Made by a program: the position numbers and the translations under genes
The notes under the pieces: generated by a model
The model's database searches: none
What the model saw: only the letters and a program-made list of their open reading frames with translations
Told to the model about the DNA's origin: nothing
Source: Granulicella sp. WH15
GTDB lineage: Bacteria; Acidobacteriota; Terriglobia; Terriglobales; Acidobacteriaceae
Direction of reading: 5' to 3'
DNA length: 64,000 nucleotides
Assembly (NCBI RefSeq): GCF_009914315.1
Contig: NZ_CP042596.1
Location: 2,356,001-2,420,000 of the forward strand
Part shown: positions 1 through 64,000 of the stretch, piece after piece
Numbering within the stretch: position 1 is the first letter of the stretch
How the letters are laid out: the number at the start of each line of letters is the position of its first letter

Positions 1-2989
1 CCCTGGCGGGGAGCTTCAACTCGATCTCTGTTCCTATGCCAGGATTGCTCCAGATATTCAGAACTGAGCCGATTTTGTGAGCTCGCTCACGCATCCCCGA
101 GAGCCCCCAATGTCCTTCCCTTCCTTTAGTGAGAACCTGCGGATCAATGCCTTTGCCGTCATCACGTATCCTTAAATAAAGCTGGATGTTGCTATAGGTC
201 AGATCCACCTCGATCTTCGTCGCTTGCGCATGCTGGAATGCATTGATGAGCGCTTCGCGTGCGATTCGAGAGACTTCATCGAACACAACCGTGTCAAGCA
301 CCTGCGGTGTCCCCATCACCGAAAGATCGAAGAGGGGCGGATGATCCTGAGTGAGTTCCTGTGCACAATGCGTGATCACTTCAGTAAGCTCACTTCCGCA
401 AGTGCCCTCTGCTCGAAGGTTTCGCACGCTTTGCCTGCCCTCAAGCAATACCTCGTCCGCTCTGTCCAACGCCTTGGCCAGTATCTGATGGGCCGGTTCG
501 GACTCGGGAAGAGCATTCATCGCTGCCTGGAAACGCAGCAGCAATCCTTGAAACCCTTGTAAAAGGGTATCGTGCAATTCGCGCGCGATTCTCTCCCGCT
601 CTTCAAGTCGAGCCCCAAGCCGTTGCCGAATTTGAGAAGTAACCTGCTTCAGTCTCAGTAGATAAAACAGTCTGAGAAGCCCAATGGCGACTACGCCGCA
701 AAGTACCCGGAAACACATCGTCTGATAGAAGGCAGGAGCAATTGAAAAACTCAGCGTATCGCCGGTCTCATTCCATACACCGTCATTGTTGCAGGCGATG
801 ACGTGAAATCTATAGTGTCCGGGCGGAAGATCGTTGTATAGAGCTTGGCGTCTCACTCCAGGTTCCTGCCAATCGGAGTCATGCCCTTCCAGTTTGTATC
901 GAAAAAGGATCTTTTTCGGAGTCACAAAGCTAAGTGCCGTGTAGTCGATCTCGAGAGCACGCATAAGTGAAGGAAGACGCAACCCTTGGTATGGCGCGTA
1001 GCTCTTTCGGTCAGCGATCACCTCTTCAATGTGAACTGGAGGTTGAACGGTGTTGCGTTCGAGATGAGCCGGATTGATCATCTGCAGCGCGATGTAATTC
1101 GCAAACCACAGCCGTCCGTCGGGAGATCTGGCTACAGAAGGACTGAATGGAGAGGCCCCGGGCTGTGCGCCATCGAATGCATCGAAAACGTGGACTCCAA
1201 CCTTAGTCCTTGGGTGATCCCGCCACTGTTGCATCTTCTCGTGAGAAATTTCGATGAGGCCGCACTCTGCATATATCCAAAGAGCGCCCTTATCGTCCTC
1301 GATCAGGTTGTACAGGCGGCTGCATGGAAGGCCATTGAGCTCAGTGAGTTCTTGTATCCTCCCATTCCACAAACCTGCAAGCCCCTTCGACGTTGTCCCA
1401 ATCAGCCAACCTCGAGCGTCTAAAATGAAGTGGTTCCACTCCCTACTATTAGGGAGTTCTGTTGGATGAACGATCTCAGTTTTGCCGGTTCGATAGTGAG
1501 CAAGCTGGCCACCACGCAATGCAAACCAGACACCCCCCAGAGGATCTGCTACAGGGGCGGATACGAATATCTGCTGAGAAACGACAGATTCCTCTTGAAT
1601 TTCCCTATTCCTAATATGAAGAAGCTTTGCCGGAGCCCCCAGGAGTTCGACCCATATGCTGCCGTCAACATCCTTGGCCATTGCAAAAACGGTCCCCACG
1701 GGAGTTCCATCTGATCTTTTGATTGGTTTGAATGCTCCCCTCTCGTAAACCCAAAGGCCATTGTCGATACCTAGCCACAGTGAGCCTGGGTGCTCCTCAA
1801 GCAACGATGTCACTCCGTTCCCTGGCAGGCCGTTCTCCTTTCGAATGGATGTAATCTTGTCGTGCCTGAGAAGGTCTAATTCCTGTTGGTTCCCAATCCA
1901 AATGCTTCCATCCGGGGATGCAAGTACTGACTGAACGTCATCGCCTCCCAGGCCCTGCCGCATAGAGAAAGTGACCACTGCCCGGTCGCTGAAACGATCG
2001 ACGCCCTCTGAAGTCGCAACCCAGAGATTGCCTTCTCGGTCTTCATAGAAGGAGCGAACAGAGTCGCCCGTCAAACCGTCCGCGGCCCGGAGATGGTCTA
2101 CTTTGCCATCCTTAATTCTGTACAAGCCCTGACTCTCTGTCCCGATCAATAAACTATTGTTCTGTGTTCGGCCAAGCGTCTCAATGCTCAGCGTGCTGCT
2201 ATCAAACGCTGGCGTTACAAATGGCTTCCATACTCCGTTGACCAGCTTCTGTAGCCCAAGTCCCGCGCCCTCCACCGCCATTCCCGCCCATAGACCGCCA
2301 TCTACCGTCGTAATGAGATCTGAGACCCCACGAAGGTTTTCGTTGCCTTTGAGGGCAGACGGGCGATAGATTTCCTGGGTTCCGGGTCGCCAATGCTGAA
2401 CGAAAAGACTGCTTCCAATCCAAAAACCTCCTTGAGGATCTTCAGCCAGTGCCGACGCATTGCTGGCCGTAATCCCATCGGAAACTCCGTAACATCGCGC
2501 CTTGGTGTCTGTTATCCGGCAGATCGGTCCCGTGTTGTCATGTACTCGTGTACGGGCCATCCAAACGAGTCCGAGATGGTCTTCAAGAAGGAAATCGACG
2601 AAACCGCGCGCGTTGGGATAGGTGGTGAATTCTCCATTCTTCCAATGGGCGAGCCCTCCGGTCGTCCCAATCCACAGACTGCCATCTCTTGCGCTTAGGA
2701 AACACGAAATATATGGGGAGGGCAACTGTTTCCCGGCAGGCGGAGTCCACGAGACAAACCGAACGCCGTCAAAACGAACAAGTCCGCTTTGCGTACCTAT
2801 CCAAATGTAGCCATCGGAGGTCTGAGTGACTGCCGTGGGAGCGGAGTTGAAAATGCCGTCGCTCGTACGCCAGGTGCTATGTGCGTATTGAGACATCAAG
2901 CTATCAGGATTGAGCCCGAACGCAGAAATACAGAGGAGGGACTTCACAAATATCAATGTGAACAGCCGTTGAATCGAAACGCGCTTCAT
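1..2989 (-). CDS. Two-component propeller sensor histidine kinase (3' end cut by window edge)
   Basis: Membrane sensor kinase with a periplasmic beta-propeller. The frame is open for 996 codons from ATG 2989 to the window edge, so only the last few residues are missing. Residues 1-25 form a signal peptide. About 30-640 carry repeats such as DGYIWIGTQSGL and DGSLWIGTTGGL, the two-component regulator propeller. A Y_Y_Y domain follows at about 664-737 and a membrane helix at about 757-780. The HisKA_3 dimerisation box reads RERIARELHDTLLQGFQG with phosphoacceptor H806. The HATPase domain ends with GHWGLSGMRERA. Such kinases usually sense saccharides or breakdown products and signal to a LuxR-type regulator; the nearest one here is the divergent FixJ-like gene at 3845. 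The ligand is unknown. Confidence 0.93.
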   Translation of the reverse strand, partial: MKRVSIQRLFTLIFVKSLLCISAFGLNPDSLMSQYAHSTWRTSDGIFNSAPTAVTQTSDGYIWIGTQSGLVRFDGVRFVSWTPPAGKQLPSPYISCFLSARDGSLWIGTTGGLAHWKNGEFTTYPNARGFVDFLLEDHLGLVWMARTRVHDNTGPICRITDTKARCYGVSDGITASNASALAEDPQGGFWIGSSLFVQHWRPGTQEIYRPSALKGNENLRGVSDLITTVDGGLWAGMAVEGAGLGLQKLVNGVWKPFVTPAFDSSTLSIETLGRTQNNSLLIGTESQGLYRIKDGKVDHLRAADGLTGDSVRSFYEDREGNLWVATSEGVDRFSDRAVVTFSMRQGLGGDDVQSVLASPDGSIWIGNQQELDLLRHDKITSIRKENGLPGNGVTSLLEEHPGSLWLGIDNGLWVYERGAFKPIKRSDGTPVGTVFAMAKDVDGSIWVELLGAPAKLLHIRNREIQEESVVSQQIFVSAPVADPLGGVWFALRGGQLAHYRTGKTEIVHPTELPNSREWNHFILDARGWLIGTTSKGLAGLWNGRIQELTELNGLPCSRLYNLIEDDKGALWIYAECGLIEISHEKMQQWRDHPRTKVGVHVFDAFDGAQPGASPFSPSVARSPDGRLWFANYIALQMINPAHLERNTVQPPVHIEEVIADRKSYAPYQGLRLPSLMRALEIDYTALSFVTPKKILFRYKLEGHDSDWQEPGVRRQALYNDLPPGHYRFHVIACNNDGVWNETGDTLSFSIAPAFYQTMCFRVLCGVVAIGLLRLFYLLRLKQVTSQIRQRLGARLEERERIARELHDTLLQGFQGLLLRFQAAMNALPESEPAHQILAKALDRADEVLLEGRQSVRNLRAEGTCGSELTEVITHCAQELTQDHPPLFDLSVMGTPQVLDTVVFDEVSRIAREALINAFQHAQATKIEVDLTYSNIQLYLRIRDDGKGIDPQVLTKGREGHWGLSGMRERAHKIGSVLNIWSNPGIGTEIELKLPAR

Positions 2990-3149
2990 TGCCTACCCTT
3001 TGCGCTCAAATACACCGCTTCTGCCAGCCACAACTCCGGAGATTTAAACATACGTGATGTTGACTGCTTCTGGCAGGAACCGAAAGGGTAGTCGAACACC
3101 CTCTCTTTTGGAGCTTGTTGGATCGGTCAATCGCGACTAGTCTCCAAGG

Positions 3150-3521
3150 GTGCAGAGACTGTTCTCCATGTTTCCTGCGGGAACGGCTGGTGTCGCGCTC
3201 CTTGCATTGCGGCTTTTAGTTGCTGGTACGTTCGTCATGGACGGGAGCGATCGCTGGGCTCTGGTGGAGTCGTTCTGGGATGCCGCAATATACGTCATAC
3301 CCGCGTCATTTCTGGTTATCGGGCTCTTGACCCCGTATTTCTCGGTGCTTTCCGTGCTTATCCAGATCAGCTTCCTGATGACCACTTGCAACCACGATCT
3401 GTTTCACGTGATCACCTCAATCCTGAGCGGTGGCATCTTAGCAATGCTGGGCCCCGGAGCATACTCCGTCGACGCTTGCCTCTTTGGCAGGAAATTGATC
3501 AGATTCCCGCCTCGCAGCTAA
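3150..3521 (+). CDS. DoxX-like small membrane protein
   Basis: A 123-residue membrane protein with about four hydrophobic segments. The C-terminal motif GPGAYSVDACLFGRK is typical of DoxX-like proteins in Acidobacteria and Proteobacteria. Its role is unknown; DoxX proteins are loosely linked to redox or quinone chemistry. The start is uncertain: GTG 3150 gives the full first helix, while ATG 3168 trims six residues, and neither has a clear ribosome binding site. It is divergent from the propeller kinase, with a 160-bp shared promoter region. Confidence 0.75.
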   Translation: MQRLFSMFPAGTAGVALLALRLLVAGTFVMDGSDRWALVESFWDAAIYVIPASFLVIGLLTPYFSVLSVLIQISFLMTTCNHDLFHVITSILSGGILAMLGPGAYSVDACLFGRKLIRFPPRS

Positions 3522-3844
3522 TTTGTGATGGTCACCGCGATCCATCTCGAGGACCGTCGGGTTCCGGGAAATTCAATTTGCAATCATTCAAACCAACTTT
3601 AGGAATGTCTACCGAGTGCCCGAAAGAGAGAGGCGGATTCGACCTAATGGGAGGTTCACCTCGCGCGAAGGATCTGGATACTGACTACTAGCAGCAGTTC
3701 GCTGAGACAGTCTCCCCGTTCCATGTGAAAGGTGGTTCTCGCGTGCAGGTTATTGATTGCGAAGACGACATGGCTTCTGTTCCGCTGGCTGATCGTATAT
3801 TTCCTCGTACATACGGCCGTTTCTGTCCTGAGCAGCTCTGCGAC

Positions 3845-4546
3845 ATGATCTATCTCGTGGAAGGCGACCCACGCGTACGACAAGAGATTCCACAATCCCT
3901 CGCTGCGCATGATCTCAAGACAATGGCTTTTGCCTCAGCGAGAGCGTACCTCGACTACATCAGAAGAGACACCGCAGCCTGCGTCATCCTCAACTTTTGC
4001 CTGCCGGATCTGTGTGGGCTGGACTTGCAGCAACGGCTGGCGGAGAGAGATGACCCGCCTGTGATCTTCATAAGCGATAAATGTGAAATCGCCTCCGCCG
4101 TTAGTGCGATAAAAGCGGGGGCCATAGAATTTCTGATCAAGCCGTTTGACTTTCAGGATCTGGTCTCGGCAGTTCGCGCTGCGCTCATTCGCGATCGAGA
4201 ATCGAGACTGAGAAAAACTGAGATAGCGACGCTGGAAAAGCGCTTTTCGCTGCTGACGCCTCGAGAGCGGGAAATATTGCCACTGCTCCTCGGCGGCCTT
4301 CTAAACAAACAGGCAGCATCGGTTCTCGGCATATCAACGGTGACCTTGCAGATGCATCGAGGACAGGTCATGCGAAAGACTCAGGCAAAGTCATTCGCAG
4401 AACTAGTCAGAATGTCGATGAAACTCCACATCCCTCATTGGCAGCAAACCAATTCATCCAGCACCACGACCACCTCACTGATCTGGGGCCCGACGGCTAC
4501 CCGAGCGGAAGGAGCAAAGGCCGCTCCGAGGAGCTGGACTGAATAG
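3845..4546 (+). CDS. FixJ/LuxR-type response regulator with Asn at the phosphorylation site
   Basis: A 233-residue regulator with an N-terminal receiver (about 1-120) and a C-terminal LuxR helix-turn-helix (LTPREREILPLLLGGLLNKQ). It closely resembles the regulator at 38371. In the receiver the acidic pocket (E6, D8) and the conserved Lys (LIKPFD) are present, but the phosphoacceptor position is Asn (VILNFCLPDL, N50, codon 3992-3994). It is therefore probably a phosphorylation-independent pseudo-receiver. The open frame extends upstream to GTG 3725; ATG 3845 is chosen because receiver domains of this family start a few residues before the first beta strand (IYLVEGD). The tail after the HTH is Ser/Thr-rich and unlike the paralogue. 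A five-copy promoter box lies about 580 bp downstream. Confidence 0.85.
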   Translation: MIYLVEGDPRVRQEIPQSLAAHDLKTMAFASARAYLDYIRRDTAACVILNFCLPDLCGLDLQQRLAERDDPPVIFISDKCEIASAVSAIKAGAIEFLIKPFDFQDLVSAVRAALIRDRESRLRKTEIATLEKRFSLLTPREREILPLLLGGLLNKQAASVLGISTVTLQMHRGQVMRKTQAKSFAELVRMSMKLHIPHWQQTNSSSTTTTSLIWGPTATRAEGAKAAPRSWTE

Positions 4547-5126
4547 GTACGCGGCTTGTCCTTATCAAGGAAGAGAGTCTTGGAACCATCGGCGCTTCCT
4601 CTCCTCATCCTCCTCAACGCCGACGCTGAAACACCGCCTCTCGAAGCCCAATTTGTGAAGTGAGACAAGCATGAATGAGTTCATGAAACAGGACCATTCG
4701 GCGTTACCCCGTTGAAGCCGATGCTCCCCACTCGCCGAGAAGTTCCCATCGAGATGGGACACAGAATCACATCAGAAATCGACAAGCCATGTTGTTTTTT
4801 GCCAAGATTACCTCCCACTCTAAAGACTAGCTTTAGAAACGGAACAGAGCGACCGAGGTGACGCTAAGAGTGGTATTTTGCGCTTTTGGCTCCGTACGAA
4901 TGGGGCCAAAACTCTACTCTAAGCTCATCCAGATCGGCTCTTTCTCAAGGGGAAGCACTTTGCAGGCACTGAAGGTTGTTCGGAACATGGTGGGCAAGTT
5001 CTTCGCGCTGCTCGTAATGATCATTTACCGAGACTAGCCTCAGAAGATGCAACGGACAGCGATCGTAAGCGCTCCGCGGAGATTGTGAACTCGGGCGCAG
5101 TTGATAACAGGTAAACACACGACAAG
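4547..5126. other. Intergenic stretch with a diverged repeat, no intact gene
   Basis: No convincing intact gene. Around 4774-4810 the sequence matches 19723-19759 at about 30 of 38 positions. On the minus strand both copies read as related peptides (GKKQHGLSISD here, GRKQHDLAIPD there), which suggests two decayed copies of one coding sequence, perhaps the C-terminus of a PIN-domain toxin. That family assignment is weak. Confidence 0.3.
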
Positions 5127-5173
5127 ACCTATACAAAGTGATAATTGCGCCCGACCTAATACGCCTCTACGCT
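5127..5173 (+). promoter_or_regulatory. Promoter with 21-bp activator box, copy 1 (hydrolase gene)
   Basis: The box spans 5127-5147 and reads ACCTATACAAAGTGATAA then TTG. Its TTG opens a -35-like TTGCGC (5145-5150). After 17 bp comes a -10-like TACGCT (5168-5173). Transcription would start near 5180, giving a leader of about 70 nt before the hydrolase ATG at 5250. Four other copies lie at 24383-24429, 38101-38147, 42804-42850 and 59655-59701 with identical box-to-hexamer spacing. Confidence 0.75.
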
Positions 5174-5249
5174 TCTCATCAGCAGGTGAGTGCTTCCCGT
5201 CGTCTTAGGTTTGGTGCTGATCTTCACGGTTTCATCAAGGAGAAAGACA

Positions 5250-6041
5250 ATGCAAGTATTGAAGTTCGTTCGGAACGGTTTGGTGGCATGCGCCGCATTA
5301 CTCGCGATCACCGGTGCTGCCGCGAAGGCGACGGCACAAGCGCAAACCCCTTCAGGCGCAAAAACGGTGCTTCTCGTACACGGGGCGTGGGCAGACGGTT
5401 CGAGTTGGGCAAAGGTGATTCCCTTGCTCGAGGCGAAGGGCTTGCACGTCGTTGCGGTGCAGATTCCACTAACATCCTTCGCGGACGACGTCGCGGCTAC
5501 ACAGCGCGCCATTGACCTTGAGGATGGGCCGGTAGTGCTCGTCGGTCACTCGTACGGTGGAGCCGTGATCACCGAAGCCGGGAACGATTCTAAAGTGGCT
5601 GGACTCGTGTATGTGTCAGCCGTCGCTCCAGACAAGGGTGAGTCGGCTCTCGGACTCATTATGAGCGTTCCTACACCGATCGGCGCGGAGCTGCGCCCCG
5701 ACAAGAGCGGCTTTCTCAAGTTGACGCCCAAAGGCGTTGCAGAGGACTTCGCGCAGGATCTTTCAGCCAAAGAGATCGCAATTCTAACCGCGACTCAGGT
5801 GCCGGCAAATGCGGCAGCCATGAAGGGCGAGGTTACGAATCCAGCTTGGAAGTCCAAACCGTCGTGGTTCATCGTTGGCGGAAATGACCGGGCAATCTCG
5901 CCTATCCTCGAAGCGAATCTGGCAAAGAAAATCGGTGCGACAACAGTGACCGTTCCGTCCAGCCACGTGATCATGCTCTCCAAGCCCGCAAAGGTTGCGG
6001 AAGTGATCATCGACGCGGCGGCAAAGTCCGGCTCGAAATAG
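5250..6041 (+). CDS. Exported alpha/beta hydrolase
   Basis: A 263-residue alpha/beta-fold hydrolase of the small esterase-like group. A signal peptide covers residues 1 to about 30 (cleavage likely near ATAQA), so it should act in the periplasm or outside the cell. The oxyanion motif is LLVHGAWADGSSW. The nucleophile elbow is GHSYGG with S101, and the triad is completed by D213 (GGNDRAISP) and H239 (SSHVIM). ATG 5250 is chosen over an upstream in-frame start because AAGGAGA (5237-5243) sits just before it and a signal peptide follows. A promoter of the five-copy box family lies upstream. A lipoprotein paralogue is encoded at 7512. The substrate is unknown. Confidence 0.88.
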   Translation: MQVLKFVRNGLVACAALLAITGAAAKATAQAQTPSGAKTVLLVHGAWADGSSWAKVIPLLEAKGLHVVAVQIPLTSFADDVAATQRAIDLEDGPVVLVGHSYGGAVITEAGNDSKVAGLVYVSAVAPDKGESALGLIMSVPTPIGAELRPDKSGFLKLTPKGVAEDFAQDLSAKEIAILTATQVPANAAAMKGEVTNPAWKSKPSWFIVGGNDRAISPILEANLAKKIGATTVTVPSSHVIMLSKPAKVAEVIIDAAAKSGSK

Positions 6042-6052
6042 CATCATCCAAC

Positions 6053-6107
6053 ATCGCTTTCTCTCCGGAGGATGCTGATTCTTTCAGCTCCACCGGAGAG
6101 AGCGATG
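6053..6107 (+). terminator. Hairpin after the hydrolase gene
   Basis: CATCGCT/CTCTCCGG pairs with CCGGAGAGAGCGATG, with a two-base bulge, and a smaller GCTGA/TCAGC stem lies inside the loop. There is no strong T tract, but the position just after the stop codon fits a terminator. Confidence 0.6.
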
Positions 6108-6239
6108 CAAGCATGAGGATATAGAGTCCGTGATTCAACATGTGGTCTCTATTGGGGCAACGTTGGACGCCTCTTTCAGACTCAAAAGCTAGTTCAAAAC
6201 ATGCAGCAAAAAACCTATTAGTAGATAGTTTCCTCAATA

Positions 6240-6818
6240 ATGAACAACGATACTGCAAGTCGAATTCGAGAATCGGCACATGATCTGATGGCCGAAAGAG
6301 GCTATTTCGGCTTCAGCTATGCAAACATTGCCGAATCAGTTGGCATCCGTAAGGCAAGCATTCACCATCACTATCCGTCCAAGATAGATCTAGCTGTTGC
6401 AACGTTAAAAGAATCTCGCGCGAGCCTTGTCCAGGCGGTCGGAGGTCTGGATCACGCTGAGGCTGATCCTCTGCGACGGCTCAAGTTGTACATCCACCAT
6501 TTGGTCGAGTGCATCCACAACAACCATCGACCGATCTGCATTGCAGCGCTACTTAGTGCTGAGTTGCCCGCTCTGCCCGATGAAATCCAGGTCGAGGTAA
6601 AACAGCATTTCGACTTTCTCCTCTTATGGGTCAAACGCACGCTCAAAGAAGGGGCCATCTGCGGGAACATCCAACTGCGGCGCAGTGCGGAGATGGAGGC
6701 ACAGAGTTTTGTCGCGTTGGTACACGGAGCGATGCTCTCCGCGCGCGCACTAGGTTCTCCGGCGCTTTTCCACTCAATCACCGAAGGAGCTCTGAATAGT
6801 TTTCGATCCAGGGAATGA
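6240..6818 (+). CDS. TetR-family transcriptional regulator
   Basis: A 192-residue TetR repressor. The N-terminal helix-turn-helix reads YANIAESVGIRKASIHHHYPSK (about residues 27-48), with the classic HHHYPSK turn. The C-terminal ligand domain contains HRPICIAALLSAELPALP, as in the AcuR/NemR-like subgroup that senses small electrophiles or acids. It lies between the two alpha/beta hydrolase genes and ahead of the DUF4126 gene, so these are the likely targets. Ligand and operator are not evident. The stop codon lies inside a 10-bp hairpin. Confidence 0.88.
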   Translation: MNNDTASRIRESAHDLMAERGYFGFSYANIAESVGIRKASIHHHYPSKIDLAVATLKESRASLVQAVGGLDHAEADPLRRLKLYIHHLVECIHNNHRPICIAALLSAELPALPDEIQVEVKQHFDFLLLWVKRTLKEGAICGNIQLRRSAEMEAQSFVALVHGAMLSARALGSPALFHSITEGALNSFRSRE

Positions 6819-6838
6819 TGCTGCCCAGATCATTCCCT
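6810..6838 (+). terminator. Terminator hairpin overlapping the TetR stop codon
   Basis: AGGGAATGAT (6810-6819) and ATCATTCCCT (6829-6838) form a perfect 10-bp stem with a 9-nt loop. The stop codon (6816-6818) lies within the left arm. Confidence 0.65.
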
Positions 6839-6947
6839 TAAGTTCTATCGTCTTGCCAAGCTTCCGTCTGGCAGGTCGCAACATTCAAATGGGCTCTGGC
6901 CCCACTACCTAGCGATTCACGGAATCGCCGTTCTAAAGGAGAACAAA

Positions 6948-7403
6948 ATGCCCGTTCTGATCTCTGCCTTCGTGTTAGGTTTCGTCTGCGGTCTGCGAGC
7001 TCTTCTTGGTCTCGCTGCGGTGAGTTGGGCAGCCAGCTGCCAACGACTCCAACTTCAGGGAAGCTGGCTTTCCTTTCTTGGATTTCGCTTCACTCCGTAC
7101 ATCACGAGCCTGCTATCCCTCGGGGAAATCATCAATGATAAATTGCCCAAGACCCCTAGCCGCCTTGTACCACCTCAGTTCATCGCCCGCGTTGTGATGG
7201 GCGGGCTCACGGGAGCGGCTATCGGATTTTCGGGTGGACAGCTCATCCTGGGAGTCATCGTTGGAATCATCGGCAGCGTGGTCGGAACATTCGCGGGCGC
7301 CAAGGGGCGAGCCCTCGCTGCGAAACTGTTTGGACGCGATCTGCCTGCCGCGTTGCTTGAGGACGCTATTGGTATCGTACTGGCTTTTGTGGCATTGCAC
7401 TAA
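6948..7403 (+). CDS. DUF4126 family membrane protein
   Basis: A 151-residue integral membrane protein with about four hydrophobic segments rich in Gly and Ala. The opening (GFVCGLRALLGLAAVSWAA) and the glycine-rich middle (GGLTGAAIGF, GIIGSVVGTFAGA) match DUF4126, whose function is unknown. An AAAGGAG ribosome binding site (6936-6942) precedes the ATG. It is followed by a strong terminator and so is probably monocistronic or read from the TetR promoter. Confidence 0.8.
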   Translation: MPVLISAFVLGFVCGLRALLGLAAVSWAASCQRLQLQGSWLSFLGFRFTPYITSLLSLGEIINDKLPKTPSRLVPPQFIARVVMGGLTGAAIGFSGGQLILGVIVGIIGSVVGTFAGAKGRALAAKLFGRDLPAALLEDAIGIVLAFVALH

Positions 7404-7413
7404 ATGAACGCAG

Positions 7414-7446
7414 GTCCTCGATTGCTTCTTCGACGCAATCGAGGAC
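7414..7446 (+). terminator. Terminator hairpin after DUF4126
   Basis: GTCCTCGATTGC (7414-7425) and GCAATCGAGGAC (7435-7446) form a perfect 12-bp stem with a 9-nt loop. The T tract is weak. Confidence 0.7.
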
Positions 7447-7511
7447 TCACCTCATTCTCACCCATGACCTCTATTAACTAGAAGTGCAATCAACGAAAAG
7501 GACTATTTTCG

Positions 7512-8333
7512 ATGCTCGCTCTATCTCTGTTTAGAAAGTCACGTTACGCTCTCGCTTCGCTCACTCTGGCACTCCTCGGCTGTACTTCTTCTACGCAGAA
7601 TATCCAACCGGTGCATGCAGCAGGCCCCACCGGCGTGCAAAATGTATTGTTCGTACATGGGGCATGGGCCGATGGATCGTGCTGGAACCAGGTCATTAGC
7701 AATCTTGCCGCCGACGGATACAACGTAACGGCAGTGCAACTTCCACTTACGTCTCTTGCCGATGACGTCGCAGTCGTTCAAAGGGCTCTAGCGCGAGAGA
7801 ATGGAAAAACTCTGTTGGTAAGCCACTCGTATGGAGGCATGGTCATTACACAGGCAGGCGTCGATCCCAAGGTTGCAGGCTTGGTGTACGTCTCCGCATA
7901 CGCGCCGGCTGCAGGTGAATCCGCTCTATCCCTGAATAACACGGTTCCGGCTACGCCCATTGCTGGAGATCTTCAGCAGGACGCCTCCGGGTTTCTCACT
8001 CTCACAAATGCTGGCGTTGCCGCTGACTTTGCACAGGATCTCCCCGCAGCAGAACAGGTAACCATTGCGGCAACGCAAGGGCCGCTCTCCGCAACGGCAT
8101 TCAGTGCACCCGCAACACAGGTGGCCTGGAACAACATTCCCTCGTGGTACATCATCGCGAGCAATGACAGAGCCATTTCCCCCACACTCGAGGCAACGAT
8201 GGCGAAGAGAATGAACGCCACAACGATCACCCTACAGTCCGGCCACTTGTCCATGCTCAGTCATCCCACCGACGTTTCCACTTTCGTTGAAAGTGCGGCA
8301 ACTTCCCTGAAACCACAAATGATGACGGAATAA
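7512..8333 (+). CDS. Lipoprotein alpha/beta hydrolase (paralogue of the 5250 gene)
   Basis: A 273-residue alpha/beta hydrolase, clearly homologous along its whole length to the 5250 product (shared blocks VHGAWADGS, VQLPLTS/VQIPLTS, DVAVVQRA/DVAATQRA, NDRAISP). It starts with a lipoprotein signal: the lipobox LLGC puts the acylated Cys at C24, so it should be membrane-anchored rather than free. The nucleophile motif is SHSYGG (S106) instead of GHSYGG, and the Asp (SNDRAISP) and His (SGHLSML) of the triad are present. The pair most likely arose by local duplication, separated by TetR and DUF4126 genes. The substrate is unknown. Confidence 0.88.
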   Translation: MLALSLFRKSRYALASLTLALLGCTSSTQNIQPVHAAGPTGVQNVLFVHGAWADGSCWNQVISNLAADGYNVTAVQLPLTSLADDVAVVQRALARENGKTLLVSHSYGGMVITQAGVDPKVAGLVYVSAYAPAAGESALSLNNTVPATPIAGDLQQDASGFLTLTNAGVAADFAQDLPAAEQVTIAATQGPLSATAFSAPATQVAWNNIPSWYIIASNDRAISPTLEATMAKRMNATTITLQSGHLSMLSHPTDVSTFVESAATSLKPQMMTE

Positions 8334-8349
8334 ACCTGCGCGATACTGA

Positions 8350-8386
8350 CCGTGCTCCCACTCCACAACAAGGCGTCGGAGCACGG
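8350..8386. terminator. Bidirectional hairpin between convergent genes
   Basis: CCGTGCTCC (8350-8358) pairs with GGAGCACGG (8378-8386), lying between the hydrolase (+) and TetR (-) genes. Confidence 0.5.
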
Positions 8387-8521
8387 ATATCTCAAGCGCA
8401 CCGTTGCTCGTCGGCGGATCGCGGGCCTAAAGAGCAATCGGGGCGTGTGTCGCCGCCTTGTACAGTTCCTGAGGTAACGAAACGCCAGGAGCAGTTGCGT
8501 TGACTCAATACATCGCCAACT

Positions 8522-9127
8522 TCACTCTGTTCTTGCGAAGTTGGCCCTTGCACTTTCAGGCTGGAGCAAGGGGAACACAACCCGCGAGATGTCGTCGGCA
8601 ATTCTTTCCGCTGGCACTCTGTTGGGGGTTCGAACCCACTCCTTCGCAGCCCCGTAGAGCGCCCAGGTCACGGTTGCCGCGGTCATTTCTGTAGAGATAG
8701 AACTTGTCCAAGATTGCTTCTTGAGGCTGCTGAGGATTATTTGCCGGACAACGCGTGTGATAGCGGACTCCAAATGGGGATCCATCGATAGTTGCTCGCC
8801 ACACTGCATTGCCCGGGTCGCCTCAAGATAGTCGCAAATGCCGACCAGCATCATCCGCAGAGCAGTGCTGCAAGTACCGTCAAAGACCACACCCCGTTCA
8901 TCCAGTAGCTCCTGAAAACGGGATGCCGTGGTGCATTCGAGCAGCGCGTACTTGTCTGGGTAGTGGGCATAGAAAGTCGCACGATTGACGGTAGCTTCCT
9001 CAGCTACGTCCTGAATCGATACATCTTCAAAGGTCTTGCGCTTTAGCAACCGCAGAAGCGCTTCCTGCAGAAGCAAACGGCTGCGTCTAATCCGCGGGTC
9101 AACGCTCTTAGAATCAGATTCGCTCAT
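8522..9127 (-). CDS. TetR-family transcriptional regulator
   Basis: About 201 residues. The helix-turn-helix reads SIQDVAEEATVNRATFYAHYPDK, a good TetR DNA-binding domain (about residues 35-60), followed by an alpha-helical C-terminal domain. ATG 9127 is preferred (GTGGAC just upstream); in-frame ATG codons at 9139 and 9190 are alternatives. It is divergent from the yceI-like gene. The intergenic region holds a perfect 26-bp palindrome and further AAACATTTG repeats, the likely operators for self-regulation and control of the neighbour. Confidence 0.87.
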   Translation of the reverse strand: MSESDSKSVDPRIRRSRLLLQEALLRLLKRKTFEDVSIQDVAEEATVNRATFYAHYPDKYALLECTTASRFQELLDERGVVFDGTCSTALRMMLVGICDYLEATRAMQCGEQLSMDPHLESAITRVVRQIILSSLKKQSWTSSISTEMTAATVTWALYGAAKEWVRTPNRVPAERIADDISRVVFPLLQPESARANFARTE

Positions 9128-9208
9128 GTCCACAAACATAATTATAGAACTCGATCGAAAGATAATAAACATTTGTTGCCTATCAAACATTTGCCGTGTT
9201 ATTGATAT

Positions 9209-9234
9209 ACAAATGATGGTTAACCATCATTTGT
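9209..9234. promoter_or_regulatory. Perfect 26-bp palindromic operator
   Basis: ACAAATGATGGTT followed directly by its exact reverse complement. It lies between the divergent TetR and YceI genes. Nearby AAACATTTG direct repeats (about 9167 and 9185) share the half-site ATTTG. A TetR dimer or pair of dimers is the natural candidate to bind here. Confidence 0.7.
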
Positions 9235-9307
9235 CGAATACCCTTGTGGCGTCATAGTCAAGGTGCGCAAATGCAATGGTCACTAACATTCAGCAAATGA
9301 GGAACTT

Positions 9308-9886
9308 ATGATGACGAGACTACGTATCACGATGCTGGCGCTCCTTGCAGCATCGACCTTCCCAGCAATTGCCCAGAACACCTGGACGATCGACCCTGTT
9401 CATTCCCAAGCCAACTTTGAGGTCCGCCATCTCTCCGTGACTACCGTCCGTGGCGCCATCACGAACGTCACGGGGACGGTTGTATGGGACCCCAAGGACC
9501 CCTCCAAGGACAAAGTAGATGCTGTCCTTGACGCGACCACTGTCAATTCAGGCAACGCCTATCGCGACAAGGATGTACGAGGTGAAACCCTCTTCAATAT
9601 CGAGAAGTTCCCTACCCTCACCTTCAAATCCACTTCCGCGTCACGCTCTGGTAAAGGAGTAAAAGTTACCGGCGAGTTGACGTTGGCGGGTGTGACCAAA
9701 ACCGTTGTACTTGATGTCGTCGGACCAGCTGCACCGCAGAAGGGCCAGCAGGGAGGGTTGGTCACCGGCCTCGAGGCAACGACAACCATCAAACGCGCAG
9801 ACTTTAACTTTGGCAGCAAATACCCAAATGCCGTTGTCAGCGATGAAGTGAAGATCACTCTCGACGTTGAAATGGATCAGAAGTAA
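9308..9886 (+). CDS. YceI family exported protein
   Basis: A 192-residue lipocalin-like YceI protein. The signal peptide ends near FPAIAQ, and the mature part begins with the family signature WTIDPVHSQANFEVRHLSV. YceI proteins bind isoprenoid or amphiphilic ligands in the periplasm; the physiological ligand here is unknown. ATG 9311 is an equally possible start. It is divergent from a TetR gene with a large palindrome between them, so repression by that TetR is likely. Confidence 0.92.
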   Translation: MMTRLRITMLALLAASTFPAIAQNTWTIDPVHSQANFEVRHLSVTTVRGAITNVTGTVVWDPKDPSKDKVDAVLDATTVNSGNAYRDKDVRGETLFNIEKFPTLTFKSTSASRSGKGVKVTGELTLAGVTKTVVLDVVGPAAPQKGQQGGLVTGLEATTTIKRADFNFGSKYPNAVVSDEVKITLDVEMDQK

Positions 9887-9921
9887 GCCCGAAATCATTC
9901 TTAGCATTCGTTCTTCCGTAT

Positions 9922-9961
9922 CTCGCTCGACGTTGTCGACACATTGCTAACGTTGAGCGAG
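9922..9961 (+). terminator. Terminator-like hairpin after yceI
   Basis: CTCGCTCGACGTT pairs with AACGTTGAGCGAG with one mismatch over 13 bp and a 14-nt loop. Confidence 0.55.
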
Positions 9962-10066
9962 CCCGGAAGGAAGATCGGGCGAGATTGCTGAATCGTCGTC
10001 TCGTTACCTTCGATGGCAGCTACGAACTACAACCCAATTTCCACTACCCCTTTTGGAGAAATCACT

Positions 10067-10306
10067 ATGTCAGAACCAGTCATTGCGCAAAAAGGTCCCT
10101 ATCCCGTTCCCGTTGAAGCCGGGAAGAGCTACTACTGGTGTTCCTGTGGGCGCAGCACAAACCAGCCCTTTTGCAACGGCAGTCATCAGGGCACGGACTT
10201 CACGCCCGTAAAGTTCGATGCGACGGAGTCCAAGACAGTCTATTTCTGCGGATGCAAGCATAGTGCTCATGGCGTTCTGTGCGATGGCAGCCATGCCGCA
10301 CTCTGA
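10067..10306 (+). CDS. CDGSH-type iron-sulfur protein
   Basis: A 79-residue protein with two CDGSH-type [2Fe-2S] sites: CSCGRSTNQPFCNGSH and CGCKHSAHGVLCDGSH, each with three Cys and one His. Bacterial tandem CDGSH proteins are small soluble redox or cluster-transfer proteins. In the second site Val stands where Pro is usual. ATG 10067 is chosen over an upstream start because GGAGAA (10055-10060) precedes it and the protein then has the usual compact length. Confidence 0.9.
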   Translation: MSEPVIAQKGPYPVPVEAGKSYYWCSCGRSTNQPFCNGSHQGTDFTPVKFDATESKTVYFCGCKHSAHGVLCDGSHAAL

Positions 10307-10534
10307 GAGCAATCGACGGAATCAAACGTAAGGGTATGCTTGGGCCGAAAGGATGCGCTGTGCGATCTAGTTCAAGTTCGCACGGCGCTCCTTTTAGTGC
10401 AAAAGGATACTTGCGCTCTCCTCCATCGTCTCCTGGCTCTCCACATGGAGTCATCCAAAGAGACTTTGCCGCCGCGCGACTCATTAGGTCATCTTCCGAA
10501 TAGGCGACCGATATTCACACTCTTGTCGGTTTTC

Positions 10535-10557
10535 TTAGGTGCCGCACTAGCACCTAA
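10535..10557. terminator. Hairpin
   Basis: TTAGGTGC and GCACCTAA form a perfect 8-bp stem with a 7-nt loop, 230 bp after the CDGSH gene. It could be a terminator. Confidence 0.4.
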
Positions 10558-10775
10558 TCTGGTTAGATTTCCTGTTCCATGTTCACCTGCAAGAACACAC
10601 GGTTGCCCTGGCAATTTCCGGGTTCATGACGGTCGCCCGTTGCGACCTGAGATAGTTGGCCATAGAAACGGTGAACTTTTCTGTTCCCGATCCAGTTCAT
10701 CAGCGTAAGCGAATAGCTCTTCGAGTACCGCATCGCGATGATGCGCAGAACTTTTCCACGCGTAACTTATGAGAG

Positions 10776-10791
10776 TGGCACGCCGTTTGCT
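10776..10791 (+). promoter_or_regulatory. Predicted sigma-54 promoter
   Basis: TGGCAC-GCCGT-TTGCT matches the -24/-12 consensus with the GG and GC doublets 12 bp apart. Transcription would start near 10803 and read into the SnoaL-like gene (ATG 11026). An NtrC-type activator with an intact GAFTGA loop is encoded at 36633-37652, but a link between them is only inference. No enhancer site was identified. Confidence 0.55.
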
Positions 10792-11025
10792 TAAGTGTTT
10801 TGGGTGAGAGCCGCTCCAAACTACCGTGCGCCTCAGGTCTGGAAGCGGCGAACTCAACTCTTATAAAATCAGAGAAAAACTATGTGTATTTATTATGGTT
10901 GCAGTTATGAGCCTAGTGTGTTGTGATTACAGATATAGACGGACCGCAGCCTTCTCTATCGCGAAGGCCCGGCTATATGAACAAAGGCTATGAACTTCAA
11001 ACCAAACCCAACAGAGGAGACAACG

Positions 11026-11505
11026 ATGACTGACGAACGAGCGGTACAGCAGGTTTTGGCTAAATATGTACGTGGATCGGATGCAAGGGATGGGGCTGCA
11101 GTGGCCGCACAATTCGCTCCAAATGGCCGAGTAGAAATTTTCTACAGCAACTCGGGCAAGCTCGAACCCCTTGGAGAGTTGGTCGGACAGGACGCGATCG
11201 CCGGCGCTGTGGCCCATATGATGAGTCCTCATCCCCCACGTGGCTGGAGTCACCATACGACACATGACCCAATCATCGAGATCAACGGGGATGAGGCGCA
11301 GATGGACGCACAATTTATTGTGTTCAGCGTGATCGGCAAAGAACGTCCTTCCACCGGATGGCCAGAAGGCGCGACCGGCGCACAGGGAACCGTAACTCCG
11401 ATCGAATCGGGATACTATCGCCCCACGCTACGCCGTATCGATGGCGTCTGGAAATTCGAGACGCTGCGCATTGTTCTCGATATGCCCGTGGCGTTTCCAG
11501 GATAG
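11026..11505 (+). CDS. SnoaL/NTF2-like protein
   Basis: A 159-residue NTF2-fold protein of the SnoaL-like group. The N-terminus (ERAVQQVLAKYVRGSDARDGAAVAAQFA) and the closing beta strands (SGYYRPTLRRIDGVWKFE) are typical. Members are small cyclases, isomerases or ligand-binding proteins, so no reaction can be named. ATG 11026 follows GAGGAGA. Its stop lies 12 bp before the quinone-oxidoreductase gene, so the two are almost certainly one transcript, probably from the sigma-54-type promoter at 10776. Confidence 0.82.
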   Translation: MTDERAVQQVLAKYVRGSDARDGAAVAAQFAPNGRVEIFYSNSGKLEPLGELVGQDAIAGAVAHMMSPHPPRGWSHHTTHDPIIEINGDEAQMDAQFIVFSVIGKERPSTGWPEGATGAQGTVTPIESGYYRPTLRRIDGVWKFETLRIVLDMPVAFPG

Positions 11506-11517
11506 TGAGGGGGACAA

Positions 11518-12441
11518 ATGAAAGCAATTATTTATCGACAGTACGGCGGCCCTGAAGTTTTGGAGTTCACAGAGGTCCCCGAGCCGAAACTTTCGCAGAC
11601 TAATGTTTTAATTCGTGTGAAAGCAGCCGCGCTAAATCCTGCCGACCACGTCCTACAGGAGGGACTGGGCGACAGCATCATGGACGCGTGGTTTCCTGTG
11701 ATTCCAGGCTGGGACGTAGCCGGTATTGTGGAACACGCGGGAGCCGGCGTTTCGGAGTTCGTCCCTGGAGATGAGGTAATCGGCTTTGTGCGAGAAGAGA
11801 TCCTGCGGCATGGCACCTATGCTGAAAAGGTATCGGCCGGCGTGTCATCCTTCGTCCGAAAACCGCGCAATGCCACATGGGCGCACGCTGCTGCTCTACC
11901 GCTTGCGGGCCTTACCGCCTACCAGGCGATTGTGGATGCGCTTAACATCCGGGAAGGCGAAACATTGCTGATTCATGGCGCTTCGGGAGGTGTCGGTTCC
12001 ATTGCAGCGCAGATCGCGCTATCCCGAGGAGCGAAGGTGGTCGGTTCCGCTTCAGAGAGCAATCATAGCTATCTACGCTCGATCGGCGTGGAACCGGTTG
12101 TGTATGGGGACCGACTCGTCGAAGATGTCCGCAAAATCATCCCCTCGGGCGTCGATGCCATCTTCGACTGCGTGGGACGTGGAGTTCTTTCCCTCAATGC
12201 GCAGCTTGGCCGAGCGGGCGTCCGCGCGTGCTCAATCGCTGGAGCTGCGCCGGATACAAAAACGGTGTTTGCGCGCGCCAATCAGCAAGATCTGATGAAG
12301 CTTGTCGAACTTGTTGAATCAGGCGCCCTTGTTGTTCCTATAGCCGCAACCTACCCACTCGCCAATGCTGCTATTGCTCAGCAGGCACTTCGAAACGGAA
12401 GGAATGCTCCCGGCAAGGTCGTACTGGAAGTAGATGGATAG
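11518..12441 (+). CDS. NADP-dependent quinone oxidoreductase-like MDR protein
   Basis: A 307-residue zinc-free medium-chain dehydrogenase/reductase. It has the N-terminal GroES-like fold (MKAIIYRQYGGPEVLEF), the MDR motif RVKAAALNPADHVLQ, the nucleotide-binding loop HGASGGVGSIAAQIA (about 152-166) and the C-terminal GRNAPGKVVLEV. No structural-zinc Cys cluster is seen. It likely reduces quinones or alpha,beta-unsaturated carbonyls with NADPH. It is translationally close to the SnoaL-like gene (12-bp gap), and a strong convergent terminator follows. Confidence 0.88.
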   Translation: MKAIIYRQYGGPEVLEFTEVPEPKLSQTNVLIRVKAAALNPADHVLQEGLGDSIMDAWFPVIPGWDVAGIVEHAGAGVSEFVPGDEVIGFVREEILRHGTYAEKVSAGVSSFVRKPRNATWAHAAALPLAGLTAYQAIVDALNIREGETLLIHGASGGVGSIAAQIALSRGAKVVGSASESNHSYLRSIGVEPVVYGDRLVEDVRKIIPSGVDAIFDCVGRGVLSLNAQLGRAGVRACSIAGAAPDTKTVFARANQQDLMKLVELVESGALVVPIAATYPLANAAIAQQALRNGRNAPGKVVLEVDG

Positions 12442-12586
12442 ACTCAGTTGGAACAGTGGGCCCTGGCCATGCCAAATGTTCGAAGTAGCGTAAATGAAAC
12501 GGTCACGCTCAAACTGCCTGTTTTCGATTGGCGTCTGCGTAACCCTCCGCAAGCGCGAACGCAGCAATGGTGATGTGAACGTGTGT

Positions 12587-12623
12587 AACCCGATGGTCAC
12601 TAGAATCGACCGACCATCGGGTT
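12587..12623. terminator. Bidirectional terminator
   Basis: AACCCGATGGTC (12587-12598) and GACCATCGGGTT (12612-12623) form a perfect 12-bp stem between convergent genes. Confidence 0.7.
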
Positions 12624-12672
12624 GCGCATTGGTGAATAAGGTGCAGGAATCGCACGAACGGGGCTCCCGACT

Positions 12673-14007
12673 CTAATAAATGCGAGTAGCTATGAGCGCT
12701 GCATTGGGGCTCCCGCCGTCAATTACGCTCGCTCCAAGCAGTACCTCAAAACTGCGTACCTTGCCCGCCCCGTCCGTGGCCTGTTTCAAAATGCTAGTCA
12801 TCCGTGGGTCGATGAATAAGAATGTAGCGGCTGCATCGACACCAGCCATCGTCGTACCCTCGACCAGAAGAACCTTGCCATCATTGTGAAGGTTGTCCAC
12901 AAGTGCAACATATGCGTAGCCGCGATGGGTCGGATCGGTCGACGACCAGGCGTATTCGGGCCTCTCTCCTTGCTGAGGCGACCGGTTAATCACGCGCATT
13001 CCGTTTGTGATTCCGTCGTACACAATATGGAAGTTGAGATTTCGGTCAAAGAACTCAACCCAAGGGTTGTACGTAGGCGCTCCGGTCAGAATCAGATTGA
13101 GGTTGCGGAAATCAGAGAGGCGAAGATCGCGCGCAAAACGAACACTATAGCGATCGGATCGGAACTCGGGAAGGTTGGAGAGGTGGCTGGTGAATTCGAG
13201 GTCGACAATAGTCGTATAGCGTCGCTCGGCAAAAGGGCTCCAGTCGTAACCGTGAGGAGTTTGCGCAGCAGGCTCCCGTAGATAGGAACCCATTATGTAG
13301 TCTCCGACCGGAACCTCTGTGCGGGCCAAATTGTTGTACATGTTCAAGCCGGCATCTCCCGGGACGAACAGGGTCGACCGGTTCGCCGTAAACAGAACAT
13401 TCCACAAAGAGCTTGAGGCAGACTTGGGGTAGCCGTAGAGGGACATCACGTGACGAACCAGAACCGTGCAGAGGATTCCCAGCGTGAATGCCAATACTGG
13501 ATACACAAACTGCAACGGAATACGTCTGCCTCTCCGTTCGCTCGAAAGCGGCTCATCGACAGTTGGGGATAGTTCTTCAGGCTTCACAATCTCGGGCGTC
13601 GAGACCGGCTCCTGACTGGCAGCGGTGTCGACGCGCGTCCTAAAGACAGGAATGTAGCCACCACGGGGAATCTCAATCTGAATCGGCTCGGACCTTCCCT
13701 CTTCCTGGTAGTAGACGGCCAAGCGCTGCCTGAGCTGGCGAGCAGTAGTCCGGACAATTCCATCTTCACCAGGGTTGTAGTCGGCAGGCCGCTTAAAGAC
13801 GTGAAGACCAATTTGCTGCTCTGTAATTTCGTCGCGACGGTCTTCGATCGCACAGATACCTATATAGAGGAGGAAGGAACTCAGGCGAACTGAACGTACG
13901 AACTGTCGACTTGTTAATGTTCGTTGAAGAGCGATCCACTGCGGGTCGATGGGGGAGCCGTTATAAACGAATTCGACACGGTCCTGAGAATGTTCAAGGA
14001 CATCCAA
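12673..14007 (-). CDS. Winged-helix membrane protein of the Acidobacteria type
   Basis: A 444-residue protein with three parts. Residues about 25-125 resemble a DNA-binding winged-helix domain found repeatedly in Acidobacteria (LHVFKRPADYNPGEDGIVRTTARQLRQRL). One membrane helix lies at about 163-190. A periplasmic or extracellular domain of about 250 residues follows without a recognised fold. The topology, DNA-binding inside and sensor outside, recalls CadC/ToxR one-component regulators. It is divergent from the GH27 gene with 157 bp between, so regulation of the alpha-galactosidase and TonB receptor genes is plausible but unproven. Confidence 0.8.
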   Translation of the reverse strand: MDVLEHSQDRVEFVYNGSPIDPQWIALQRTLTSRQFVRSVRLSSFLLYIGICAIEDRRDEITEQQIGLHVFKRPADYNPGEDGIVRTTARQLRQRLAVYYQEEGRSEPIQIEIPRGGYIPVFRTRVDTAASQEPVSTPEIVKPEELSPTVDEPLSSERRGRRIPLQFVYPVLAFTLGILCTVLVRHVMSLYGYPKSASSSLWNVLFTANRSTLFVPGDAGLNMYNNLARTEVPVGDYIMGSYLREPAAQTPHGYDWSPFAERRYTTIVDLEFTSHLSNLPEFRSDRYSVRFARDLRLSDFRNLNLILTGAPTYNPWVEFFDRNLNFHIVYDGITNGMRVINRSPQQGERPEYAWSSTDPTHRGYAYVALVDNLHNDGKVLLVEGTTMAGVDAAATFLFIDPRMTSILKQATDGAGKVRSFEVLLGASVIDGGSPNAALIATRIY

Positions 14008-14164
14008 AACAATTCCTTTGTAAGTTGCTGGAATATTTTTCCACTCCTGTATGTATGTAAGATTACAAGTTTCGACATTTCAGGCGACTTGCCATGTCTT
14101 TCAGGTGGGACACCTCTTCTACCTCCGTGTGCCTCCTGTTTTGTGAACCAATATCCCATACAAG

Positions 14165-15415
14165 ATGCAGGGAATGACCACCAAGACTGCCATCCCAACA
14201 GTACATCGTTTCCCTGGGTCTCTCCTGCTGATCTTCCTCATCTCCCTACTACCTGTGTGCCGCACCGCCTACGGTGCTGAGCCGGACTTCGTACCGACCT
14301 CCCTCGCGGCCACCCCGCCCATGGGGTGGAACAGTTGGAATCATTTCGGCAAAGCTATCTCTGCAAGTGATGTCCAGAGAGTGTCCGATGCTCTCGTGTC
14401 ATCAGGCATGCGGAACGCAGGCTACGTCTATGTGAACATTGACGACGGCTGGCAGGGGCAGAGAGATGCTGCAGGGCAATTGCACGGAAACGACCGCTTC
14501 CCCGATATCAAAGGTCTCGCTCAATATGTCCACGCTCGTGGACTAAAACTGGGTATTTACTCCACTCCTGGCGTCAAGTCCTGCGCCGGTTTTGAAGGAA
14601 GCGCGGGACACGAAGACCAAGACGCTCGGACTTTCGCAGAATGGGGCGTTGACTTTCTCAAGTACGACGTCTGTAGCTTCCGGGAAGAGCTAGCGGAAAA
14701 AGCTCAGGGAGACCCGGTGGTGGCACAAGAGATGATGAGAGCCGCCTACCTCAAGATGCATCTGGCCCTCGAAAAAGCCGGCAGACCTATCCTCTTGAGC
14801 ATCAGCCAGCACGGCATGTCGAGCGTCTGGGCCTGGGCACCCTCGATCGGCATCCACATGTGGAGAACCGGAGACGACGTTCGGGACAGGTACGAAAGTA
14901 TCACCGAGATAGGTTTCGCGCAGGCCGGACTTGCCAGATTCTCCGGCCCCGGCCATTGGAACGACCCCGACATGTTGGAGATCGGCAACAAAGGTCTGGA
15001 CCTTGATGAAGCCAGAACCCAGATGTCTCTATGGAGCCTTCTGGCCGCTCCGCTCCTGGCGGGAAACGATCCCTCGGCTACAACTCCTGAGATGCTCGCG
15101 GTCCTGACGAATTGCGGATCGATTGCGATCGATCAGGACCCTGCAGGAAAGCAGGCGGACAGGTTGCTGGCTCAGGGACCGGTCGAGATATGGTCACGCG
15201 ACCTCGAGGATGGTTCCAAGGCGGTTGGGATCTTCAACCGTAACGCAGGGGCAAGTTGGATGACGTTGGACCTGAGTCTGCTCGGATGGGCATCAACAGG
15301 ACCGGTAAAGGATATATGGCGGGACACGACTCTCCCTCCGCTCTCCCCATCTCAAAAATTTCTTATTCCGCGACACGGCGTCGTTCTGCTACGGGTGAGT
15401 CCCTCAGCACGTTAG
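14165..15415 (+). CDS. Secreted GH27 alpha-galactosidase
   Basis: A 416-residue GH27 enzyme that hydrolyses terminal alpha-1,6-galactose from raffinose-type sugars or galactomannan. A signal peptide covers about 1-38. The family opening TPPMGWNSWNHFG is at about 50-62. The nucleophile is D168 (FLKYDVCS; Asn is more usual after the Asp), and the acid/base is probably D238 (WRTGDDV). GHWNDPDMLEIGN and the C-terminal beta-sandwich domain complete the family length. ATG 14174 is an alternative start. It lies next to a TonB-dependent receptor and a winged-helix membrane protein, a polysaccharide-use grouping. Confidence 0.95.
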   Translation: MQGMTTKTAIPTVHRFPGSLLLIFLISLLPVCRTAYGAEPDFVPTSLAATPPMGWNSWNHFGKAISASDVQRVSDALVSSGMRNAGYVYVNIDDGWQGQRDAAGQLHGNDRFPDIKGLAQYVHARGLKLGIYSTPGVKSCAGFEGSAGHEDQDARTFAEWGVDFLKYDVCSFREELAEKAQGDPVVAQEMMRAAYLKMHLALEKAGRPILLSISQHGMSSVWAWAPSIGIHMWRTGDDVRDRYESITEIGFAQAGLARFSGPGHWNDPDMLEIGNKGLDLDEARTQMSLWSLLAAPLLAGNDPSATTPEMLAVLTNCGSIAIDQDPAGKQADRLLAQGPVEIWSRDLEDGSKAVGIFNRNAGASWMTLDLSLLGWASTGPVKDIWRDTTLPPLSPSQKFLIPRHGVVLLRVSPSAR

Positions 15416-15577
15416 CAGACACGAAGATCATGCAGAAAATCGACAGGACGAAAGTAAGAAGGAGAAGGACAGTGATGCGCTTCCCAGATAGATGTGATTC
15501 ATCGATTGTTCCGAATTGCCAGCCCGTGTTCAAAAGTTTATGGGGCTCGATTGCCGACGATTGGTTGGCCTTTTTCT

Positions 15578-15664
15578 CGCAGGTGCGATGTCCTTGATGT
15601 CGCAACGGCGGATTCTGCGAATGGTCTCACGCATCCGGCTACCGTAACTCTCACCGTCCAATAG
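15578..15664 (+). pseudogene. C-terminal remnant of an Ig-repeat protein
   Basis: The frame ending at TAG 15662-15664 reads ATADSANGLTHPATVTLTV, the typical end of Ig-like domains in large secreted Acidobacteria proteins. No start or upstream domain remains. It is a fragment left in the 377-bp space between the GH27 gene and the TonB receptor; nothing else was recognised in that space. Confidence 0.5.
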
Positions 15665-15792
15665 CGAGCTCTAGACGTTGAAGCGTTTCACATTTGCTTC
15701 TGGGTTCTTCTCCAGTGCGGTTGCACTCCGCTCTAGGAACAACGAGGCGAGAACCACATAACGCACTAACTAAATGCTCTCCGAGAGGCTGT

Positions 15793-18700
15793 ATGAAAAC
15801 TGCGATACGATTCCGAAAACAACACCTCGTTTGCTTGTTCATGCTGATCGCCCCAGGCATGTTCGCGCAGACAGCTCAGATCACCGGCTCTGTTACCGAC
15901 ACCAGCGGGGCTTTGGTGCAACGCGCTCATGTGACAGTGCACGACCTTGATACTAACGTGGTGACTTGGCTTGAGACGAACACAGGCGGCAACTACGAGG
16001 CTGCCGCACTTCCACCCGGACGATATACGGTGTTGGCCGAAGCTTCGGGTTTCCAATCGACGGAAAAGACCGGCATCACTCTCTTTGTAGATACCCCAGT
16101 CCGCGTCGACTTCAAGCTACAGCCTGGCGGAAGCAACCAAACCGTCACGGTTACGGATTCCGATCTGACCCAGGAAAACAATGCCGAGATCGCGACCGAG
16201 ATCAGCGGCAAACAATACCTTGAGCTTCCGCTTGAACAGGTGGGCCGCATTCGAAGCCCAACCTCGTTTGTATATCTCGCGCCGGGCGTGCAGGGCAACT
16301 TGCAACTCAACGGCCAGGAATATACGGGAGCTACCAACGTCATCGCTGTGCATGGCAGCAATATCTGGAACACCGAACTCCTGGTCGACGGTATACCGGG
16401 CGGCCAAACCCGTATCATCGGCAACTACACCGAATCCTCTCCTGCCGTCGATGCGATGCGTGAGTTCAAGATCACCACGACGCAACTTCCCGCGGACTAC
16501 GGCCACACGGGCGCCGCGGTTGGCAGCTTTGCGGTTAAGTCTGGAACGAACCAGTGGCATGGCTCGATCTATGAATACTTCCGCAACAACGCCCTCGACT
16601 CAAACAACTGGCTGGCCAAGCACGGCGGAAACCAACTGGCTCCAACCCATCAAAATGAGTTCGGCGCGACAATAGGCGGACCTCTCTCGATCCCGCACCT
16701 TTACAACGGTCGAGATCGCACCTTCTTCTTCTTTGCCTACGGCGGGTCCAGAAAAAGCGGAGCTGACACTTTCGACACCGCGCAGGTGCCGACGCCTCAG
16801 GAGCTTCAGGGAGATTTCAGCACCTATAGCCGGAAGATCTACGATCCCGCGACGACCGCCCCCAATCCCAAGGGAACTGGTTTTGTACGCACTCAATTCC
16901 CGAGCAACAAGATTACCCACTTCGATCCGCTTGCCCAGCAGCTCTTGAAGCTGTTTCCAAGTCCAAACCAGCCGACGGGCAGCACCGTGAACTATGGCAA
17001 CTGGGATGGGGAGGTTCTTCTCAATCCCGATACCTACACCGCGAAGGTCGATGAGGAGATCCGGCCCAATCATCGTGTAAGCGTAACTTACATTCGAACC
17101 TATATCCCCCGCCTCGAAACCACGTCGCCGCTTCCTGAGCCGCTCACAACAGGTATCCATCAACTCGTCGGCTCGCACACAGCTCGCGTTGCGTACAACT
17201 GGATCCTATCAAGCAGCCTCCTGAATCAGCTTGTGTTTGGATTCAACCGCTTCACCAACCTGCAGAATCCCACTGCTGACGCCAGTAGCTATCCGGAGGC
17301 ACAGCCCCTCACCAAGATCACTGGAGGTCTGTTTCCCTCGATAACCTTCACCAACGGCTACGCGACGATCGGTAACATCAGTTCCAGCAATCAGGCCGAA
17401 AACGACTTCGTATACCGCGATGCCCTCTCGTGGACTGTGAGGAAACATAGCATTCGCTTCGGAGGAGAGTTCCGGGCCGCACAATACAACGACAACAACC
17501 CGATTCAGCCGACCAGCACCTATGGATTCGCTACTCTTGAGACGGCGAATCCTCAGAGCACCGGTGGCACGGGGGATGGGTTCGCGAGCTTTCTGTTAGG
17601 CCAGGTAGAAACTGCATCCATTGCGTATTCCAGTCCTCTGCATACCAGGAAGCACTACACCGGGTTCTTTGTGCAGGACGATTGGAAGGCGACGACGAAG
17701 CTGACTGTGAACCTTGGACTCCGTTATGAATGGTCCGGCGCACCGACCGAGAAGGACAATCGAACCAGCATCGTGAGCCTTACGACACCGAATCCGGGAG
17801 CTGGCAACCTGCCTGGCGCTCTTGTCTTCGCTGGACCTCCTCCTGTCGGAATCGGCAAGTCCAATCTCTTCCCGACAGACTACACCGGCATCGGTCCACG
17901 CTTTGGTTTCGCCTATCAGGTGCATCCCGGCATCGTACTTCGTGGCGGCTACGGAATCTACTACAGTGACATCCTGCCCAATACGGCGCTTTCACAGGTT
18001 GGGTTTCAGGTGGCTACCAGCTTCTCGACTCCGAACAACGGTGTAAATCCCGCATTTGTGTTCAGCCAGGGGCCGAATGTGAATCTCCCTCAAGGCCCGA
18101 ATCTTTCGCCAACCGCCGGAAACGGCCAAAATCAAGCGTACTACGGGCCTCATGTCGACGCCATGCCCCGTACACAGCAATGGAGTCTTAGCCTTCAGCA
18201 TCAACTGACGCCGAATCTTCTGCTTGAGTTGGCTTACGTGGGCGTGCATAACACGCGGCAGGTAGCACCGAATATGGTCAACATCAACCAGGTCGACCCG
18301 AAATATCTCGCGTTAGGCACACTGCTCACGGAGTCAGCGACTTCATCTGATGCGAAGAAGGCCAGCATCGTGCTGCCTTACTCAGGGTTCACCGGATCGG
18401 TGGCGCAGGCCCTTCGCCCCTATCCCCAGTACACGACGCTCACCTCTCAGGCGGCCAAGGTGGGAGCGTCAGAATACAACGGTGGCGAGGCTATTATCCG
18501 CAAACGCACCTCGTTCGGTCTGGCTCTGAATGCCAACTACACCTTCTCGAAGAACATGGGTTACAACAACCCCACGTTGGCCGGAAACGGAGGCGTCAAC
18601 AACTCCCTGCAGAACCAGTACAACCCTCGGGCGGAGTGGTCTCTCATGGAGCAGGACGTTCACCATGCGCTAAACCTGTACTACACCTATGAGCTACCCT

Positions 18701-19221
18701 TCAACTTGAAACAACAGCCTACCTTTGCTTCGAGCCTTGCCTCGCATCTTGCCAACGGCTGGGCAGTCTCCGGCATTCAGCGCTACCAGAGCGGCTTCCC
18801 GATCGAGATAACAGCTACGAACAATCTGGCCATCTTCAATAGCCATCTGAGGCCTAACCTGGTTCCAGGTGCCGACCCATTGACCCATATCTCGAATGGG
18901 AAACTGAACCCGACTGATCCCTCCATGGACAGCATCTTCAATAAGGCGGCGTTCACCGACCCCGTCGATTCATTCGGCAATCTCCCCCCGTCGTCTTCAA
19001 ACATCCGCAACTTTCCGGTACTGTCGGAGAGCTTTGCGGTCACTAAACATACGCAACTCACGGAACACTTGGATTGGATCTTCTATACCCAGTTCTTCAA
19101 CGCGTTCAACCGGCATCGCTTCACAACGATCGGGGCGAACGCTGACAATGCCAGCTTCGGCATCCCGAGCAATGTAAGCATGCCAAGGCAGATTCAATTC
19201 GGGACGCGGTTTCTGTTCTAA
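15793..19221 (+). CDS. TonB-dependent receptor, Oar-like, with carboxypeptidase-regulatory domain
   Basis: A 1142-residue outer-membrane protein. A signal peptide (residues 1-24, ending MFAQ) is followed by a CarboxypepD_reg-like beta-sandwich at about 27-105 (ITGSVTDTSGALVQRAHVTV), a plug region at about 130-230 and a long beta-barrel ending in a C-terminal aromatic (FGTRFLF). This is the Oar-like receptor class greatly expanded in Acidobacteria, thought to import glycans or peptides. ATG 15793 is chosen because the preceding 33 in-frame codons carry no signal sequence. Its place after the GH27 gene suggests uptake of oligosaccharides, but the substrate cannot be read from sequence. Confidence 0.95.
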   Translation: MKTAIRFRKQHLVCLFMLIAPGMFAQTAQITGSVTDTSGALVQRAHVTVHDLDTNVVTWLETNTGGNYEAAALPPGRYTVLAEASGFQSTEKTGITLFVDTPVRVDFKLQPGGSNQTVTVTDSDLTQENNAEIATEISGKQYLELPLEQVGRIRSPTSFVYLAPGVQGNLQLNGQEYTGATNVIAVHGSNIWNTELLVDGIPGGQTRIIGNYTESSPAVDAMREFKITTTQLPADYGHTGAAVGSFAVKSGTNQWHGSIYEYFRNNALDSNNWLAKHGGNQLAPTHQNEFGATIGGPLSIPHLYNGRDRTFFFFAYGGSRKSGADTFDTAQVPTPQELQGDFSTYSRKIYDPATTAPNPKGTGFVRTQFPSNKITHFDPLAQQLLKLFPSPNQPTGSTVNYGNWDGEVLLNPDTYTAKVDEEIRPNHRVSVTYIRTYIPRLETTSPLPEPLTTGIHQLVGSHTARVAYNWILSSSLLNQLVFGFNRFTNLQNPTADASSYPEAQPLTKITGGLFPSITFTNGYATIGNISSSNQAENDFVYRDALSWTVRKHSIRFGGEFRAAQYNDNNPIQPTSTYGFATLETANPQSTGGTGDGFASFLLGQVETASIAYSSPLHTRKHYTGFFVQDDWKATTKLTVNLGLRYEWSGAPTEKDNRTSIVSLTTPNPGAGNLPGALVFAGPPPVGIGKSNLFPTDYTGIGPRFGFAYQVHPGIVLRGGYGIYYSDILPNTALSQVGFQVATSFSTPNNGVNPAFVFSQGPNVNLPQGPNLSPTAGNGQNQAYYGPHVDAMPRTQQWSLSLQHQLTPNLLLELAYVGVHNTRQVAPNMVNINQVDPKYLALGTLLTESATSSDAKKASIVLPYSGFTGSVAQALRPYPQYTTLTSQAAKVGASEYNGGEAIIRKRTSFGLALNANYTFSKNMGYNNPTLAGNGGVNNSLQNQYNPRAEWSLMEQDVHHALNLYYTYELPFNLKQQPTFASSLASHLANGWAVSGIQRYQSGFPIEITATNNLAIFNSHLRPNLVPGADPLTHISNGKLNPTDPSMDSIFNKAAFTDPVDSFGNLPPSSSNIRNFPVLSESFAVTKHTQLTEHLDWIFYTQFFNAFNRHRFTTIGANADNASFGIPSNVSMPRQIQFGTRFLF

Positions 19222-19277
19222 CCACGACGACGCGGTCAGTTGATCCCAGCCGGCCGTGTCAACGTCCAGAGGATCCT

Positions 19278-19370
19278 ATGCATAAAGTTCGGAGTGCCAC
19301 GATCCTTGCCGTTGAGCTCGTTGGGTTAGCTGCATTCATCTGTTCCCCTTCTTACTCCGCGGGGGAATAG
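19278..19370 (+). pseudogene. Orphan signal-peptide stub
   Basis: A 30-codon frame (MHKVRSATILAVELVGLAAF...) reads like a signal peptide behind a GAGGA site but stops at TAG just where a mature protein should begin. It may be the start of a gene whose body was deleted. A functional micro-peptide cannot be excluded. Confidence 0.25.
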
Positions 19371-20029
19371 AATACTCCGCACGTCCTTACTTGCGGTCGC
19401 TCTCGAGTTGATGAGAGCGAAATCAGAACCGGGCTGAATGGCACCTCGTTGGTTTCGGTCTGGACCTGAACACCCGAAACGAACAAAGGGATGCCGCAAG
19501 AACTCGTAAAGAATTTCTCAACTATCAACGAATGCAAACCAGTTAGTGGAGGAACTGATCTTCTCATTACTCTTCACACGATGCGGCAGCTTTGGTTTCG
19601 CGTAAAGATGGGGCAACGCTCTTCAGTGCGAGAGTGAAAAATGCGCATTCGACAATTCTGCTATATGCAGCATCCTCAAGCGATACTTGCCTCCTTGGCC
19701 AGTTGACTATCAACAATGCATCAGGAATAGCCAAATCATGTTGCTTTCTGCCAAGATCGAATGCTCTAGCGAAGCCTATCCTCATTAATGAATGAAAATA
19801 GGTTGAGCTATTTCGGTGTCCTATCAGGCTTTCTGTTCGCGCTTAGCAGGCCATAGTCCTGAAGTCGTGCAATGGGCGGGTTGCTTGATGTCAAGACATT
19901 CGACTGCTCGCCTGACACTCTTGTGTCAACGCGCCAATAGCATCGTCTCTTCAGCACGCTAGTTGCAATCTGTCCGACAGATTCGCAGTGATGGACACGT
20001 GCGACTTGGTGACAAAAGGAAAGCTCTCC
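19371..20029. other. Intergenic region with decayed coding traces
   Basis: The minus-strand frame 19567-19785 (71 codons after its ATG, with LGRKQHDLAIPDALL) shares a peptide pattern with 4774-4810 and could be the C-terminal half of a PIN-domain toxin. A perfect inverted repeat TGACAC-TCTT-GTGTCA lies at 19913-19928. Nothing else was recognised. Confidence 0.3.
19913..19928. promoter_or_regulatory. Inverted repeat upstream of the condensation-domain gene
   Basis: TGACAC-N4-GTGTCA, a perfect 6-4-6 dyad about 100 bp before ATG 20030. The size suits a dimeric regulator; which one is not evident. Confidence 0.35.
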
Positions 20030-21267
20030 ATGTCGGTAAACTCTGTTGATGTAGTGCGTCCTCTCGGCGCTATTGAAGAACTATTATGGCTATTTGGTCA
20101 TAGCTCGCCAAAACAATTCTGCTTGGTTGCCGAGGTCGATGGCAGCACTGCGATCGCAGAGTGGCGTGTCGCGCTCGACGCTCTGCAGCAATGCCATCCT
20201 ATGCTGTCCGTCTCCATCGATTCAACTTATAGCCGCGTTCCCCACTTCGTGCGTGCTGAAGGTCACCCCATTCCGCTGAGGGTCGCCGAAGGAGATACGA
20301 CATGGGAACGTGAATCCGAGAGAGAGATTCGCATGCCGTTTGACCCAACCAATGCTCCCCTCATTCGCGTCGTCTTGATCCACAAGCCAGAAAAGACCTT
20401 CGTGCTTTTGGTGCTGCACCACGCCATCGGTGATGGCGCGGCGTCCGTATTCCTGTTGCGGGACCTGCTTAGAGCACTTTCCGGTGATCGTCTTGAACGG
20501 CAGGCTTTCCCACGCTCGCTGGATGAGATTGTCGGTGTCCCGGTACGTACTTCGTCCGAGCAAGGTGCCGTGCTCTCTCAAGAGCTTGCAAAAATGCTCG
20601 CTCAGGCCCCAGTACACGTAGAGAGCCGCGCGCTTTCCGCCGAACTAACGAGCAGAATCCGCAAGCTTGCCGGCAGGAAAACACCGCCATCCACGACATC
20701 CTCTGCGCAGCCATCGCAGTGGCAGGTAGAGAAATCGACCATATGTGGCGCGACAATCCGCTCCGGATCTTTTCGCCTGTCAATATTCGCAGCTTGCTGG
20801 GGCTCACCGACGAGTGCGTGGACGCCTTTTCCAAAGCGGTGACCGTCATCGAAGCGAACTCCGGCGGTAACCTTTGGGAACTGGCGCGCGTAGTTCGAGA
20901 AACCCTACTTCCGTTCGAGACAGCAGAGGGTAACGCGCCCATCATCACAGCAATCAGTGAGGCTATGGCCGGCAATATGAACGTTGTGGAAGCGCTTGCA
21001 TTTAGTTACGCTGCATTCTCTGAACAGCTGATGATATTCAACCTAAGCACAGTGCCCCTTGCCCCAGGCTTTGGCAGTTTCACGATTAAGTCGCTTTGGG
21101 CCCCAGTCTTTCTACGCGGCCATGCACACGAACAGACAGTCGGCGTCACGTCCATTGACGACTCAATAAGACTCGTCCATACCAGCTGGATCCCAATACC
21201 TGATCTCTTGGAACGTACTGAAAGGAAGCTCGAAGAAGCCTGCGTACCGATTCCGATTGAAGCGTAA
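20030..21267 (+). pseudogene. Condensation-domain acyltransferase, frameshifted
   Basis: Encodes a condensation-domain (chloramphenicol-acetyltransferase fold) protein of about 413 residues, like stand-alone PapA-type acyltransferases. The catalytic motif HHAIGDG is intact at about residues 127-133. Around 20675-20690 the frame breaks: frame one continues GRKTPPSTTSS, while the homologous reading shifts to ENTAIHDILCAAIAVAG and runs on to 21267. Loss of one G in the AGGAAAAC stretch would explain it. ATG 20030 follows AAAGGAAAG. It is either a recent pseudogene, a sequencing error at a short A run, or, less likely, programmed frameshifting. Confidence 0.75.
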
Positions 21268-21449
21268 CTGGGTCAGGACAAATCTGCGAAAAGCTTCGCT
21301 ACCCTGGCTTTGGGACCTTGGCGCATGCGGTTGCGACTGGACCGGCGCCAACCTGAACCGGCAGACAACAGATCTACACAACCGATAAGACGCGCATTTA
21401 TCTCATTTTCAATGGCAAGGGAGCACATGATTCAAACGAATAGCTCAGC

Positions 21450-21833
21450 ACGGGCATGGAGTCGCCTTGGAGAGTCCTCCCGTTAATCTGACCCGCATCG
21501 GAGGATCTATCGCCATAGCCTCCGTGGTGCTCATGGTGATCAAGAGCAGTGCCGTTCGGTCTATTACGAAGCCTCTTGCATCGGTTGACCAGATGGCGCT
21601 TACTAACTATCTCGCGACAAGTATCCTCCTTCAGTTCGTTTCCTCTGGGCCCGTGGAAGCTGTACGGCCAGTTCGAGTACTACCAGCTGTACTATGTCGT
21701 GTTTGCTGTTTGGATCTTCAATCTCGTAAGCTGCTCGATCTGGCTGCGTTATTTCAACTTCGGCCCAATGGAATGGCTATGGCGTTCCCTCACATACTGG
21801 AAGATACAACCCATTCTCTCCCACAATGCATAA
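21450..21833 (+). pseudogene. DUF418 family membrane protein, C-terminal remnant
   Basis: Two overlapping frames give the C-terminal part of a DUF418 protein: MALTNYLATSILLQFVSSG in one, then WKLYGQFEYYQLYYVVF and WLRYFNFGPMEWLWRSLTYW in another, with the break near 21640. The N-terminal two thirds are missing. The family signature FGPMEWLWRSLTYWK is clear. The gene is both truncated and frameshifted. Confidence 0.65.
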
Positions 21834-22138
21834 ACTGGGCGGAGGCCGTGACTACGGCAACCAGATCCTGGACCTCTTGAATCAGGACGGCGTGCGGGCG
21901 CAGTCACGAGGATGAGTAAACGCCGCGGGAAAACTTTCCCAGAGTACACTTTGAACTGCTCCGGGCTCAATTGTCACAAGATTGTCAAAAATAAAACTAT
22001 CTATTAGATGGTAGGCTAAGTTCGATATAATCACTGATGTCGAGGTCATCTGCAATCAACAAAGGCTGACCTGCATTCGGAGAGAAGTCGATAGAACCCT
22101 ATATGTGCGCTCTGAGGAATTTGAGGGAAGTCTAAGTC
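21834..22138. other. Intergenic region before the AraC gene
   Basis: No gene seen. Two ATTGTCA direct repeats start at 21970 and 21981, one helical turn apart, and an ATCTA-T-TAGAT dyad lies about 20 bp further on, in AT-rich sequence. These may be regulatory sites for the AraC-type gene downstream. Confidence 0.35.
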
Positions 22139-23068
22139 ATGGATGCCCTGATCAACGTCCCCACTGTCTGGGATCAGCTTGCTGAAACCATGTATTTAAA
22201 GGATCTGCCCACTGCTGAAGTCAAGGTGTCTAATCTTGCCTCATGTTCATTTGCCAGACTCCAAAGCAGCTGCGGACTACCGGGACTAGCGCGACCGGTC
22301 GTTGGAGAGCATGGCTACATCGTTGCGCTGCAACTCAAGGCAATCCCTTTCATCGAGCAATTCCTGGGTACGAAAAAAGTATCAAGCGGCCCATACCCTG
22401 TTGGTGGCGTCAGCGCAATCAACCTAGTGGATCAGCCAGCTGTCCTGCTCCCCAATCCCTTCGACACCTTGCTTCTGCATATCACGCAAACCGCGCTGGA
22501 TGAATTTGCTTATGCTCACGGCGCGTCCAGGGTAGAAAAGTTGGTTTGGCCTCACGGAGCCTTTGATCCTGTTGTTCACTCTCTCGGACAATCTCTCGTC
22601 TGCGCCCTAGACCATCCCGTCCTTAGCTCAAGGCTATTTCTGGACTATGTCTTGCAGGCGTTGAACTGCCACTTCGTCTGCTCCTATGGCAAAGCTACGC
22701 AAGCGTCTCTAACTTTTCGCGGGGGGCTCTCTCCCTCGCAGAGGCGACGGGCAACAGAGTTGCTGGATGCGCATCTCGATGGAAACATTGCTCTTCAACA
22801 AGTTGCGGAAGCCTGCGATCTGTCTTTAGGCCACTTCGCACGTGCCTTCACAAAGACCTTTCGCAAACCGCCTCATAGGTGGTTGACCGAGAGGCGCGTA
22901 GACAGGGCCAAGAGTCTTATGAGCGATTCTCTCCTGTCCCTGGCCGACATCGCCGCCCGGTGTGGATTTACGGACCAATCAGCCCTCTCCCGCTCCTTCA
23001 AACGACTTTACGGGATCAGTCCGGGAACATGGCGGCGCAGCACCTCCGGCAGGACTAAAGGACTCTGA
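22139..23068 (+). CDS. AraC-family transcriptional regulator
   Basis: A 309-residue regulator. The C-terminal AraC domain has both helix-turn-helix units: NIALQQVAEACDLSLGHFARAF (about 220-241) and LLSLADIAARCGFTDQSALSRSF (about 268-290), ending in FKRLYGISPGTWRR. The N-terminal half has no recognised ligand fold. It is the first intact gene after two decayed ones, so its original target may be gone. Confidence 0.9.
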   Translation: MDALINVPTVWDQLAETMYLKDLPTAEVKVSNLASCSFARLQSSCGLPGLARPVVGEHGYIVALQLKAIPFIEQFLGTKKVSSGPYPVGGVSAINLVDQPAVLLPNPFDTLLLHITQTALDEFAYAHGASRVEKLVWPHGAFDPVVHSLGQSLVCALDHPVLSSRLFLDYVLQALNCHFVCSYGKATQASLTFRGGLSPSQRRRATELLDAHLDGNIALQQVAEACDLSLGHFARAFTKTFRKPPHRWLTERRVDRAKSLMSDSLLSLADIAARCGFTDQSALSRSFKRLYGISPGTWRRSTSGRTKGL

Positions 23069-23284
23069 GATTCGATTCGTTACGCGACGAATTCAGACGA
23101 AACCACGCAACTGAGGCTGACCGAATATCGCGACCGGCCGCAGAGGGAAGCCTCGATGCGAATGATCACTCGCGGCTTGTCCCGCGATTATCCATCAACT
23201 TTATGCAACTATAATACATACAGATAAGATTGCGCTCCACGGCGCATCTATGCTCCGGCACCACTACGTCACAAGGATTCCAGC

Positions 23285-23764
23285 ATGATCGACATTCAGT
23301 TTCCCACTGCGCTCCAGATCATGCTGAGTCTGGCGCTGGCTCAACAAGAGGCGGTTCCTCAACTGAGTTCTTCTCAGCTTGCTCAGAGTCTCGGTGCAAA
23401 TCCAAGCTTTGTGCGCAAGCTTCTTGTGCCACTTGTTCAAGACAAACTTGTAGATTCGATTATGGGCAAGACTGGGGGCGTGCGTCTGGCTCGGACTCCG
23501 GACAAGATCACGTTGCGTGACATCTATCGCTCCGTAGTCAAAGACAAGAAAATCTGGGCGCCACGGACGGGAATCCCGCACCGGTGCCTAGTCAGTTCGA
23601 ATGTCCAGAGCTACTTCGAAGAACTCATCGACGACGCAGAGGAAGCTGTCCAATCGACGCTGGGAAGACGCACACTCCTTCAGGCGCTAACGGAGCTCCA
23701 GCGCCGCGCGGCCGTGACCGAGGTCTCTGGCAGGGCGAAGCAAGAGCGCCTATCAAGGCGATAG
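23285..23764 (+). CDS. Rrf2-family transcriptional regulator
   Basis: A 159-residue Rrf2 protein. The winged helix reads SSSQLAQSLGANPSFVRKLLVPLVQDKLVDS, followed by the wing GKTGGVRLAR. Only one Cys (PHRCLV) is present, not the three that bind an iron-sulfur cluster in IscR or NsrR, so it belongs with the cluster-free YwnA-like branch. No obvious partner gene adjoins it. Confidence 0.85.
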   Translation: MIDIQFPTALQIMLSLALAQQEAVPQLSSSQLAQSLGANPSFVRKLLVPLVQDKLVDSIMGKTGGVRLARTPDKITLRDIYRSVVKDKKIWAPRTGIPHRCLVSSNVQSYFEELIDDAEEAVQSTLGRRTLLQALTELQRRAAVTEVSGRAKQERLSRR

Positions 23765-24026
23765 CGCGACGATGAACACTACCCTACGACAGGAGTGAGA
23801 TCGATCTCTCGCGTCGAAACTGCCGGCGCTTAGCACGCCGCTTCCCAGCAGATTTCGAAGTAGAGCTAATGTCTTTCCGAGGCCCGATCTACCAATTCTG
23901 CGAAGTCTTAGGTCGCTCCTGATGTCTGATAGAACTGCTTCAAGCAGAAGCGGAAATTTGGCAGCGTAGACCTCGAAAGCCTGACTCGATTCCCTCTTCC
24001 ATTGCTCCCCAGATCGCTATCTCCGC
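23765..24026. other. Intergenic, long open minus-strand frame without a start
   Basis: A minus-strand frame of about 84 codons downstream of the degenerate receiver gene reads QAFEVYAAKFPLLLEAVLSD but has no plausible start and no recognised domain. It is possibly a remnant of a longer reading frame and is not called as a gene. Confidence 0.2.
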
Positions 24027-24338
24027 TCAGATACCGCCTTGAGGTGACGAGGCCCACTCTGCTTCAAACATCTCGGATAAATACTTTACCTGGGTCTCCA
24101 CTAGGCCGATGAGAACTGTTCGTAAGTGCGGCCTGACGGCACGGGCCCATAGCAGTGGCTCAGATCTCGTCCGCTTAACTCTGGGACTTCCGAGCATAAG
24201 GAGATTGGTGCTATAAAGGGCGCCGGGGTTGATATAGGTTTCCGGCGATTGGGGGACGAGTACCGAATGCCCGAATCCTGTCAATGCATTGAAGCAAGCA
24301 TGTCGTACATTGGAGGCTGCATCAATCACTGCAATCAT
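24027..24338 (-). CDS. Degenerate receiver-like small protein
   Basis: A 103-residue protein starting IAVIDAASNVRHACFNALTG, which resembles the first strand and helix of a response-regulator receiver. The acidic pair is reduced to one Asp and no phosphoacceptor Asp is evident (LLMLGSPRV). No output domain. An in-frame ATG at 24362 would add eight residues. The assignment rests partly on context: it is divergent from a histidine kinase and has a promoter of the five-copy box family directly upstream. It may be a signalling partner without phosphotransfer. Confidence 0.5.
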   Translation of the reverse strand: MIAVIDAASNVRHACFNALTGFGHSVLVPQSPETYINPGALYSTNLLMLGSPRVKRTRSEPLLWARAVRPHLRTVLIGLVETQVKYLSEMFEAEWASSPQGGI

Positions 24339-24382
24339 CGGTTGGCTCCTGGCACCCGTCACTGCAATTCGCTTCGTGGTTA

Positions 24383-24429
24383 ATGGTAGCCCCTCCGATC
24401 CACGCTGCCAATTATCACTTTCTATAGGT
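24383..24429 (-). promoter_or_regulatory. Promoter with 21-bp activator box, copy 2
   Basis: Reading on the minus strand, the box (24429 to 24409) differs from the consensus only by G for C at position 8. It runs into -35-like TTGGCA (24411-24406) and, after 17 bp, -10-like TACCAT (24388-24383). Predicted start near 24376, about 38 nt before ATG 24338. Confidence 0.7.
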
Positions 24430-24555
24430 GGCCAAGTCGCACTGACTACCGCGGGCAGTGCTGCGTGAGCGATAATTTCAGCGAACTACCCCTGAACTGA
24501 ACACCTTGCAGGCTTTTCAGTCCCCTACCTTCCGCTAGAAAGGATCCACCGAATC

Positions 24556-26304
24556 TTGGCGCATCTTAAGGCTTGCATATTTACGATACTTGTTTGCGCG
24601 TCTGCCGTGCTTGTCGGTTATTACCTGGATGAGCCAGGGTCAAGCCTTCTCATCGCAGCGATGGTTACGAGCCTCTTTCTCGGTAGAAAGGAGAGCCTCT
24701 TCGCCATTGGTTTATTGCTTATTCCTTTCGACTACCTTTTTCTGCAACCTAGATTCAGCTTCGCTATGACCTCCCATTCAGTTGAGAGACTTGCGGTATT
24801 CGTAGGAGCGATGCTCTTCGCAACCGAATTGATACACGCGAAGAAACAGTCCGATCGTTCCAGGCTGCAGGGGGAGATGGAGTTTCGCGCGCTTGCAGAA
24901 ACATGCCCGGACTGCATCCTCATCGTAAGCGACCAGCAGCTAATTCGATTCTTGAATCCTGCCGCAGTGAAGATGTTCGGCTATTCCCAAGAGGAGTTAC
25001 TTGGCATCCCCATATCGCGCCTGCTTCCTGAATTAGCTTTCAGCCTATCGCAGACCGAAGAATTTCTGGCTCTCCATAAGAATGGCAGCCGATTCCATGT
25101 AGAGTCCAGTTGGGGACAGTTTGCAGACAAGACGACAATCTTTCTGCGGGATGTAACAGACCGCAAGAGTATGCAAGCGCAACTTGAGGCAAGTGAGGCG
25201 AGCCTGCGCCTCACGCTCGATACGATTCCCGGCCTGGTGTACAGTCGGCCTCCAGATGGCGAGCTTGACTATGCAAATCGTCATCTGATGGATTTTTTCG
25301 GGTTCACCCTAGAGGACGTTAAACGTGGTGTCTGGAGGGACGGGCTACACCCAGACGAAACGGAGTTCGTGCTCTCGAAGATGAAAGAGGGCGCTGCTCT
25401 TGGGAAGCCTTACACATTCGACTGCAGGCATCGCTTGGAAGATGGCACCTACGGATGGATACACTCTGCGGTGGAGCCTCTCATAGGCCCGGATGGGCAG
25501 GTCGTTCGTTGGTATGGCCTGATAACTGACATAGGCGCCTGGAAAAAAGCAGAAGAGTCATTGCGCCAGACGCAGACGAGACTTGCGATAGCCTCTCGGA
25601 TCGCAGTCGCGTCAGAACTGGCTGCTTCTATTGTTCACGAAATTAGCCAGCCGCTTGCTGCTATGGTGGCGAATGGTCAATCCAGCCTTCGTTGGTTGGG
25701 AACCAACCCACCCAATCATGACAACGCTAAAGCAGCTGCCGAACGGATCGTTCGCGATGGGAAGGATGCAACTGAAATTATTCAGGGTCTCCGCAATCTC
25801 TTCAAACGCGCGGAACCGCAGAAATCAGCGGTTGCACTTCGAAAGATCGTAGGCGAAGTTTTGGCTCTGCTTCAGCCCAGAACTCAAAAGGAAGGCGTCC
25901 GGACTAAGTTGCAAATTGCACCCGACCTTCCGCCGATGTTAGGCGATCCCATTCAACTGCAACAGGTCCTGCTCAATCTCGTTTCAAACGCGATCGATGC
26001 AATGCACTCAGTTGTAGGTCGGTCCAAGAATCTCATGATCCGTGCTCGGCGGATCGACGACAACTCGATATTGACCGAGATCGAAGACTCCGGCACCGGA
26101 GTTTTAGATCATGAGAAGATTTTTGAGACCTTCTTTACAACCAAAGAAAACGGCATGGGGATGGGCCTCTCGGTCTGCAGGACCATCGTCACGGCTCATG
26201 GAGGTCGTTTATGGGCCTCCCCGGCATTTACATCCGGCACTGTCTTCTCGTTCACGATTCCGATTGAAACTGAGACACCTGAGGAAGTTATAACACCCAC
26301 GTAG
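24556..26304 (+). CDS. DUF4118-PAS-PAS sensor histidine kinase
   Basis: A 582-residue kinase. Residues 1-95 form a DUF4118-like four-helix membrane region (LVGYYLDEPGSSLLIAAM...). A PAS domain follows at about 110-215 and a second PAS with PAC motif at about 220-335. The HisKA box is SIVHEISQPLAAM with H361. The ATPase has an N box (LNLVSNAIDAM) and G boxes (EDSGTGVLDHEKIFETFFTT, GMGMGLSVC). It is built like FixL-type kinases that pair with FixJ regulators; two such regulators are in this window (3845, 38371) but none is adjacent. The start codon is TTG 24556 behind AAAGGA. Confidence 0.92.
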   Translation: MAHLKACIFTILVCASAVLVGYYLDEPGSSLLIAAMVTSLFLGRKESLFAIGLLLIPFDYLFLQPRFSFAMTSHSVERLAVFVGAMLFATELIHAKKQSDRSRLQGEMEFRALAETCPDCILIVSDQQLIRFLNPAAVKMFGYSQEELLGIPISRLLPELAFSLSQTEEFLALHKNGSRFHVESSWGQFADKTTIFLRDVTDRKSMQAQLEASEASLRLTLDTIPGLVYSRPPDGELDYANRHLMDFFGFTLEDVKRGVWRDGLHPDETEFVLSKMKEGAALGKPYTFDCRHRLEDGTYGWIHSAVEPLIGPDGQVVRWYGLITDIGAWKKAEESLRQTQTRLAIASRIAVASELAASIVHEISQPLAAMVANGQSSLRWLGTNPPNHDNAKAAAERIVRDGKDATEIIQGLRNLFKRAEPQKSAVALRKIVGEVLALLQPRTQKEGVRTKLQIAPDLPPMLGDPIQLQQVLLNLVSNAIDAMHSVVGRSKNLMIRARRIDDNSILTEIEDSGTGVLDHEKIFETFFTTKENGMGMGLSVCRTIVTAHGGRLWASPAFTSGTVFSFTIPIETETPEEVITPT

Positions 26305-26949
26305 ACAGGCGAAAATTTACGGGGGTACCGGCTATCCTGTTAAAACCATGCCCCAGCACGAACAGGACGAGCGCTACCCGCCACAACCTCCGACCTCGTC
26401 GAGTCTGCAGGCACCAAAGGCGCGCCCCTCATCACACTAGTCGCCGTCTGATTTGTGAGGAAGCCCACTGGGATATAGAAAAACCCGTCTCCAGTACGTT
26501 GTGGCATTGGAAATAGTCCGCAAGTGTACTAGCGGTGAGACGGGCCGGACAAAGTTGTGACATAAATGTGACAACGAAGCCCAGGCATTCACGCAGAATA
26601 AGTACTACCGAGCGGGAAGGCCGGGTACTACTCAAGGATGGAGCCGAAAGAGTCAGATCTTGAGACGAAGCGGATGTATGTAGCCGCGCCTCTGATGGCG
26701 CTGACTCCAGCCGCATAAAGCTGTTCTATTACCTGCCTTATATCGGCTCCGACGATACATATATTTACCTGCACAAGCACGCAATGTGCTTGCGCACCAG
26801 GGTGAGGATTAAACCCTAAAGTGCGATGCAATCTTTCCACGTCGCCTCTATTTACGGCGATGGTGATCGCGGTCGGTTTGTATGCGACAAGCTGATGACC
26901 GGAGTGCTACAGGTGGCTTCTTGCCTGGCGACGACGGTCGGGCTGCTGG
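26305..26949. other. Intergenic region, no supported gene
   Basis: 645 bp. One minus-strand frame, 26628-26840 (70 codons, containing VLVQVNICIVGADIRQVIEQLY), reads somewhat protein-like, but no family is recognised. Nothing else stands out. Confidence 0.25.
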
Positions 26950-27770
26950 CGGTCTTTATACGACTAAGGAAGACCACGCGAGGAGACCTGACCTGAAAGC
27001 GAGCTTCTTTGGGATGGGGCAGCAGGCTTTGCTTGCAATCTATGGCGTTAGAACGGAACTCTGATGGAGATGAGTTATGCGTTCTGTGCCGTGCGTCTAA
27101 TCCTGCTGTACCGGCCGTCGGCGAGGTCTGCGCTTTCCTGCTGGCGTGGCGTCTGCGCATGAGGAAGGCACTGGGCCTGACAGCATTGCTTGCTGGATCG
27201 TTACTCCCCTTGTTGGCGTGGAAGCTTTTCTCTTATTCGTACTTCGGGTTAATCCTGCCGACTACTCTGCGCTCGAAGACAGTTGCGGGCGTGATTCTCT
27301 GGAATCCTGGGATCTTGAGACAGTATGTCGAACTCGTGGGCTTCTCTCAGCTGTGGCCCGTACTTCTCTTCGTTGGGTGCCTCGCCGTAGTGGCAAGAAA
27401 GCGGCTCAACGTGCCAGAGCACTTTTGGTTGCCAATTGCCGGGACCGCTGCAATTGCGGGCTTTCATTATCTGCGAGCCGTGAGGTTGGAAGCGCCGGGA
27501 GGTACCTGTTGATTCTGTTCCCCATGGTTTGCTCGGAGGGGCAGAGGTGTTGTCGCTTGTGATGCGGGCCATGCCACGGTGGAAATGGAGACACATTCTT
27601 TCCGCGGCGCTGGTGTTGCACTCTGGTCTTTAACGCACTTTGGATTGTGCCACCCCTGCGGAGCTTTCAGAAAGCGTACTTCGTGATGATGCAGCAGGCT
27701 GCGGAATACCTGGCAGGAGCGGCGGTGCCGCAGGAACTCGCATTACTCGAGGTCGTAGTAGTGCGATAAC
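26950..27770 (+). pseudogene. Decayed GT-C type glycosyltransferase
   Basis: Fragments in different frames together read like the membrane half of a dolichyl-phosphate-mannose type (GT39/ArnT-like) glycosyltransferase: LLPLLAWKLFSYSYFGLILPTT, then HFWLPIAGTAAIAGFHYLRAV, then GRYLLILFPMV, and finally NALWIVPPLRSFQKAYFVMM ending at about 27768. At least three frameshifts are needed. The family call rests on hydrophobic pattern and the LILPTT/GRYLLILFPMV blocks, so it is moderate. Confidence 0.5.
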
Positions 27771-27898
27771 ATGACGCGACGTCTATAGGCTAGGCGAGAT
27801 TGCTATTACTCAAGACGACGGTCTCGACGTCATATCAAATGCGCCTCGGACGAAGCGGCGAGACGCCAGACCTAGCGCCTCGCTCTTCGCAGTATCCG

Positions 27899-30800
27899 CT
27901 ACCAGCCTATGCCAAACGCCATGTGTTCCGGTTTTGGTGTGGTAATCGTGGTGCTTTGGTTATTGTTGTCGTCGTAAGAGAAGCCGTATGCCAGCCCTCC
28001 AATTGAGTGCTTGTGCCAGAACTGCGAGTAGAAATTCGCAGGCGCAGCACTATAGTAGGCCGAAACGTTAGCCCAGTTTGCTTGGTTGAGAAGAACACCC
28101 CGGTTAGTTGCCGAGCATATCTGGTTTTCCAGTTGCAGTTGAATGGCGTTCTCGTCCTGGAGCTGTGGAGTATTGCCCTGTACCCCACTCGCCATGGTGC
28201 CTGCACACCCCAGGATGTCCTGGGTGGAAGGCTGCGCCACCACGAAGACTTCTCCAGCGTTCGCCGAACTTGGATTGACCTCTGCAAATTTTAAAGTCGA
28301 CCCAGATGCTTTTCCGGTGAACTGACGGCCATTAAGAGTTATGGCGACCGGAGTGGTGCTGTAGGATGACCACGCATTCGCGATGTAGCTGTCGAAGTAG
28401 TTGGCATTCGCTCCACCGGCAGCCATGGAGAGCTTGGCCGGTGAGAAGATGCGAAGGTTAGACATGGTGGTGGGTTGGAACTGCAGCGGTACTTCACTGG
28501 CAAATTCACTATCGAGTTGAGCGATTGATTCCGTAATGCCGACCTGTTGGTGGAAGGTCCCTCCTGCGCCCCAGACATCTAGCAGCAGAGGCAGACCAAA
28601 CTCATCGACCTGGGTGGTATTGATGAAGATACCGTTCTGGTTGTTGAATTCGTACCAGTCGAAGTTAGTGTTGATGTTGGGATCTGTCCCATTCTGTGGG
28701 TTTGGACCTGCGTAACCAGTCACGTTGCCGTTTCCGTCGCTATTGACCTGAACGTACAAGGGCTGGCCGAGCGAGATGTACGCCCGAGCCGATTGGAACG
28801 TCGGAATCTTCAGCAGCTTACTTTGGGCAAGCGTGAAGGAGTAGTTACCATAGTTCTGGCCGTTTTTGGTGAGGTGGCCGACAGCTGCCGCGTCGTTCAC
28901 GGTGAAGTCAACAATGAGACCGTCCGGAGTCAGATAAGAAAACTTACCGCTATTGGGATCGATGCCGATCACAGTCACGTATATCTGATTGTCAGCCCAG
29001 GTGCCGTTGGTGTTGTTGTTGAGATCGACCCCCACAAACCCCGGATAGGTCGTGTAACTCGAACCGGAGTTGTTGACTGTGAGCGTCGCTGGCATTGAGG
29101 TGACAGTTCCGGCACCATTGCCGACGATGACGCTGTACTGGTTACCGTTGTCGGTTGCTGCCAGGACAGGTGTCGTGTAGCTGGCGGAGGTTGCAAGATT
29201 GATGACATCGCCGCCCTTGAGCCACTGATAGGTGAAGGGACCGGCACCTCCTGCGGCTACAGTGAAAGTTGCAGTCGCTCCGACGTTGGTGGTCTGATTT
29301 ACGGGTTGAGTTGTAATGGTTGGTGCATTGCCCGCCCCATAGACCTCGAACTCATACAGCGAATAACCGTAATTTGTAGCTCGCGTTAGTCCATACATGC
29401 GAACGTAGCGACCGCTTACGGGTGGGAAGGTGAGATTCTCCACACCTCCTTGACCGTTGGATTGAACGAAGGCTCGATTCCAGGTCTGCTCGTCGTTCGA
29501 AACCTCGATCCGATATGTCAGCGCGTAAGCATTTTCCCAGCGGAGGATGACCTGGCCGATGGTCTTCGTGGATCCAAGGTCTACCTCGATCCACGAGGGA
29601 TCGGCAAAGGCTGACGACCAGCGTGTAGCTAAGTTTCCGTCTACCGCATTCGCAGAGCCGAGGGTGGCGTCGTTTTCACTACCGCTCTCTTTGGTTGGCT
29701 GCTTTAGAGCCAGGTTCGGACCTGCAGGTTGATTGGCGTTGACCGTGAGGACAGCATTCACAGAGGTTGTTGGACCCGTGGGGTTGGTGACGGCGACGGT
29801 GAATATGCTGCCGCTATCGACTGACGTAAGAACAGGAGTTATATAGCTGGCCGCAGTGGCGTTGGGAATTGCGACGCCGTTGCGCAGCCATTGATAGGTG
29901 AAGGGACCATCGCCGGCTGCGACGACCGTGAAGGTTGCGCTGGAGCCAGCAGCTACCGTCTGGCTGACGGGTTGGGTAGTGATAGAGGGAACATCTGCAC
30001 CGAAGACCTGGAATTCGTAGAACGAGTATCCGTATTGTGTGGCTCGGTCACTACCAACGAAGCGAATATAACGATCCACGACACTTGGGAAAGACAGTGT
30101 CTCTACTCCACCTTGCCCTGCGGTTTGTTTGGCCACTTGATTCCAGGTCTGTTCGTCATTCGAGACCTCGATGTCGTAGACCTTGCCATAAGCGGCCTCC
30201 CAGTAAAGTACGACCTTGTTGATCAGCGTCGGCGCGCCAAGATCCACCTCAAACCATTCGCTCTCGCCGAAAGCAGAAGACCAACGTGTAGTGAGATCTC
30301 CGTCCACAGCATTCATGGGGCCGAGTCCGTCGTTCTCATTTCCGCTTGATGTCGCGACCTTGCCGAGGGCCAGATTTGCGATACCGGGTGTGGGATTGGT
30401 GACCGTCAGTGATGCTCCGGCGGACGTTACCGAGCCGCTGGCATTCTTGATCGTCACGGTGAAGATGCTGCCATTGTCAGAGGAACCAACAGTGGGAGTG
30501 GTATAGCTCGCCTTGGTCGCATTATTGATCGCTACGCCGTTTACCATCCATTGGTAGATGAATGGGCCAGTTCCACCTGCAACGACCGTGAACTGCGCCT
30601 GAGAACCCGCAAGTACTGTCTGGCTGACGGGCTGGGTAACGATGGTCGGAAGTACAGGACCGTAGACTTCGAACTCCCAGAACGAGTATCCGTACTGTGA
30701 AGAGCGGGTTCCTCCCTGCATACGCACATACCGCGCATTCACCGTTGGGAAGGTGAGGTTATCGATCCCTCCCTGGCCATTGTTTTGTGTTGCCGTAGGA

Positions 30801-33800
30801 TTTGGACCCCACGTCTGTCCATCAATAGAAGTTTGGATGGTGTAAGTGGTGGCGTAGGCACTCTGCCACCGAATAAGGACCTGTCCGATGGGTTGAACTG
30901 AGCCGAGGTCCACCTGGAACCATTCGTTGTTCTCGAATGCTGAAGACCAGCGTGTGTTGTAGTTGCCATCCACCGCATTGATTGGCGGGAAGGAACCGCT
31001 CTCATCTGCGGAGGATGTCGCCACGGCGTTGAGGGCCAAATTAGGACCGACTGGAGCCGGACCACTTCCATTGCCGGTGCAAGCTACGGCATCGCCGCAG
31101 GTAGGAGTCGGCGGCGGGGGGGGAGGCGGAGGATTGCCAGTACCACCACCGCTTGTTCCGCCGCCTGCGCCACCGCCGCCACCCGAATTGGTAGTGACCG
31201 TGAGTAGAGCGGGGGCGCTGGTGACCGAGCCGCTTCCGTTCGTGACTACCACGCTGAAGGACGTTCCGGAGTCTGCGGCAATAGCTGCTGAAGTAATGTA
31301 GGTCGGTGACGTAGCTCCGTTGATTTGGATCCCATTCTCCAGCCACTGATAGGTCGGTGCGGGTGTTCCTGTAGCAACTACGGTGAATGCGGCCGTTTGC
31401 CCGGTGACCACCGTGACGGGTTGTGGTTGCGTCTGAATTACAGGAGCCTGCACCGCCGATACGCCCAAGGCACAGAGTGTGGCTCCAGGAAAGTTATTCG
31501 TTACGTTCCAAGTGCTGCTGCCATCGAAGTTGACGATCGCAGTCTCATTTGGATCAGTGGGGTCCACGGTAGAGGTCCAAGTGCTCCAGACTCCAGGAAA
31601 GGCGCAGGAAGCATTGTTAGTGCCGCTGATGCCGAGAGCTTCAGCCTGCGTCGGAATACGCATCTTGATACTTGAGCAATAGCTAACGGCGCTCAGACCA
31701 GTGAACTGCGAGCCTGCCACCGTGTCGGTCTGAACGGTACGGGTCCATGTCAGATTCAGCAAGTTATCGAATACCAGCGCGGAGTTGTTGGGGTTGACGG
31801 TATAGCGTTCCGTCGGACCACCGCATTGGGATACGTTATACACCTGAAACTCATTTACCGAATAGCCATACTGTGTGAAACGCGTGGTGCCAAGCAGACG
31901 GATATACCGGGCCTGAACAGTGGGAAAGTTAAGGGTCTCAGTTCCGCCTGCACCTGTCTTGGTAATGAAGGCCTGGTTCCAGTTTGGATTGGTCGTGGGA
32001 TCGGCGTTGGTGTAGTCAATCTCGTACGCCGTCGCAAAGGCATTCTCCCAATTGATGATGACCGTATTGAAAGACTGCACTGAGCCAAGGTCCACCTGCA
32101 GCCAGGATGGATCGACACCTGGAACCGCGGGTACTGGCGGTGCTCCGGCTGTCGCCGAGCCCCAACGGGTATTGAGGTTCCCGTCTACCGCGTTCTCCGC
32201 CCCCAGGCAGTTCGCGCCACTGAAAGGAGGACTCGTGGTGCCGTCTCCGCATGCGTTTTGGCTACTGCTTGCCGTTGCAACCATGCCGAGCGCCAGATTG
32301 ATTCCCGGCGGTGCGAGGGTCAACTGTGCGCCTGTACTCGTAATGGGAGCTTTGGCTGCATTGTTGACCATCAGTGCGTAGGTTCCAACATTCGCCGTAC
32401 TCATCTGCGGAATCGTATAAGTGATGACATTGGAGGACTGCGAGTTGCTCAAAAGGATGGTGGTGGAACCTCCAGCCGGGGTGAATTGCCATTGGTATGT
32501 GTATGGCGCGGAGCCAGCCACCGTGGCGGTCAATACGACCGGCTGATTCAGAGCTACGATCGCGCTTGCAGGCTGAGTGACAACGCTGACCGGTATAGGC
32601 GCATTGACAGTCAGTGCAGCGGTTGACGATTGGACCTGATTGATAGGATTGCTAACGATTACGTAGACACTGTCCGTTTCACTTCCTGAAAATATCGGAG
32701 TAGTGTAACTGGGCTGCGGCCCAGACGCGACTTGACTGCCGTTCTCAAACCATTGGTAATTGAGCTGTGGAGAGCCGGTAGCCGCGACTGTAAAGGTCGC
32801 GGACTGGCCGACGACAACAGTCTGCGGGGCAGGTTGAGCCGTAATGGCAACCTTGGTGGCCCCATCTACGCTGAGTGTGACGGGAGTCGATGTGACGGAA
32901 CCGAAGTTGCTTGTGACCGTAACTGATACAGAGGCACCGTTTTGGGCAAGCGTGGTTGGAGGAGTGATCAAGGTCGGACCGGTTGCTCCCTCCACCTGGC
33001 TCCCCGCAATGCTCCATTGATAATTCAGCGTTCCGGAGCCGCTGGCCGCGACAGTAAAGGTTGCGGGAAAGCCAACTGTTACTGCTGTGTCCACGGGGGG
33101 CACAATAATCGCCGGAGCCTGCGACTGAGGTGGAGCCGGTGGAGTCACTGAAGCTAGCTGAACACTGCCGCTCGCAAGTCCAGGTGCTGTTGCCGTCACA
33201 GTTATAGTCCCAGGGGCGAATGTGCTGCGTAGCGCGATCTTTTGCAATCCACCTTCAAAGTTCAGTTCGGGATCGCCGGGAGAATGAAAGAATGCGTATG
33301 GCAAACCACCGATATCATTACTGTGCGCCTTAGAAAATGCGTCCTGATAGTAGTTGGTCCACGATGGGTCAGCAACGAGCTGCTGCGTGCCGCCCATGTA
33401 CGTGGCCGGTCCGGTCACCGTGAACGTGACGTTGTCCGCTGCGGTGGGTACAAGGTTGCCATTTGCATCCTGTACCTGTGCCACGATGAACGCCGCGTCA
33501 GAGCCATTCGCGGTCCATTGGAAGCTGGTACCGTCCGGCCTGGTCACATTAGGAACAACCGAAAGCACGATCTTATTCTCGGCTCCTGCCGTCGTTACAG
33601 TATGGCTCACGCCCGGGACCACATTGCTGCTGTTGTCCAGACACTGAGCCGTAACCGTACCCGGAGCCCAATTCACCGGCCAAGAAACCTGGCCAGGCAT
33701 GGTCGTCGTGTTTTGGGTCAGATCCCCGTGCGAATTGATATTCCAGGGATTGGGAGTCATATCTTTGAGTGGCGCTCCCGTGACTGGATCCTTGGCCACT

Positions 33801-35923
33801 CCATTGATGAGCAAACGAACAAAGGGGCAGTTACTGAAGGCATTCACCTGAATCGGGGTGCCCGGGGTGTACTCGTAAGCGCGGTTCCAGTGATGAGCCA
33901 GGTGAACTACCGGCTGAATCGTATAAGGAATCCAGTTCGCTTGATAGATGTAATAAAGCAGCCTCGGGAAACGGTTGGCATCCACGGAAGAGTAACCGAG
34001 CGAACGCACCATATGTTGCATCGCGGGCTGATTTTGGAACTCCGCCCAGAGACTGTCTTCGCCCGGCGACTCTGCAAAATACCACTGAGCCATGCCAAAT
34101 GCATTGGCTACTCTGCCTTGCCGCCAATCGTCCAGGTACGGGGCTGCAAACGCCAACTCGTAGTCGTACGCATAGACCGTATTGGCCCCTATGCCCGTCT
34201 GAGTGCCGCGCCCGGTGCCCATGTTGTCCCAATACTCCGCGCCAAAGACCGGATTCGGCGCATTGTTGCTCTTGAGCCCCGCCTCGCAGCCTGCGCCATC
34301 ACACTCACCCATGTAGGAGTACGTGTTCGAGTACGTACGATCGGCCTGCACCCGCGGCTGAATATTGTCCCATGACGTCACCAGGGCAGCGAGTTCATTC
34401 GCAAGCGGCTGATTCATCCCACCGTTATCTTCTTCCCAGTCCAGAATCGAAGGATGGCTGCGATCGCGAATGATCATGTCGCGATGCACCTCCTGCTTCA
34501 ACTGAAGATCATCCGCAGACGGATTGGACGACGCATTCCAATGCCCCTCGCCATCGCCACTCGGCTGGTCAATCATGATGCCGTAGGCGTCGGCCGCCTC
34601 GACCATCTCCTCACTGCTGGTCGAGTGACCGGGCCGCCAGATATTTCCGCCCTGGGCAGCAATCTGCGCCATATCGCGCCACCACTGCTCATCTGGAACG
34701 GACGAACCAAGCGCCGGATAATCGTACCGGCTCGCGCCTCCCCATAGATACATCGCATGGCCATTGAAGTAGGGGAAGTTCGCATCCCACGTGATCGTGC
34801 GGATGCCAAGCGGGCTCTGGAACGAATCCACCACCACGCCGTTCACACTGACGATGTGGTAGACCTTGTACATATACGGCTTGCCGTACGTTGAGTTATT
34901 CGGATACCACAGCGTGGGATTCGGAACTGTGATCAATTGATTGAACATCGCTGCCGGCGTCGACGGAAGAGTAGCCGCCGTCAACGGCTGCACCATCTGC
35001 ATCACCGGCGGAGCCGTCACCACGACATTGCCTGCCGCATCCACAATCTGGGTGGTCAACGTGACCTGCTGTGCCGTGGCAGTCTCGTTGACGACGTTCG
35101 TCTGGACCTCCACCACAGCCGAGGCCGCCGTTGCCGTCCCCTCCGCCGCAGGAACCTCGGAGACCGTGCCAACGTAGGTGCCCCAGGACTGCGTGTTGGA
35201 GTACACATTCAACGGAATATGGACCGGATTGGTTACATACATGACGACATTGCGAAACAGGCCCGCCATGTCCTGACCAAAGCGGAAGGAGTTAGAAAAT
35301 TGCGGCTGCTCAAACCACGGATCGCCTCTGGATACATCAATTGCAATAACGTTGTCCGTGGCGCCGTCAGTGTGGAGATAAGGGGTGAGATCGACGACGA
35401 CCGGTACAAACCCAACCACATGGGTTGCCTGGGCGTTAGCGGCGACAGCGCTGATACCAGGCAGCAGCGTTCCATTGATGAAGACCTGGACCCCAGTATG
35501 TGCACCTTCGAGATTAAGCAGGAACTTCTGTCCCGCATACTTAGGGTCTACCTTGAAGTGCAGTCGATACCAGTTTTCTTGCCCCGTGTCAGATCCTGCG
35601 CCACCGCCAGAGTCCTGGTTGATAAACGTGCGAGGGATGTTCGCATCATATGGCAGACCGACCTGCCGCCATGCGGAGTCTGAACTCTCCATAAAGCTGA
35701 CACTCGAATAGTCCGTCGAGTTCTTCGTATTCTCAAACCACCATTGGCTCTGCGGCGCATTGGACACCGAGGCAGCGTCTCCGACATACTGCGGCACTCC
35801 CGCCGCAAGATTGATGGTGAATCGCTGCGAAAGCGGCAGCGAGGCTTCAACCTGCTGCGCATGCGTCACGCTCGAGCAAAGAGCTGCAAACAGGATCAAG
35901 AACAACGCTGTAGCAAACTTCAT
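27899..35923 (-). CDS. Giant secreted multidomain glycosidase: GH2-like, Ig, F5/8-type and GH64 domains
   Basis: A 2674-residue exported protein. Signal peptide 1-22; GH2-like sugar-binding, sandwich and barrel region about 30-660; Ig-like domains at about 936-1205 (three); F5/8-type C (CBM32-like) domain 1208-1363; a DUF1566-like domain to about 1490; Ig; a Gly/Pro-rich linker; then F5/8-Ig three times (about 1627-2290); and a C-terminal GH64 beta-1,3-glucanase (2291-2674). GH64 catalytic residues are visible: E2425 (DWYEFNN) and D2440 (NTTQVDEFG), and the end FWHKHSIGGLAYGFSYDD is diagnostic. In the GH2 part the nucleophile may be E563 (GAEYWDN), but the usual Asn-Glu acid/base motif is replaced by WEEDNG (496-501). 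ATG 35923 follows AAGGTGAAAAG and starts the signal peptide. Likely target: fungal or plant beta-1,3-glucan. Confidence 0.92.
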   Translation of the reverse strand: MKFATALFLILFAALCSSVTHAQQVEASLPLSQRFTINLAAGVPQYVGDAASVSNAPQSQWWFENTKNSTDYSSVSFMESSDSAWRQVGLPYDANIPRTFINQDSGGGAGSDTGQENWYRLHFKVDPKYAGQKFLLNLEGAHTGVQVFINGTLLPGISAVAANAQATHVVGFVPVVVDLTPYLHTDGATDNVIAIDVSRGDPWFEQPQFSNSFRFGQDMAGLFRNVVMYVTNPVHIPLNVYSNTQSWGTYVGTVSEVPAAEGTATAASAVVEVQTNVVNETATAQQVTLTTQIVDAAGNVVVTAPPVMQMVQPLTAATLPSTPAAMFNQLITVPNPTLWYPNNSTYGKPYMYKVYHIVSVNGVVVDSFQSPLGIRTITWDANFPYFNGHAMYLWGGASRYDYPALGSSVPDEQWWRDMAQIAAQGGNIWRPGHSTSSEEMVEAADAYGIMIDQPSGDGEGHWNASSNPSADDLQLKQEVHRDMIIRDRSHPSILDWEEDNGGMNQPLANELAALVTSWDNIQPRVQADRTYSNTYSYMGECDGAGCEAGLKSNNAPNPVFGAEYWDNMGTGRGTQTGIGANTVYAYDYELAFAAPYLDDWRQGRVANAFGMAQWYFAESPGEDSLWAEFQNQPAMQHMVRSLGYSSVDANRFPRLLYYIYQANWIPYTIQPVVHLAHHWNRAYEYTPGTPIQVNAFSNCPFVRLLINGVAKDPVTGAPLKDMTPNPWNINSHGDLTQNTTTMPGQVSWPVNWAPGTVTAQCLDNSSNVVPGVSHTVTTAGAENKIVLSVVPNVTRPDGTSFQWTANGSDAAFIVAQVQDANGNLVPTAADNVTFTVTGPATYMGGTQQLVADPSWTNYYQDAFSKAHSNDIGGLPYAFFHSPGDPELNFEGGLQKIALRSTFAPGTITVTATAPGLASGSVQLASVTPPAPPQSQAPAIIVPPVDTAVTVGFPATFTVAASGSGTLNYQWSIAGSQVEGATGPTLITPPTTLAQNGASVSVTVTSNFGSVTSTPVTLSVDGATKVAITAQPAPQTVVVGQSATFTVAATGSPQLNYQWFENGSQVASGPQPSYTTPIFSGSETDSVYVIVSNPINQVQSSTAALTVNAPIPVSVVTQPASAIVALNQPVVLTATVAGSAPYTYQWQFTPAGGSTTILLSNSQSSNVITYTIPQMSTANVGTYALMVNNAAKAPITSTGAQLTLAPPGINLALGMVATASSSQNACGDGTTSPPFSGANCLGAENAVDGNLNTRWGSATAGAPPVPAVPGVDPSWLQVDLGSVQSFNTVIINWENAFATAYEIDYTNADPTTNPNWNQAFITKTGAGGTETLNFPTVQARYIRLLGTTRFTQYGYSVNEFQVYNVSQCGGPTERYTVNPNNSALVFDNLLNLTWTRTVQTDTVAGSQFTGLSAVSYCSSIKMRIPTQAEALGISGTNNASCAFPGVWSTWTSTVDPTDPNETAIVNFDGSSTWNVTNNFPGATLCALGVSAVQAPVIQTQPQPVTVVTGQTAAFTVVATGTPAPTYQWLENGIQINGATSPTYITSAAIAADSGTSFSVVVTNGSGSVTSAPALLTVTTNSGGGGGAGGGTSGGGTGNPPPPPPPPTPTCGDAVACTGNGSGPAPVGPNLALNAVATSSADESGSFPPINAVDGNYNTRWSSAFENNEWFQVDLGSVQPIGQVLIRWQSAYATTYTIQTSIDGQTWGPNPTATQNNGQGGIDNLTFPTVNARYVRMQGGTRSSQYGYSFWEFEVYGPVLPTIVTQPVSQTVLAGSQAQFTVVAGGTGPFIYQWMVNGVAINNATKASYTTPTVGSSDNGSIFTVTIKNASGSVTSAGASLTVTNPTPGIANLALGKVATSSGNENDGLGPMNAVDGDLTTRWSSAFGESEWFEVDLGAPTLINKVVLYWEAAYGKVYDIEVSNDEQTWNQVAKQTAGQGGVETLSFPSVVDRYIRFVGSDRATQYGYSFYEFQVFGADVPSITTQPVSQTVAAGSSATFTVVAAGDGPFTYQWLRNGVAIPNATAASYITPVLTSVDSGSIFTVAVTNPTGPTTSVNAVLTVNANQPAGPNLALKQPTKESGSENDATLGSANAVDGNLATRWSSAFADPSWIEVDLGSTKTIGQVILRWENAYALTYRIEVSNDEQTWNRAFVQSNGQGGVENLTFPPVSGRYVRMYGLTRATNYGYSLYEFEVYGAGNAPTITTQPVNQTTNVGATATFTVAAGGAGPFTYQWLKGGDVINLATSASYTTPVLAATDNGNQYSVIVGNGAGTVTSMPATLTVNNSGSSYTTYPGFVGVDLNNNTNGTWADNQIYVTVIGIDPNSGKFSYLTPDGLIVDFTVNDAAAVGHLTKNGQNYGNYSFTLAQSKLLKIPTFQSARAYISLGQPLYVQVNSDGNGNVTGYAGPNPQNGTDPNINTNFDWYEFNNQNGIFINTTQVDEFGLPLLLDVWGAGGTFHQQVGITESIAQLDSEFASEVPLQFQPTTMSNLRIFSPAKLSMAAGGANANYFDSYIANAWSSYSTTPVAITLNGRQFTGKASGSTLKFAEVNPSSANAGEVFVVAQPSTQDILGCAGTMASGVQGNTPQLQDENAIQLQLENQICSATNRGVLLNQANWANVSAYYSAAPANFYSQFWHKHSIGGLAYGFSYDDNNNQSTTITTPKPEHMAFGIGW

Positions 35924-36632
35924 TCTTTTCACCTTAAAAAGGCGAGAGTCAAGACCTTCTGTGTCATCCAGTTTGGTATTGCACTGCCGAACAATGGCGA
36001 GAGAGCCAAGTATGTTGAGATTGGATCTATTTCGCAGCGGGGAGGAGAGAACGTACATGAAGCTCCTTTGGGTCAACACACACACAAATGCATATCTAAA
36101 CTTGCGAGCTAGTACGAAAGCTCAAACTCGATAAAACAGCTGATCTATTACTTTGCGGAAAAGCCGCTTGATAACTCAACCGGACCCTGGCTCGAATCCT
36201 CGATGGTCCTTGCAGATAGTGCCACAAAACCGCTGTGGATATATGGCTTAATGCGACTAAAGACGAAATAACAGTAAACGGAAGTTTATTGCTGTTCTGC
36301 TTGCACATGGCAATAGGTGCACTGTCTGCTCAGAGTGTGCCGACCTCTTGCGGCACCAAGCTCTCGCTATGATTGCGACCGGCAAAAAGCAGGCTCATGC
36401 AGACCATGAGGAAGCTGATAAAACCCGCACTATTGGCTCATTCCGAGGGACTATACAAACATATGATTGGCGTGCGACGCGATGACCGATAGCATAGAGC
36501 GCCGATATAAGTCAGTTACTCACGACATCTCTGCGACAGAATCGCCAATTGAATATTTCCATCGCTAAGTCGCCGCGCAAACGCCCTCAATATTTTCCTG
36601 ACTGTCTCCCAACCAATATTTTCGGTAAGTAA
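35924..36632. other. Upstream region of the giant glycosidase, no gene
   Basis: 709 bp without a supported gene. Two copies of CAATATTTTC about 20 bp apart (about 36590 and 36612) lie just after the sigma-54 activator gene. The in-frame extension of the glycosidase to 36085 has no signal sequence and is taken as leader. Confidence 0.4.
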
Positions 36633-37652
36633 TCAACTAAGCGCGAAGGAGTGATTGTCAGATCCCGGAGAAAAGATATTCGAAACGTCTTTCACTTCTA
36701 CCTCTGACCGCTTCGGCGACTTAGGAAACCCCAACTTTTCCATACGTGAGATTAGCGTCGTACGCGGAATCCCAAGCCGCGCTGCGGCGCCATTACTACC
36801 CCCAATGGTCCAATTGGTTTCATCGAGAGTCCGATGGATATGGGCTCTCTCAGCATCGGCGAGCGTGACGACTGCTCGTATCTGAGGAGCCACCGCAATC
36901 AGCCTCAGTTCCTTCTCGCGTGGGGTGAGGACATCGCCGGGCGACGTAATTATTGCCCGCTCCACGAAGTTTTGAAGTTCGCGAATGTTGCCTGGCCAAT
37001 GGTACTCGGCCAATAGCTCGAGAAGTTCGCATGGAATCTGGCTCACATGACGACCAAGCCGCTCATTGAGCCGACTCACAAAGTAGCGGACCAGCAATGG
37101 AATATCCTCTTTGCGCTGCCTGAGCGCTGGTAGGGCGATAGGAAAGACACTCAATCGGTAGTAAAGGTCCGCTCTGAAGGACTTTTCGTCGATCATCTGT
37201 TGAAGCTGAAGATTTGTGGCAGCGATGATTCTTACATCGACCTGCGTGGTTCGACTGCTACCGACTCGTTCGAACTGCTGCTCTTGGAGAACCCGCAAGA
37301 GCTTCGGTTGCAACTCGAGCGGCAGATCCCCGATCTCGTCAAGAAATAGCGTCCCGCCATGAGCCGCCTGGAACCGACCGACTGACTGTGAGACCGCACC
37401 GGTGAAAGCTCCTTTTTCATGTCCGAACAGCTCGCTCTCAAGCAACGCAGAGGGGATCGCAGCGCAGTTGACCGCGACAAAGGGCTTGTTACGTCTTGAG
37501 CCGTTATCGTGAACAGCTCGTGCCACAACCTCCTTCCCCGTCCCAGTCTCCCCCTGAATCAAAACGGCACAGCCTAGCGGCGCGACCATCTCTATATCTT
37601 CAATGACGCTACGAAATGCGTTACTTGAACCGATCAGGCTGTTTGAGAACAT
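36633..37652 (-). CDS. Sigma-54-dependent activator (AAA+ and HTH, no receiver)
   Basis: A 339-residue NtrC-type activator consisting of the central AAA+ domain and a Fis-type helix-turn-helix. Walker A is GETGTGKE (34-41), the sigma-54 contact loop GAFTGA is intact (81-86), Walker B is GGTLFLDEIGDL (99-110), and WPGNIRELQNFVERA is the sensor II region. The C-terminal HTH reads GAAARLGIPRTTLISRMEKLG. It lacks its own sensor domain. The gene upstream, 12 bp away in the same operon, encodes a free receiver domain, so control may be supplied in trans. The sigma-54 promoter at 10776 is one conceivable target. Confidence 0.93.
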   Translation of the reverse strand: MFSNSLIGSSNAFRSVIEDIEMVAPLGCAVLIQGETGTGKEVVARAVHDNGSRRNKPFVAVNCAAIPSALLESELFGHEKGAFTGAVSQSVGRFQAAHGGTLFLDEIGDLPLELQPKLLRVLQEQQFERVGSSRTTQVDVRIIAATNLQLQQMIDEKSFRADLYYRLSVFPIALPALRQRKEDIPLLVRYFVSRLNERLGRHVSQIPCELLELLAEYHWPGNIRELQNFVERAIITSPGDVLTPREKELRLIAVAPQIRAVVTLADAERAHIHRTLDETNWTIGGSNGAAARLGIPRTTLISRMEKLGFPKSPKRSEVEVKDVSNIFSPGSDNHSFALS

Positions 37653-37664
37653 ATCTGTGACCCT

Positions 37665-38075
37665 TCAATTGCGCGGGGAATGTGTTTCAGATAAGCGATA
37701 TTTATTAATTGCGTCGTCGACGATCTTAAGAAGCTCCTCGCCGTCAAATGGCTTGTAGAGGAGCGCGATAGCGCCCAGTTCCATGGCGCGTTTAGCGGCC
37801 TCGTCGTCCTGATGTGCGGTTATGAACACAACAGGCAGCTTCGGCAGCTTCTGGATTGCTAGGCGTTGCAGTTCCCAACCGTCCATGCCCGGCATCCGGA
37901 CGTCAGTGATCAAACAGCAGGACAGCTCGATGTCGCAATCGTTCATAAACGCTTCTGCCGAGCTAAAGAGCCTCGTCTCGAAACCCGCCGATGCAAGGAG
38001 ATCGCTAACCGATTCACGAACTCGTATGTCGTCGTCGACCACAGCTACAACACACGGCTTAGATTGCTTAACCAA
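37665..38075 (-). CDS. Stand-alone receiver (CheY/FixJ-like) protein
   Basis: A single receiver domain of 136 residues: acidic pocket VVDDD, phosphoacceptor Asp in CLITDVRMPGMDGW, Thr in VVFITAHQDD and Lys in LLYKPFDGEEL. TTG 38075 is preferred over in-frame ATG 38102 and 38129. GGGAGGGA (38088-38081) is correctly spaced for it, and the predicted promoter (-10 at 38106-38101) would start transcription near 38094, downstream of both ATGs. It is co-transcribed with the sigma-54 activator 12 bp downstream, probably as its split receiver. Confidence 0.9.
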   Translation of the reverse strand: MVKQSKPCVVAVVDDDIRVRESVSDLLASAGFETRLFSSAEAFMNDCDIELSCCLITDVRMPGMDGWELQRLAIQKLPKLPVVFITAHQDDEAAKRAMELGAIALLYKPFDGEELLKIVDDAINKYRLSETHSPRN

Positions 38076-38100
38076 TACGATCCCTCCCAACTTCAACGTC

Positions 38101-38147
38101 ATCGTAGCCCGGTTGGAACGGCTTGCCAATTATCACTTTGTATAGAT
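38101..38147 (-). promoter_or_regulatory. Promoter with 21-bp activator box, copy 3
   Basis: Minus strand: the box (38147 to 38127) matches the consensus with T at position 2. It runs into -35-like TTGGCA (38129-38124) and, after 17 bp, -10-like TACGAT (38106-38101). The leader to TTG 38075 would be about 19 nt. It is divergent from the FixJ-like gene at 38371. Confidence 0.75.
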
Positions 38148-38370
38148 GGCCCTCAAAAAGACGTACATATTGGCTCCGGATTTGGATCCTTACATGCCCA
38201 TCGTCACCAAGGTCAGAGAAAAAGGACCTCCCCAGTTGGCATTTTCTGGTTCCTGTGCAAAAGTTGATGTGCAGCAACATTGCTAAACATACTCCGGCTT
38301 CTTCACTGTGCTCCCTGGGAACTCCTGGATTCTTCTTTGGCCCACGTAAATTGATGCAAGAGAATTTGCA

Positions 38371-38982
38371 ATGCAAACTGATCGCCCTACCATCTACATC
38401 CTCGACGACGACCTCCGAATACGAGAAGCACTCTCGGATCTTCTCTGCGCTTCCGGGTACACGGCAATTGCATTTGAAACGGCTCAGGACTATCTATCCT
38501 TCGAAAAAGTGAATGCCGAGTCCTGTCTCATCCTCGATATGGATATGCCTGGGATGACGGGCCTCGAACTGCAAAAGGAGATCTCCGGCACAGCCGGCCC
38601 GCCCATCATTTTCCTCACCGGGCACGGCGACGTCCAATCGTCGGTCAAGGCAATGAAAGCCGGAGCCTTGGAGTTTCTATTGAAACCCTTCGACGAAGCC
38701 GACCTATTGCGCGCGCTGGAAGCCGCCCTTCAACAGGATCGGGCCGACCGAACGAGGCGGAATGAACTGGAAAACCTCAAGAGACGCTATGCACTCCTGT
38801 CTCCTCGTGAGCGCGAAGTTCTTCCCTTAGTGGTGTCGGGTCTATTGAACAAACAAACAGCAGGCGAACTAGGAAAAAGCGAGATCACGATTCGTGTACA
38901 ACGGGGCCAAATTATGAAAAAGATGGGTGCCCAATCGCTCGCCGATCTTGTAAGAATGACCGCGAAACTGGGTATCGAATAG
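38371..38982 (+). CDS. FixJ/LuxR-type response regulator
   Basis: A 203-residue two-domain regulator. The receiver has acidic residues D12/D13, phosphoacceptor D56 (LILDMDMPGMTG), T83 (FLTGHGD) and K105 (LLKPFD), so it should be phosphorylatable. The LuxR domain begins LLSPREREVLPLVVSGLLNKQ, and the recognition region is KSEITIRVQRGQIMKKMGAQS. It closely resembles the Asn-type regulator at 3845. It is divergent from the receiver/sigma-54 activator operon, whose promoter carries box copy 3. This makes it the leading candidate to bind the box. Its kinase may be the PAS kinase at 24556. Confidence 0.93.
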   Translation: MQTDRPTIYILDDDLRIREALSDLLCASGYTAIAFETAQDYLSFEKVNAESCLILDMDMPGMTGLELQKEISGTAGPPIIFLTGHGDVQSSVKAMKAGALEFLLKPFDEADLLRALEAALQQDRADRTRRNELENLKRRYALLSPREREVLPLVVSGLLNKQTAGELGKSEITIRVQRGQIMKKMGAQSLADLVRMTAKLGIE

Positions 38983-39052
38983 CAAACAACCGCGAATACA
39001 TGATTATGCGGCATCACTTGCTTACATTCGCCCGAGAACATGAAGCGAGCTG

Positions 39053-39093
39053 AAGCCGATTGACTCACTCTAGCGAGGTGAGCAAATCGGCTT
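39053..39093. terminator. Bidirectional terminator hairpin
   Basis: AAGCCGATT and AATCGGCTT pair perfectly, with an inner CTCAC/GTGAG stem. It lies between the convergent FixJ-like and periplasmic-protein genes. Confidence 0.65.
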
Positions 39094-39109
39094 ATCAGAT
39101 TCCTAAGAG

Positions 39110-39649
39110 TTATTCGAAGAAGTGCGCGATCTTTTTGCCCGCGTCCTCGGTGTAGTAAACCGTTACATGAGCCGATTTCTCCGCACCTTTGGCGACTCCC
39201 TTGCCGCCGTCGTCAACCGCGCGTCCAGAGAGCTTAAAGGTCTCGACAGTTCCATCAGCGGTTTTGACAGCCAGAAATTTAGAGCCCCGGTCAATTCCCG
39301 TGACGGTGCCTTCTGTCACTTTGAGGCCTCCATCGCCGACCACGTCAACCTCGTGCGCAGTCTCGCGCGAGCCCTTGGCAGTGTAGTGAACCGCAACTCT
39401 AGAGCCCTCGTGAACTCCCTTGAGAGACTCTTCTGGAGTTTTTGCCGCGTCCTTTGCCCCATGAACCGTAACATCCTTGGTGAAATGGAACGTGTGCTCC
39501 GCACCGTCGTCTGCCTTCACAACGATGGTTCTGGTTGACGAGTCGACTTTCTTGATCGTCCCTGCAACTGCGCTTGCAACGTCATCCGCCGCATGAATCG
39601 TAACGGTAAATGCCAGCAGGGTGCCGAGGGTGTATAGAACGCGCTTCAT
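39110..39649 (-). CDS. Exported protein of unknown function with an internal repeat
   Basis: A 179-residue protein with a signal peptide (1-20, ending TIHA). The mature part has two related blocks of about 70 residues: GTIKKVDSSTRTIVVKADDGAEHTF... and GTVTGIDRGSKFLAVKTADGTVETF..., each ending in a Val-rich strand (RVAVHYTAKGS, HVTVYYTEDAG). This suggests tandem small beta-barrels. Such proteins are frequent in Acidobacteria, with no known function. ATG 39649 is chosen for its signal peptide and GGAGA upstream. Confidence 0.75.
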   Translation of the reverse strand: MKRVLYTLGTLLAFTVTIHAADDVASAVAGTIKKVDSSTRTIVVKADDGAEHTFHFTKDVTVHGAKDAAKTPEESLKGVHEGSRVAVHYTAKGSRETAHEVDVVGDGGLKVTEGTVTGIDRGSKFLAVKTADGTVETFKLSGRAVDDGGKGVAKGAEKSAHVTVYYTEDAGKKIAHFFE

Positions 39650-39688
39650 GATGACGTCTCCTTGGAGGTTTTGTTGCGTTGATGGAGA

Positions 39689-39723
39689 CCAGGCAACAGC
39701 AATCGGTGACTGCTGTTGTCTGG
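39689..39723 (-). terminator. Hairpin downstream of the multicopper oxidase gene
   Basis: CCAGGCAACAGCA and TGCTGTTGTCTGG pair over 13 bp with one G-T mismatch and a 9-nt loop. It lies between the oxidase stop and the next minus-strand gene. Confidence 0.6.
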
Positions 39724-39801
39724 AATGGTGCAATTTCATGCCAATCATCAAAGATGACTCCAGGATGGGAGACATCGGTCACGGCCCCGCTCCAGGTTCT
39801 T

Positions 39802-41316
39802 TTACTCAAAGCGAATCTTTGCCATCATTCCCTTGTCTTCGTGTTTAAGAAGGTGACAGTGGAAGACCGAGATGCCCCGAATGATTGGGTCTGTGAAGTC
39901 CATAATGAGATCGAGAGATTCACCGGGTTCCAAGTTCACCGTGTCCATCCACTTCGGATCACTGATCGCCACACCGGCTTTTCCGTACACAAGAAAATGC
40001 ACCTGATGAATATGAAATGGGTGTATCTCGTGTGTTTGGTTCACCACCTGCCAATGAATGTAGTTGCCCGTTTTCACCGTCACCATTGGGTCATCGGCGG
40101 GCTTGTATTTCTTGTTATTGATGTAGAAGCCATTCTTGTCTTCAGTAAAATTCACGACAAACGCGGCATTGCGCTGCTCTAGGTCATGTATAGCCTCTGA
40201 CGAAAGAGGCTTATATACTGTCTTCTGAGAGTCTGCCGCGCTGGACCTGCTCCGGGTCGACACGTCACGTCGCCCAACGAGGTCCAGATCGGCAATCACC
40301 ATTGCGGGGTTCGGATCACCATCCGCACCGGTATCGACACAAAGGCTGCGAAGAGATGCCTTCGTCCCAAGGGCAGGCCCGGTCACGATCGCTTCGAATC
40401 GTCCAGCTGGAGCAAGAAGGATATGCTGCACCGACTCAGTAGGATGATTGCGATCGTGATAGCCCAGAGGCATTCCGTCTAGCGCTACCATCGTCATTGC
40501 TTCCGAATCGATCGTAAGGTCCGCATAAAGATCAGGGGAGGCGTTGACGATGCGCCAGAACTGTTTCTCCCCGGGCGCAATTACGATCTTCGGCCGAACC
40601 GTCCCATTGACAGTAAAGATTCTGCCTGGGTTTCCGGTTGCGTTCCCGCAAATCGTCTGTGGCATATCCACGGCTGCCTCAAGACGGCTCGAAGCCTCGT
40701 CACCTTGACGAAGCTCGGCGTCGCGCAGGATCAGGATTTGCTCCTTGAGCCCACGAAGTCCTGGAACATACCGGTCGATGCCTTCGACAACGATAGCTCC
40801 CGACATGCCATCCAGATCCTGCTGGTAGCTCTCACCATGGGGATGAGTGTGGTACCAATAAAGCCCGGATGGTTGGTCGAATGGTATGTCCACCGTATAG
40901 CGAAGCGATTCGCCAGGCATGGCCATCATCGATAGGACATCATCTTGCGGAGACTCAGGAGATACGTGCAGGCCGTGAAAATGAAGATTTGTCATGTTCA
41001 TGCACGGGCCGTCTACACAAACTTCACCCGACGAAGTCTTCATGCGATTCAAGTAGGTTATGCGGAGTTTTTGACCGGGCGACACGCGAATCACAGGAGG
41101 TATCTCGCTCCCCTTAAAGGAGAACGCCCCGCGTCCCGAGGTGGGGTCGTTCACAGCACTGAGCACAAGCGGTGTTCGCACGTCAGGGGGTTCCTGCAGC
41201 GGTGTTCCAATTGGGGGGATGATCGCTTGAGCGAAGAGAACCTCGACACCAAGCGTCATGGCAAATGCCAATGAAACCGATGTTCGCATGAAATGGCTGA
41301 GCGGATGAGTGTTCAT
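39802..41316 (-). CDS. Periplasmic multicopper oxidase
   Basis: A 504-residue three-domain multicopper oxidase with a signal peptide (about 1-30). All four copper motifs are visible: NLHFHGLHVSP, YWYHTHPHGES, HEIHPFHIHQVHF and FHCHLLKHEDKGMMA (type 1 Cys in the last). The type 1 axial Met is supplied by GMMA. Possible roles are copper detoxification or oxidation of phenols; sequence alone does not decide. It lies downstream of oxalate decarboxylase on the same strand, but a hairpin at 41439-41471 separates them. Confidence 0.93.
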   Translation of the reverse strand: MNTHPLSHFMRTSVSLAFAMTLGVEVLFAQAIIPPIGTPLQEPPDVRTPLVLSAVNDPTSGRGAFSFKGSEIPPVIRVSPGQKLRITYLNRMKTSSGEVCVDGPCMNMTNLHFHGLHVSPESPQDDVLSMMAMPGESLRYTVDIPFDQPSGLYWYHTHPHGESYQQDLDGMSGAIVVEGIDRYVPGLRGLKEQILILRDAELRQGDEASSRLEAAVDMPQTICGNATGNPGRIFTVNGTVRPKIVIAPGEKQFWRIVNASPDLYADLTIDSEAMTMVALDGMPLGYHDRNHPTESVQHILLAPAGRFEAIVTGPALGTKASLRSLCVDTGADGDPNPAMVIADLDLVGRRDVSTRSRSSAADSQKTVYKPLSSEAIHDLEQRNAAFVVNFTEDKNGFYINNKKYKPADDPMVTVKTGNYIHWQVVNQTHEIHPFHIHQVHFLVYGKAGVAISDPKWMDTVNLEPGESLDLIMDFTDPIIRGISVFHCHLLKHEDKGMMAKIRFE

Positions 41317-41438
41317 CGTACCTTTTCGGGATCAAACGATATAGAAAGCCGGAAATCATTTTCGTGGCTAAGACAGCATATTCAAACGAACTCCCGGGAC
41401 AGGCATGCTTTATCGCTGCGGGAGAGCTCACCTAAGAC

Positions 41439-41471
41439 GAGTTGCACGATTTGTACTCATGCGTGCAACTC
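41439..41471 (-). terminator. Hairpin after the oxalate decarboxylase gene
   Basis: GAGTTGCACG and CGTGCAACTC form a perfect 10-bp stem with a 13-nt loop, just past the cupin gene's stop codon. Confidence 0.6.
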
Positions 41472-41491
41472 ATCTCCAGGAAGGACAGCCC

Positions 41492-42757
41492 TCAGATGAC
41501 TCCCTGGTTCTCGGCCGGGATCTTCATCACGTCTGCCTTGTCGATGTTCAGATGTGCTTTGATCATCTCGCTTGGAACACGCCTGAGCCATTGGTTCAGC
41601 GATACATCGAGGAACTGATCCGTAGCGAATGTCTCGAGAAACACCAGATCCGTGTTGCCTATGTTTTCGATGTAGTGTGGGGCATTATTGGGAACATAAC
41701 CCACATCGTTGGCATTGAAATCCATTGTGCGAGCATTGTCGACTGGGAAAAAGACAGTCATGCGGCCCTTACCGGAGATATAGAACTGCCACTCTGAGTC
41801 ATGCGGATGCCAGTGCATCTCGCGCATGCCACCCGGCTTCACCGTGACCAGCGCGGCCGCAATATGCTTTGAGACCGGGAAGTTCTTGGAATCCACGATG
41901 CGGACTTCCCCTCCCTTGCTGGACTTCGTCGGCTCCATAGACTTCAGGTGGAAGGTGTACTGGCTCCGAGCCGCAACCGCTTCGCCACCGATCTCAGCCT
42001 TGTCCGCGGCAAGCGAACCCGGTTCTTTCCCCGGGAAGATGTAGAGGGGCGCCTTCGGAGCGTTGGCGAACACACTTGCATCCAACCCAGTGTTCTTCGC
42101 CAGAACCTCAGGCGGGGTATGGGCAAGCCACTCCGAAACAAGCATTGTGCCATCCTCGGAGAACCCTCCTTGGTTAAACACAAGCAAGAATTCCGTTCCG
42201 TCGGGGCCAAGACCCTGGATCGAGTGCGGGTGTCCAGCTGGGAAGATCCAGAGATCCCCTTCCTCCACATCGCCGATGAACATATTTCCGTCGGGCTGCA
42301 TTACAGTGACGCGGGCTTTGCCATAAAGTACATAAGCCCATTCGTCTGCAGTGTGCCAGTGCATCTCACGATAACTGCCTGCCGTGAGGCGCATGTTTAC
42401 ACCTGCAATATCTTTTGAAGACGGGAGTACACGCTCCGTAACTTCGTGCGTCCAGCCGCCCTCTTCGACGCGCTTCTTGACAAGGTCAAACGAATACCAT
42501 ATCGGCACAACGTCGCCATGATCGGTTGGGGGAGGAGTATTGGAGTTTGGATTCAAGGCCAACAGGCCCTTATTCTCCTGTCCCGGATCGCTCGACGAAT
42601 GATCGTGCTCGGCTTTCTGAGTGCTCGCCTTCTCTTGCGCTTGACTAGTTATGCCTGAGAATGCGGCCGTGGCCAGAGCCACGGAACTTAGTCCAAGAAA
42701 GCTGCGACGGGTAGGGTGCTCCAGAGAAACTGCATCGCCTGCGTGATCGTTCATCAT
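41492..42757 (-). CDS. oxdC: Bicupin oxalate decarboxylase, Tat-exported
   Basis: A 421-residue bicupin that splits oxalate into formate and CO2 with Mn. A Tat-like signal (RRSFLGLSS, residues 18-26) precedes it. Metal ligands in cupin 1 are H133, H135, E139 (EMHWHTADEW) and H178; in cupin 2 H315, H317, E322 (EMHWHPHDSEW) and H361. The lid is SEDGT (200-204), where the B. subtilis enzyme has SENST. The proton-donor Glu is kept (E201), favouring decarboxylase over oxidase. ATG 42757 is chosen: the upstream in-frame start at 42832 lies before the predicted transcription start. Its promoter has box copy 4. The formate dehydrogenase encoded 10 kb away could use the product. Confidence 0.9.
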   Translation of the reverse strand: MMNDHAGDAVSLEHPTRRSFLGLSSVALATAAFSGITSQAQEKASTQKAEHDHSSSDPGQENKGLLALNPNSNTPPPTDHGDVVPIWYSFDLVKKRVEEGGWTHEVTERVLPSSKDIAGVNMRLTAGSYREMHWHTADEWAYVLYGKARVTVMQPDGNMFIGDVEEGDLWIFPAGHPHSIQGLGPDGTEFLLVFNQGGFSEDGTMLVSEWLAHTPPEVLAKNTGLDASVFANAPKAPLYIFPGKEPGSLAADKAEIGGEAVAARSQYTFHLKSMEPTKSSKGGEVRIVDSKNFPVSKHIAAALVTVKPGGMREMHWHPHDSEWQFYISGKGRMTVFFPVDNARTMDFNANDVGYVPNNAPHYIENIGNTDLVFLETFATDQFLDVSLNQWLRRVPSEMIKAHLNIDKADVMKIPAENQGVI

Positions 42758-43339
42758 CCTAGCCTTTCGGGTTGAAAATAGGGGGAGCCGGAGATCGAAC
42801 CTGATGATAGTGCCACCGCGAGGAGCCCACAATTATCACTTTGTATAGGTTTAGCTAGAGGATTCGGGCGGAGGTTATTCCATGATTGGCTAGGGAGGGC
42901 ACTATCGTTAGCCATTTCCCCTTGTATTCCGACTAAGGCGTGTCAATAATCAGGATAACTGTCACTTCTATGACTTTCCTAAGCTGGAGATTAGTCGATT
43001 TAAGCGAATCGGTAGCTGGATGAAACTGTCGGAGACTTCAAATATCTGTTTGAATGCGAGAGCGAATCGGACGAACTTCGGCCACCCGATTCACGCTGTC
43101 CACACATTGTCAATATATATAAAACGATAGTTGTGGATCACCATCGGCGACTAATACAATGGGCGTCTAGAACCTATGGCACTCTCTCGATCCAGTGCCA
43201 AAAAGAGAAGATGAGATCTCGTCGACGATGTCGTATCTCGATCTTGCTCTCCATCCGATCGGTGGAGAGCTTTGGCTGGGTGATCACATCGAAGTAGCTA
43301 AACCGTTGCTCAAGCTGGCGCACCAAGGGTGATATCGCA
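42758..43339. other. Intergenic region between oxdC and the respiratory operon
   Basis: Contains box copy 4 near the oxdC end and AT-rich sequence around 43110-43130 that may hold the respiratory operon promoter. A minus-strand frame at 43174-43340 (VRQLEQRFSYFDVITQPKL) reads protein-like but has no start of its own and no recognised family. Confidence 0.35.
42804..42850 (-). promoter_or_regulatory. Promoter with 21-bp activator box, copy 4 (oxdC)
   Basis: Minus strand: the box (42850 to 42830) matches the consensus exactly. It is followed by -35-like TTGTGG (42832-42827) and, after 17 bp, -10-like TATCAT (42809-42804). Predicted start near 42797, a 40-nt leader before ATG 42757. Confidence 0.75.
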
Positions 43340-44416
43340 TTGTCTTTCGCTGATCGATTTCGGATGCCGAGTTTGAAATGCATCGTCAACTTAGTCCTTA
43401 ATTTGGCGCTATGGTTGACGTGGGGTGCTCTCCCAGCAGGGACGGCGGCGGCGCAATCACCTACCAGTATTTTCTCTCCAGCAGGGACGCCAGCCCGGTC
43501 AACCGTGCAGCTTTCAATGCTGGTTCTTTCGGTTACCTTCGCGATCTTCGTCACAGTTGCCGGACTGCTCGTATATGCTTTGGTTCGCTATCGCCGTCGT
43601 CCTACCGACGACGGGCACGAACCGCCGCAGATCTATGGAAGTAACCAGATTGAGCTATCCTGGACGGTCATCCCTGTTCTTATCGTGACCACATTGTTTC
43701 TCGCGACGACCAGAGTCATTTTGAGTACCGAAGCGGTTCCCAAACCAGCAAGCGCAATGAATGTAACAGTGATCGGCCATCAATTTTGGTGGGAGTACCG
43801 CTATCCTGGCCTTGGCGTTGTTACGGCTAACGAACTCCATGTTCCTGTCAGTAGCCCGAAGACGCCTACTCCAACCTACCTTACGATGTCCTCCGCGGAT
43901 GTCGCGCACAGCTTTTGGGTGCCTCGCCTTGCCGGGAAGATGGACGTAATCCCTAACCGCGTGAACGTGATGTGGATCGATCCTCAGCAGGCGGGTATTT
44001 ACCTGGGCCAGTGTGCACAGTATTGCGGCACGCAGCACGCAAAGATGCTGCTGAGGGTATACGCCGACTCACCTTCCGATTTCGCGGCCTGGGCAAAACA
44101 CCAACTGGAACCCGGCCGCACTGATTTCTCCGATGATCCCGTAGCGGCAGAAGGCCAGAAGGTCTTCATGCACAACGCCTGCATTAATTGCCACGCAGTG
44201 ACCGGAACGCCGGCGACTGGTCGTTACGGGCCTGATCTCACCCATTTTGCGAGCCGTGACACACTTGCCTCTGGAGCGATCGAAAACAATCCAGAAAATC
44301 TCCGCAAATGGATCAATGATCCCAACTCGATGAAGCCTGGCTCCTTGATGCCCGCGATGCACCTCAACGATCATGACCTCGGTGTCGTGACAACATATTT
44401 ATCGCGGTTGAAGTGA
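43340..44416 (+). CDS. ctaC: Cytochrome c oxidase subunit II with fused cytochrome c (caa3 type)
   Basis: A 358-residue subunit II. Signal peptide; two membrane helices (about 55-80 and 100-122); a CuA domain with the ligands in VAHSFWVPRLAGKMD and GQCAQYCGTQHAKM; and a C-terminal cytochrome c domain with CINCH, its Met ligand probably in SLMPAMH. This is the caa3 arrangement, accepting electrons directly through the fused haem. The start is TTG 43340 behind AAGGGTG; ATG 43364 is an alternative. It is the first gene of an operon running to 51389. Confidence 0.95.
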   Translation: MSFADRFRMPSLKCIVNLVLNLALWLTWGALPAGTAAAQSPTSIFSPAGTPARSTVQLSMLVLSVTFAIFVTVAGLLVYALVRYRRRPTDDGHEPPQIYGSNQIELSWTVIPVLIVTTLFLATTRVILSTEAVPKPASAMNVTVIGHQFWWEYRYPGLGVVTANELHVPVSSPKTPTPTYLTMSSADVAHSFWVPRLAGKMDVIPNRVNVMWIDPQQAGIYLGQCAQYCGTQHAKMLLRVYADSPSDFAAWAKHQLEPGRTDFSDDPVAAEGQKVFMHNACINCHAVTGTPATGRYGPDLTHFASRDTLASGAIENNPENLRKWINDPNSMKPGSLMPAMHLNDHDLGVVTTYLSRLK

Positions 44417-44439
44417 ATGAATAGGGAAAGGAGCGCCAC

Positions 44440-46125
44440 TTGACGACAACTCCGGCAATCCAGGCGATAGACGAGACGACGGCCTCACAAGATCGCCGCG
44501 CCCCAGTTAGCATTATTTACGAGTGGTTAACTACGGTCGATCACAAGAAGATCGGGTTGATGTATATCGCGTTTGCGCTGTTCTTCCTCTTAGTAGGCGG
44601 GGTGGAGGCCCTACTGATCCGGATTCAGTTGATGGTCCCGAACAATCATTTTCTTTCGCCACAAGTCTTCAACCGGCTATTTACCATGCACGGGACGACG
44701 ATGGTGTTCTTCGCTGGTATGCCGATCCTGTTTGGATTCGGAAATTATCTCGTCCCGCTAATGATAGGTGCTCGCGATATGGCGTTTCCGAAGCTGAACG
44801 CGTTCAGCTTCTGGATTTCGGCATTTGGGGGGATTCTTCTCTATTTCAGCTATTTCGGTGGGAGCGGTCTCTACGCAGCAGGCACCGCACCGGACGTTGG
44901 CTGGTTTGCATACGCGCCCTTGACCTCCAAGGTCTTCTCTCCGGGCCATAGCACCGACTACTGGAGTCTCTCTCTATTTCTTAGTGGCATCGGCTCGATC
45001 GGCACAGCTCTTAACATCGTGACGACTATCCTCTGCATGCGTTGCAAGGGAATGACGATGACTCGTCTCCCTTTATTGCCGTGGCTGTATTTGGTCACAT
45101 CCGGGCTCGTGTTTGTGGCTGTCGGCCCTTTATCCGCCGCTCAGATCATGCTCACGCTCGATCGTTATCTTGGCGCACACTTTTTCGACACCCAGGCGGG
45201 CGGCTCGGCTGTGCTCTGGATGCATTTTTTCTGGATCTTCGGACACCCGGAGGTCTACATCCTGGTGTTGCCGGCGTTCGCGTTCGCCAACGAGATTATA
45301 CCCGTGTTCTCACGTAAGGCCATGTTTGGCTATCCGGCGATGGTGGCGGCATCGGTGGCCATCGGCTTTGTGAGCCTGAGCGTATGGGCTCATCATATGT
45401 TTACGGTCGGGATGGGGCCAGCGGGCAACACGTTTTTCGTGTTTGCGACCATGGTCATATCGGTTCCCACCGGTATCAAAATTTTCAATTGGCTGGCCAC
45501 AATCTGGGGCGGAAAGATCAGTTTTGCCGTCCCTATGCTGTTCTGTATTGGGTTCCTCTTCCAATTTCTTGTCGCCGGCTTGACGGGAATCATGCTCTCC
45601 GCCGCCCCGTTCAATTGGCAGCTCAACAACTCTTATTTTGTTGTGGCGCACTTTCATTACGTACTCGTCGGAGCCATTCTCTTCGCTCTTTTCGGAGCCT
45701 TCTACTATTGGTATCCCAAGGTGACGGGCAAGCTGATGAATGAGACGTTAGGTAAATGGCATTTCTGGTTGATGGTCGTCGGCTTCCACCTCACCTTCGA
45801 TTTCATGCACATCCCTGGCATCCTTGGAATGCCGCGTCGCATTTACACCTACGAAGCGAACCGAGGATGGCAGGGATGGAACATGATCGTGGGAGTGGGT
45901 GGAGTGATCCAGGCGGTCGCGATCCTATGCTTTGTCTACAATCTCATCTCTTCTTACCGCCACGGCGAAGATGCCGGGACCGACCCCTGGGATGCGTGGA
46001 CCCTGGAGTGGGCGACTCAGTCCCCTCCTCCGTCCTATAACTTTGCCATCGAGCCAACAGTCGCTAGCCGGCGACCGCTTTGGGATCTGAAGCACCCAGA
46101 AGATCCAGATTCGGACTACGAGTGA
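44440..46125 (+). CDS. ctaD: Cytochrome c oxidase subunit I
   Basis: A 561-residue haem-copper oxidase catalytic subunit with twelve helices. Haem and CuB ligands are in FTMHGTTMVFF, FWIFGHPEVYILVLPAF (His and cross-linked Tyr), SVWAHHMFTVGM and YFVVAHFHYVLVG. It reduces O2 to water and pumps protons. The start is TTG 44440 with AAAGGAG (44427-44433), 23 bp after ctaC. Its stop overlaps the subunit III ATG (TGATG). Confidence 0.96.
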   Translation: MTTTPAIQAIDETTASQDRRAPVSIIYEWLTTVDHKKIGLMYIAFALFFLLVGGVEALLIRIQLMVPNNHFLSPQVFNRLFTMHGTTMVFFAGMPILFGFGNYLVPLMIGARDMAFPKLNAFSFWISAFGGILLYFSYFGGSGLYAAGTAPDVGWFAYAPLTSKVFSPGHSTDYWSLSLFLSGIGSIGTALNIVTTILCMRCKGMTMTRLPLLPWLYLVTSGLVFVAVGPLSAAQIMLTLDRYLGAHFFDTQAGGSAVLWMHFFWIFGHPEVYILVLPAFAFANEIIPVFSRKAMFGYPAMVAASVAIGFVSLSVWAHHMFTVGMGPAGNTFFVFATMVISVPTGIKIFNWLATIWGGKISFAVPMLFCIGFLFQFLVAGLTGIMLSAAPFNWQLNNSYFVVAHFHYVLVGAILFALFGAFYYWYPKVTGKLMNETLGKWHFWLMVVGFHLTFDFMHIPGILGMPRRIYTYEANRGWQGWNMIVGVGGVIQAVAILCFVYNLISSYRHGEDAGTDPWDAWTLEWATQSPPPSYNFAIEPTVASRRPLWDLKHPEDPDSDYE

Positions 46126-46727
46126 TGAGCACGCCTGTGAGTGGAGTTCCAATCAACCAATCCGAGATCGAATGGAGATTGCCGTACCGCGGAACCATCG
46201 GTATGGGCTGCCTGATTCTGGCCGAGTCGGCAGTGTTCATCATCTTCGTCGTTGCCTATGTCTATTACTTAGGCAAGAGCCTCAATGGCCCCACACCGTC
46301 ACAGGTGCTCGAACTTCCGATTCTGGGCACGATTTGCCTTCTTTCCAGTAGTGTTACCGCTCATCTTGCCGTAAGCGCGCTACGGAAGGGCAACCTGCGA
46401 AGCTGCACAGCGAATCTGGCAGGGACAGTACTTCTGGGCCTCATCTTTCTTTGCACTACTGCACGCGAGTGGTACCACCTGATCCACGATGAGCATTTGA
46501 CAATAAAGACCAACCTGTTTGGAACCACTTACTACGCGCTCGTTGGACTTCACGCCACACACGTCGTCATCGGTCTGGTTCTACTCTTCACTGCGTTCGT
46601 TTTCGCATTGGCTGGACGAGTCAAGGAAGAGCATCTTGAGAAGCTCGACGTCCTCTCTATCTATTGGCACTTTGTTGATGCGGTCTGGGTGGTCGTGTTT
46701 TTGGTCGTCTACGTTCTGGGCAGATAG
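46125..46727 (+). CDS. ctaE: Cytochrome c oxidase subunit III
   Basis: A 200-residue subunit III with five predicted helices (CLILAESAVFIIFVVAYVYYLG ... GLHATHVVIGLVLLF ... YWHFVDAVWVVVFLVVYVL). The motifs GLHATHV and YWHFVDAVW are characteristic. ATG 46125 overlaps the ctaD stop by one base, implying translational coupling. Confidence 0.94.
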   Translation: MSTPVSGVPINQSEIEWRLPYRGTIGMGCLILAESAVFIIFVVAYVYYLGKSLNGPTPSQVLELPILGTICLLSSSVTAHLAVSALRKGNLRSCTANLAGTVLLGLIFLCTTAREWYHLIHDEHLTIKTNLFGTTYYALVGLHATHVVIGLVLLFTAFVFALAGRVKEEHLEKLDVLSIYWHFVDAVWVVVFLVVYVLGR

Positions 46728-46745
46728 ATAGAAAGGAGGAGAACG

Positions 46746-47600
46746 ATGCTGGAAGAGAGTATCCCGAAGTCTCCCGAGGAAGTCTCTGGGACGATTGCGA
46801 TGCCTGCGCCCTCGGCGTGGCCGATGGTACTGGCGCTCGGGCTTTCATTGATCGTTGCCGGAATGGTGACGCATTGGCTTGTCAGCCTCCTTGGCTTGAT
46901 TCTGGCCGGACGCGCAATCGTCGGATGGTTCCAAAGCGATTTCCCCCATGAGAAGCATGTCTTGGAACCAGTCGACTATACGGTGGTCGAGATCACCAGT
47001 TCCCGCTCCACGCGCATTCAACTTCCGATTGGAACGAACCACCGGAAGCTTCTTCCGATTGAGACATTCAGCATCACGGCGGGCATCAAGGGAGGCATCG
47101 TAGGAGGAATTGCGATGATTGTGCCCGCTACCCTCTACGGAGTTCTCCGCTATCACAGCATTTGGTACGCGGCTAACCTTCTTGCAGCTGGAGGCTTTGT
47201 CAGCTGGGCTGGAGAAACGAACGCGTTTCTGGGTGAGTTCCATTTGCGCGGTTTACTTGCCGCGGCTGGTATCCATAGTTTTGTCTCGGTACTTGTCGGC
47301 CTTCTCTATGGGGCTATGTTGCCAATGTTCCCCAGAAAGCCGATCCTGACTGCCGGCTTCTTCGCTCCTCTTCTCTGGACGAGCATTCTCTACGAGGCAC
47401 TCGACATCATCAGTCCTATTCTCAATCAACGAATCGATTGGGTGTGGTTCATCGCGTCCCAAGTCGCCTTCGGGCTGGTCTGCGGGTACATTGTGAACCT
47501 GCAGGTCAAAGTGAGAACTCCACAATTTCAGGCTCTGCCGTTCTCAGTCCGCGCAGGCATTCAGAGTGATAGCTCCACGACGAAAGACGATGCCCAATGA
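46746..47600 (+). CDS. Membrane protein of the caa3 operon, unknown function
   Basis: A 284-residue protein. Residues about 20-60 hold two helices like the small subunit IV found after subunit III in other operons (WPMVLALGLSLIVAGMVTHW). The rest adds about five helices (GGIVGGIAMIVPATLYGVL, LLWTSILYEALDIISP). It could be a fusion of subunit IV with an integral membrane domain; no family with known function is recognised. AAGGAGG lies just before the ATG, and its end overlaps the next gene by four bases (ATGA). Confidence 0.7.
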   Translation: MLEESIPKSPEEVSGTIAMPAPSAWPMVLALGLSLIVAGMVTHWLVSLLGLILAGRAIVGWFQSDFPHEKHVLEPVDYTVVEITSSRSTRIQLPIGTNHRKLLPIETFSITAGIKGGIVGGIAMIVPATLYGVLRYHSIWYAANLLAAGGFVSWAGETNAFLGEFHLRGLLAAAGIHSFVSVLVGLLYGAMLPMFPRKPILTAGFFAPLLWTSILYEALDIISPILNQRIDWVWFIASQVAFGLVCGYIVNLQVKVRTPQFQALPFSVRAGIQSDSSTTKDDAQ

Positions 47601-48346
47601 ACTCGAAGCAAAATCTCGTTTTTCGTGCCGCGATGGTCTTTCTGGTCTGTAGCGTCGCTGGCCTGAATGGATGTAAGCGTATCCATGGACGGCCCGGCCC
47701 TGACCCGGAGGTTCCGCGACCCGAGCAGGTACTCTCCTTTGACGTCCTCTATAAACAGAACTGCGCGGCTTGTCACGGAGAGAACGGTCAGCATGGAGCC
47801 TCCCTTGCCCTCAATAACCCCGTCTACCTCGCAGTCGCAAGGGAGGAAAATCTTCGCAATGTGATCGCGAAGGGAGCCCCCTCGACCTTGATGCCTCCCT
47901 TTGCTATCGGCTCCGGAGGAACGTTGACGGATCAGCAGGTCGGCATCCTTACGCGGGGAATGGTTGAGCGATGGAGCACTCCGGCGATTTCCCTGCAGAC
48001 TCCCCCGCCCTATAGAAGTGAGCTACAAGGCGATGCTCAAAGAGGACATCAGGCGTTTGCCTCCTTTTGTTCCCGATGCCATGGAGCATCCGGAGAAGGC
48101 GGGTCCATTCCAGAGATGCCCGCTGCGGGCAAGGTCGGGTCGATCGTCGATCCTGCGTATTTGGCTCTGATGAGCGATCAAGGACTAAGGAGCATCGTGA
48201 TTGCCGGGCGATCGGATGAAGGCATGCCTGATTGGCGTTCGGATGGAGCTCAGGCCATGACGGATCAGCAGATCACCGACATCCTGAGTTGGCTCGCGTC
48301 GCAACGTGTCGCAGATCCAGGTCAACCGTACCGTTCGCACCCGTAA
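47597..48346 (+). CDS. Dihaem cytochrome c lipoprotein
   Basis: A 249-residue protein with a lipoprotein signal (LNGC, Cys near 27) and two class I cytochrome c domains: CAACH at 56-60 and CSRCH at 158-162. It is anchored outside the membrane between the bc part and the caa3 part of the operon, so it likely carries electrons from the Rieske/cytochrome b complex to the oxidase, in place of a cytochrome c1. ATG overlaps the previous stop. Confidence 0.9.
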   Translation: MNSKQNLVFRAAMVFLVCSVAGLNGCKRIHGRPGPDPEVPRPEQVLSFDVLYKQNCAACHGENGQHGASLALNNPVYLAVAREENLRNVIAKGAPSTLMPPFAIGSGGTLTDQQVGILTRGMVERWSTPAISLQTPPPYRSELQGDAQRGHQAFASFCSRCHGASGEGGSIPEMPAAGKVGSIVDPAYLALMSDQGLRSIVIAGRSDEGMPDWRSDGAQAMTDQQITDILSWLASQRVADPGQPYRSHP

Positions 48347-48386
48347 ACCAGAAAGACATGATATTTCGCAGAGGAGTTGCATCCAG

Positions 48387-49046
48387 ATGACCGAGAACGA
48401 TCCACTTCACCCAACCGCCATCGTGGCGGGTCCAGACCCCGCGAAGGCTGCTGGACATTCACGGCGCGTCTTCCTGTTCAAGCTCGCTCTCGTTGTAAAC
48501 GGTGCTGTCGGAGCGGTGTTGGCAATTCCGCTCGTTGGCTATCTTCTCGGGCCTGCCCTGAAGAAGGCCGGCAGTAGCAACTCCTGGATCGATCTTGGTC
48601 CTATCACCAACTTCCCCGAAGGGGAGACCCGGCTTGTGAACTTTCGTAATCCGGTGACCACGGAGTGGGACGGCCAAACCGGAGATATTCCGTGCTGGGT
48701 TCGCAGGGTATCTGCTGACAAGTTTCAGGTCTTCGCGATCAACTGCGCCCATCTCGGGTGCCCCGTTCGCTGGTTTGCTCAGTCCAAGCTCTTTATGTGC
48801 CCCTGCCACGGCGGAGCCTACTACGAGGACGGGTCGCGAGCCTCAGGCCCTCCCGAACGAGGTCTCTTCGAGTATGACCATCGGCTCAAGGGTGGTCAGC
48901 TGCTCATCAGTGCTGGCAAGATGCCCACACTAGCGACTCAGTCGAGAATGGAAACGCCTCTAACGCAGATCGAAGGGGTTTGCGTCGGATCTAAGCTCGC
49001 GACCATGGATAAGCCAGAGCCGAGGTGCGGATCATGCCAGACCTAA
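48387..49046 (+). CDS. qcrA: Rieske iron-sulfur protein of the bc complex
   Basis: A 219-residue Rieske subunit. Its N-terminal HSRRVFLFKLALVVNGAVG is a membrane anchor with a Tat-like Arg pair. The [2Fe-2S] ligands are CAHLGCPV and CPCHGGAYY. The C-terminal GSCQT contributes extra Cys residues. It pairs with the downstream cytochrome b gene, which begins 12 bp before its stop. ATG 48387 is used because upstream codons lack an anchor. Confidence 0.93.
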   Translation: MTENDPLHPTAIVAGPDPAKAAGHSRRVFLFKLALVVNGAVGAVLAIPLVGYLLGPALKKAGSSNSWIDLGPITNFPEGETRLVNFRNPVTTEWDGQTGDIPCWVRRVSADKFQVFAINCAHLGCPVRWFAQSKLFMCPCHGGAYYEDGSRASGPPERGLFEYDHRLKGGQLLISAGKMPTLATQSRMETPLTQIEGVCVGSKLATMDKPEPRCGSCQT

Positions 49047-50533
49047 AGCAGAGTTCTATCAATATCTACAACTGGTTCGAACGAAGGCTCGGATTAGGCG
49101 GCCCGATCATCGAAGCCGCCGAGCATGAGGTTCCAGCAAATACCTCGAGCTGGTGGTACGTCTTTGGCAGCGCGGCGACCGTCGTGCTCGTTCTTCAGGT
49201 CATGACCGGCATTATGCTGGCGCTCGTATATGCTCCGACCGCTGGGCACGCATGGAGTAGCCTTCAGTTTCTCGATCACAATGTCCGGCTCGGATGGTTC
49301 CTGCGCGCTATGCACGGCTGGGGATCGGATTTCATGATCGCTATCGTCCTGATCCATATGGCGCAGGTGTTTCTATTCGGGGCTTATAAGTTTCCCCGAG
49401 AACTCACCTGGATCATTGGAGTGTTCCTTCTTCTTTTGACATTGGGGATGGCCTTTACAGGGCAGGTACTGCGCTTCGATCAAGATGCCTATTGGGGACT
49501 AGGTATCGGCGCATCGATCGCCAGCCGGGTGCCGTTCGTTGGAGGATGGCTGGTAGACCTCATGCTCGGCGGACCGATCATCGCGGGGCCCACGCTCTCG
49601 CGGTTCTTCGCACTCCACGTGTTCGTGATTCCGGGCATCCTGCTCGCATGCGTCGGTCTTCATGTCTGGATGGTGTTGCGGTTAGGAATCAATGACTGGC
49701 CGATGCCAGGACGTCTGGTCAAGAAATCCACCTATGAGCGCGAGTATCACGAGCTCACCGAGAAAACAGGCATTCCGTTTGTCCCCGATGCGGCGTGGAA
49801 AGACGCGATCTTTGCTGCGGCCATTATGTTGTCGGTCATCGCGTGCGCGTTGTGGTTTGGGCCCTTTGGGCCAACCGGACAGCCGGACCCCACGATCATC
49901 GAGACTGCTCCGAAACCTGATTTCGCGTTTCTTTGGATCTACGCCGTGTTGGCGTATCTTCCGCCCAGTCTTGAAACACCGGTACTCTTCATCGCACCTG
50001 TTCTCGGTATCGGAGCCATGCTTCTGCTACCGCTAGTCTCGGGTGAAGGAGAGAAGCATTGGTCCCGAAGGCCTGTAGCAGTACTTATGGTTGCGGTAAT
50101 CGCTGTCACTCTGGGAGCCTTCACGCGTCTCGGCACATACACTCCGTGGAGTCCTGTGATGAATGCCTGGAGCAGCCTCTCTACCCCGGCGGCCTACCTC
50201 ACGCACCGCACCCCACTCGAACGTGAGGGTGCGGTGGTTCTCCAGAACAAGCAGTGCCGAAATTGCCATTCAATCGGAGGAGAGGGTGGCCTTCGTGGTC
50301 CCGCTCTCGACACAATTGCATCCCGGATGACAGAGGACCAGATCATTCGGCAGGTGTTGCAAGGCGACGGAAACATGCCAGCCTATGGCAATGCGCTGAA
50401 TCCATCTGAGACAACGGCTCTGGTTCGTTTTCTAATGACACTCCGCGACGACAATGTTCCTCCTGCGATCGACGCTTCTCGCCGCCTAGCTTCGTCGGGC
50501 ACTGCACATCCCAATTCGCAGTCGACTCATTAA
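49034..50533 (+). CDS. qcrB: Cytochrome b with C-terminal fused cytochrome c
   Basis: A 499-residue fusion. Residues 1 to about 375 are cytochrome b (b6/subunit IV-like) with haem ligands in RAMHGWGSDFM and RFFALHVFVIPG, and DWPMPG between. At the Qo position LPPSLETPV takes the place of PEWY. The C-terminal domain is a cytochrome c with CRNCH at 408-412 and a Met ligand in GNMPAYG. It oxidises quinol and passes electrons to c haems of the same operon. An in-frame GTG at 49025 is an alternative start. Confidence 0.93.
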   Translation: MPDLKQSSINIYNWFERRLGLGGPIIEAAEHEVPANTSSWWYVFGSAATVVLVLQVMTGIMLALVYAPTAGHAWSSLQFLDHNVRLGWFLRAMHGWGSDFMIAIVLIHMAQVFLFGAYKFPRELTWIIGVFLLLLTLGMAFTGQVLRFDQDAYWGLGIGASIASRVPFVGGWLVDLMLGGPIIAGPTLSRFFALHVFVIPGILLACVGLHVWMVLRLGINDWPMPGRLVKKSTYEREYHELTEKTGIPFVPDAAWKDAIFAAAIMLSVIACALWFGPFGPTGQPDPTIIETAPKPDFAFLWIYAVLAYLPPSLETPVLFIAPVLGIGAMLLLPLVSGEGEKHWSRRPVAVLMVAVIAVTLGAFTRLGTYTPWSPVMNAWSSLSTPAAYLTHRTPLEREGAVVLQNKQCRNCHSIGGEGGLRGPALDTIASRMTEDQIIRQVLQGDGNMPAYGNALNPSETTALVRFLMTLRDDNVPPAIDASRRLASSGTAHPNSQSTH

Positions 50534-50549
50534 GGAGTAGCGCGGGACT

Positions 50550-51389
50550 ATGTCTTCTGAGGTCCAAAACATCCTCCAGGAGTGGTCGCCTCCAATCTTT
50601 CTCTCGTCGACATTGCTGCTTTGCGCAGCCGTCTACATTCGCGGGTGGGCCCTGATCCGGAAGACGAGACTCACTCTGTTTCCTGCATGGAGACTTGGTT
50701 CCTTTCTGCTCGGTCTAGATATTATCTGGTTTGCCGTTGGTTCCCCGCTGGATGGGTTCGCCGATGCGATGCTTAGTGCCCACATGGTGGAACACCTCTT
50801 GCTGATGTCGTTCGTGCCGCCACTACTCCTGCTGGGAAACCCACAAGTTCCGATGCTGCGCGGCATGCATGGAAAAGTTACACGGTGGGTATTGGCACCA
50901 GTGTTGAGATCGCGCTTCCTGCGCCATCTCGGCCACTTTCTAACCAAACCTATTGTTGCCTGGTTAGGGATGAATTTAATGTTCCTGATATGGCATATCC
51001 CTACTGCTTACGACTTCGCATTAGAGCATGAGGGGTGGCACATCTTTGAACACGTCTGTTTCCTTGCCACATCGATCCTGTTTTGGTGGCCGCTTATTCG
51101 TCCATGGCCCACAGACGCTCATTACCCGGGATGGCACATGCTGCCGTATTTGGTGGGGGCGGACATCGTCAATACCGCGCTCTCCGCGTTTCTCGCATTC
51201 TGTGATCGGCCGGTCTACTCCTACTATCTGGAACAACCGAATCCATTCCATCTATCACCTTTGGGCGATCAGATGGCTGGTGCAGTGGTCATGTGGGTCG
51301 TTGGTTCGCTTGCGTTTCTGGTCCCGGCGGTATTCGTCACGATCAGGCTTCTACAACAGAACAAGACATCGAAACTTGCGTTTTCCTAA
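50550..51389 (+). CDS. ctaG: Cytochrome c oxidase assembly protein, CtaG (caa3) family
   Basis: A 279-residue membrane protein with seven predicted helices. Family motifs: LSAHMVEHLLLMSFVPPLLLLGNP, LIWHIPTAYDFALEH and HIFEHVCFLATSILFWWPLI. This is the Bacillus-type caa3_CtaG family, needed for assembly of caa3 oxidase and probably Cu insertion; it is unrelated to the CtaG/Cox11 of Proteobacteria. It is the last gene of the operon. Confidence 0.92.
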   Translation: MSSEVQNILQEWSPPIFLSSTLLLCAAVYIRGWALIRKTRLTLFPAWRLGSFLLGLDIIWFAVGSPLDGFADAMLSAHMVEHLLLMSFVPPLLLLGNPQVPMLRGMHGKVTRWVLAPVLRSRFLRHLGHFLTKPIVAWLGMNLMFLIWHIPTAYDFALEHEGWHIFEHVCFLATSILFWWPLIRPWPTDAHYPGWHMLPYLVGADIVNTALSAFLAFCDRPVYSYYLEQPNPFHLSPLGDQMAGAVVMWVVGSLAFLVPAVFVTIRLLQQNKTSKLAFS

Positions 51390-51517
51390 CTACGTCTTAG
51401 GCCGGTCGAAACTATGAGCTACACCCAACGGCACCTCGACACGACGCACGCTCAGAATCGACCCCGCAGGTCACCCCCTACGGGAGCCTACGCTCGGAGT
51501 TGGAGCATCTATTTGGC

Positions 51518-51838
51518 TCAGCTCTTATCGTTCGCAAGCCGTTCACGGTCGCAGACCGCACGAACATCGAGCGCCTCAATTTCACTTTCGAGCCGCGTGC
51601 GACGGATAGCGTCTCCAAATCCCTGGTGGTTACCCAATTCAATTCCCCGAGCTAACTCTTCGAGTTGTTCGAGCTCCCGTTCGTCTTCTGCAAACCGTTT
51701 GCTGTCGGCAATTTATTCCTCGGACATATCGGTTTCCAATCTTCGAGAACTCTCGATTGTTTCTCTGTGCCACTGTTGCTCTATCGAATTTACCGCTTCG
51801 TTGCGGCCCTTGACACTACAGAAACATATAGTGCGCAT
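51518..51838 (-). pseudogene. Short coiled-coil protein with an in-frame stop
   Basis: The minus-strand frame from ATG 51838 reads MRTICFCSVKGRNEAVNSIE and continues as charged helix. TAA at 51715-51713 interrupts it after 41 codons, and the same frame then runs on for 64 more codons with the same character (FAEDERELEQLEELARGIEL) to TGA 51518. The continuity of composition across the stop suggests a nonsense-mutated gene. The overlapping plus-strand frame is Ser-rich, as expected for the antisense of such a sequence. Function unknown. Confidence 0.4.
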
Positions 51839-52258
51839 CCTCGGCACGCCGCCACATGGTCCACATGAAAAAGGTGTAGACGCGAGAAACGGGAGTTATC
51901 TTCTGCACGCTCTTGAATTACGTTCCCGTTGCTGCTCAGCACAGCGTAAACAACTGACGGTGCGGCCAGCGCCGAGAGGAATCTTCTGTCGAACCACTAT
52001 CGTTATATGGAAAATCCGAGGAACGCCGGTCCTGCGTTCCTCACAACGTCAGCATCGCAAGGAAACACGGTTGTATCATTGGATCGGGTACTTCCCTACC
52101 AAAATGATTACTTGAAGCAGGTCGCATTGCAGTGCAGTGGAATGGAGCATCGCTTCGCGAAGCCTCCTATAGCAGCGCCAGCAATACTTTTGCGGTAGCG
52201 TCTAACCGTATTGCATTTGAATGATGTATCAGAAGAATGATCTGAACGAGGAGCATCC
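51839..52258. other. Region upstream of the formate dehydrogenase gene
   Basis: 420 bp, no gene or known regulatory motif recognised. It should contain the fdh promoter. CGAGGAG (52249-52255) is the ribosome binding site. Confidence 0.4.
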
Positions 52259-55200
52259 ATGAGCCAAGTAGAGACTGTCACTACCCGCAAAATAGATCCG
52301 CAGATTGGCCGCTCTCAAGTGGAGATATCTGTCGACGGTGAGACAGTCTCCGCTAGCGAGGGCGAGCTGCTGGTGGAAGCTGTCCTCCGACACAAAGAAA
52401 TTCCGCACATCTGTTATCACTCTCCCCTCATGGGACCGATCCAGACTTGCGACACTTGCATGGTCGAAGTAGATGGGAAGCTCGTAAGATCGTGCGGGAC
52501 GAAGGTCACGGCAGGCATGAAGGTCCTGGCAGAGTCGGCCCGTGCCAAAGACGCTCGGGCTGAAGCTTTCGATGTGATTCTCGGTAACCACATGCTCTAC
52601 TGCACCGTCTGCGACAACAACAACGAGAACTGCAGGGTCCACAACACCGCCTTGGAGCTGAATGTTCAGCACCAGGAGCACCCATTTACGCCCAAGCCAT
52701 ATGAAGTAGATATGTCGAACCCCTTCTATCGGTACGATCCGAGCCAATGCATTCTCTGCGGGCAATGTGTGCAGGCATGTCAAACGGTTGAGGTGAACGA
52801 GACCCTATCCATCGGCTGGGAACTGGATCATCCACGAGTTCTCTGGGATGGTGGAATGCAGATAGCTGGGTCCAGTTGCGTCTCTTGCGGTCATTGCGTG
52901 ACGGTCTGCCCTTGCAATGCATTGATGGAGAAGTCGATGCTCGGTGAGGCCGGATTTTTGAGTGGTATGCCGAAGGCTGCGCTCGACAAGTTGATCGACG
53001 TGGTAAAGGCTGTCGAACCGGAGATGGGTTACGGCGCAATTATGCAAGTCTCACAGACCGAGTCAAAGATGCGCGAAGAGCGCACCAAGCGCACTAAGAC
53101 GGTCTGCACTTATTGCGGCGTCGGATGCAGCTATGACGTCTGGACAAAGGATCGAAAGATTCTCAAGATCGTTCCTCTACACGGTGATGCAAACCAGATC
53201 TCGACCTGTGTCAAAGGCAAGTTTGGATGGGATTTTGTTAACCATGAAGATCGCCTTCAGGCACCTCTGATCCGGGAAGGCAGTGGGTTCCGAGAAGCAA
53301 CGTGGGACGAGGCCCTGAGCTTCATCTCGACAAAGTTGACCGGCATCAAAGAAAAGCACGGAGCCGATTCAATCGGCGTCATCGTGTCGTCGAAGACGAC
53401 CAATGAAGATGGCTTCCTCATGCAGAAGCTGGCGAGAGCCGTGATCGGAACGAACAACGTCGACAACTGCTCTCGCTACTGCCAGTCTCCCGCTACGATG
53501 GGACTGTTTCGAACGGTCGGTTATGGTGGAGACTCCGGCTCCATTGAAGACATCGGTCGTTCCGCTTTGGTGATGATCGTTGGCGCGAACAGCGCGGAGA
53601 GTCACCCAGTGCTCGCGACTCGGGTCAAGCGCGCCCACAAGCTTCACGGACAGCGGTTGATCGTCGCCGATCCTCGAGCCAATGAGATGGCCGAACGCGC
53701 GGACATTTACTTCCGTCCTCGCCCCGGTACGGATCTGGTGTGGCTCTGTGCGATGAGCCGTTACATGTTCGATAACGGACATGCGAAATTGGAGTTCCTC
53801 GACAAATGGGTGAACGGCGTGGACGAGTATCGTAAGAGCCTCGAACCCTTCACGATGGAGTACGCATCGAGAATTTGCGAGATTCCCCTTGAAACACTGG
53901 AACGGATTGCACAAGAGATAGTAGCTGCCGAGACGATGTGCATTTTGTGGGCGATGGGCATCACCCAGCACATTGCAGCGTCTGACGGTTCGACGGCGAT
54001 CTCGAATCTCCTTCTCGTCACTGGAAACTATATGCGGCCAGGCTGCGGCGCATACCCACTCCGCGGCCACAACAACGTCCAGGGCGCAAGCGATATCGGT
54101 GCCATGCCCAATAGCTATCCCGGATATCAGGACGTCACTGATCCAACCATCCGAGAAGAATATGAGAAGAGTTGGAACGTCAAGCTTTCGCCCAACCGTG
54201 GCCTCGACAACCATCAAATGGTCGAGGCAATCTACGAAGGAAAGCTCAAGGCTATTTATCTGGCTGGCGAGGACATGATTTCTGCCGATTCCAACGCCAA
54301 TGTGGTCGCCGGGGCGTTCGAGAAGCTTGATCTCTTCGTCGTTCAGGATATTTTCTTCAGCGAGACCTGCCGATACGCTGATGTCGTGCTCCCTGGCGCC
54401 CCAGCGCTCGAGAAAGACGGGACATTTACGAACACCGAGCGACGAATTCAACGTCTTTATCAGGCTCTGCCGGAGATGGGCGACAGCAAGGCTGACTGGA
54501 AGATCACACAGGATATTGCCAATCGTCTCGGAGCAAACTGGAACTACAAACATCCGTCTGAAATTATGGACGAACTTGCCTCGTTGTCCCCTCTCTACCG
54601 AGGCGTGAACTATGAAAGGCTCGAGGGTTACAACACCCTCCAATGGCCAGTTGCAGAGGACGGAACTGATCAGCCAATTCTCTACCTGGACGGCTTCGCC
54701 TTTCCGGATAAGAAAGCAAGACTGTATCCAGTAGGGTTTCACGAGCCTACCGAAGCGTTGAATGATGAGTTCGATCTTTTCCTGAATAACGGAAGGCTTC
54801 TTGAGCATTTTCACGAGGGCAACATGACCTACCGGGTTTCTGGTATTCGAGAGGAAACACCCGAACGTTATCTCGAAATCTCAGAGGAGTTGGCAAAGGA
54901 ACGCGGATTGGAATCAGGGCGCTGGGTACGGGTGACAAGCCGGCATGGGTCCCTGAAGATCAAGGTTCTGGTCACTTCTCGCGTCTACGGAAAACAGGTC
55001 TATCTTCCTCTATTGTCACGTGAAGGTCCCATCAACATTCTCACCGGATCTCAGGCGGATGCGGCAACGAACACACCCGCGTACAAGGAGACGGCAGTCA
55101 ACATAAGGGTCCTTCCGGAACAGGGATCAAATCCTCTTCAACGGCACAACTTCCGATACTCAGGCAAGCCCACACCCCAACCAGGAGTAGAGGTGGAGCG

Positions 55201-55270
55201 CAAATGGAAGCGCAAGGACTATCGGATGCCCGGCTCCGAAACTCTTGTTCAGATTCAACCCCAGAAATAA
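52259..55270 (+). CDS. fdhA: Formate dehydrogenase, molybdenum/tungsten catalytic subunit
   Basis: A 1003-residue enzyme oxidising formate to CO2. N-terminal [2Fe-2S] domain (Cys in ICYHSPLMGPIQTCDTC and RSC, about 49-81); NuoG-like His/Cys cluster region (CTVCDNNNENC); two [4Fe-4S] sites (CILCGQCVQAC, CVSCGHCVTVC); the [4Fe-4S] of the catalytic part (TVCTYCGVGCSYD); and the bis-MGD domain. The metal ligand is C408 (NCSRYCQSPA), so it is a Cys not a selenocysteine enzyme. The build matches B. subtilis YrhE/YjgC. No separate NAD-binding subunit is encoded nearby, so the electron acceptor is unclear. Confidence 0.93.
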   Translation: MSQVETVTTRKIDPQIGRSQVEISVDGETVSASEGELLVEAVLRHKEIPHICYHSPLMGPIQTCDTCMVEVDGKLVRSCGTKVTAGMKVLAESARAKDARAEAFDVILGNHMLYCTVCDNNNENCRVHNTALELNVQHQEHPFTPKPYEVDMSNPFYRYDPSQCILCGQCVQACQTVEVNETLSIGWELDHPRVLWDGGMQIAGSSCVSCGHCVTVCPCNALMEKSMLGEAGFLSGMPKAALDKLIDVVKAVEPEMGYGAIMQVSQTESKMREERTKRTKTVCTYCGVGCSYDVWTKDRKILKIVPLHGDANQISTCVKGKFGWDFVNHEDRLQAPLIREGSGFREATWDEALSFISTKLTGIKEKHGADSIGVIVSSKTTNEDGFLMQKLARAVIGTNNVDNCSRYCQSPATMGLFRTVGYGGDSGSIEDIGRSALVMIVGANSAESHPVLATRVKRAHKLHGQRLIVADPRANEMAERADIYFRPRPGTDLVWLCAMSRYMFDNGHAKLEFLDKWVNGVDEYRKSLEPFTMEYASRICEIPLETLERIAQEIVAAETMCILWAMGITQHIAASDGSTAISNLLLVTGNYMRPGCGAYPLRGHNNVQGASDIGAMPNSYPGYQDVTDPTIREEYEKSWNVKLSPNRGLDNHQMVEAIYEGKLKAIYLAGEDMISADSNANVVAGAFEKLDLFVVQDIFFSETCRYADVVLPGAPALEKDGTFTNTERRIQRLYQALPEMGDSKADWKITQDIANRLGANWNYKHPSEIMDELASLSPLYRGVNYERLEGYNTLQWPVAEDGTDQPILYLDGFAFPDKKARLYPVGFHEPTEALNDEFDLFLNNGRLLEHFHEGNMTYRVSGIREETPERYLEISEELAKERGLESGRWVRVTSRHGSLKIKVLVTSRVYGKQVYLPLLSREGPINILTGSQADAATNTPAYKETAVNIRVLPEQGSNPLQRHNFRYSGKPTPQPGVEVERKWKRKDYRMPGSETLVQIQPQK

Positions 55271-55291
55271 GGGGAGAAAGGCAAGGACGAT

Positions 55292-55750
55292 ATGGCAGTA
55301 GCTGTCGATTTCCGCGAGTTCACTCCCCGCAATTCAAGGGAGGATCTTATCCGCAAGGTGGAGCACGCCCCCGTAGAGCATGCAGAGGCAGTCCTTGCCG
55401 CCTACGACTTACTGCAGCGTTTGCATGAGAAGGGGATCATCGACCTTCTGAATGGTCTTCTCAGCGCGGGCGATACCGTGGTCGACCACGTTGTCGATGT
55501 CGTCTCCTCGAAGGAGGCCGTCACCGCACTGCGAATTGGACTTATCTTCACAAACCTGCTCAGTTCCATCGACGCCGATAAGTTGCACGCAGTCATCGCG
55601 GACGCTGAGAACGAAACACCCTCCCTGCTGTCGATCGGGAAGCAAGCGACCTCGAAAGATGCCAGGCGGGGGATGGCTGCGGCTGTCGGACTGCTCAATG
55701 TATTCGGGGCTGCCCTGCGAACCGCCAACGAAGGCAAGAAGAAAAGTTAG
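55292..55750 (+). CDS. DUF1641 protein paired with formate dehydrogenase
   Basis: A 152-residue helical protein of the DUF1641 family (LLSAGDTVVDHVVDVVSSKEAVTALRIGLIFTNLLSSID), homologous to YrhD, which adjoins the YrhE formate dehydrogenase in Bacillus. GGGGAGAAAGG precedes the ATG. Its regular pairing with this enzyme class suggests a subunit or assembly factor. Confidence 0.85.
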   Translation: MAVAVDFREFTPRNSREDLIRKVEHAPVEHAEAVLAAYDLLQRLHEKGIIDLLNGLLSAGDTVVDHVVDVVSSKEAVTALRIGLIFTNLLSSIDADKLHAVIADAENETPSLLSIGKQATSKDARRGMAAAVGLLNVFGAALRTANEGKKKS

Positions 55751-55759
55751 CATAGCGTC

Positions 55760-56752
55760 ATGCGACCAAGCTTTTCATCGGTTGCAATAAGAGCGGGCCA
55801 AATGGATACCTTTGGGGCAGAAACGAATCAGGACCGTGATATATCCGATGGCGATCATTCACTAGAAAGAGTAGTGATTGATCGAGTGGCTGGGATCTCC
55901 TCTCAGCAGGCCGAAGACTGCTTGGCAGCAGAAGAGCCGCTCGAGATTCAGCTTGACTACGGCCCTTCCGGCGCGAGAGCTTTGAAATCAATATCCGTGA
56001 CAATGCGGACTCCCGGAAATGATTTTGAACTTGCTGTTGGTTTCCTGATGACCGAAGGAGTCGTTCAAGACGTGAACGACATCCGACGCATCTCCTATCC
56101 GCACAGGGGAGATGTTTCCGATTCTGTTGAGAGCGCTGACAGGAAAACCGCCCTTCCCTATCGTTCCAGGAACAATGTTGTCTTGATTGAATTGGAAACC
56201 GATGTGACAGTACCTCTTGCAACGCTTGAACGCAATTTCTACACGACCTCTAGTTGCGGCATTTGCGGCAAAGCGTCCCTATTGGCCTTGCAGACGGTAT
56301 GTCCGCCGCGCAGGGAAAACACGACCACAATTCAGGTAGAGACGGTTTATACGCTGCCCAGTTCCCTGCGGAATGCCCAACGTGTCTTTGATCGAACTGG
56401 AGGTCTACACGGCGCCGGACTCTTCAGCCCTGAAGGGAAACTTCTTGGGCTGCGCGAGGACGTGGGAAGGCACAACGCCGTAGACAAGCTGCTTGGATCA
56501 GAGTTTTTGGCGGATCGCACTCCTCTTCGGCATAGGGTTCTCCTGCTCTCAGGTCGCGCCAGTTTCGAGTTATTGCAGAAAGCGCTGATGAGCGGGGTAT
56601 CCATCGTGGCGGCTGTCGGTGCGCCTTCAAACTTAGCAGTGCAGGTGGCCAGGGAGTTCGACATCACTCTTATCGGATTTTTGCGTCAGGATCACTTCAA
56701 TATCTATAACGGAGCAGCACGCGTCTTAGGACGCAGTACGGGGAATGGGTGA
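55760..56752 (+). CDS. fdhD: FdhD, sulfurtransferase for formate dehydrogenase
   Basis: A 330-residue FdhD. It transfers sulfur from a cysteine desulfurase to the molybdenum cofactor, which formate dehydrogenase needs for activity. The sulfur-carrying Cys pair is visible as SSCGICGK (C166, C169). Other blocks: PLEIQLDYG, MRTPGNDFELAVGFLMTEG, DRTGGLHGAGLF, GREDVGRHNAVDKLLG (with L before R) and LSGRASFELLQKA. The N-terminal 35 residues are a poorly conserved extension. Confidence 0.95.
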   Translation: MRPSFSSVAIRAGQMDTFGAETNQDRDISDGDHSLERVVIDRVAGISSQQAEDCLAAEEPLEIQLDYGPSGARALKSISVTMRTPGNDFELAVGFLMTEGVVQDVNDIRRISYPHRGDVSDSVESADRKTALPYRSRNNVVLIELETDVTVPLATLERNFYTTSSCGICGKASLLALQTVCPPRRENTTTIQVETVYTLPSSLRNAQRVFDRTGGLHGAGLFSPEGKLLGLREDVGRHNAVDKLLGSEFLADRTPLRHRVLLLSGRASFELLQKALMSGVSIVAAVGAPSNLAVQVAREFDITLIGFLRQDHFNIYNGAARVLGRSTGNG

Positions 56753-56757
56753 GTTTT

Positions 56758-57141
56758 ATGAAACTAAGAATCAAGGGTAATTCTTTGCGCTTCCGAGTTT
56801 CTCGTTCAGAGCTAGGTCGGTTCCTCGCGGGTGAGGTGATCCGGGAGACCTCCCGATTTGCACCTGAACCAGAAGCGACACTAACTTACCAGTTGTCCTC
56901 TGTTGAGCAAGGTCCTGCTGTGCAGGTCCAGTACACGACTCGGACGATTGCTGTCATCCTCTCACGACAGCAGGCTCTCGACTGGTCCTCGGAGAACGAG
57001 GTCGGAGTCTATACGACGCTTGACATCGGCTCCGCCGGAACACTTGAGGTGGTTGTCGAGAAGGACTTCGCGTGTCTGGATCGCAGCGAGGCCGACAACA
57101 CCGACACGTTTGCGAATCCTCTCGATGGAGCTACGTGCTGA
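56758..57141 (+). CDS. DUF7009-like small protein
   Basis: A 127-residue soluble protein starting MKLRIKGNSLRFRVSRSELGRF, a pattern seen in a family of unknown function often next to fdhD. GTG 56749, overlapping the fdhD stop, is an alternative start. Three Cys near the end (FACLD, GATC) might matter for metal or cofactor handling, but this is guesswork. Confidence 0.65.
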   Translation: MKLRIKGNSLRFRVSRSELGRFLAGEVIRETSRFAPEPEATLTYQLSSVEQGPAVQVQYTTRTIAVILSRQQALDWSSENEVGVYTTLDIGSAGTLEVVVEKDFACLDRSEADNTDTFANPLDGATC

Positions 57142-57638
57142 CTGTGCGTTTGGCGATCCGCTGACTGGGGCTGGTTTGCTTCGTCTCCATCCGAGTGAGC
57201 TAAACCTGCAGGACTCCAGATTAGGTCCGAGTCAACGCATGATCCTTCGTCGTTGTGAAAGTGTACCGCCCGATCTGGTACTTGATGCAGCGGAATGGTT
57301 CTGTAACCACCGCTCGGCTGGCCTCGACTATACAAAAGTATACTTGCCCCTCTCACTCCAGGTCTTTAGCATCTGCGTAGCGGTCCGGTCTCGCCAGAAG
57401 GTTGGTCGATCTGCTTCCCAAGCAAGTGAGAACTTCAAATAGCCACCGTGTACAAACTGAGGCCAGACGAGGTCTTGGGATATGCCCGCAGTATGTATCT
57501 GTCATCTCCTGGAGTTTAAGCCGAGGCTAGAATAAGCTCCGGATGCGAGTTTCGATCCGATCTGTCACCATTTGAAGCGACCCACGGGCGCCCATGAAAA
57601 AGATCGGAGACTTGCGCGATTGTCGACCGAGGTGAAAA
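57142..57638. other. Intergenic region, nothing recognised
   Basis: About 500 bp between the formate dehydrogenase cluster and the marC-like gene. An overlapping plus-strand frame to 57442 has no family features. No hairpin or promoter motif stood out. Confidence 0.35.
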
Positions 57639-58328
57639 TTGAACGACCTTTTTAAGCACTTTTTTATAGGCTTCAGCGCCTTAATGCCTCTAGTCAATCC
57701 GCCGGGGTCAGCTCTTGAGTTTTTGGGTATTGTCGGTTATCAGTCCGACGAATCGTACAAAAGCCTGGCGCGAAAGATCGCGATCAGCACGGTCTGCTTC
57801 TTCGTTGTGGGTGGGCTTCTGGGCTCCTATATTTTGGAATTCTTTGGCATCTCTCTTGAGATTCTTCAGGTCGGCGGAGGGATTGTCGTCGCGGCCATGG
57901 GATGGTCGCTGCTCAACCAGCAAGGAAGCACAAAGGTAGAACAGAGCGACGACTTAAAAATAACCTCATCTCAAAAGAAAAATATCTCGTGGGAGTCTGG
58001 GGTCTTCTATCCGCTAACCTTCCCCGTGACGGCGGGCCCTGGGGGGCTGGCTGTCATGTTGACATTAAGCGCACAAGCAAGAGGCGGTTCGATCAGCGAC
58101 AGGCTTCTTGCATATGCAGGATTGATGCTTGCGGTAGTTATCCTTGGCATACTTGTCTATGTCTGCTATGCATATGCCCCCAAGATCGCCAAAAGAATCT
58201 CACCGTCTACCGTGCGTGGAATTCTAAGGATCATCGCCTTTATTCTGCTTTGCATTGGTGTACAAATCGCCTGGAATGGTCTCCAGCATCTCTTGATTGG
58301 AGTGCTAACGAGTGTCGCTCATCGGTAA
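57639..58328 (+). CDS. MarC family membrane protein
   Basis: A 229-residue protein with six predicted helices. The family opening FIGFSALMPLVNPPGSALEF and the central PLTFPVTAGPGGLAVMLTLSA are clear MarC features. MarC proteins are of unsettled function; the name's antibiotic-resistance link has not held up. The start is TTG 57639 behind AGGTG. Confidence 0.9.
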   Translation: MNDLFKHFFIGFSALMPLVNPPGSALEFLGIVGYQSDESYKSLARKIAISTVCFFVVGGLLGSYILEFFGISLEILQVGGGIVVAAMGWSLLNQQGSTKVEQSDDLKITSSQKKNISWESGVFYPLTFPVTAGPGGLAVMLTLSAQARGGSISDRLLAYAGLMLAVVILGILVYVCYAYAPKIAKRISPSTVRGILRIIAFILLCIGVQIAWNGLQHLLIGVLTSVAHR

Positions 58329-58923
58329 GTCAAGAGAGAGATTGGGACACTCAACAGAACAGCCCGATTTAGATGGATTTGTGCTCGTGCTCCGGCTTTC
58401 AGCGTCTCCAGACCCAATGGTTTGCGTTCAGAATTAGCCTCTTCGATTCCGCAAACACAACCTTAGGCTCCTTTCATCCCTGAGGAGAGGAGCCTAAAGT
58501 TGCACCCCGCCATTGATCAGCCTTTCGGCTAATCAGAATTGGCGCAGGTCTTGTGCTTACAGAGGCAGGCAATCTCTACCTCCCGCTTCCTGCAGTACCC
58601 CAACGAAAGGTAGACATGCGAGCCAGGTCCAATCTATTGGCCTATCGATAGCCTCCGGCCCGAATTGGGAATCGATCTGAATAAGCTGATTTCACCTCTT
58701 CCTCTTGGAATATGCGCCAGAGAGGACTGCCTCGAACGTCAGTTCCAAGAATTAGCAATGTCACCTATCCGGTGCGAGTTCAGCCCATGTCGAAATCTCG
58801 ACTATGTCCGATGGTGAACCCACAAAATTCAAATAATCGGTATCGTTTAACTGGAAGCTTGGATATATCGAGTCATGACGCTGATTATTCTTGTTTCTGC
58901 ATGTTTCAACCTTTCAGAACCGC
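58329..58923. other. Convergent intergenic region with one terminator
   Basis: 595 bp without a supported gene, lying between the convergent marC-like and ECF sigma genes. The only structure seen is the hairpin at 58463-58497. Confidence 0.4.
58463..58497. terminator. Terminator hairpin
   Basis: TTAGGCTCCT (58463-58472) and AGGAGCCTAA (58488-58497) form a perfect 10-bp stem with a 15-nt loop between convergent genes. Confidence 0.65.
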
Positions 58924-59547
58924 TCACCGCTCGGCAAATTGTGTTTTCAGCAGTCTTCGAAGCTCTGCACGAGCTCGCACCAACCGGGATTTCACAGCTG
59001 CCACCGAGATGTTGAGGGCTAGAGAAACGTCACGGGCTGATCCGCCCGTCTGTTGAAGTTCAATGACGGAGCGGAGATGCGCGGGTAGGCGGCTGATCGC
59101 CTTGTGCAAGCTGGTGGCCCGTTCGTTATGAATATAGAACTCATATGGTCCCATCGTCTTGTCGGCAGGATCGAACATGATCCACGTATCCGTGTCGCCT
59201 CCTCCTATGTAGATCGACACTTCGGGATTTCTACGGCGCCGTCTGAGTACTGTAAGTGCGGAGTTGATCCCGATACGGGTGATCCAGCTCGAGAAAGTGG
59301 CTCGCTCATCGAAGCTGTTCAGTGCCCTGTATGCCCGGAAAAAGCAATCCTGGAGTGCATCCTCTGCGTCTGGCGGGCTTTTCACTATGCGATAAATTGC
59401 ACGGTAAATCATAGGAGAACAGCGATCACAGAGTTCAACGAACGCGCGCTTATCTCCCGCCTTCGCCGCAGCCATGAGGATTTCGTATCCCGTGTCCGGG
59501 ATCGAGTTGCTGCAGTCGATATTGGGCTCGCTGACGGTAACTTCCAC
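58924..59547 (-). CDS. ECF-type RNA polymerase sigma factor
   Basis: A 207-residue group IV sigma factor. Region 2: FVELCDRCSPMIYRAIYRI, AEDALQDCFFRAYRAL and FSSWITRIGINSALTVLRRRRR. Region 4: ISRLPAHLRSVIELQQTGGSARDVSLALNISVAAVKSRLVRARAELRR. The linker carries YIGGGDTDTWI. GTG 59547 is the start, with AGGGGG upstream. No anti-sigma gene adjoins it. Its promoter carries box copy 5, so its own level is probably set by the regulator of that regulon rather than by autoregulation. Confidence 0.92.
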   Translation of the reverse strand: MEVTVSEPNIDCSNSIPDTGYEILMAAAKAGDKRAFVELCDRCSPMIYRAIYRIVKSPPDAEDALQDCFFRAYRALNSFDERATFSSWITRIGINSALTVLRRRRRNPEVSIYIGGGDTDTWIMFDPADKTMGPYEFYIHNERATSLHKAISRLPAHLRSVIELQQTGGSARDVSLALNISVAAVKSRLVRARAELRRLLKTQFAER

Positions 59548-59654
59548 ATGCTCCCCCTAAACATCTGAGAATATCCTTGCAATTAGCCCTTGCGGCTTTG
59601 CGCTGGCATCTACGGAGAGAGCCATTCCGCATGGGCATCGCTCTTGATGCTTTC

Positions 59655-59701
59655 AAAATAACTACGGCGTAAAGTGGGCGCAATTATCACTTTGTATAGG
59701 T
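59655..59701 (-). promoter_or_regulatory. Promoter with 21-bp activator box, copy 5 (ECF sigma)
   Basis: Minus strand: an exact consensus box (59701 to 59681), then -35-like TTGCGC (59683-59678) and, after 17 bp, -10-like TATTTT (59660-59655). Predicted start near 59648 gives a leader of about 100 nt. With copy 1 it shares five further bases (CGCCC) after the box. Confidence 0.72.
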
Positions 59702-59716
59702 AGGGATTGGAAGAGA

Positions 59717-60070
59717 CTAGCCAAGATGGTGGCTAGAGCTGAGATCGAGGCGTCTACCTGGCTCAGTAAAAGTCATGCGACGCAGTTTCAACTGTGAAAG
59801 GCCCAATCCCTCAACTTGCTTCACTTTGACCGAGATCGTACGGTCCAGATTCTGTAACTCGCCCTCGATAAACAGAAGCGTTCCATAAGTAATCACAGCA
59901 CAATGGTGGCTCATAGAAGTCCGGAGTGAAAATCGCGTTCGCGGTCCCGCTTTTGTCTTCGAGCATCATAAAAACGAAGCCTTTGGCTGTTCAGGGGCGC
60001 TGTCGATCCTGTGACGCAAAATATCGGAAGAACATCGCCGTGCCAGCTATCTCAATCGTCGATTCACTCA
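59717..60070 (-). pseudogene. Remnant of DnaE2 (error-prone polymerase) C-terminus
   Basis: Two minus-strand frames give the OB-fold end of a DnaE2-type polymerase: TAKGFVFMMLEDKSGTANAIF, then after a frameshift near 59910 ITYGTLLFIEGELQNLDRTISVKV. A TGA stands where the family has Gly (RP-stop-TAKG). The polymerase body is absent. The gene is thus truncated, nonsense-mutated and frameshifted. Confidence 0.6.
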
Positions 60071-60166
60071 AAGGCTTTCCCTACTCCTGCGTCAGAAGCT
60101 GTGAAAGCTGAAAGACCTGGGATTCAATAATCTCCGCTATTCTGTTCAATGCCTGTTACCGTTCGC

Positions 60167-60346
60167 TCAGCGGCCTGCGACTCCAGACGGGAAAGGCGGA
60201 TTCGGCGCGGCGACAGCATCGTGGAGTTGTTTCACAGACGTGCGCGGGCAAGATGCAAACACTAGCCCAGTAGCAGGGTTGACGACATCCATTGACTGAT
60301 CTTCATCGACCAGTCGCCCATCGATGAGAAGCCTTAAGCTAGACAT
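60167..60346 (-). pseudogene. Truncated aldehyde dehydrogenase N-terminus
   Basis: A 59-codon frame, MSSLRLLIDGRLVDEDQSMD followed by VVNPATGLVFASCPR, is the start of an aldehyde dehydrogenase of another subgroup than the intact one at 60860. It ends soon after PFPSGVAGR, where the rest should continue. Its ATG overlaps the preceding CMD gene's stop, so a full gene probably once followed in this operon. Confidence 0.6.
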
Positions 60347-60770
60347 TCGTTTCTTTCTCGCCTTTGGTTGAGGCGGCTTCGCTGACAACGACAAGCCCAA
60401 GCCTCTGCAACACTTCCGTTGCTGCACGTAGAGCGCTCCAGGCCGCCGGAAAGCCGGCATAGGCTGCGGACTGGAGAATTGCTTCTTCAATCTCACGAGC
60501 GCTCAGGCCATTGGTGACACCAATTTCGACATGGTTCCTTAGCTCGTCGGTTTGACGGAGGCCGATGAGGATACCGATGGTTACGAGGCTGCGCTGCTTC
60601 CGGTCAAGCCCTTCGCGGCCCCATACGCTGCTAAATACGTAATCCGTGGCATGTTGGATCAAGGCAGCGCCAAAGCTATCGCTCTCCATGCGTGCTTCCA
60701 TCTCAGCCGCCCGCTCGGCTCCACGAAGCTCCGAGAATATCCGCAATCCATCTTGCTGTTTTTCCGTCAT
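60339..60770 (-). CDS. Carboxymuconolactone decarboxylase family protein
   Basis: A 143-residue all-helical CMD-family protein (FSSVWGREGLDRKQRSLVTIGILIGL, ELRNHVEIGVTNGLSAREIEEAILQSAAYAGFPAA). It has the pcaC-like pattern and lacks the CxxC of the AhpD peroxidase branch. Likely a lactone decarboxylase or an unassigned member acting with the neighbouring dehydrogenases. A strong terminator hairpin separates it from the aldehyde dehydrogenase upstream. Confidence 0.88.
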   Translation of the reverse strand: MTEKQQDGLRIFSELRGAERAAEMEARMESDSFGAALIQHATDYVFSSVWGREGLDRKQRSLVTIGILIGLRQTDELRNHVEIGVTNGLSAREIEEAILQSAAYAGFPAAWSALRAATEVLQRLGLVVVSEAASTKGEKETNV

Positions 60771-60796
60771 GGTGTGCCTTTCATGGATGGCCTATC

Positions 60797-60845
60797 GAGC
60801 GGAGCATAGTACGGCGACGGTTACGTGCCGTACTACGCTCCGCTC
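60797..60845 (-). terminator. Strong terminator hairpin
   Basis: GAGCGGAGCATAGTACGGC pairs with GCCGTACTACGCTCCGCTC, 19 bp with one mismatch and an 11-nt loop. It lies after the aldehyde dehydrogenase stop and before the CMD gene. Confidence 0.75.
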
Positions 60846-60859
60846 TTATAGAAGTCTAC

Positions 60860-62287
60860 CTATCCCAAGACATCACCAAGCAGCGCCTTTGGCTCGACAT
60901 ATGCCTCGAAGCCAAACACTCCATACTCCCGTCCAATCCCCGACTGCTTGAAGCCGCCAAAAGGCGCTAAAGCATCGTGCCCAAGAAAATTGATGAGCAC
61001 TCGTCCAGCTTCGATTTGTGATGCAACCCGATTTGCCCGTACGAGGTCTGTTCCGCTGACAAAGGCATGAAGGCCGTAGATCGTGTCATTCGCAATGGAA
61101 ATCGCCTCTTCGTCGGTCTTGTAGGTGATCATGGAGATAACCGGCCCAAAGATCTCTTCCTGCGCGATCGTCATATCGTTGGTCACGTTGACGAAGACGG
61201 TGGGCTTCACAAAATTGCCGCCCTCCAAACCTTCCGGATGGCCAGGTCCCCCGATCAACACCTCTGCTCCGCCATCTATGCCGAGTTGGATGTAGTGCTG
61301 GACCCTCTCATATTGTTTTTTGCTCACCATCGGCCCGACGCTCGTGCCTTCCATGTGGGGAGGCCCGACCTTCACCTGCGCGACCGTTTCCTTGACCAGA
61401 GCCTTGATCTCCTCCGCACGGCTCTCCGGCACCAGCAGTCGCGTTCCGGCGATACAAGCCTGCCCGCTGTTTGCGAAGCCGGCAGCGACCGCCAAAGGAA
61501 CGGCTCTGCTCAAATCGGCATCGTCCAAAATGATGTTGGGCGACTTTCCACCAAGCTCAAGAGTGACTCGCTTCATGGTGTCTACAGCCCCGCGCGCGAT
61601 GATCTTGCCGACAACCGTCGAGCCCGTAAAGGAAATCTTGGAGATGTGAGGATTGCGAGTAATCTCTGCGCCGACCACGTCGCCTAAACCCGTGACAATG
61701 TTGAAGACACCAGGCGGCAATCCAGCCTTGTCCAGGCATTCGGTCAATAGCTGCACTTGGATACCGCTCATTTCGCTAGGCTTGATGACAGATGTGCAGC
61801 CTGTAGCGATCGCCATGGCAAGCTTGTTGCACACGAAACCGTAGGTAGAGTTCCAGGGCGTGATGATGCCAACAACTCCTACAGGCTCCAGCAGAACACG
61901 AGACTTGCCGACGCTGCGAACAAACTCGAACCCCTGCAGAGCCTCCTTCGCCGCGAGAAAGTTATTGGCGGCATCGAGAGTTGATCCTTTGGCGCGAGCT
62001 CTCGGGGCACCGTACTCTTCCATGACAGCGTCGATCAGCTCATCCGCGCGCTCCATCACGGCATCATGTAACTTTTGGAGGTAGTCACTGCGCTGCTGCT
62101 TGGTAGTCTTCGAAAACGACTTCAAAGCAGCCTTCGCAGCTGCAATCGCGTCTTGTGTGTCCTTCTCGTCGGCGAGAGTCAAGCGACCGATTACGGCATT
62201 GGTGGATGGGTTGATCAGATCGTATTGAGCCGTTCCGTGTGACGGTACGAACTTGCCATTGATGTAGTGGTTTGTTATCAACTTCAT
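60860..62287 (-). CDS. NAD(P)-dependent aldehyde dehydrogenase
   Basis: A 475-residue aldehyde dehydrogenase of family length. Oxidises an aldehyde to the acid. Catalytic residues: E244 in VTLELGGKSP and C278 in FANSGQACIAGTRL. Cofactor region: ITPWNSTYGF and SFTGSTVVGK. C-terminal motif PFGGFKQSGIGREYG is standard. Its ATG overlaps the end of the SDR gene by four bases, so the two are translationally coupled. The substrate is not evident. Confidence 0.94.
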   Translation of the reverse strand: MKLITNHYINGKFVPSHGTAQYDLINPSTNAVIGRLTLADEKDTQDAIAAAKAALKSFSKTTKQQRSDYLQKLHDAVMERADELIDAVMEEYGAPRARAKGSTLDAANNFLAAKEALQGFEFVRSVGKSRVLLEPVGVVGIITPWNSTYGFVCNKLAMAIATGCTSVIKPSEMSGIQVQLLTECLDKAGLPPGVFNIVTGLGDVVGAEITRNPHISKISFTGSTVVGKIIARGAVDTMKRVTLELGGKSPNIILDDADLSRAVPLAVAAGFANSGQACIAGTRLLVPESRAEEIKALVKETVAQVKVGPPHMEGTSVGPMVSKKQYERVQHYIQLGIDGGAEVLIGGPGHPEGLEGGNFVKPTVFVNVTNDMTIAQEEIFGPVISMITYKTDEEAISIANDTIYGLHAFVSGTDLVRANRVASQIEAGRVLINFLGHDALAPFGGFKQSGIGREYGVFGFEAYVEPKALLGDVLG

Positions 62288-63168
62288 TTTGTTTTGTCTC
62301 CAAGGGCTAAGAATGTGTGAGACTCATCCGAGCTTCCATCTATCTCGGTAGCTTCGATGAGGCTCGACCATTGGTCGAGCTCTGTAAGGCTCGTCATGTA
62401 GCCTTCTTTCACGAACTGCTTGGCAAAGACTCCAAGAGGAAGGCGTAAAGGCGGCTCTTCCATGCGAGAGATCTCGAAGAGTACCTTCGCGGCTTTCGCC
62501 GGATCGCCGGGTTCGGTCCCGGTGTACGTCTTGATCCACTCCTTGAAGGCTCCGACCACCGGCTCATAGCTTTCCATCGGGGTGGCGAAACTCATCGATG
62601 CGCCTGCCCAGTCCGTGCGAAACCCGCCCGGTTCCACTATTGTCATCTTGATCCCTAGCGGTGCGATCTCCTGTGCCAGCACTTCGCTGAGACCCTCTAC
62701 GGCAAACTTGGAGGCTGCATAGCCTGAAAGGCCCGCGGAACCGCGTCGTCCTCCGATAGAGGAGATCTGAATGATATGTCCCGAGCGTTGACTGCGGAAC
62801 GTTGGAAGAACGGCCCGGCACATATTGACCACTCCGCCAAAGTTTGTCGTCATTTGGCCGCCGAATTCGTCTGGGGACATCTCCTCGAAGGCGCCAATCA
62901 GACCATAACCGGCATTGTTGACCAGCACATCCAGCCTTCCATAGCGCTTGATCGCTTGCCCGACAGCGGCTTGCGCCTGCTCGGGATTCGTCACGTCAAG
63001 CGCAACCAGGAGCAATCTATCAGCATATTTTTCAGTGAGACTTTGCAATTCGGCGACTTTACGTGCGGTGGCAACAACAACATCGCCCCGTTCAAGGATG
63101 CCTTCCACAATAGCTCTTCCAAGTCCGCGCGAACTTCCTGTGACAAGCCAAACGAGTCGTTCCGTCAT
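62284..63168 (-). CDS. Short-chain dehydrogenase/reductase
   Basis: A 294-residue classical SDR. Cofactor motif TGSSRGLGRAI (10-20), LDVTNPEQ, NNAG (84-87), catalytic S136 or S137, Y150 and K154 (GYAASK). Could make the aldehyde used by the coupled dehydrogenase, or a ketone. It is divergent from a TetR gene, with a perfect inverted repeat next to that gene's start, so repression by that TetR is likely. Confidence 0.92.
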   Translation of the reverse strand: MTERLVWLVTGSSRGLGRAIVEGILERGDVVVATARKVAELQSLTEKYADRLLLVALDVTNPEQAQAAVGQAIKRYGRLDVLVNNAGYGLIGAFEEMSPDEFGGQMTTNFGGVVNMCRAVLPTFRSQRSGHIIQISSIGGRRGSAGLSGYAASKFAVEGLSEVLAQEIAPLGIKMTIVEPGGFRTDWAGASMSFATPMESYEPVVGAFKEWIKTYTGTEPGDPAKAAKVLFEISRMEEPPLRLPLGVFAKQFVKEGYMTSLTELDQWSSLIEATEIDGSSDESHTFLALGDKTK

Positions 63169-63222
63169 ATGGATCCCCCTCTTCCATTCTCAAGGGTGAT
63201 CCCATTGAAGAACTACGTCAAA

Positions 63223-63240
63223 TAGTGCAAAATTGCACTA
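63223..63240. promoter_or_regulatory. TetR operator overlapping the TetR gene start
   Basis: TAGTGCAA-AA-TTGCACTA, a perfect 8-2-8 inverted repeat. Its last base is the A of ATG 63240. It lies in the 71-bp divergent region between the SDR and TetR genes and is well placed to control both. Confidence 0.7.
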
Positions 63241-63869
63241 TGGCAACCAAGAAAGATGGACTACGAGAGCGAAAGAAGCTCGCTCTGCGGCACCTCCTCA
63301 CCAACACGACGATCGATCTCTTTCTGGAACATGGATTCCAGGGAACAAGTGTCGACCGAATCTCGGAGGTGGCCGGAGTTTCGCGCCGCACCTTCTTTTA
63401 CTACTTCCCGGCGAAGCAGGATGTCGTGACCGCGTGGTATGCGCAACAGGGAGAATATCTTGCGGCAGCTTTCAATCGGCGACCACACGGTGAGACTCCA
63501 TGGGAATCGCTGACCGCAGCCTTCCTCGAAATGCACAAACATTACGGTGGCAACGAGGAGCGCACGCGAAGACTTCGCCAACTCATTCACCTTGAACCGG
63601 CTCTGCTGGCCAAAAAATACGATTTTTACCTCAGTGCGGCAGAGATGCTGGTACCGGCGGTGAAGACAAGAGTGCGCGCACCGAACAAGCAGAACCTGCT
63701 CATCCACGTCATCGTCCAGGCAGCAATCGCCGCCTATAACGCCGCGTATGGAGAGTGGATAATCCGTCCGCGCTCACGGTTTGAATCCATAGCCTTGAGT
63801 TCGTTCAAGCTTGCTCGCCCGGTATCGGCAGGAGATCTTGACCTGATCCACGAGAATTCCTGTCCGTAG
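63240..63869 (+). CDS. TetR-family transcriptional regulator
   Basis: A 209-residue TetR protein. HTH: TSVDRISEVAGVSRRTFFYYFPAKQD (about 36-61), with the FFYYFPAK turn of the SDR-linked actinobacterial-like subgroup. ATG 63240 is chosen; GTG 63225 is in frame but lies inside the inverted repeat. No clear ribosome binding site is visible. It probably represses itself and the divergent SDR-aldehyde dehydrogenase pair. Confidence 0.9.
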   Translation: MATKKDGLRERKKLALRHLLTNTTIDLFLEHGFQGTSVDRISEVAGVSRRTFFYYFPAKQDVVTAWYAQQGEYLAAAFNRRPHGETPWESLTAAFLEMHKHYGGNEERTRRLRQLIHLEPALLAKKYDFYLSAAEMLVPAVKTRVRAPNKQNLLIHVIVQAAIAAYNAAYGEWIIRPRSRFESIALSSFKLARPVSAGDLDLIHENSCP

Positions 63870-64000
63870 AACGGTGAAGAAGGCCACGTCTTCCGGGGAG
63901 GACGTTACGAGGGAAGGCTCCAGACGGATGCCTTGGTCAATCTTCCCCCGGACACTCGGTTTACAGAGAAATGAGGTACGGGTTGGAGCAGATCAGTAGA

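Follow-up and report, generated by a model that had tools for sequence, protein, structure and literature searches.

As listed in Table 1, the window, a 64,000-nt stretch of Granulicella sp. WH15 contig NZ_CP042596.1, contains five copies of a 21-bp box, each followed by a -10-like hexamer, together with genes for two FixJ-like response regulators (RR1 and RR2), a histidine kinase, a single-domain receiver (SDRR) and a sigma-54 activator. An earlier note, made from the sequence alone, had reported the five boxes; the observation is confirmed, and was understated. Their coordinates and strands were all verified, variation among them is confined to positions 2 (C/T) and 8 (C/G), and TAnnnT stands exactly 17 bp past the TTGNNN hexamer in 5/5. 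No other site was found in the window at up to 4 mismatches. The candidate weak box at 43113 lies upstream of a run of cytochrome-oxidase-like genes starting at about 43340, identified by eye, which is its presumed target. It is one of three box variants in the window with a -10-like hexamer, the others being at 36452 (+) and 57329 (+). The statement that all copies point into a gene held for the five boxes and for a sixth exact copy described below, and failed for the weak 36452 site, which faces the 3′ end of a convergent gene.

Table 1. Boxes, promoter-like sites and genes in the window, in window positions.
Feature	Position	Strand	Remarks
Box 1	5127-5147	+	-10 TACGCT at 5168-5173; reads into exported alpha/beta hydrolase gene
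Box 2	24409-24429	-	-10 TACCAT at 24383-24388; divergent gap between small ORF and histidine kinase gene
Box 3	38127-38147	-	-10 TACGAT at 38101-38106; reads into SDRR and sigma-54 activator genes
Box 4	42830-42850	-	-10 TATCAT at 42804-42809; reads into oxalate decarboxylase gene
Box 5	59681-59701	-	-10 TATTTT at 59655-59660; reads into ECF sigma factor gene
Candidate weak box	43113-43133	+	5 mismatches, sole window site at 5; TACAAT at 18 bp
Sigma-54 promoter-like site	10776-10791	+	Perfect (12/12); about 200 bp upstream of SnoaL_4 gene 10990-11505
RR2, second FixJ-like response regulator	3848-4546	+	0.7 kb upstream of box 1; rival binder
Exported alpha/beta hydrolase (Abhydrolase_6)	5250-6041	+	AAGGAG ahead of ATG; export judged by eye
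Small protein behind box 2	24027-24344	-	No assigned family
Histidine kinase, candidate sensor	24556-26304	+	DUF4118, two PAS regions, HATPase_c; HisKA just under cut-off
Receiver-less sigma-54 activator	36633-37652	-	AAA+ plus Fis-type HTH
Single-domain receiver (SDRR)	37665-38084	-	Response_reg only
RR1, FixJ/NodW-like response regulator	38371-38982	+	Receiver plus GerE HTH
Multicopper-oxidase-like protein	39802-41316	-	Next gene after oxalate decarboxylase; CueO model, below its cut-off
Bicupin oxalate decarboxylase family protein (OxdC)	41492-42757	-	TIGR03404, 501.7 bits, cut-off 254.2
ECF-type sigma factor	58924-59547	-	Behind box 5

Domain or model matches agree with the identities predicted for the hydrolase, the receiver with its sigma-54 activator, the oxalate decarboxylase and the ECF sigma factor. 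The gene behind box 2 had been called a degenerate receiver, which was not upheld: it has no Pfam hit, and BLASTP gives no alignment to the true receiver SDRR. A protein 76% identical to the multicopper-oxidase-like protein has its own box in a Granulicella relative. By its domains RR1 is a FixJ/NarL-type response regulator (PF00072, 83.1 bits; PF00196, 56.4 bits; both above cut-off). It scored 183.2 bits against the NCBIfam FixJ equivalog NF006900, under the cut-off of 255, and is therefore called only FixJ-like. The activator has the features of a bacterial enhancer-binding protein (Sigma54_activat AAA+, HTH_8 and a GAFTGA loop in the translation), and rpoN is present in the genome, where a sigma-54 DNA-binding domain was found. 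It is not an NtrC-type response regulator, since its AAA+ domain starts at residue 6 and the receiver is a separate gene.

A whole-genome scan, as the earlier note had proposed, detected a sixth exact copy at 2310900-2310920 (minus strand, genome coordinates), with TACACT at the identical 17-bp spacing, an out-of-sample success for the predicted -10. With up to 3 mismatches allowed, the 4.67 Mb yielded only one further match, a 3-mismatch copy at 2581631, and the reversed pattern gave 0 matches. The 2581631 site has no -10 and sits in kinase-like coding sequence, and was judged a chance match. Flanks had been described as otherwise unconserved in most pairs, and the six exact sites have in common only the -10, the C that directly precedes it (5/6) and, at box column 25, another C (5/6). 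All six lie inside one 190-kb segment (2.27-2.46 Mb) of 54.7% GC, flanked by stretches of 62-63% GC; the 440 kb examined around them return to 55% GC at either end. The six sites cluster near mid-contig. A role as a replication-terminus or recombination site was rejected: the cumulative-skew minimum in these 440 kb falls beyond the cluster, at about 2.54 Mb, and the sites point in both directions. Plasmid megablast with 24 kb of the window returned just short conserved stretches in 3 records.

Among 250 family genomes, 45 sites in 27 genomes matched the box plus -10 pattern, and 3 sites matched its reversed form. The pattern had been shaped on four genomes (G000, G392, G427 and G012); without them, 29 sites in 23 genomes remained against 2 reversed. 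Related targets carry boxes across genera, the hydrolase in 4 genomes (homologues 86-90% identical in G392, G427 and G562) and OxdC in 2 (93% identical in G562). Genes behind such boxes add malic enzyme, multicopper oxidase and a DUF1348 protein, among others, to the predicted regulon. A recurring arrangement has the box flanked by a FixJ/NodW-like response regulator gene on one side and a single-domain receiver gene on the other, the latter often followed by a receiver-less sigma-54 activator gene; the SDRR-activator genes stand behind a box in 7 loci of relatives. When 30 loci (L091-L120) were picked by response regulator similarity alone, 10 had a scored box with the -10 at 17 bp (18 in L093). 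In L103 and L107, a 13/18 box precedes a receiver gene with the -10 at 18 or 16. A convincing box within 1.5 kb was absent in 17 or 18 of the 30, L102 being borderline; in L104 and L119, which both have a receiver gene, the box score was no better than that of shuffled sequence. In 7 loci, including a near-identical pair, box and response regulator gene are 13-127 bp apart.

The 27 non-redundant sites found by the box only were scanned at spacings of 10-26 bp. TAnnnT stood at exactly 17 bp in 20, at 18 bp in 2 and at 19 bp in 1 (G030), and was absent in 4, including sites in G117 (2 mismatches) and G010 (3 mismatches); other spacings were unoccupied. With the five window boxes left out, 15/22 had TAnnnT at 17 bp. 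The -35 consists of TTG, its last three bases being unconserved, and the -10 of TAnnnT; both are weak, as at activator-dependent promoters. Box variants suggest an inverted repeat, TATAC-N4-GTATA, with a computed centre near -43.5. It is full in some variants, such as TATACAAACGTATAATTG and TATACCAAGGTATAGTTG, and in the window boxes 3/5 positions pair; the best centre wins narrowly (mean complementarity 0.49, next 0.46). An activator at about -45 overlapping the -35 had been predicted. The sigma-70-type promoter class and a box overlapping or abutting the -35 stood, and the variants refined the centre to about -43.5. An operator so placed, at fixed spacing to the -10, is the layout of class II activator-dependent promoters.

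We consider it probable, at roughly 70%, that the box serves a FixJ/NodW-like response regulator as operator and, joined to a weak sigma-70 promoter, drives the receiver/activator pair and other targets. The PAS histidine kinase would phosphorylate the regulator; a 70% identical homologue of this kinase adjoins a response regulator and boxes in a Granulicella relative. A regulator dimer would then bind the imperfect repeat TATAC-N4-(G)TATA at about -43.5, a position computed from sequence, abut the -35 and recruit RNA polymerase like a class II activator. The recurring target, the single-domain receiver, often with the receiver-less sigma-54 activator, may form a feedback or relay arm. Other putative targets are the secreted hydrolase, organic-acid enzymes (oxalate decarboxylase and malic enzyme), multicopper oxidase and the ECF sigma factor.

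FixJ-like proteins as probable binders, as had been proposed, are supported by co-occurrence of box and regulator in genomes and by their adjacency in loci. An RR1 homologue (E<=1e-40) occurs in 23/27 box genomes versus 60/223 others (Fisher p=5e-9, uncorrected for kinship); these 60 of the 250 genomes had no box at the stringency used. RR1 is inferred to be the likeliest binder in this genome, and its paralogue RR2 may share or replace it. In G562 and G427, boxes precede close homologues of window targets (85-93% identity), and no response regulator there is closer than about 50% to RR1 or RR2, so RR1 is not the reader of the box everywhere. It is thus conceivable, if unlikely, that the same promoter class has a different reader: RR2, which lies so near box 1, another FixJ paralogue, or an unrelated transcription factor merely near FixJ-like genes. 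Some regulators of G427 and G562, where the hydrolase has a box, have RR2-like helices. However, RR2 is no better conserved in these genomes than RR1 (46-49%), and boxes within 130 bp of a response regulator gene adjoin RR1-like proteins with SEIT-type helices. Recognition-helix residues failed to separate regulators with a box from those without.

A site abutting the -35 would also suit steric repression: by occupying about -50 to -37, a FixJ-like protein or some other factor would block RNA polymerase. We regard this as improbable, because the weak -35 and -10 resemble those of activator-dependent promoters, the spacing to the -10 is fixed, and StyR activates from about -40 (PMC2442086). A reading of the box as a non-regulatory mobile-element or recombination repeat, dispersed through the low-GC segment, is very improbable: the six exact copies do share that segment, but their flanks have little in common beyond box and -10, the -10 keeps its spacing in other genera, and homologous genes carry the box in other genomes. 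That an alternative sigma factor, for instance the ECF factor whose gene is among the targets, reads the 18-21 bp box as an extended -35 can hardly be credited, given the 17 bp to TAnnnT as in sigma-70 promoters and a motif longer than any -35 element known to us.

Beyond the operator of a FixJ-like regulator, a two-tier relay can be imagined, in which the regulator acts via one sigma-70 operator on metabolic genes and on a split NtrC, composed of the separate receiver and the receiver-less sigma-54 activator, that drives sigma-54 promoters, with genes switching in evolution between direct (box) and indirect (sigma-54) control; this is speculative and we hold it doubtful. If it were true, the SnoaL_4 gene would be such a switch, as it has the sigma-54 promoter-like site at 10776 here and its 73% identical counterpart in a Granulicella relative has a box instead. 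No activator homologue was found in the locus examined around that box.

A two-component regulator at a promoter box is a familiar kind of switch. StyR is of the FixJ type, and RR1 shares 45.5% identity with a StyR encoded on a P. putida plasmid. Unlike the box system, StyS/StyR controls a styrene catabolic operon with IHF assistance. In Pseudomonas fluorescens, the same pair activates PstyA from the high-affinity site STY2, about -40 from the start (PMC2442086). FixL/FixJ/FixT, known from Caulobacter and Sinorhizobium, induces a single-domain receiver that inhibits the system's own kinase as feedback (PMC7078487). A FixJ-like regulator and a single-domain receiver are likewise present here; SDRR, a candidate for a FixT-type role, has a single receiver domain, and a box precedes the receiver in several loci. 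However, the kinase here scores far below NCBIfam FixL (219 of 850 bits), and the receiver gene often precedes that of a sigma-54 activator.

A literature search found no description of the box or its regulon, nor any regulon paper for FixJ-like two-component systems in Acidobacteriota. For a group of such systems in these common soil bacteria, a testable operator is now proposed and its predicted targets are named; these suggest a common signal behind oxalate and malate use, a secreted hydrolase and an ECF factor. The closest RR1 homologues among the plasmid matches listed (up to 58% identity) are in NodV/NodW-NwsB-like rhizobial clusters, with the gene order kinase-regulator-receiver-regulator. 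No good box was detected in the rhizobial NodW-like loci and 5 rhizobial plasmid records examined, all from plasmids. From 558 plasmid records with a response regulator homologue, 12 proteobacterial loci were read; a relaxed scan gave 3 weak sites (Cupriavidus, Paraburkholderia and Sinorhizobium), and its reversed control 0. A stricter pattern, applied to 8 of these 12 records, gave 2 sites, both in the Cupriavidus one, and 0 in the other 7. The weak Cupriavidus plasmid site precedes a receiver-like start adjoining the response regulator gene.

The five boxes of the earlier note, a 21-bp motif fused to a -35-like hexamer, were all confirmed, and no other copy with four or fewer mismatches was found in the window. 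Its claim that 17 bp separate TTGNNN from a -10-like hexamer was borne out beyond those copies. The genome is one contig of 4.67 Mb whose bases 2356001-2420000 form the window, and a sixth exact box on its minus strand has TACACT at that place. Composition analysis of the surrounding 440 kb showed that all six exact boxes are held by a 190-kb segment of 54.7% GC with weak skew. The flanks of this segment are 62.1% and 63.0% GC, and 55% GC returns beyond both of them. The data suggest that the DNA of the low-GC segment was acquired.

Positions of boxes, genes and other features (window coordinates unless genome or locus is named)
Feature	Position	Remark
RR1, FixJ/NodW-like response regulator	38371-38982	likeliest binder
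RR2, paralogue of RR1	3848-4546	rival binder
Single-domain receiver gene	37665-38084	behind box 3
Sigma-54 activator gene, receiver-less	36633-37652	behind box 3
Weak box	36452	aims at end of convergent gene
Weak box	57329	MarC-family gene at least 260 nt away
Sixth exact box	genome 2310900	minus strand
Weaker boxes	genome 2344470 and 2346994	ahead of another hydrolase and a disulphide-oxidoreductase gene
Low-GC segment	genome 2.27-2.46 Mb	
Further exact box	G392 464036	TATGGT at 17 bp
ATAC-N4-GTAT boxes	L076 4443, 11751, 19528; L090 2444, 10199, 17507	
Box-like site	L127 4475	Cupriavidus plasmid
Formate dehydrogenase alpha subunit and FdhD genes	52259-56752	
Sigma-54 promoter-like site	10776	12/12
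Region of that site, SnoaL_4 and zinc-type alcohol dehydrogenase genes	10776-12441	
Single open frame, 2728 codons	27899-36085	minus strand

To guard against circularity, spacing was tested on sites called by the box alone (at least 14/18 matches). The search covered the 440-kb region, the loci that the box alone had retrieved and 30 loci fetched by regulator similarity alone. TAnnnT was sought at 10-26 bp behind the resulting 27 non-redundant sites. It stood at 17 bp in 20 sites, at 18 in two and at 19 in one, and was found nowhere from 10 to 26 bp in four. When the first five copies were excluded, the 17-bp spacing held in 15/22 sites. The further exact box of G392 (Granulicella paludicola) is outside the 27, the locus end being too near. 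C directly preceded the -10 in 40/49 non-redundant scored sites, a base that contributed to the score.

The scan of relatives with the box plus -10 model, proposed in the earlier note, supported the motif. It covered 250 genomes of the organism's family; Granulicella paludicola (G392) is classed in this family, which places the organism in the Acidobacteriaceae. Box plus CTAnnnT with up to three mismatches matched at 45 sites, spread over 27 of these genomes, and the reversed pattern used as control matched at 3. Without the genomes that had shaped the pattern (G000, G392, G427 and G012), 29 sites remained in 23 genomes against 2 reversed. The box alone, with up to two mismatches, was present in 4/399 class genomes. 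Besides the own genome, these are two members of Granulicella's genus and a fourth genome, which has no -10. Since only 27/250 family and 4/399 class genomes were positive, the box is confined to a minority of genomes even inside the family.

We consider it probable (about 0.7) that the box is the operator of a FixJ-like two-component regulon. A gene order of kinase, FixJ-like regulator, box, single-domain receiver and sigma-54 activator was repeated, incomplete in some loci; in the window, RR1 is transcribed away from the receiver and activator genes, with box 3 in the gap. The box lies 13-127 bp from a regulator gene in seven loci (L074, L077, L082, L084, L085, L088 and L089, of which L085 and L089 share one and the same site), and is followed by receiver and activator genes in L082-L087 and L089. 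A scored box with -10 was present in 10 of the 30 regulator-similarity loci (at 18 bp in L093). Motif search detected a receiver gene in 12 of these 30; nine of the 12 have an upstream box of at least 13/18, and each of these boxes is followed by TAnnnT at 16-18 bp. The box of L102 is borderline (12/18), and the best boxes of the receiver-gene loci L104 and L119 were no better than shuffled sequence. The total was thus 12/30, or 13/30 counting L102. RR1 homologues (E<=1e-40) were encoded in 23/27 box genomes versus 60/223 others, a count uncorrected for kinship that joins two tables of family genomes taken as the same draw. The box genomes without a homologue (G015, G318, G338 and G559) have 3-mismatch sites only.

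Judged from sequence, RR1 cannot be the sole reader of the box, because in G562 and G427 close homologues of window targets carry boxes, yet the regulators found there share only about 50% identity with RR1 or RR2. Recognition-helix residues did not predict box presence among the regulators compared, and no good box was found in the rhizobial NodW-like loci read. The Cupriavidus box-like site has CTACCAT at the correct spacing, just ahead of a receiver-like start that neighbours a FixJ-like regulator. Among the matches listed, which were open-licence papers, none was seen to describe the box or an acidobacterial regulon of a FixJ-like protein.

Complementarity over 49 sites was highest when the axis was set between columns 9 and 10 of the box, by a narrow margin (mean 0.49, next 0.46). 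The window's own boxes pair at 3/5 inverted-repeat positions, and variants such as TATACAAACGTATAATTG and TATACCAAGGTATAGTTG show the repeat clearly. With the -10's last base set at -7, the repeat centre was computed at about -43.5, its end adjoining the -35. The regulator would likely bind the inverted repeat there, next to the -35, as a putative activator. The activating site of StyR is placed at 'about -40' (PMC2442086). A receiver controlled by the regulator of its own system, as predicted here, is reminiscent of FixT, a feedback inhibitor of FixL (PMC7078487). A second box form, ATAC-N4-GTAT (CATACAAACGTATAATGG or -AG), precedes fumarase, carboxymuconolactone-decarboxylase-like and other genes in L076 and L090, from two closely related genomes of the same genus.

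Predicted targets in the window are an exported alpha/beta hydrolase, a small protein of unknown family, the receiver with the sigma-54 activator, oxalate decarboxylase followed by a multicopper-oxidase-like gene, and an ECF sigma factor. Malic enzyme, encoded elsewhere in the genome, is a further predicted target; its first start codon is 292 nt past the predicted transcription start. Boxed homologues were found for the hydrolase in G392, G427 and G562 (86-90% identity) and for the multicopper oxidase in G392 (76%). G562 has them also for oxalate decarboxylase, at 93%, and for the activator, at 85%. The boxed malic enzymes of G012 and G028, in near-identical loci, are more distant (39-46%). 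Boxes also precede a DUF1348 gene of G515 and, in G012, an Abhydrolase_3 gene; no target was recognised for the L075 (G029) and L088 (G353) sites. The common theme of boxed genes may be organic-acid decarboxylation. The formate dehydrogenase alpha subunit gene (TIGR01591, above cut-off) and FdhD gene lie about 10 kb from oxalate decarboxylase, and on a Pantoea plasmid fdhF adjoins a similar FixJ-like regulator.

The perfect sigma-54 promoter-like site, about 200 bp upstream of the SnoaL_4 gene, is the only one in the window and in the 440 kb scanned; by our arithmetic, chance would give about 0.015 per 64 kb and 0.1 per 440 kb. A Granulicella homologue of the SnoaL_4 protein (73% identity) has a box upstream in place of the sigma-54 site, one case found post hoc. 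A sigma-54 factor is encoded in the genome.
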